DNA of 19,029 nt, taken from NCBI GenBank assembly GCA_945888535.1, contig CAMDAN010000042.1, positions 1 to 19,029 on the forward strand. The letters are read 5' to 3'. Origin of the DNA: Bordetella parapertussis. Its GTDB lineage: Bacteria > Pseudomonadota > Gammaproteobacteria > Burkholderiales > Burkholderiaceae_C. Below, piece by piece: positions 1-19,029 of the stretch. A program made the translations under genes and the position numbers. The notes under the pieces were generated by a model, which saw only the letters and a list, made by a program, of their open reading frames with translations, did not search any database and was not told where the DNA came from. Position 1 is the stretch's first letter. Every line of letters begins with the position of its first letter.

Positions 1-2348
1 ACATCCGTACAGACCTTTTGTACGACGGCGCGGCTCTTGGGGCCAACAACTGCGAAGGTAGACCATTGCTCGGTTACTGAGGTCATATAGACCTTCATCT
101 CAGGCCACTCGGTTTGCACCCAACGCTCCATCCAATTGAGAACGCGGGCGGCGCCACCGGAGGTGGTCGTCATTAAAAATCGTTCTTGGCCTAGGCGCAC
201 GGTAACGCCGTCGTCAAAGACCATGCCGTTTTCGTCGAGCATGAGGCCGTAGCGTGCTTTGCCAACTTCCAGTTTCAACCAAGGGTTGGTGTACATCCAG
301 TTGAGCAACTTGGCCGCATCGGGGCCTTGAATATCAATCTTGCCCAAGGTCGAGGCATCCATGATGCCCACGCCGTTGCGCACTGCCAGCACTTCGCGGT
401 GAAGCGCTTGGTGCATGTCTTCTTTGCCTTTGGGGAAAAACCAAGGGCGTTTCCATTGGCCAACATCCTCAAACAAAGCGCCAGCCGCGACGTGCAATAA
501 ATGCGGGCTGGTTTTACGAGCGGGATCAAAAAGTTCACCGCGCTCCAAGCCTGCAAAAGTTCCAAAGCTGATAGGGACGTAGTTGGGCCGGAAGGTGGTG
601 GTGCCCACCTTGTCAATGGGTTTACCCAAAGCGCGGGCGGCCAAGGCCATGCCGTTGATATTGCCTAACTTGCCTTGGTCGGTTCCAAAGCCCATGGCGG
701 TGTAGCGCTTGATGTGTTCGATGGATTCGAAACCTTCGCGCACCGCCAACTCAATGTCACTGGCGCCAACGTCATTTTGGTAATCAATAAAAGCTTTGGC
801 GCGGCGCGAAACCGGAACGCCTGTCTCAGCAATCCAAAACGCAGCGATCGGTTCTTGGACTGGTTCTTGAACGGTGAACGATTGCGCCGCGGCTGAAAAG
901 CCCGCGTGTTTCGCGGCTTGGGCGCCGGCGCTGCTGGCCTCGGATAAGGCTTGCGCCAAAGTCCATGTGGCTTTTGCTGAACCCACGCTGCTCTGGTTTG
1001 GCATCGCCACACCCGGCTGAAAACAGCACTGCGCCTCATTCCATTGGGCCTTGCCACCGGAATGGGAATAAAGGTGAATCGCAGGATTCCAACCGCCAGC
1101 CATTCCCAAGGCATCACAAGCCAACACGCGTTGATTGCCAGTGGCTTTGTCACCCACCATTTGACACACCGTGACGTCGCGAACTCCGACACTCCCGCTG
1201 GCATGCAAAGGCACGAAGCCGCGCAACACCTCAACGCCAGCGTCACGGGCTTTTTGCAACAAACTACCGGTAGGTATATCTGCGTTTCGGGTGTCAACCA
1301 CCGTGACCTGAGCACCGGCTGCTTTCAATGTCAGCGCATCGGCGTAGGCGCTGTCGTTGTTGGTGAGCAGCACGATGTTTTTCCCAACCAATACACCATA
1401 CAACTGCAAATAATCAGCCATCGCCGAAGAAAGCATCACGCCGGGTAAATCGTTGTTTCCAAACACCATGGGGCGCTCGTGCGCACCGGTGGCCAAGATC
1501 ACTTGGTGCGCCCGCACGCGCCACATCCGCTCGCGAAACCCTTTGCGTTCGTTTAAAGGCAGGTGGTCCGTCAGGGACTCGCGCACGGTTAAAAAATTGT
1601 GGTCGTGGTAACCAAACACGACGCCGCGTTGGATGATTCGTACTTCAGGCATTGCCGCAAGCTCTGCCTGCGCCGCTCGCACCCAAGCTGATGCGCTTAA
1701 ACCGTCAATCGTTCCATGGACCCGGTGGGCTGAGCCACCCAGATGCGCGCTCAGCTCAGCCACGATAACTCGGGCACCAGTGCGCGCTGCCGAAAGGGCC
1801 GCAGCCAAACCGGCAATGCCGCCACCGGCCACAAACACGTCGCAGTGCACGTTTTGCTGCACGTAGCTGGCCGTGTCTTCGACTTCAGGCGCAGATCCTA
1901 AGCCCCCGGCTTTGCGAATAAAGCGCTCGTAAAACATCCAAGCCTTGGCAGGCCACATGAATGTTTTGTAATAAAAACCTGCGGGGAACATCGGCGTGCC
2001 CCAGCGGTTGACACTGAACAATCGGCTTAGCGCATTGGGCCAGCCGTTAACGCTTTCTCCTTGCAGCGCCTCGTACAACTCCACCTCAGGCATCTTGGCG
2101 TTGGGGATGGTGTTGGCGCCACTTTCTAATTGCACCAAGGCCGAAGGCTCCTCAATGCCGGAGGTGACGATGCCACGCGGACGGTGGTATTTCCATGAGC
2201 GAGAAAAGAGGCTCTCGCCTGAGGCTAACAAGGCCGAAGCCAAGGTGTCACCCGCAAAACCTTGGTAGTTTCGGCCATTGAATTGGAAGCGAATGATTTT
2301 CGCGCGGTCAATGCGCTCGCCCTTAGCGGGAATACGGTTGCCGCTCAC
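1..2348 (-). CDS. soxA: Sarcosine oxidase alpha subunit, 3' end cut by window edge
   Basis: This is the alpha subunit of cytoplasmic heterotetrameric sarcosine oxidase, which oxidises sarcosine to glycine with tetrahydrofolate as methyl acceptor. The frame is open from 2348 to the left edge, about 782 codons of a protein usually near 1000. The N-terminus has the family signature around residues 30-57 (DTLASALL, then SWKYHRPRG). A dinucleotide-binding GGGIAG lies at residues 175-180, and a second Rossmann-like stretch lies near residue 280. The C-terminal aminomethyltransferase (GCV_T-like, folate-binding) domain starts near residue 600 and includes GKIDIQGPDAAKLL near 669. The rest of that domain is outside the window. 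The start is GTG, overlapping the soxD stop as GTGA, with an AGGAGG ribosome site 6 bases upstream. soxG would be expected just beyond the left edge. I saw no in-frame stop; identity is very secure, NAD binding is inferred from the family. Confidence 0.95.
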   Translation of the reverse strand, partial: MSGNRIPAKGERIDRAKIIRFQFNGRNYQGFAGDTLASALLASGESLFSRSWKYHRPRGIVTSGIEEPSALVQLESGANTIPNAKMPEVELYEALQGESVNGWPNALSRLFSVNRWGTPMFPAGFYYKTFMWPAKAWMFYERFIRKAGGLGSAPEVEDTASYVQQNVHCDVFVAGGGIAGLAAALSAARTGARVIVAELSAHLGGSAHRVHGTIDGLSASAWVRAAQAELAAMPEVRIIQRGVVFGYHDHNFLTVRESLTDHLPLNERKGFRERMWRVRAHQVILATGAHERPMVFGNNDLPGVMLSSAMADYLQLYGVLVGKNIVLLTNNDSAYADALTLKAAGAQVTVVDTRNADIPTGSLLQKARDAGVEVLRGFVPLHASGSVGVRDVTVCQMVGDKATGNQRVLACDALGMAGGWNPAIHLYSHSGGKAQWNEAQCCFQPGVAMPNQSSVGSAKATWTLAQALSEASSAGAQAAKHAGFSAAAQSFTVQEPVQEPIAAFWIAETGVPVSRRAKAFIDYQNDVGASDIELAVREGFESIEHIKRYTAMGFGTDQGKLGNINGMALAARALGKPIDKVGTTTFRPNYVPISFGTFAGLERGELFDPARKTSPHLLHVAAGALFEDVGQWKRPWFFPKGKEDMHQALHREVLAVRNGVGIMDASTLGKIDIQGPDAAKLLNWMYTNPWLKLEVGKARYGLMLDENGMVFDDGVTVRLGQERFLMTTTSGGAARVLNWMERWVQTEWPEMKVYMTSVTEQWSTFAVVGPKSRAVVQKVCTD

Positions 2349-2641
2349 TGCACACCTCCTAAAGCTGCCACCGACTCCGGGTCTTCCCCGGGCTTGTAAA
2401 ACTTGGTAAATGCGTACGACACGGTGTGGCGCTCTGCGTTAAACCAACGCCGGCAACCGGACGCGTGAAACCACTGTTCGCGGTGCAAGCCTTTGGGGTT
2501 TTTGCGCATGAACAAATAGTCTCCCCACTGGGCGTCGCTCAGTGCATCGGTATCAAGGGGACGCGCGATATGGGCTTCGCCGCCGCAACTGAATTCACTT
2601 TCAGCGCGGGGACCACACCAAGGGCAGGTAATTTTTAGCAT
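2345..2641 (-). CDS. soxD: Sarcosine oxidase delta subunit
   Basis: This is the small zinc-binding delta subunit (98 residues, normal for the family) that helps hold the alpha and beta subunits of sarcosine oxidase together. The four residues known to bind zinc in characterised delta subunits are all at the expected places: Cys6 and Cys9 in the N-terminal CPWC, and His59 and Cys63 in HASGC. An additional Cys19 is present. The start is ATG at 2641, 23 bases after the soxB stop, with only a weak purine-rich ribosome site (GAAGAG). Its last codons carry the AGGAGG ribosome site of soxA, and its TGA overlaps the soxA GTG, which suggests translational coupling. The family is essentially never found apart from soxB and soxA. 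Confidence 0.96.
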   Translation of the reverse strand: MLKITCPWCGPRAESEFSCGGEAHIARPLDTDALSDAQWGDYLFMRKNPKGLHREQWFHASGCRRWFNAERHTVSYAFTKFYKPGEDPESVAALGGVQ

Positions 2642-2664
2642 GGGTGCTCTTCAAGTCCAGGGGG

Positions 2665-3915
2665 TTAGTGCGCAACGCCAGCGGCGCCGTGCTCGTCGAT
2701 CAAATGACCCGACGTAAAACGATTCAAGTCAAACGCCGCGTTCAAAGCGTGCGGACGGTCTTGGGCAATGGTGTGGGCCATGACCCAGCCAGATCCTGGA
2801 GTGGCCTTGAAGCCGCCCGTGCCCCAACCGCAATTGAAGTACAAGCCTTTGATGTGCGTTTTAGAAATAATAGGACACGCATCGGGCGCGACATCCACAA
2901 TGCCACCCCATTGGCGGTTCATGCGGACCCGGCGGAAGATAGGGAACAGTTCGCAAATGGCTTGCAAAGTATGCTCAATAACAGGGAAGCTTCCGCGCTG
3001 ACCGTAACCCACGTAAGAGTCAATGCCAGCACCAATCACCAAATCACCTTTGTCAGACTGACTTGCATAGGCGTGAATGGCGTTTGACATCACTACGGTA
3101 TGAAGAATAGGTTTCATGGGCTCGGAGACCAAGGCTTGTAGCGGATGGCTTTCAAGCGGTAAGCGAATACCCGCCATGTCAGCGATCACCGAGCTGTGTC
3201 CTGCTGCAACCACGCCAATTTTGGAGCTCTTGATCGTTCCGCGGGTGGTCTCAATCCCAACGACTTGGTCGCCCTCACGTTGAATACCAATGACTTCGCA
3301 GTTTTGGATGATGTCCACACCCAAGCGGTCAGCCGCACGGGCAAATCCCCAGGCAATCGCGTCATGCCGCGCCACGCCTGCACGGGGCTGAAATGAAGCC
3401 CCCATCACTGGGTAGCGCAAACTCGAGGAAGTATTCATGATAGGCACCATGGCCTTGATTTCTTCGGGGCTAAGCACCACGCCGTCTACGCCATTCAAGC
3501 GGTTGGCGTTGACGCGGCGGTTGATATCGCGCATGTCTTGGTGCGAGTGGCCGACATTCATCACACCGCGCTGGCTGAACATGGTGTTGTAGTTCAGGTC
3601 TTGCGAAAGCCCTTCCCACAACTGCAACGCTTTTTCATACAAGTGGGTTGCATCGTCCCAAAGGTAATTTGAGCGAACGATGGTCGTATTACGGGCGGTA
3701 TTTCCGCCGCCCAACCAGCCCCGCTCGACCACCGCAATATTGCGCATGCCGTGCTCTTTGGCCAAATAGTAAGCGGTTGCCAAACCGTGGCCGCCGCCGC
3801 CGACGATGATGGCGTCGTAATGGCTCTTGGGCTCAGGGCTGCGCCACTGTTTTTGCCAATTTTCGTGGTACGACATGGCATTGCGCGCAAGCGCAAAGAC
3901 TGAAAAATGACTCAC
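2665..3915 (-). CDS. soxB: Sarcosine oxidase beta subunit
   Basis: This is the catalytic flavoprotein subunit (416 residues, usual length) of heterotetrameric sarcosine oxidase. It oxidises the N-methyl C-N bond of sarcosine; the methylene group is passed to tetrahydrofolate in the alpha subunit and electrons reach O2 to give H2O2. The N-terminus is family-typical ([16 protein letters not shown], then WRSPEPK), which supports the start at 3915. The FAD-binding GGGGHG is at residues 39-44, followed by an acidic residue at the end of the second strand ([11 protein letters not shown]). His184 in ARHDA aligns with the histidine that carries covalent FMN in characterised enzymes. Only 18 bases separate it from the upstream sdaA, and soxD and soxA follow, so it sits inside a folD-sdaA-soxBDA operon. 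No defects seen. Confidence 0.97.
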
Positions 3916-3933
3916 TTTAGATCCCGATCAGGT

Positions 3934-5337
3934 TCAACATTCGATCACGTTCACGGCCAACCCGCCGCGGCTCGTTTCTTTGTATTTTGTCATCATGTCA
4001 CGACCGGTGTCGCGCATGGTTTTAATGACTTGGTCTAGCGATACGAAATGGGTGCCATCCCCACGCAAGGCCATGCGCGCAGCATTCAGTGCCTTCACGG
4101 AGCCCATGGCATTGCGTTCGATACAAGGGATTTGTACCCGCCCGCCCACGGGATCACAGGTCAGTCCGAGGTTGTGTTCCATGCCGATTTCAGCCGCATT
4201 TTCAACTTGCCTAGCGCTTCCGCCCATGACGGCAGCCAAACCACCAGCCGCCATCGAACAAGCAACGCCCACCTCACCTTGGCAGCCCACCTCGGCGCCA
4301 CTGATAGAGGCATTTTCTTTGTAAAGCAGCCCTATCGCACCCGCCGTTAAAAGGAAATTGCGGATGCCTTCTTGGTTGGCACCGGCGCAGAACCGGTCGT
4401 AGTAATGCATCACCGCTGGAACGATTCCTGCAGCGCCATTGGTTGGCGCAGTAACCACGCGACCGCCTGCGGCGTTTTCTTCATTAACCGCCATGGCATA
4501 CACATTCAGAAAATCCAAAATGGTGAGTTGGTCTTTCAGTGATTGCTCCGGACGGCTGCTTAGTGAACGGTGTAACTCAGCAGCGCGGCGCTTGACCATT
4601 AAATTGCCTGGCAAGTGGCCTTCGGTTCTACAACCCCGTTCCACACAGGCCTTCATGGCGTCCCAAATGCTGTCCAGCCCGGCGTTCACTTCAGCATCGC
4701 TGCGCCACGCGAGCTCATTTGCTCGCATGATCTCTGCAATCGACAAACCCGTGGCCTCGGTAATAGCGAGTAGCTCATCACCGCTATGAAAGGGGAAACG
4801 AACCTGGGTGGGATCAGGAACCATGACTGGGACGCTGCCAGTGGCGGCGCTTTGTGCATCTGCAACTTCTTGCGAAACCACAAACCCACCACCCACAGAG
4901 AAATAGCGACGCTCTTGGATCAAGGCGCCGTCTGCGGCAAAGGCCATGAACTTCACGCCATTGGGGTGGTAAGACAAGGTCTCCCGACGCAGGAAAAGCA
5001 CGTCTGTTTTTTCGCTGAACGCAATCGACTTGCTGGCGTTGAGTTGTAAAGTTTTACTCGTTCGGATGACTTTGAGGCTAGCGTCAATGGTGTCAGGATC
5101 AATCGTGTCAGGCATCAAACCTTGTAAGCCCAACATCACGGCCGTATCGGTTCCGTGGCCTTTGCCGGTTGCGCCTAAAGAGCCGTACAGGCGCACTTCG
5201 ACTCGCTCTGTTTCTGCGATTTGGCCATCTGCTTGGAGCGCGCGGGCAAACATGGCCGCTGCCTTCATGGGGCCGACGGTATGAGAGGAAGAGGGGCCAA
5301 TCCCAATTTTAAAAAGGTCAAAAACGCTGAGTGACAT
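3934..5337 (-). CDS. sdaA: L-serine ammonia-lyase, iron-sulfur type
   Basis: This enzyme deaminates L-serine to pyruvate and ammonia in the cytoplasm using a [4Fe-4S] cluster. It is the single-chain form (467 residues), with the N-terminal domain starting near [12 protein letters not shown] (12-23) and the catalytic domain in the second half. Cys352, Cys394 and Cys405 have the same spacing (42 and 11) as the cluster ligands known from the Legionella enzyme. The protein ends exactly in cysteine (Cys467), matching the C-terminal cysteine that enters the active site in that enzyme, so the frame is complete. It lies 91 bases after folD and 18 bases before soxB. In this setting it probably drains glycine derived from sarcosine, after conversion to serine by a glyA product not seen here, into pyruvate. 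Confidence 0.96.
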
Positions 5338-5428
5338 GGTTCATCTTTGATAAGTTGAAGCGGGTGTTAGAAAACTCTGACAACGATGCTTGATTGTGGG
5401 CAACGCCCAATGGTTTTGAATGTTCGCT

Positions 5429-6322
5429 TTACGACGTGCCTGGATGCTTGAGCGACACGTCGTTTCCCCGCGCGGCGGCATGGCGTTGGGCGGACTGTAC
5501 CGTGTTATAGACCAACATCGTCACCGTCATCGGGCCCACACCCCCTGGGACAGGCGTAATGTAAGAGGCTTTTTGTCGAACGCCTTCAAAGTCTACGTCG
5601 CCTACCAATCTGCCATCGGGCAGGCGATTGATTCCCACGTCAATCACCACAGCGCCCGTGCGCACCATCTGGGGAAGAATGAGGTTGGGACGGCCCGCCG
5701 CCACGACCAAAATATCCGCAAGAATGGTGAACTGCGCGAGGTCCCGGGTTTTGGCATGGCAAATACAGACGGTTGCGTCCTTTTGCATCAACATCAATGC
5801 CATGGGCTTGCCGACAATATTGCTCGCGCCAACGACAACCACGTTTTGGCCTTCCACGGGTATGTTCTCGTACTCCAGCATTTTCTGGACGCCATAAGGC
5901 GTGCACGGTGGGAAAACGGTATCTCCCAAGACCAAGGCTCCGACGTTGTAAAGGTGAAATCCATCGACATCTTTGTCGCTCGAAATTTTTCCTAAAACCC
6001 GACGCGCATCAAAATGCGACGGAAGAGGCAGCTGCACCAAAATACCGTGGACCGAGGGGTCTAAATTCAGGCGTTCAATTTCAGCCTCAACGACGGTATC
6101 GGGCGTGTTGGCGTCAAACGCATAGACTTTGGATTGCAAACCCACCTCAGTACAGGCTTTGATTTTGTTAGCGACATACACCTTGGAGGCAGGGTTGTCT
6201 CCCACAATAATGACTGCCAAACCGGGTTGAACGCCTTGCTCTTTTAACGCATCCGACAGTTCCCGACACTCTTGCCTGACTTTGCGTGAAACGGCGTGAC
6301 CGTCGATAATTTTTGCAACCAT
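5429..6322 (-). CDS. folD: Methylene-tetrahydrofolate dehydrogenase/cyclohydrolase
   Basis: FolD is a cytoplasmic bifunctional enzyme: it oxidises 5,10-methylene-tetrahydrofolate with NADP and hydrolyses the methenyl product to 10-formyl-tetrahydrofolate. With the start at 6322 the protein has 297 residues, close to the usual 280-300, beginning MVAKIIDGHAVS. The catalytic YVANK (Tyr49, Lys53), DKDVDGFH (near 117-123), the NADP-binding GASNIVGKP (165-173) and the C-terminal PGGVGPMT (259-266) are all visible. An in-frame ATG at 6424 would add 34 residues unlike the family, so I reject it. It begins the operon folD-sdaA-soxBDA, where sarcosine oxidase generates methylene-tetrahydrofolate, so a C1-recycling role is likely. 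It may be a second, pathway-dedicated copy, but this cannot be judged from the window. Confidence 0.95.
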   Translation of the reverse strand: MVAKIIDGHAVSRKVRQECRELSDALKEQGVQPGLAVIIVGDNPASKVYVANKIKACTEVGLQSKVYAFDANTPDTVVEAEIERLNLDPSVHGILVQLPLPSHFDARRVLGKISSDKDVDGFHLYNVGALVLGDTVFPPCTPYGVQKMLEYENIPVEGQNVVVVGASNIVGKPMALMLMQKDATVCICHAKTRDLAQFTILADILVVAAGRPNLILPQMVRTGAVVIDVGINRLPDGRLVGDVDFEGVRQKASYITPVPGGVGPMTVTMLVYNTVQSAQRHAAARGNDVSLKHPGTS

Positions 6323-6442
6323 GGTTAAATCCCTTTGGGCTTCTGCCTCATGGGGCTGCATGCTATGCGTCAAAGCCTCCGTTTTCACCCTGCCAAACGA
6401 CTGAGATAAACCTGTTTGCGACATGGTGGCTTTTGTTCAACT

Positions 6443-6504
6443 TGCACCTGAAGGTATGGCGTTTGCAGGAAAGTCGGCGTCGCAAAAGTACCATGGCAGG
6501 TGCA
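6443..6504. repeat. 8-bp perfect inverted repeat in the folD/mttB divergent region
   Basis: TGCACCTG at 6443-6450 is repeated inverted as CAGGTGCA at 6497-6504, with 46 bases between the arms. The next few inward bases also share an ATGG-like stretch. The pair lies in the 249-base spacer between the divergent genes folD and the mttB homologue. It could be a pair of half-sites for a regulator that bridges both promoters; an 8-base match in a short spacer may also be chance. Confidence 0.3.
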
Positions 6505-6509
6505 TGGCC
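6494..6509 (+). promoter_or_regulatory. Possible sigma-54 (-24/-12) promoter for the mttB homologue
   Basis: TGGCAGG, four bases, then TGGC fits the sigma-54 pattern TGGCACG-N4-TTGC with two mismatches. It keeps the essential GG (6495-6496) and GC (6507-6508) at exactly the required 12-base register. Transcription would start near 6520 and leave a leader of about 50 bases before the ATG at 6572. No sigma-54 activator gene lies in the window. The match is by eye only, and the same stretch contains one arm of the inverted repeat. Confidence 0.25.
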
Positions 6510-6510
6510 T

Positions 6511-6534
6511 TGCCGATACTCACGAATCACGGCA
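6511..6534. repeat. Short dyad upstream of the mttB homologue
   Basis: TGCCG at 6511-6515 and CGGCA at 6530-6534 form a 5-base dyad with a 14-base spacer, 38 to 61 bases before the mttB start. The size suits a dimeric regulator site placed near the transcription start, but the arms are short and chance cannot be excluded. Confidence 0.18.
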
Positions 6535-6571
6535 GCATGTTCTGCATCAAAACGGCGTATGGAGTTAAAAA

Positions 6572-8167
6572 ATGACCACTGACACAAGCATTCTAGAAGC
6601 GCAAGACACAACCACAGCACCGCGCAACCGGCGCACCTCTGGCAGTCGAGAAGCCAAGCGCGCGGCACGCGCGGCACGCACCGGTCAATCAGTTCCCTAC
6701 ATCACGCGCAAGATTCCCTACTACGAAGTGCTTGACGAAGAAGGCTTGCAAATCATCGAGCGCAATGCCGAAATCATTTTGGAAGAAGTCGGAATTGAAT
6801 TTCGTGATGACGCCGAGGCGCTCGATATTTGGCGCAAAGCGGGCGCCGATATCAAAGGCGAGCGCGTTCGCTTTCCGCGCGGCATGTGCCGCAGCATTGT
6901 GCAAGCCAGCGCCCCGCGTGAATTCATTCAGCACGCGCGCAACCCCGCGAACAATGTCGTGATTGGTGGGAAGAACACGGTTTTTGCGCCTGCGTACGGA
7001 TCGCCTTTTGTGCGTGACCTTGACAAAGGCCGCCGTTACGCCACGATTGAAGACTTTCAGAACTTCGTCAAACTGGCATACACCGCCACCTCCTTGCACC
7101 ACTCTGGCGGAACCATTTGCGAGCCGGTCGATTTGCCGGTCAACAAGCGCCACTTCGACATGGTTTACGCCCACATGAAGTACAGCGACAAACCTTTCAT
7201 GGGCTCGGTCACCCACCCCGAGCGGGCACACGATACGGTTGAGATGGCGCGCGCTTTGTTTGGCGACAACTTCAATGACCCCTTGACTGGTAAACCTAAA
7301 ACGGTCTGTATCAGTCTGATCAATGCCAACTCCCCCATGACCTTTGATGACACCATGCTCGGTGCGGCCAAAGTCTATGCCCGTGCGAACCAAGCTACGA
7401 TCATCACCCCCTTTATCTTGGCTGGTGCTATGTCGCCAGTAACCGTCGCTGGGACCTGTGCCCAAACTCTGGCCGAAGCCTTGGCTGGAATGGCTTTTGT
7501 TCAGTTGGTGAATCCGGGGGCACCTGTCGTCTTGGGCAGTTTTGCTTCTTCGATCTCAATGCAATCGGGTGCGCCAACTTTTGGCACACCAGAGCCTGCC
7601 TTGGTTTTGTATGTGATGGCGGCTTTGGCTCGACGCTTGGGCGTTCCGTTTCGCTCCGGTGGCAGTTTGTGCGGCTCCAAAATAGCCGATGCCCAAGCCG
7701 CTTCTGAATCAGCCAACACTTTGATTCCCACCAGTTTAGGTGGTGTGAATTTTGTATTGCACACCGCCGGCTGGCTGGAAGGCGGCCTCTCGATGGGCTA
7801 CGAAAAGTTCATCATGGACGCCGACCAAGCCGGAATGATGCATACCTTGTTAGGCGGCGTCGATGTCACAGAAAACGGACAAGCCATGGATGCGATTCGC
7901 GAAGTCGGTCCGGGCAAACACTTTTTAGGTTGCGCCCATACCCAGGCCAACTTCGAGAGCGCTTTTTACCGCTCACCGATTACGGATAACAACAGTTTTG
8001 AGCAGTGGGAAGCCGAAGGCTCTGTGGATCTATCCGTGCGCGCCAATGCGATGTGGAAAAAACAATTGGCCGAATACGAAGCCCCGGCCTTGGATGTCGC
8101 TGCCGATGAAGCTGTTTTGGATTACATGAACCGCCGCAAAGCTTCATTTCCTGACTCCAACATCTAA
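6572..8167 (+). CDS. MttB-superfamily quaternary-amine methyltransferase, non-pyrrolysine type
   Basis: This 531-residue protein belongs to the trimethylamine methyltransferase (MttB) superfamily, whose members transfer a methyl group from a methylated amine to a cobalt-corrinoid carrier protein. True MttB needs pyrrolysine encoded by an in-frame TAG; this frame has none and ends in TAA, so it is the non-pyrrolysine type. Characterised members of that group (MtgB, MtcB, MtpB) use glycine betaine, carnitine or proline betaine. The N-terminus has an Arg-rich stretch (residues 19-36) common in proteobacterial homologues. The barrel follows from about residue 60, with the characteristic GVPFRSGGSLCGSKIADAQA near 357-376. 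The ribosome site GGAG is 7 bases before the ATG. Its divergent neighbour is the sarcosine/folate operon and the carnitine genes lie downstream, so glycine betaine is my first guess and carnitine or butyrobetaine the second. No corrinoid protein gene is in the window. Confidence 0.92.
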   Translation: MTTDTSILEAQDTTTAPRNRRTSGSREAKRAARAARTGQSVPYITRKIPYYEVLDEEGLQIIERNAEIILEEVGIEFRDDAEALDIWRKAGADIKGERVRFPRGMCRSIVQASAPREFIQHARNPANNVVIGGKNTVFAPAYGSPFVRDLDKGRRYATIEDFQNFVKLAYTATSLHHSGGTICEPVDLPVNKRHFDMVYAHMKYSDKPFMGSVTHPERAHDTVEMARALFGDNFNDPLTGKPKTVCISLINANSPMTFDDTMLGAAKVYARANQATIITPFILAGAMSPVTVAGTCAQTLAEALAGMAFVQLVNPGAPVVLGSFASSISMQSGAPTFGTPEPALVLYVMAALARRLGVPFRSGGSLCGSKIADAQAASESANTLIPTSLGGVNFVLHTAGWLEGGLSMGYEKFIMDADQAGMMHTLLGGVDVTENGQAMDAIREVGPGKHFLGCAHTQANFESAFYRSPITDNNSFEQWEAEGSVDLSVRANAMWKKQLAEYEAPALDVAADEAVLDYMNRRKASFPDSNI

Positions 8168-8191
8168 ACCATCCTTGGCTTCAGCCCCATC

Positions 8192-8219
8192 AAAGAAGGA
8201 GGCCGAGGCCTCCTTCTTT
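8192..8219. terminator. Strong hairpin terminator between convergent genes
   Basis: A perfect 13-base inverted repeat (AAAGAAGGAGGCC at 8192-8204, its complement at 8207-8219) with a T-rich end (TTCTTTTG) on the plus strand lies 24 bases after the mttB-homologue stop. It ends 3 bases before the stop of the convergent ABC ATPase gene. The plus-strand side is a good intrinsic terminator. On the minus strand the tail is only CTTTGA, so termination of the ABC operon there would be weaker. Confidence 0.88.
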
Positions 8220-8222
8220 TGT

Positions 8223-9839
8223 TTAAGCCGCAGCCAATCGGCGTTTTTCTAAGACCTCATCCAACCAATCGACACGCATCTCGGGCACGGCCGTGATCAA
8301 TTTTTGGGTGTAGGGGTGCTCAGGGCGATCGAAAATATTGTCCGTCTTATCAAAGGCCACAAACTGCCCTTGCAACATCACGGCTGTGCGGTGGGCAATG
8401 CGGTGAACCACATCCAGATCATGGGTGATCAAAACATACGACAGGCCGAGCTCTCTTTGCAGCTTGCGCAAAAGAGTCAAAATTTCTTCAGCCACCAAAG
8501 GATCTAAAGCCGAGGTTGGCTCATCCAAAATAATCAAATCCGGCTTGGCTGCAAGCGCACGCGCGATGCACACGCGTTGCTTTTGCCCGCCGGAAAGCTG
8601 TCCTGGACGGCGCTCTAAGTACTCTACGGGGAGTTCAACCAAAGCCATCAGTTCTTTGGCACGGGCGAGCATCTCAGCGCGTCCCGCGCCAAAATAAAAC
8701 TGCACGGGGCGGCCAATGATTTCTAGCAAACTTTGGCGGGGGTTGATCGCCACGTCCGGGATTTGGTAGACCAATTGAATGCGGCGCTTGAGTTCCTTGC
8801 TTCTTTCGCCCAGGCTTTTAGGAAGCGCTTGCCCTTGAAAAACAATGTTGCCACTGCGGGGAGCAAGCAGACCGGTGATGACGCGGGCCAATGTGGATTT
8901 GCCTGAGCCTGACTCGCCGACAACCGCCACGGTTTCTCCGAGTTTGACATCCAAAGAGACGCCACGCACCACATGAAAGTCACCGTAATAGGCGTGGCAA
9001 TCATCGATGGAAAGCACCGTTGTTTCTTTGACCGTCGCAGCAATTGCGCGCTCACTTGCCGCAGCGCCGCGCACCGCAACTAAGCGGGCGGTGTAGTCTT
9101 TAGAGGCGTGATGCAAGATCTGGTTGGTTTCGCCTTCTTCCACTTCTTTGCCATGGCGCAAGACCTTGATACGGTCTGCAACTTGGGCAACGACTGCCAA
9201 ATCATGGGTGATGTACAAAGCTGCGGTGTTGTATTGACGGATCAAAGATTTCAGCAAGATCAACACTTCAATTTGCGTGGTTACGTCTAGCGCAGTCGTG
9301 GGTTCATCCAGCACCAACACATCCGGGCGGCAGGACATCGCCATCGCCGCCATCGCACGCTGCAACTGTCCGCCTGAAACTTGGTGCGGGTACCGAGAAC
9401 CAAAATTTTCCGGGTCAGGCAAATCCAAGGCGGCAAAGAGCTCACGCGCCCACGCTTGGGCTTCAAATCGCGTCATGAGTCCGTGTAGCAAGGGAGCCTC
9501 GCACACTTGGTCCATCAAGCTATGCGCGGGATTAAACGCAGCCGCTGCCGATTGCGCGATGTATGCGATACGTTTGCCTCGCATATCACGGCGGCCTTCG
9601 GCGTCAAGCGAACGGATATTGACTCCGTCTAAAACCACTTCGCCGCCAGCGATATGAACCCCAGCACGGGCGTAGCACATGCTAGCCAAACCAATTGTTG
9701 ATTTACCAGCGCCACTTTCACCAATCAGGCCTAAGACCTCGCCTTTATTCAGACGCAGATCCACATTGTCGACAATCACGTTGCCTGCTACGCTACCAAG
9801 GCACAAGCCTTTGATGTGCAGAATGACTTGTTCTTCCAT
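8223..9839 (-). CDS. Fused double ATPase of a Dpp/Opp-type ABC importer
   Basis: This cytoplasmic protein (538 residues) contains two complete ABC ATPase domains in one chain, equivalent to DppD plus DppF. Domain 1 has Walker A GESGAGKST (40-48), Q-loop Gln96, signature VSGGQ (154-158), Walker B ending LDEP (177-180) and switch His212. Domain 2 has GESGSGKST (308-316), Q-loop Gln359, LSGGQ (415-419), LDEP (438-441) and His473. All catalytic residues are intact in both halves, so both sites should hydrolyse ATP. NPAHS and INPRQS after the Q-loops are typical of the peptide/nickel/opine importer family. It is the last gene of the importer operon, 15 bases after the second permease. The substrate cannot be read from ATPases; context suggests a quaternary amine or its conjugate. 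Confidence 0.95.
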   Translation of the reverse strand: MEEQVILHIKGLCLGSVAGNVIVDNVDLRLNKGEVLGLIGESGAGKSTIGLASMCYARAGVHIAGGEVVLDGVNIRSLDAEGRRDMRGKRIAYIAQSAAAAFNPAHSLMDQVCEAPLLHGLMTRFEAQAWARELFAALDLPDPENFGSRYPHQVSGGQLQRAMAAMAMSCRPDVLVLDEPTTALDVTTQIEVLILLKSLIRQYNTAALYITHDLAVVAQVADRIKVLRHGKEVEEGETNQILHHASKDYTARLVAVRGAAASERAIAATVKETTVLSIDDCHAYYGDFHVVRGVSLDVKLGETVAVVGESGSGKSTLARVITGLLAPRSGNIVFQGQALPKSLGERSKELKRRIQLVYQIPDVAINPRQSLLEIIGRPVQFYFGAGRAEMLARAKELMALVELPVEYLERRPGQLSGGQKQRVCIARALAAKPDLIILDEPTSALDPLVAEEILTLLRKLQRELGLSYVLITHDLDVVHRIAHRTAVMLQGQFVAFDKTDNIFDRPEHPYTQKLITAVPEMRVDWLDEVLEKRRLAAA

Positions 9840-9854
9840 AACCAGGTATCTTTC

Positions 9855-10688
9855 TTAAAGTTCTGCTTGCGCGCCTGAAGGGCGGGCATCAATCGAGAGC
9901 ATCCAATCCACAACCAAGTTGACCGAGACGGTTAACAAGGCAATCGCAGTGGCGGGATAAATAGGTGCCATCATTCCGAAGTTAATGGCGGCGGCGTTTT
10001 CACGCACCATGCCGCCCAAATCGGCGTAGGGGGGTTGAATACCCAAACCGAGAAATGACAGGCCCGCAATAAACAAAAAGTTAAAGCAAAACCGCAAGCC
10101 AAATTCGGAAACCAAGGGCGCCCACGCATTGGGCAGAATTTCTCGGGTAATCACCCACCACAAGCCTTCACCGCGCAGGCGGGCTGCTTCGACGTATTCC
10201 ATGACGGTGAGGTTAATGCCCAAAGCCCTTGCCAGACGGAATACGCGGGTAGAGTCGAGTACGGCAATCGTCAGAATCAACACAGGAATGCTGGAACCAA
10301 AAACACCCAAAATAATCAGCGCAAAGATCAAACCGGGAATGGACAACATCACATCCACCAAACGGCTAAAGAAAACGTCAACCCAGCTCCCAACGACTGC
10401 GCTGACGAATCCCGACAAAATTCCAATCAGAAAAGACAGGCTGGTAATTGCGAGGGCAACGCCAATGGTCATGCGAGCACCGTACATCATGCGCGTAAGC
10501 ATGTCGCGGCCAATTTGATCGCCGCCGAACCACATCGTCATAGAGGGCTCGTCCCAGGTGCCGCCGACATTGGCCGACTCAGGGAAAGGCGCCAGCCAAG
10601 GCGTAAATAAAGAAACAATAACGAAAAGTGCGATCACCACCATACCGAACGCAGCCGATACCGTGAGTTTGTGTCCAAAGAGTTTCAT
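9855..10688 (-). CDS. ABC importer permease, DppC type
   Basis: This inner-membrane permease (277 residues) is the DppC/OppC-type half of the transport channel. It begins with a membrane segment (about residues 9-30), then the periplasmic loop carrying FGGDQIGRDMLTRMMYGAR (54-72), which is diagnostic of the DppC family. Further hydrophobic segments lie near 74-96, 115-145, 200-215 and 245-263. The cytoplasmic coupling motif for the ATPase is EAARLRGEG followed by REILPNAWAPL (167-192). It starts 16 bases after the first permease and is followed after 14 bases by the ATPase gene. It acts with its neighbours as an importer powered by the fused ATPase. Confidence 0.95.
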   Translation of the reverse strand: MKLFGHKLTVSAAFGMVVIALFVIVSLFTPWLAPFPESANVGGTWDEPSMTMWFGGDQIGRDMLTRMMYGARMTIGVALAITSLSFLIGILSGFVSAVVGSWVDVFFSRLVDVMLSIPGLIFALIILGVFGSSIPVLILTIAVLDSTRVFRLARALGINLTVMEYVEAARLRGEGLWWVITREILPNAWAPLVSEFGLRFCFNFLFIAGLSFLGLGIQPPYADLGGMVRENAAAINFGMMAPIYPATAIALLTVSVNLVVDWMLSIDARPSGAQAEL

Positions 10689-10704
10689 GCGATTGTCCTA
10701 TTAC

Positions 10705-11652
10705 TTAGCGCTTATGGCGCAGGCGGGGGTTCACTACGATCACCAAAATATCTGCCAACGTGTTGAGCGTCACAAATACCGTAGCAAAGACCAAACCGCA
10801 CGCCTGGATCACAGGCACATCGCGCTTAGACACCGCGTCCACCATCAATTGGCCTAGGCCGGGGTAGACAAACACCGCTTCAATCACCACCACTCCAACC
10901 ACCAAGTACGCCATATTGAGCGCAATCACCGTGATGATCGGGGCTGCCGCGTTGGGCAAGGCATGTCGAACGATGACACGCTTGCGCCGAGCGCCCTTGA
11001 GAAAGGCCATTTCAATATAAGGCGTTGACATGACTGCCAGCACCGAGCTGCGAGTCATACGCAGCATGTGTGCGGCTACCAACAGCGTCAAAGTAATCGC
11101 TGGCAGCGTCGTTTGGTATACCCGCTCGCTAAAAGGCATGCCTTTGTAAACGGTGGACAAAGACGGGAACCAATCGACATTGACCGCCATAAAAATAATC
11201 AGCAAGTAAGCGATAAAAAACTCAGGCAAAGAAATGGCGATCAGCGTGCTGATATTGGCCAATTTATCGGTGAGTTTGCCTTCGTTAATCGCTGCCAAGA
11301 TACCCAAACCAACAGCCAAAGGAATAGCGACCAGGGCGGCATAGCCTGCCAAAAATAAAGTGTTGCCCAAGCGGGGCATGATTTCGTCAATGATGACGCG
11401 TTTATTGGTCAGGGCCACGCCCAGGTCACCGTGTAAAGCGCCGACCAACCAATTCCAGTAGCGCAAATAAGCAGGCACATCTAGGCCCAACTCTTTACGG
11501 AATATCACCAAGGCTTCTGGGGTCGCTCCCATCCCCAAAACAGCCGAGGCTACATCGCCTGGCAAGATTTCAGTACACACAAAAATTAAAACCGATACTG
11601 CAAAAAGGGTCAGCAGACCCAGCAGGAATCGGTTCAGTATCAACTTAGCCAT
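10705..11652 (-). CDS. ABC importer permease, DppB type
   Basis: This inner-membrane permease (315 residues) is the DppB/OppB-type channel half. The N-terminal transmembrane segment (7-26) is followed by TEILPGDVA (27-35) and the family-typical LGLDVPAYLRYWNWLVGALHGDLG (54-77). The ATPase-coupling loop is FLKGARRKRVIVRHALPNAAAP (about 218-239), and hydrophobic segments cover the rest. The start at 11652 gives the standard N-terminus, but I see no clear ribosome site upstream (the leader is A-rich, then ATACC), so translation may be weak or coupled. It follows the binding-protein gene after a 156-base spacer rich in hairpins, which probably sets permease levels below binding-protein levels. 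Confidence 0.95.
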   Translation of the reverse strand: MAKLILNRFLLGLLTLFAVSVLIFVCTEILPGDVASAVLGMGATPEALVIFRKELGLDVPAYLRYWNWLVGALHGDLGVALTNKRVIIDEIMPRLGNTLFLAGYAALVAIPLAVGLGILAAINEGKLTDKLANISTLIAISLPEFFIAYLLIIFMAVNVDWFPSLSTVYKGMPFSERVYQTTLPAITLTLLVAAHMLRMTRSSVLAVMSTPYIEMAFLKGARRKRVIVRHALPNAAAPIITVIALNMAYLVVGVVVIEAVFVYPGLGQLMVDAVSKRDVPVIQACGLVFATVFVTLNTLADILVIVVNPRLRHKR

Positions 11653-11675
11653 GGTATTTTTTTAATAGTCATCTA

Positions 11676-11690
11676 GAGGCAGACTGCCTC
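11676..11690 (-). other. Small hairpin before the DppB-type gene
   Basis: GAGGC and GCCTC (11676-11680 and 11686-11690) flank AGACT, and the loop ends can pair further, so a short perfect hairpin can form 23 bases before the permease start codon. It is the last of three hairpins in the spacer and could protect the downstream message end or affect translation start. Confidence 0.4.
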
Positions 11691-11708
11691 GAACCCTGAA
11701 ATATAAAC

Positions 11709-11746
11709 AAAATAACGGGGCGGGTTAAAGCCCGCCCCGTTATTTT
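11709..11746 (-). terminator. 16-bp hairpin after the binding-protein gene, terminator or attenuator
   Basis: A perfect 16-base stem (11709-11724 with 11731-11746, GC-rich core CGGGGCGGG, loop of six bases) is flanked by T-runs on both strands. On the minus strand, where the genes run, the message ends TTATTTTGTTT, a good intrinsic terminator. It stands between the binding-protein gene and the permeases, so it most likely stops much of the transcription after the binding protein, or shields its message from 3' decay, making the binding protein the most abundant component. Confidence 0.8.
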
Positions 11747-11754
11747 TTTCGCAC

Positions 11755-11780
11755 TCCACCGAGCCGCAAGGCTCAGTGGA
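11755..11780 (-). other. Hairpin directly after the binding-protein gene
   Basis: TCCACCGAGCC (11755-11765), loop GCAA, and GGCTCAGTGGA (11770-11780) form an 11-base stem. The single non-complementary position becomes a G-U wobble only in minus-strand RNA, which agrees with a structure kept in the transcript of the minus-strand operon. It lies 28 bases after the binding-protein stop and just ahead of the 16-base hairpin. A message-stabilising role or part of a tandem terminator is plausible. Confidence 0.55.
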
Positions 11781-11808
11781 TTCAATTTAAGCCCAAGCTT
11801 GTCTTGAA

Positions 11809-13383
11809 TTATGCAAACCAACCCTTCTCAGCGATACGTTGGTCGCCCAAGTCGTAACGGCCAGAGATGGTCAAACCACGCAGGTTTTTGCTTGCACCGT
11901 CCAAGTAATCTTGAACCGCGAAGCACACCATACCGGATTCTTGGTTGAGCATGGACTGGCACTTGGCATACATTTCTGCACGCTTCTTTTGGTCGAGTTC
12001 CACACGCGCAGCGACCAAAATCTTGTTGAATTCAGCGCTGGTGTAGTGGGTGTCGTTCCAAGGGTTGGTGGTTCCATTGGCAAAAGTCGATGTGAACTGG
12101 TTGTCAATGGTAGGACGGTTGCCCCAGTAAACCGCGCAGAACGGCACTTTCAACCAGACGTTGTCCCAGTAGCCGTCGCCAGATACGCGCTTCAAGTCCA
12201 TCTTGATACCGGCTTTTGCCAAGGATTCTTGGAAAATTTGGCCAGAATCGGTAGCGCCAGTGAACGCACCTTCAGAGACTTGCAACTCGATAGGAGAAGT
12301 CACACCGGATTTTTTGAAGTGGAACTTGGCCTTGTCTGGATCGTACGTAGTCATCTTTTGCTTTGCATCGTAGTACTTCATCTTCGGTCCTGCGGTGTGG
12401 TCATTGCCCACGGACGCATAGCCAGAGAATACGTTCTCAACGATCTTCTTACGGTCAATACCGTACTTCAGAGACAACATCAGGTCCTTGTTCGCAAAGG
12501 GCTCTTTGTCGGTATGGGCCACAAACGCAAAACGGTTACCAGCACCAGGGGTACGAGAGACAACCAAGTTTTTGTTTTTAGCAACCAACGCAGCGGTTTT
12601 AGGATCGAGGCGGTTGACCGCATCCACTTGACCTGTCACCAAAGCTTGGGTACGGGCAGCGGAGTCACCGATGTAACGCAATTCAACACGGTCAAAATTA
12701 CCGCGGTTAGGCTTCCAGTAGTCGCCCGCTTTGCGTTTGAAGGTTGCACGAACGCCAGGCTGGAACTCGTCCAGTGTGAAGGCGCCGGTGCCGTCAGGCT
12801 TGCTGAAGTCGGTGTAACCGTTAGGAACCACGATGATGTGGTAATCGCTGAGGTTGTAGGGCAGGTCAACGTTGCCGTTTTTCATCAAGATCTGCACTTG
12901 GTTGGCAGAAATTTTCTTGATTTCGGTAATGTCGGCCAACAACGCTTTCGCAGGTGATTTTGTCTCACCGCGGTGCATATTGAGGGAGTAGATCACGTCA
13001 TCCGCATCAAGCGTTTTGCCAGAGGTGAAGGTGATACCTTTGCGGACTGTAAACGTCCAGTCAGCCGCGCCGGGCTTGACTTCCCACTTTTCAAACAACT
13101 CACCGGCTGCGCTACCGTCATCAGCAACTTCAACCAAGTTGTTCCAAAGCATCAAGCTCATTGCAATGGGAATGGAGTCAGCGTAGGTGCGAGGATCCAA
13201 ACTATCGGAGGGTGAGCCACCTTCCATACCGAGGCGCAAGGTGCCGCCTTTTTTTGGCTTTTCAGCAGCCATAGCTGAAGATGCGCCTAATGTTCCAGCC
13301 AAACCAACGGCAGAAGCGCCGAGGATCAGTTGACGACGATCGAGAATGATGCCCGACTCAGTGGTTTGTTCGACATTTTCCAT
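11809..13383 (-). CDS. Periplasmic substrate-binding protein (family 5), Tat-exported
   Basis: This 524-residue protein is the periplasmic binding protein of the Dpp/Opp-type importer encoded just downstream. It begins with a twin-arginine signal: DRRQLIL around Arg16-Arg17, a hydrophobic stretch, then a likely signal peptidase site after SSAMAA near residue 40. The mature part opens KGGTLRLGMEGGSPSDSLDP, the classic start of solute-binding family 5. It continues with WTFTVRKGITFTSGK, ADDVIYSLNMHR and a C-terminal region rich in Trp and Tyr. Tat export suggests folding before export. The family binds peptides but also opines, nickel and other small molecules, so 'dipeptide' should not be assumed; context points to a betaine-like ligand. 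It lies 238 bases after the regulator gene, and the spacer holds its probable promoter. Confidence 0.93.
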   Translation of the reverse strand: MENVEQTTESGIILDRRQLILGASAVGLAGTLGASSAMAAEKPKKGGTLRLGMEGGSPSDSLDPRTYADSIPIAMSLMLWNNLVEVADDGSAAGELFEKWEVKPGAADWTFTVRKGITFTSGKTLDADDVIYSLNMHRGETKSPAKALLADITEIKKISANQVQILMKNGNVDLPYNLSDYHIIVVPNGYTDFSKPDGTGAFTLDEFQPGVRATFKRKAGDYWKPNRGNFDRVELRYIGDSAARTQALVTGQVDAVNRLDPKTAALVAKNKNLVVSRTPGAGNRFAFVAHTDKEPFANKDLMLSLKYGIDRKKIVENVFSGYASVGNDHTAGPKMKYYDAKQKMTTYDPDKAKFHFKKSGVTSPIELQVSEGAFTGATDSGQIFQESLAKAGIKMDLKRVSGDGYWDNVWLKVPFCAVYWGNRPTIDNQFTSTFANGTTNPWNDTHYTSAEFNKILVAARVELDQKKRAEMYAKCQSMLNQESGMVCFAVQDYLDGASKNLRGLTISGRYDLGDQRIAEKGWFA

Positions 13384-13459
13384 TTGTAACTATCTCCAGT
13401 CCAATTAGATTTAAAAAGTTTCCGCTGCTCAGAACTCAAAAAAGTACGTCGCAACGAAA

Positions 13460-13475
13460 AGCAAGAGGGCAACCA
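13460..13475 (-). promoter_or_regulatory. Possible sigma-54 promoter for the importer operon
   Basis: On the minus strand TGG, eight bases, TTGCT keeps the GG and GC of the sigma-54 consensus exactly 12 bases apart (TGGTTGC-CCTC-TTGCT). The intervening CACG of the consensus is not matched. Transcription would start near 13448, about 65 bases before the binding-protein ATG. The match is weaker than the one before the mttB homologue and chance is possible; I found no convincing sigma-70 promoter by eye. Confidence 0.2.
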
Positions 13476-13480
13476 GATTT

Positions 13481-13515
13481 GCGCTCTGACCGCATCGTAA
13501 TGCAATCCAGAGCGC
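13481..13515. promoter_or_regulatory. 35-base two-step dyad upstream of the importer operon, likely operator
   Basis: GCGCTCTG (13481-13488) and CAGAGCGC (13508-13515) are perfect inverted repeats, and inside them GCAT (13492-13495) and ATGC (13500-13503) form a second dyad around the centre CGTA. No T-run follows on either strand, so it is not a standard terminator. It lies about 100 bases before the binding-protein gene and immediately upstream of the possible -24/-12 element, a natural place for a regulator site. The GbdR-like regulator encoded next door is the obvious candidate, but this is inference. Confidence 0.5.
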
Positions 13516-13574
13516 CTCTCAATGCAAAGAACCCCTCGTATTCCCTTATATGGGCCGATTTTTCCGCATTCACC

Positions 13575-13593
13575 ATCAATTCCTCAAATTGAT
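13575..13593. repeat. AT-rich inverted repeat after the regulator gene
   Basis: ATCAATT (13575-13581) and AATTGAT (13587-13593) are perfect 7-base inverted repeats around CCTCA, 28 bases after the regulator stop codon. The stem is too AT-rich, and lacks a T-run on the minus strand, to be a good terminator. It may be an operator or a message-end structure. Confidence 0.3.
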
Positions 13594-13621
13594 TACACCT
13601 CCTTTTTTTCATCCAAGTCGC

Positions 13622-14605
13622 CTATCGAATCGTATGCGTCGCAAACGTACTGACCCCTTTTGCAATTCGGTCTTCGGTCGGACTGACGCCAAAACGCAGC
13701 TTGTAGGCGCGCGAAAAATGGGATGATGCACCAAAACCGCACGCCAAGCCCACCGCCATGACCCCCATCTCCGTTTGTTTTAGCAATTGACGTGCCCGAT
13801 CCAGCCGCAACACCAAATAAAACTGCGCAGGCGAGGTTCCCAAATGGCTTTGGAATAAGCGTTCCATTTGGCGGCGCGTGACGCCCATGCCAGAAGCCAA
13901 ATCTTGCGCAGAAAGCAGGTCTTCCAAATGGGTCTCCATGGCTTTGATGACTTGCACTAGTTTTTTATTGTGTACGCCGTAGCGGGCGGTCAATTGGGTG
14001 CGCTGGTGTTCGGATTGGCTACGCATCGGGCCATGGACAAATTGCTCCGAAACTGTGGCTGCCAACTTAAGACCGTGGGCCTTGCCAATGAGCGCCAGCA
14101 TCATGTCAATCGCGGCCGTTCCACCCGCACAGCTCATGCGCCTCTCGCCCCACTCGTAGAGTTCATCTGTGACTTTTATTTTGGGATAACGCTCTTGGAA
14201 CGCCAACTGCGCCTCCCAATGCAAAGTCACCGTGTGGCCTTGTAAAAGACGCGCTTGCGCCAACAAAAAAGCGCCCGTGTCCAACGCGCCTAACGTTGCG
14301 CCACTGCGATCCCATTGCCGCAAGCAGTCCCCCATCTCCCGGTGGTAATACTGCAAGGGGTTGAATCCGGCAACCACAAACAAGGTCTGAATCCCAGTCG
14401 CTTCCCGCAAGGCGCCATCGACATTCAAAGACATGCCATTACTGGCCTGGACGGCTAGCCCGTCCCAGCTCAGAATTTTCCATTGGTAGGCGTCTTTTTG
14501 AAAGCGATTGGCCACGCGAAGCGGTTCGAGCGCGGAGACAAAACCCATCATGGAAAACTCGGGCAACAAGAGGAAGTGAAACTCTCGGGCCGCGCTCACT
14601 TCCAT
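13622..14605 (-). CDS. GbdR/CdhR-like AraC-family regulator with DJ-1/PfpI-type sensor domain
   Basis: This is a transcription regulator of 327 residues. The N-terminal DJ-1/PfpI (class I amidotransferase-like) domain spans about residues 9-175 and opens FLLLPEFSMMGFVSALEPLR, close to GbdR and its relatives, which sense glycine betaine, dimethylglycine or carnitine in Pseudomonas. The turn that holds the catalytic cysteine in true family enzymes reads GALDTGAF here, so the domain is probably a sensor only. A C-terminal AraC double helix-turn-helix lies at about 215-313 (QDLASGMGVTRRQMERLFQ, then VGLACGFGASSHFSRAYK). I chose the ATG at 14605; the longer frame from 14647 would start with TTG inside the caiD gene. 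It lies 26 bases after caiD, ahead of the importer operon, and likely controls one or both. A small GC-rich hairpin spans the caiD stop. Confidence 0.9.
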   Translation of the reverse strand: MEVSAAREFHFLLLPEFSMMGFVSALEPLRVANRFQKDAYQWKILSWDGLAVQASNGMSLNVDGALREATGIQTLFVVAGFNPLQYYHREMGDCLRQWDRSGATLGALDTGAFLLAQARLLQGHTVTLHWEAQLAFQERYPKIKVTDELYEWGERRMSCAGGTAAIDMMLALIGKAHGLKLAATVSEQFVHGPMRSQSEHQRTQLTARYGVHNKKLVQVIKAMETHLEDLLSAQDLASGMGVTRRQMERLFQSHLGTSPAQFYLVLRLDRARQLLKQTEMGVMAVGLACGFGASSHFSRAYKLRFGVSPTEDRIAKGVSTFATHTIR

Positions 14606-14631
14606 GGACTGAATCCGGCTTCGAAACGCGC

Positions 14632-15414
14632 TCAGCGCGCTTGCCAACGCGGTGGGCGTTTTTCTGAAAATGCACGGGGTCCCTCGGCCGCATCGTCTGA
14701 ACGCAGCATGGCGCGGTAGTGCGGCAGATCCGCTTTTCGCAGAGTGGTGTAAGCCGCTGCGATGGTTTGCCCTTCGGTGGCGTTGATCAGCTCTTTAACC
14801 GCTGCCAAAGCCAAAGGTGCTGCCAAAACCATCTCTTGCGCCAAAGCTTGGGCAGTTTCTAACAACGCGTCCGGGGCCACAACCCGATTGACCAGCCCCC
14901 AACGCGCCGCTTCCAACGCGCCCATGCGACTGCCGGTTAACAGCATTTCTAAGGCAATCGCCCGAGGTAAGCGCCGGGGCAGACGCAACACCCCGCCTGA
15001 ATCTGCCACCATGCCGAGCTTGACTTCGGGAAGCGCAAATTCTGCGGTGTCGCTTGCCACGATCAGGTCTGCGGCCAAGGCAAGTTCAAAGCCTCCGCCC
15101 ATGGCCAAACCGTTCACTGCTGCAATCACCGGTTTTTGAAGGCTGAAAAACTCGGTGAGGCCGGCAAATCCGCCCGGCCCGTGGTCTGCGTCAATGGCCT
15201 CGCCTTGCGTGGCGCCGGCTAAATCCCACCCGGCAGAAAAAAACCGCCCAGTACCCGTCAAAATCCCCACACGCAGCGCAGGATCGTCATTCAATTGTTT
15301 AAAAGCCTGGTACAAGGCTTGGCTTGTCGGCACGTTGATCGCATTGGCTTTGGGTCGGTCTAAGGTGATCGTTAAAACACCATTGAACACACTGGTTTTG
15401 ACTGCTTCAGTCAT
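14632..15414 (-). CDS. caiD: Carnitinyl-CoA dehydratase-like crotonase
   Basis: This crotonase-family enzyme (260 residues) resembles E. coli CaiD, which hydrates crotonobetainyl-CoA to carnitinyl-CoA, along its whole length rather than only in general motifs. Shared features include DRPKANAI (19-26), FSAGWDL (59-65), the insertion [10 protein letters not shown] (79-88), [19 protein letters not shown] (101-119), [16 protein letters not shown] and the ending [10 protein letters not shown]. Glu110 and Glu130 match the two catalytic glutamates of crotonases. The ATG overlaps the end of the CoA-ligase gene by 8 bases and has GGAG 7 bases upstream, so the two are translationally coupled. Together with the ligase, dehydrogenase and thioesterase it fits carnitine, crotonobetaine or gamma-butyrobetaine catabolism. 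The comparison is from memory; a generic enoyl-CoA hydratase is the less likely alternative. Confidence 0.87.
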
Positions 15415-17485
15415 TTAACGCTCCTTGGATGCGAATTAAAGCATCGACTGCCAAAACGCCGTGGCCTTGGGCCATCACCAGCACCGGATTGACATCCAAC
15501 TCCAGCAATTGGTGGGCATGGCGCTGCGCAAAATTTGCCACTGCCATGACTGCATCGATCAGCGCTTCCACATCGCCTGGGGGGCGGCCTCGAAATCCCA
15601 CCAACAAAGGCCACATTTTCAAAGCCATCAAGGCATCACGCACATTATTTCTCTGGACCGGGAAAAGCAAAGTCACTGCATCTTGCAAAATTTCGACCAA
15701 TACGCCGCCGGCTCCCACCGTTAAAGACAGTCCAAACTGCGGGTCGCGCTGAACGCCAACAATGACTTCAGCGACCACGCCTTTGGCCATTTGTTCCACC
15801 AAAAACCGCTCCGATAGCCCGGTCATCTTTTCCAGAGCCGCACGCAATTGCGCTTCGTTTTTCAAATGCAAGTGCACCGCGCCCGCTTCTGTTTTATGCG
15901 CCAATTGGTCAGAAACCGCTTTCAGTACTACGGGGTAACCCAAGGTATTGGCGTAGGCACACACGTCGTTGGCAGCAAGCACTGCGCCTTTGGGCGTAGG
16001 CAGACCGAACGCAGCCAATGCGCGTTTGCTGGCGGCTTCATCGAGTAACACTTCTGGCCCTTGAACCAAATTTTGAACCACGGGCAAGGCCAGGGTTTGG
16101 TCAAGCCGTTTTTTTGCAGCGCCTATCGCCGCTGCATTAGCAATCGCATCTAAACAGTCAGGCAGGCCGTGCATAGGCGCAATGTTTTGGTGCATCAATG
16201 CACTGGCAAAGTGCTCCGGTAAATCTTCTGGCAAGGACGCCACCACCGTCGCACCTTTGCCTCCGGATTGCGCTGCTGCAACAAAGGCGTCCACCGTGGT
16301 GCCCCAACTCTGCGCGCTACACCGGTCTAGGCGCGGGTAATCCAATACCAAAAGATGGGCGTCAAACTGGCAGTCCATGAGCCCCGTAAAACATTCGGTC
16401 TGTGCTGCCAAGTCGCCCCAAATATAGGTGTGGTAGTCCAAGGGGTTGGCCACGCTGACCTTCTCACCCAACACCTTGCGCAGCCTATTCGCTGCTGCGT
16501 CAGGAATGGGTGGCATCTGCAGCCCGCGCGGCTGCGCCAAGTCGGCGACCAGGGAGGCCTCGCCACCCGAACAGCTGGCCGAGATCAAGCGCTTACCAGG
16601 CAAAGGGCCGTGGACATGAAGAAACTTACACGTCTCTATCAAACCCGCAGGGTCTTTGACCCGCGCTACGCCACAGCGCGCAAAGAGCGCGTCATACAAA
16701 GCGTCTGGTCCGGCCAAAGAGCTGGTGTGGCTCATCGCGGTTTGCGCACCTAAGGCCGAGGAGCCAGCCTTGAGCGCCACCAATGGAACGCCTTGTCGCA
16801 AAGCTTTTAAAGCGACTTTGGAAAACGCAGCGACATCATCCAAGCCTTCAATATGCATGCCAATCACGCTCACACGGGGATCGCTAAGCAGGGCGTCGAC
16901 CATGCTTTCTATGCTGTCGCCGCCTTTGTTACCTACCGTAATCAAATACGCCAAGGGCATCGCACGGCGCTGCATGGTGAGGTTCAAACCAATATTGCCA
17001 CTTTGGGTAATTAAGGCTACGCCCCGGCTGATGCGTTCGCCGCCATGTTGGTCCGGCCACAGGGCGAAACCATCAAGGTAATTCAGCATGCCGTAGCAGT
17101 TGGGGCCGACCAAGGCCATGGCCCCAGCGTTTTTTACTAATTGCTGTTGCAGCTCTAAACCCACGCCGCCCACCTCAGCAAACCCCGACGCGTAACAAAT
17201 CGCCCCGCCCGCACCTCGCTTGGCCAACGCGCCAACAATCTCCACGGTGGCTTCACGTGGCACGGCGATAAAGCTTGCGTCAGGCGCCGCAGGCAAAGAG
17301 GCCACATCCGCAAAACAAGGCAAGCCTTCGATGCTTTCTTTTCGCGGATGAACAGGCCAAATCTCTCCGGCAAAGCCGAGCTTTCGGCATTGTCGAATCG
17401 CCTCTGCGGCGGCGTTCCCGCCGAACACGGCAATATGACGAGGAGAAAAAAGCCGGCGTAGCGCTGCGGTCCGATCACCGCCCAT
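15407..17485 (-). CDS. ADP-forming acyl-CoA ligase, fused alpha-beta type
   Basis: This cytoplasmic enzyme (692 residues from this start) belongs to the nucleoside-diphosphate-forming acetate-CoA ligase family, which makes acyl-CoA from acid, CoA and ATP through a phosphohistidine. It opens with a CoA-binding Rossmann domain ([17 protein letters not shown]), followed by succinyl-CoA-ligase-like domains with TQSGNIGLN. His253 in SHTSSLAG is the probable phosphorylated residue. The C-terminal ATP-grasp domain (from about 475) has [30 protein letters not shown] and [11 protein letters not shown] chose the ATG at 17485, five bases after the dehydrogenase stop; an in-frame TTG at 17494 would add three residues. 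It overlaps caiD by 8 bases. In the E. coli cai system this activation step is done by CaiC or CaiB, so this probably replaces them for carnitine, crotonobetaine or butyrobetaine. The acid used is inferred. Confidence 0.9.
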
Positions 17486-17490
17486 CGCGC

Positions 17491-18663
17491 TCAACCGCCA
17501 TGCTCACGCAGCATGGCGCGAGAAATAATGTGGCGCTGAATTTCGCTGGTGCCATCCCAAATACGCTCAACCCGAGCATCGCGCCAAAACCGCTCAATCG
17601 GCAGCTGGTTCATCAAACCCATGCCACCAAAAATTTGCAAACTTTGGTCCGTGACCCGCGCCAATGTCTCCGTCGCAAACAATTTGGCCATGGCAGCGTC
17701 AGAATCGGTCATGGTGCCTTGGTCACACTTCCAAGCCGCTTGAAGCGTTAAGAGCTCCGCGGCTTCCAACTCGGTTGCCATATCGGCGAGCTTGAAACCT
17801 GTGCCTTGAAACTTGCCAACGGATTGACCAAATTGTTTTCGGGTCGCGGCCCACTGGGTCGCCATGTCCATCACGCGCCTGCCTCGGCCCACGCTGGTTG
17901 CGGCCACCGTGAGGCGGGTGGCGCCCAGCCATTCGCCCATCAAATCAAAACCTTTGCCCTCTTCTCCCAAACGCTTGTAGGCGGGCACACGGCAGTCGGT
18001 AAAAAACAATTCGCATTGGTGGTACCCCCGGTGGGAGACACAGGCCGGGCCCCGCCGCACCGTTAGGCCTGGGGAGTTCAAATCAACCAAGAAACCCGTG
18101 ATTTTTTTCTTCGGGCCATGTTTGGTTTCCTCAGTCCCCGTGGCGGCAAACAAAATCACAAAATCACTCATATCAGCGTGGCTAATGAAGTGCTTGGTGC
18201 CGTTGATGATGTAGTCCGCATCCTCGCCCGCACCTTCACGTACTGCTTTGGTTTGCATGCCGCGCACATCAGAACCCGCATTGGGTTCGGTCATGGCCAA
18301 GCAATCGTGGCGCTCCCCTCGAATCGTGGGCAATAAATATTCTTCAATCTGCTTGCCTTCGCAAGCCCGCAAAATATTGCTCGGACGCGCAACCACCATC
18401 TGCAAGCCATACGAGGCTCGGCCCAATTCCCGTTCCATCAACGTGATGCTGAAGTTATCTAAGCCCCCACCGCCCAACTCGGCGGGCATGTTCGCCGCAT
18501 ACAACCCCACCTCAATGGCTTTGGCTTGAATGGATTTCACCAACGCCGGGGGCACCGCATCCAGCCGCTCGACTTCATCTTCATGCGGGTACAACTCGTT
18601 TTCTACAAACGCGCGTACCGTATCCACAATCATTTTTTGTTCTGTGTTGAGTTCAAATTGCAT
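17491..18663 (-). CDS. Acyl-CoA dehydrogenase, probably for a betainyl-type acyl-CoA
   Basis: This is an FAD-dependent acyl-CoA dehydrogenase (390 residues, normal length) that introduces a 2,3 double bond into an acyl-CoA. Visible family landmarks are AMTEPNAGSDVRGMQTKA (123-140), NGTKHFISHAD (154-164), ATRKQFGQSVGKFQ (273-286), the FAD-binding QIFGGMGL (343-350) and RFWRDARVERIWDGTSEIQR (358-377). Position 370, where most family members carry the catalytic glutamate (EGTS), is Asp. The IVD-type alternative glutamate position, near 249, reads Thr. The neighbours are an ADP-forming CoA ligase and a CaiD-like hydratase, so oxidation of gamma-butyrobetainyl-CoA to crotonobetainyl-CoA is the best guess; reduction in the CaiA direction is the alternative. 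The start at 18663 follows the thioesterase stop by 33 bases with a weak ribosome site (GAGA). Confidence 0.92.
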   Translation of the reverse strand: MQFELNTEQKMIVDTVRAFVENELYPHEDEVERLDAVPPALVKSIQAKAIEVGLYAANMPAELGGGGLDNFSITLMERELGRASYGLQMVVARPSNILRACEGKQIEEYLLPTIRGERHDCLAMTEPNAGSDVRGMQTKAVREGAGEDADYIINGTKHFISHADMSDFVILFAATGTEETKHGPKKKITGFLVDLNSPGLTVRRGPACVSHRGYHQCELFFTDCRVPAYKRLGEEGKGFDLMGEWLGATRLTVAATSVGRGRRVMDMATQWAATRKQFGQSVGKFQGTGFKLADMATELEAAELLTLQAAWKCDQGTMTDSDAAMAKLFATETLARVTDQSLQIFGGMGLMNQLPIERFWRDARVERIWDGTSEIQRHIISRAMLREHGG

Positions 18664-18696
18664 GTTTAGGTCTCAATGATTCAGGGGGTTAAGTTT

Positions 18697-19029
18697 TCAA
18701 AGCGCTTTACGACGAATTCCCATGGGCTTTCCCAGGTTCTTAGGCGCGGCTAATAGGGCATGCACTTTGGCAATCGCATTCAAACGGTCTTGCAAATAGC
18801 CAGGCATATCCGCTGAGCGTCCTTGAGCCATGTCCACGTGCACCAGCATTTGTTCAGCGGTAGCCAACACATCACCCGTTGCAGCATGGGTCATGGTGTG
18901 AAATATATGCACCCGCTTTTCGTCATGGTCGATTAATTGCAAATCTAAACGCAGCGGCTCCCCTTGGGCAACATCTTTCACGTGGGGGATATGGGTTTCA
19001 ACGGTGTAGTGCGAATGACCGCCTTGGTC
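18697..19029 (-). CDS. Betainyl-CoA thioesterase-like hotdog protein (CdhB type), 5' end cut by window edge
   Basis: The frame is open from the right edge to 18697 and gives the last 110 residues of a protein normally about 150 long. It belongs to the hotdog-fold thioesterase group (4HBT_2 type). Recognisable parts are the beta-strand region TVETHIPHVKDVAQGEPLRL, then LIDHDEKRVHIFHTM and LATAEQMLVHVDM. This strongly recalls CdhB of pseudomonad carnitine operons, which hydrolyses betainyl-CoA to glycine betaine and CoA after cleavage of 3-dehydrocarnitine. The N-terminal part with the active-site Asp expected in WxDxNGH is outside the window. The internal GTG at 18981 is not the start. It is the first in-window gene of the operon with the dehydrogenase, ligase and caiD. 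If the reading is right, carnitine dehydrogenase and a 3-keto-acid cleavage enzyme should lie just beyond the edge. Confidence 0.82.
   Translation of the reverse strand, partial: DQGGHSHYTVETHIPHVKDVAQGEPLRLDLQLIDHDEKRVHIFHTMTHAATGDVLATAEQMLVHVDMAQGRSADMPGYLQDRLNAIAKVHALLAAPKNLGKPMGIRRKAL

Follow-up and report, generated by a model that had tools for sequence, protein, structure and literature searches.

The window, that is, the whole stretch of 19,029 nucleotides to which all coordinates refer, is best explained as two joined catabolic modules, one for gamma-butyrobetaine and carnitine and one for glycine betaine, in which an MttB-superfamily protein would serve as MtgB. We put the probability of this reading at about 75%; gene content, linkage, co-occurrence and conserved residues are observed, and every substrate and reaction is predicted. 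The window is occupied by 15 main open reading frames (Table 1), each with a family match above the Pfam cut-off, and these matches are far beyond chance. The gene list of the initial annotation was right, as every family named there was found by family matches. The source is probably a freshwater relative of Rhodoferax, where "freshwater" is our reading of strain and isolate names.

Table 1. Features of the window with their positions, strand and supporting matches.
Feature	Position	Strand	Basis
4HBT_2 thioesterase, 3' part	18697..19029	-	PF13279; C-terminal domain of NF005716
Acyl-CoA dehydrogenase	17491..18663	-	Pfam family match
NDP-forming acyl-CoA ligase	15407..17494	-	CoA_binding, Succ_CoA_lig, ATP-grasp_5
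CaiD-like hydratase	14632..15414	-	NF002936, 348 bits; alignment to 3r0o
GbdR/CdhR-type AraC regulator	13622..14647	-	DJ-1 and HTH_18
Family-5 ABC solute-binding protein	11809..13383	-	PF00496
Hairpin, possible partial terminator	11709..11746	-	16 pairs, 9 G-C; T-containing tail
ABC permease 1	10705..11652	-	PF00528
ABC permease 2	9855..10688	-	PF00528
Fused double ABC ATPase	8223..9839	-	PF00005, two stretches
Palindromic terminator-like sequence	8168..8222	no strand	Between convergent mttB and ATPase genes; read directly
MttB-superfamily protein, probable MtgB	6572..8167	+	PF06253
Divergent region common to folD and mttB, 147 bp	6425..6571	no strand	
FolD, methylene-H4F dehydrogenase/cyclohydrolase	5429..6424	-	NF010786, 430 bits, cut-off 421
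SdaA, L-serine ammonia-lyase	3934..5337	-	TIGR00720, 695 bits, cut-off 345
SoxB, sarcosine oxidase beta	2665..3915	-	TIGR01373, 701 bits, cut-off 529
SoxD, sarcosine oxidase delta	2345..2641	-	TIGR01374, 116.9 bits, cut-off 116.5
SoxA, sarcosine oxidase alpha, cut by window end	3..2348	-	TIGR01372, 1038 bits, cut-off 1164, over 782 residues

The upper operon ends with the regulator gene, which overlaps caiD. The thioesterase fragment, which runs off the window and has a full-length homologue of 154 aa in locus L032, scores 98.9 bits against the C-terminal domain of carnitine 3-dehydrogenase NF005716 and is probably a carnitinyl-CoA (or betainyl-CoA) thioesterase. The NDP-forming ligase, with 217 bits to 4-hydroxybutyrate-CoA ligase 8wzu and 194 bits to DMSP lyase 7cm9, is probably a gamma-butyrobetaine/crotonobetaine:CoA ligase, and the acyl-CoA dehydrogenase probably acts on gamma-butyrobetainyl-CoA. 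This dehydrogenase has Asp at the usual position of the catalytic base (IWDGT), placed by a motif in which we take the base to be normally Glu. The CaiD-like protein keeps E110 and E130, presumably the positions of both catalytic Glu in the crotonase fold, and is predicted to be a crotonobetainyl-CoA hydratase-like enzyme, at a score below the NF002936 equivalog cut-off of 500 bits. The regulator has the DJ-1 plus HTH_18 architecture and likewise lies below its equivalog cut-off (NF052371, 329.5 vs 480 bits).

The right end of the window was extended through relatives, whose genes were called with a codon model. Relative G028 is 90-92% identical to the window in DNA; its contig 213 matches positions 14250-19029 at 90.5% and then continues upstream of the upper operon, with the order thioesterase, Zn-ADH-like gene, second thioesterase, cdhA, BKACE, aldolase II and MFS. 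The same order occurs in L032, L035 and L047 (the last stops within the aldolase-II gene), and the cdhA homologue of L032 exceeds the L-carnitine dehydrogenase cut-off (618 vs 414). The carnitine dehydrogenase and BKACE enzyme that the initial annotation advised looking for outside the window are both present in relatives. The upper operon would make gamma-butyrobetainyl-CoA, which would be oxidised to crotonobetainyl-CoA and hydrated to carnitinyl-CoA, from which L-carnitine would be freed. CdhA, BKACE and the second thioesterase, whose genes precede the upper operon in relatives, would convert L-carnitine through dehydrocarnitine and betainyl-CoA to glycine betaine; two thioesterases would fit the two CoA esters needing hydrolysis.

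It is very improbable that the acyl-CoA dehydrogenase is instead a lyase of the BbuA type, freeing trimethylamine from gamma-butyrobetainyl-CoA and leaving the hydratase to act on crotonyl-CoA. BbuA is itself an acyl-CoA dehydrogenase homologue (PMC8364193), and the Asp at the catalytic-base position would suit such a change, but the genes of the window include no CoA transferase, ferredoxin or BCCT gene, and bbu is described as found only in Clostridiales (PMC8364193). Furthermore, cdhA and BKACE come next in relatives and crotonyl-CoA would need neither, and the MttB protein falls far under the cut-off of the trimethylamine enzyme. As described, enterobacterial caiTABCDE (PMC2131755) and Clostridiales bbu (PMC8364193) share with the window a CaiD-like hydratase and an acyl-CoA dehydrogenase acting on gamma-butyrobetainyl-CoA or its product; those systems are anaerobic, reductive or trimethylamine-releasing, with CoA transferases and BCCT carriers, whereas the window has an NDP-forming ligase, thioesterases and oxidative downstream enzymes. 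The caiX-cdhCAB-hocS genes of Pseudomonas aeruginosa, with cdhR and gbdR, likewise lead from carnitine to glycine betaine under GATR-type AraC regulators and lie close together; as described, that operon is without CoA-dependent gamma-butyrobetaine genes and its importer differs from that of the window (PMC5806209). The earlier statement that such genes are scattered in pseudomonads goes too far, at the least where gbdR and the carnitine genes are concerned, since one clone covers PA5380-PA5389 and gbdR is PA5380 (PMC5806209).

The MttB protein matches PF06253 over its full length (E 6.1e-233, residues 23-527). Its frame of 531 aa is uninterrupted and has no in-frame amber codon, which marks it as non-pyrrolysine; the pyrrolysine trimethylamine methyltransferase MttB was ruled out by the missing pyrrolysine codon and a TIGR02369 score of 261 against a cut-off of 525 bits. 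The best solved relatives are 4yyc, which we take to be a Sinorhizobium meliloti protein (776 bits), 2qne (432 bits) and the glycine betaine methyltransferase 9yce (431 bits). The betaine contacts proposed for Desulfitobacterium hafniense MtgB (2QNE) are Y94, N199, R309, H345 and F353 (PMC6855144). With residue numbers carried over manually from the 2qne alignment, four of the five are kept (Y142, N251, R361 and H397) and F353 is replaced by Gly. This replacement, together with the presence of the other four residues in three sampled paralogues at 55%, means that the contacts alone do not define the substrate. The two solved proteins 2QNE and 9YCE are non-pyrrolysine like that of the window, at only about 430 bits, and D. 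hafniense MtgB serves anaerobic energy metabolism (PMC6855144), unlike here. Most likely, the MttB protein is MtgB, a glycine betaine:corrinoid methyltransferase.

Characterised MttB-family enzymes require a corrinoid protein, a second methyltransferase and a reactivase. By family matches, none of the 15 main reading frames of the window is one of these, and all three occur in its relatives. In G016, a single contig carries mtgC, mtgD, metF2, DUF1638, RACo, mtgE, betA, betB and purU together with mttB, soxGADB, sdaA, glyA and folD. Out of at least 558 confirmed stretches, the best 80 make up the named loci, which comprise 38 close loci (at least 85% mttB identity) and 42 distant ones (76-82%). 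Within these best 80 of at least 558, mtgC, mtgD or RACo occurs in the flanks of 27/42 distant loci, with 25/37 within the fetched flanks in another count of such loci, and in 0/29 close loci with at least 6 kb of flank.

On the left side, SoxB and SoxD lie above their cut-offs, and SoxA has 782 residues in the window against about 1000 in relatives. Since the FolD family match covers the frame only from residue 35 on, translation probably begins at an internal start. Among the best 80 of at least 558 loci, soxB, soxD and soxA are present in 16/18 and soxG in 15/18 close loci whose left flank spans 9.5 kb or more, and sdaA and soxB each in 21 of the 24 with at least 3.5 kb. The soxG and glyA genes that were likewise to be looked for beyond the window were located: soxG in the left flank of relatives and glyA in some of them. 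No dimethylglycine-to-sarcosine enzyme was recognised in the window or among the identified flanking genes of relatives; a DMGDH-like gene sits in a second MttB cluster. In the lower module, MtgB would transfer a single methyl group from glycine betaine to MtgC-bound cobalamin. From there MtgD and MetF2, whose genes lie elsewhere, would hand it on to H4F and oxidise it to methylene-H4F, the point at which FolD would act. Dimethylglycine would be demethylated by an enzyme encoded outside the window, SoxBDAG would convert sarcosine to glycine, GlyA would form serine from glycine and methylene-H4F, and SdaA would yield pyruvate. With the relatives added, the convergent route first proposed, from gamma-butyrobetaine or crotonobetaine through carnitine, glycine betaine, sarcosine, glycine and serine to pyruvate, is well supported.

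Linkage between the modules varies. Among the best 80 of at least 558 loci, the full caiD-ligase-dehydrogenase set adjoins mttB in 6/16 close loci whose right flank spans 9.5 kb or more, and caiD, ligase, dehydrogenase, thioesterase, cdhA and BKACE are found in 0/42 flanks at 76-82% identity. As the gamma-butyrobetaine genes adjoin mttB in only these six, the two modules are joined and do not form an obligate unit: the initial description of genes side by side holds for the window, and the juxtaposition is lineage-specific. These counts also bear on an unlikely reading in which MttB would act as a demethylase on gamma-butyrobetaine or carnitine itself (MtyB or MtcB type), in parallel to the upper module on the same compound. 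It would be consistent with the distance of about 6.5 kb between mttB and the gamma-butyrobetaine genes, with the failure of the four docking residues to separate all paralogues, and with the existence of such superfamily members in Eubacterium (PMC8604678; PMC12478193). However, among the same best 80 of at least 558, upper genes are absent from all 42 distant loci, of which 27 have mtgC, mtgD or RACo, and in 10/16 close loci with reach mttB is not accompanied by the complete upper set; in addition, the MtgBCDE cluster of S. meliloti has been assigned to glycine betaine (PMC12478193).

The same 10/16 (best 80 of at least 558) would also fit two unrelated islands, a gamma-butyrobetaine/carnitine operon and a glycine betaine operon, that are neighbours by chance without common regulation. 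The upper genes and the mttB-side genes are separate predicted transcription units, and the ABC transporter stands without an adjoining caiD in 3/16 close loci with reach (best 80 of at least 558). We consider chance improbable: the upper module, with CdhA and BKACE, would yield the compound that the lower one consumes, the regulator belongs to the GbdR/CdhR type, and a cdhA orthologue at 78% or more is found in 17/19 mttB+ and 0/18 mttB- genomes of the genus, although several mttB+ genomes carry cdhA and mttB on different contigs. Here mttB+ (n=19) means any MTTB match, 17 of them at 78% or more and some partial, with G012 and G037 having partial or paralogue-type matches only. The solute-binding protein belongs to the peptide/opine/nickel family, with AgaA, AapF and YliB as best solved relatives (all below 95 bits), so that a quaternary-amine ligand for the importer is putative. 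The hairpin in Table 1 is placed between the binding-protein gene and the permeases; hairpin-type sites number 39 in the window against 28.8 expected in shuffles. The palindrome at the convergent gene ends is absent from the sites listed by that scan. A sigma-70 scan of the window gave fewer promoter-like sites than shuffles (3 vs 10.3).

Regarding the genus, 25 genomes were searched for partner genes. DUF1638 (E<1e-20) was found in 14/14 mttB+ and 0/11 mttB- genomes, with weak matches in G009 (3.9e-8) and G013 (9.9e-7), and RACo in 13/14 mttB+ genomes. Stand-alone B12-binding genes of the MtgC type were found in 12/14 mttB+ and 1/11 mttB- genomes, with a match of E 6.1e-13 in G009 and weaker ones in G013, G014 and G024. 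Because MtgC-type matches also occur, some weakly, outside the main pattern, DUF1638 is the preferred partner marker; it is present in 6/6 named-record genomes searched, including Rhodoferax lacus. Outside the genus, G047 has RACo, DUF1638 and stand-alone B12-binding genes without an mttB match. MtgE-type genes, picked by hand from PF02574 matches over profile positions 1-283 (E about 1e-60 to 1e-64) with an NCBIfam check on the G016 member only, occur in 18/19 mttB+ and 0/18 mttB- genomes, and MetH in 1/19 and 17/18, respectively. Fisher values calculated for these contrasts treat the genomes as independent, regardless of shared ancestry. MtgC and MtgD would probably also feed a split methionine synthase with MtgE. 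Full-length MetE was rejected as another methionine route, since the mttB- genome G004 is the only one of the genus to have it. Shorter MetE-like genes (about 350 aa) are common in both mttB+ and mttB- genomes.

Glycine betaine is demethylated in P. aeruginosa by the GbcAB oxygenase. No GbcA above 670 bits (NF058607) was found in 61 genomes or in 14 control genomes, so this search had no positive control; sub-cut-off scores of 465-492 bits occur in G002, G044 and G050, none of them mttB+, and the best among mttB+ genomes are 279 (G022) and 276 (G036). A Rieske gene, present once in many genomes, was rejected as a GbcA candidate, as eight representatives had no NCBIfam match at 1e-40. The initial proposal that an MttB protein stands in place of the oxygenase is supported. 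Such demethylation of glycine betaine in aerobes is not new: a 2025 study of Ruegeria pomeroyi already described MtgBCD and its second role in methionine synthesis, with mutants described for mtgC and mtgD and with mtgB resting on proteomics and homology (PMC12478193). As described there, the systems of R. pomeroyi and S. meliloti have in common with those here an MTTB-family MtgB, stand-alone MtgC, pterin-binding MtgD, MetF2, DUF1638, RamA/RACo and BHMT-like MtgE, a mostly absent MetH and later-demethylation genes often nearby. The groups named in that source are marine Alpha-, Gamma- and Deltaproteobacteria and others (PMC12478193), whereas here they are Betaproteobacteria, in which mtgB lies beside sox, sdaA and folD and, in certain lineages, beside the gamma-butyrobetaine/carnitine module. 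We found in print no betaproteobacterial case, no link to that module and no near-complete replacement of MetH; literature searches gave no paper linking Rhodoferax, trimethylamine methyltransferase and glycine betaine, nor mtgB, Betaproteobacteria and betaine. The setting and layout are new, not the chemistry: the B12 route is already known from marine bacteria, where it was described in 2025.

A wider proposal is tentative and rather doubtful: in one probably freshwater clade of the Burkholderiales, a single corrinoid protein may serve both the main methionine synthase and, by way of several MttB paralogues, the catabolism of gamma-butyrobetaine, carnitine, choline and probably proline betaine, and the HyuA-like ASKHA proteins travelling with mtgB/mtgE may be an unrecognised ATP-dependent part of cobalamin methyl transfer. 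Overall, the analysis extends the cobalamin-dependent glycine betaine route to Rhodoferax-group betaproteobacteria, the named strain Rhodoferax lacus IMCC26218 among them, and in some lineages links it with a full gamma-butyrobetaine/carnitine funnel. If this is true, osmolyte turnover and methionine synthesis would both be governed by the supply of B12 in these bacteria, and mtgB/mtgC, not gbcAB, would be the marker genes in this group.

Open reading frame calling gave 15 main genes, which fill the whole window, and Pfam and NCBIfam profile matches recovered every gene family named in the initial annotation, which had read the stretch as one route from quaternary amines to pyruvate with an MttB homologue in place of an oxygenase. 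No tRNA was found in the window, and no Rfam family matched it at gathering thresholds. Gene spacing suggests four transcription units (see the table). A hairpin of 16 pairs separates the binding-protein gene of unit 2 from the permeases, and unit 3 ends in a palindromic, terminator-like sequence, read directly. The importer belongs to the peptide/opine/nickel family, which we take to be an unusual type for quaternary amines; similar ABC genes lie near a 55% MttB paralogue in two loci cut from relatives (L053 and L070).

Features of the window and of related loci (G, comparison genomes; L, individual loci cut from relatives; C, contigs)
Feature	Location	Strand	Genes or description
Unit 1 (upper operon)	window	leftward	thioesterase, acyl-CoA dehydrogenase, CoA ligase, CaiD-like, regulator; gaps 33, -4, -8, -16
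Unit 2	window		binding protein, two permeases, fused double ATPase
Unit 3	window	+	mttB alone
Unit 4	window	divergent from mttB, 147 bp between	folD-sdaA-soxB-soxD-soxA
Importer	window 8223-13383		peptide/opine/nickel family
Acyl-CoA dehydrogenase	window 17491-18663		IWDGT motif
Match to G028 contig 128	window 4179-14390		92.2% identity
Match to G028 contig 213	window 14250-19029		90.5% identity
HyuA-like ASKHA protein	L031:10781-12856	-	691 aa, after soxG
Zinc-ADH protein	L032:12710-13831		PIG3/acryloyl-CoA-reductase-like, conserved amid carnitine genes
Aldolase-II protein	L032:16222-16965		conserved after carnitine genes
DUF1638, Rhodoferax lacus (G062)	C20:38724-39191		genome behind L175
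55% MttB paralogue cluster	L051:9494-16051		paralogue, then two OYE-type flavoproteins, pyrroline-2-carboxylate reductase; two Rieske proteins close by

The closest genomes (G001, G018 and G028) share 90-94% DNA identity with the window over most long stretches and 98.7% in one short stretch. The window is thereby placed in the Rhodoferax/Comamonadaceae group, in a species that is related to theirs but probably separate, and presumably of freshwater origin, as isolate names imply; by kinship labels, G001 to G037 form a single genus. Beyond the window end, contig 213 of G028 continues with the whole thioesterase gene, a zinc-ADH-like gene, a second thioesterase gene, cdhA, BKACE, aldolase-II and MFS genes, an order repeated in G036, G005 and G003, with gene identities established on G036. 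The carnitine dehydrogenase and BKACE that the initial annotation had sought outside the window are both in the right flank of this relative. The soxG gene, also sought, lies on the left in relatives, after a full soxA and before a HyuA-like gene, and glyA is on the left side in G016, G033, G015 and G007; of the 38 closest loci, 10 contain glyA.

The mttB locus set, the best 80 of 558, splits into 38 loci with 85-99% mttB identity (L149-L186) and 42 with 76-82% (L187-L228). Among the 38 closest, sdaA and soxB are each present in 21 of the 24 loci with at least 3.5 kb of left flank; where this flank reaches at least 9.5 kb, soxB, soxD and soxA occur together in 16/18 and soxG in 15/18. To the right of mttB, the ATPase gene is found in 20 of 34 close loci with at least 1 kb of right flank, and among the 16 with at least 9.5 kb, six have caiD, ligase and dehydrogenase together and three have ABC genes without caiD. 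Because of these flank counts, we regard the sox/sdaA/mttB half as stable and the gamma-butyrobetaine half as a lineage-specific neighbour.

The enzymes of the upper operon are compatible with a CoA-dependent pathway that starts at gamma-butyrobetaine. The CoA ligase is NDP-forming, with its best alignment to a 4-hydroxybutyrate-CoA ligase; its residues 20-689 also align with 7cm9, a DMSP lyase that acts, we assume, on a zwitterion resembling gamma-butyrobetaine. The CaiD-like hydratase retains both catalytic Glu residues, at positions we take from the known fold, and the two thioesterases would match two CoA esters. The IWDGT of the acyl-CoA dehydrogenase, with Asp replacing Glu at what we take to be the familiar catalytic-base motif of these enzymes, occurs in all 11 matching loci, several being identical DNA. 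In the lower part of the proposed route, a methyl group of glycine betaine would pass from MtgB to MtgC and MtgD, and MetF2 would then yield methylene-H4F, either oxidised by FolD or consumed by GlyA for serine, which SdaA would convert to pyruvate. The expected dimethylglycine enzyme was not recognised in the locus itself; a DMGDH-like protein of about 800 aa does occur in a second MttB cluster, with a divergent soxB/D/A-like set and a 42-44% MttB paralogue, in the five genomes examined (G036, G029, G033, G028 and G005; L056-L060).

The window MttB protein (METHYLTRANSFERASE) scores 776 bits against 4yyc, which we take to be an S. meliloti protein, 432 against 2qne and 431 against 9yce, a structure named glycine betaine methyltransferase. 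In PMC6855144, docking on 2QNE led to the proposal that D. hafniense MtgB holds glycine betaine through Y94, N199, R309 and H345, and that F353 adds an aromatic contact. With numbering transferred by hand, the four contacts correspond to Y142, N251, R361 and H397 of the window protein, the F353 equivalent is Gly405, and Trp401 sits four residues past the His. The contact positions are identical in 6/6 sampled orthologues, and the four residues are retained in 3/3 sampled 55% paralogues. The Tyr is gone in three sampled 42% paralogues and in the 37% and 35% paralogues, one of which also lacks the Asn, and all four are gone in three sampled 27% paralogues. The 26-27% paralogue adjoins two DMGDH/GcvT-like proteins in L063, L064, L065, L067 and L068, and those sampled (L063 and L068) are without the four residues. 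The cluster around a 55% paralogue in L051 looks like proline-betaine-type catabolism.

Partner genes (mtgC, mtgD or RACo) were identified in the fetched flanks of 27 of the 42 more distant loci (25/37 with at least 6 kb of flank), including those of Pseudomonas aestuarii, Halomonas lysinitropha and the betaproteobacterium Azoarcus sp. Aa7, and in none of the 29 close loci with flanks of at least 6 kb. In G016, a single 57-kb contig carries first soxGADB, sdaA, glyA, folD and mttB, next a BHMT-like mtgE, betA, betB, a choline-binding protein gene, RACo and a pterin-binding mtgD, and last metF2, DUF5981, a Virulence_fact protein gene, DUF1638, mtgC and purU. The MtgC of this genome scores 209.5 against the NCBIfam glycine-betaine corrinoid protein MtgC, below the cut-off of 370. 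DUF1638 is present in all six searched genomes behind named loci; these six include Rhodoferax lacus IMCC26218 and the genomes of L193, L195 and L218, whose mttB flanks showed no mtg gene. Contig C20 of R. lacus may be the NODE_20 contig of L175, which would place DUF1638 about 15 kb from mttB.

An MTTB match, in some cases partial or paralogue-type, occurs in 19 of the 37 genus genomes, and the counts that follow are non-independent through common ancestry, with many genomes incomplete. MetH (PF02965) was found in 1/19 genomes with a match versus 17/18 without, PF02574 proteins manually assigned to the BHMT-like MtgE type in 18/19 versus 0/18, and cdhA of at least 78% identity (two partial) in 17/19 (exceptions G016 and G020) versus 0/18. 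The MtgE-type member of G016 exceeds the NF005718 cut-off (473 versus 338), and a full MetE is present in the genus in G004 only. Searches for DUF1638, RACo and stand-alone B12-binding proteins covered 25 genus genomes, 14 with and 11 without mttB: DUF1638 (E<1e-20) was detected in 14/14 versus 0/11 (two of the 11 gave weak matches), RACo in 13/14 versus 0/11, and the B12-binding protein (E<1e-12) in 12/14 versus 1/11. One genome from beyond the genus, G047, lacks an mttB match yet carries RACo, DUF1638 and B12-binding genes. GbcA was above cut-off in none of 61 genomes, but in none of 14 controls as well; sub-cut-off matches of 465-492 bits were seen in G002, G044 and G050, none of which has mttB.

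According to PMC12478193 (2025), mtgC and mtgD of R. pomeroyi act in both glycine betaine demethylation and methionine synthesis, as shown by proteomics and by mutants of the two genes. That study reports mtg genes in marine Alpha-, Gamma- and Deltaproteobacteria, others and S. meliloti, in many cases with genes for later demethylation steps close by, and notes that MetH is frequently absent and that MttB homologues can number as many as seven. The window is consistent with the MtgBCD system as described there. Neither a betaproteobacterial case nor a joining with the gamma-butyrobetaine/carnitine module was found in the literature covered, chiefly open-access papers and the article text of PMC12478193.

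The best solved relative of the HyuA-like protein is 5-oxoprolinase (93 bits). Its gene lies left of mttB in 13 of the 18 close loci with at least 9.5 kb of left flank, and proteins of at least 70% identity, some partial, are encoded in 17/19 genus genomes with mttB versus 0/18 without; among the 37 more distant mttB loci, nine have it at 55% identity or more. On contigs G007 C293, G033 C4 and G015 C25, the neighbour of the mtgE-type gene is a paralogue with 43-44% identity. The word "hydantoinase" is absent from the main text of PMC12478193. The HyuA-like protein, which tracks mttB in the genus, is the most open lead from the locus. The locus as a whole is real and coherent and is largely accounted for by the very recent discovery of MtgBCD; what is new in it is the gene arrangement and the host group.
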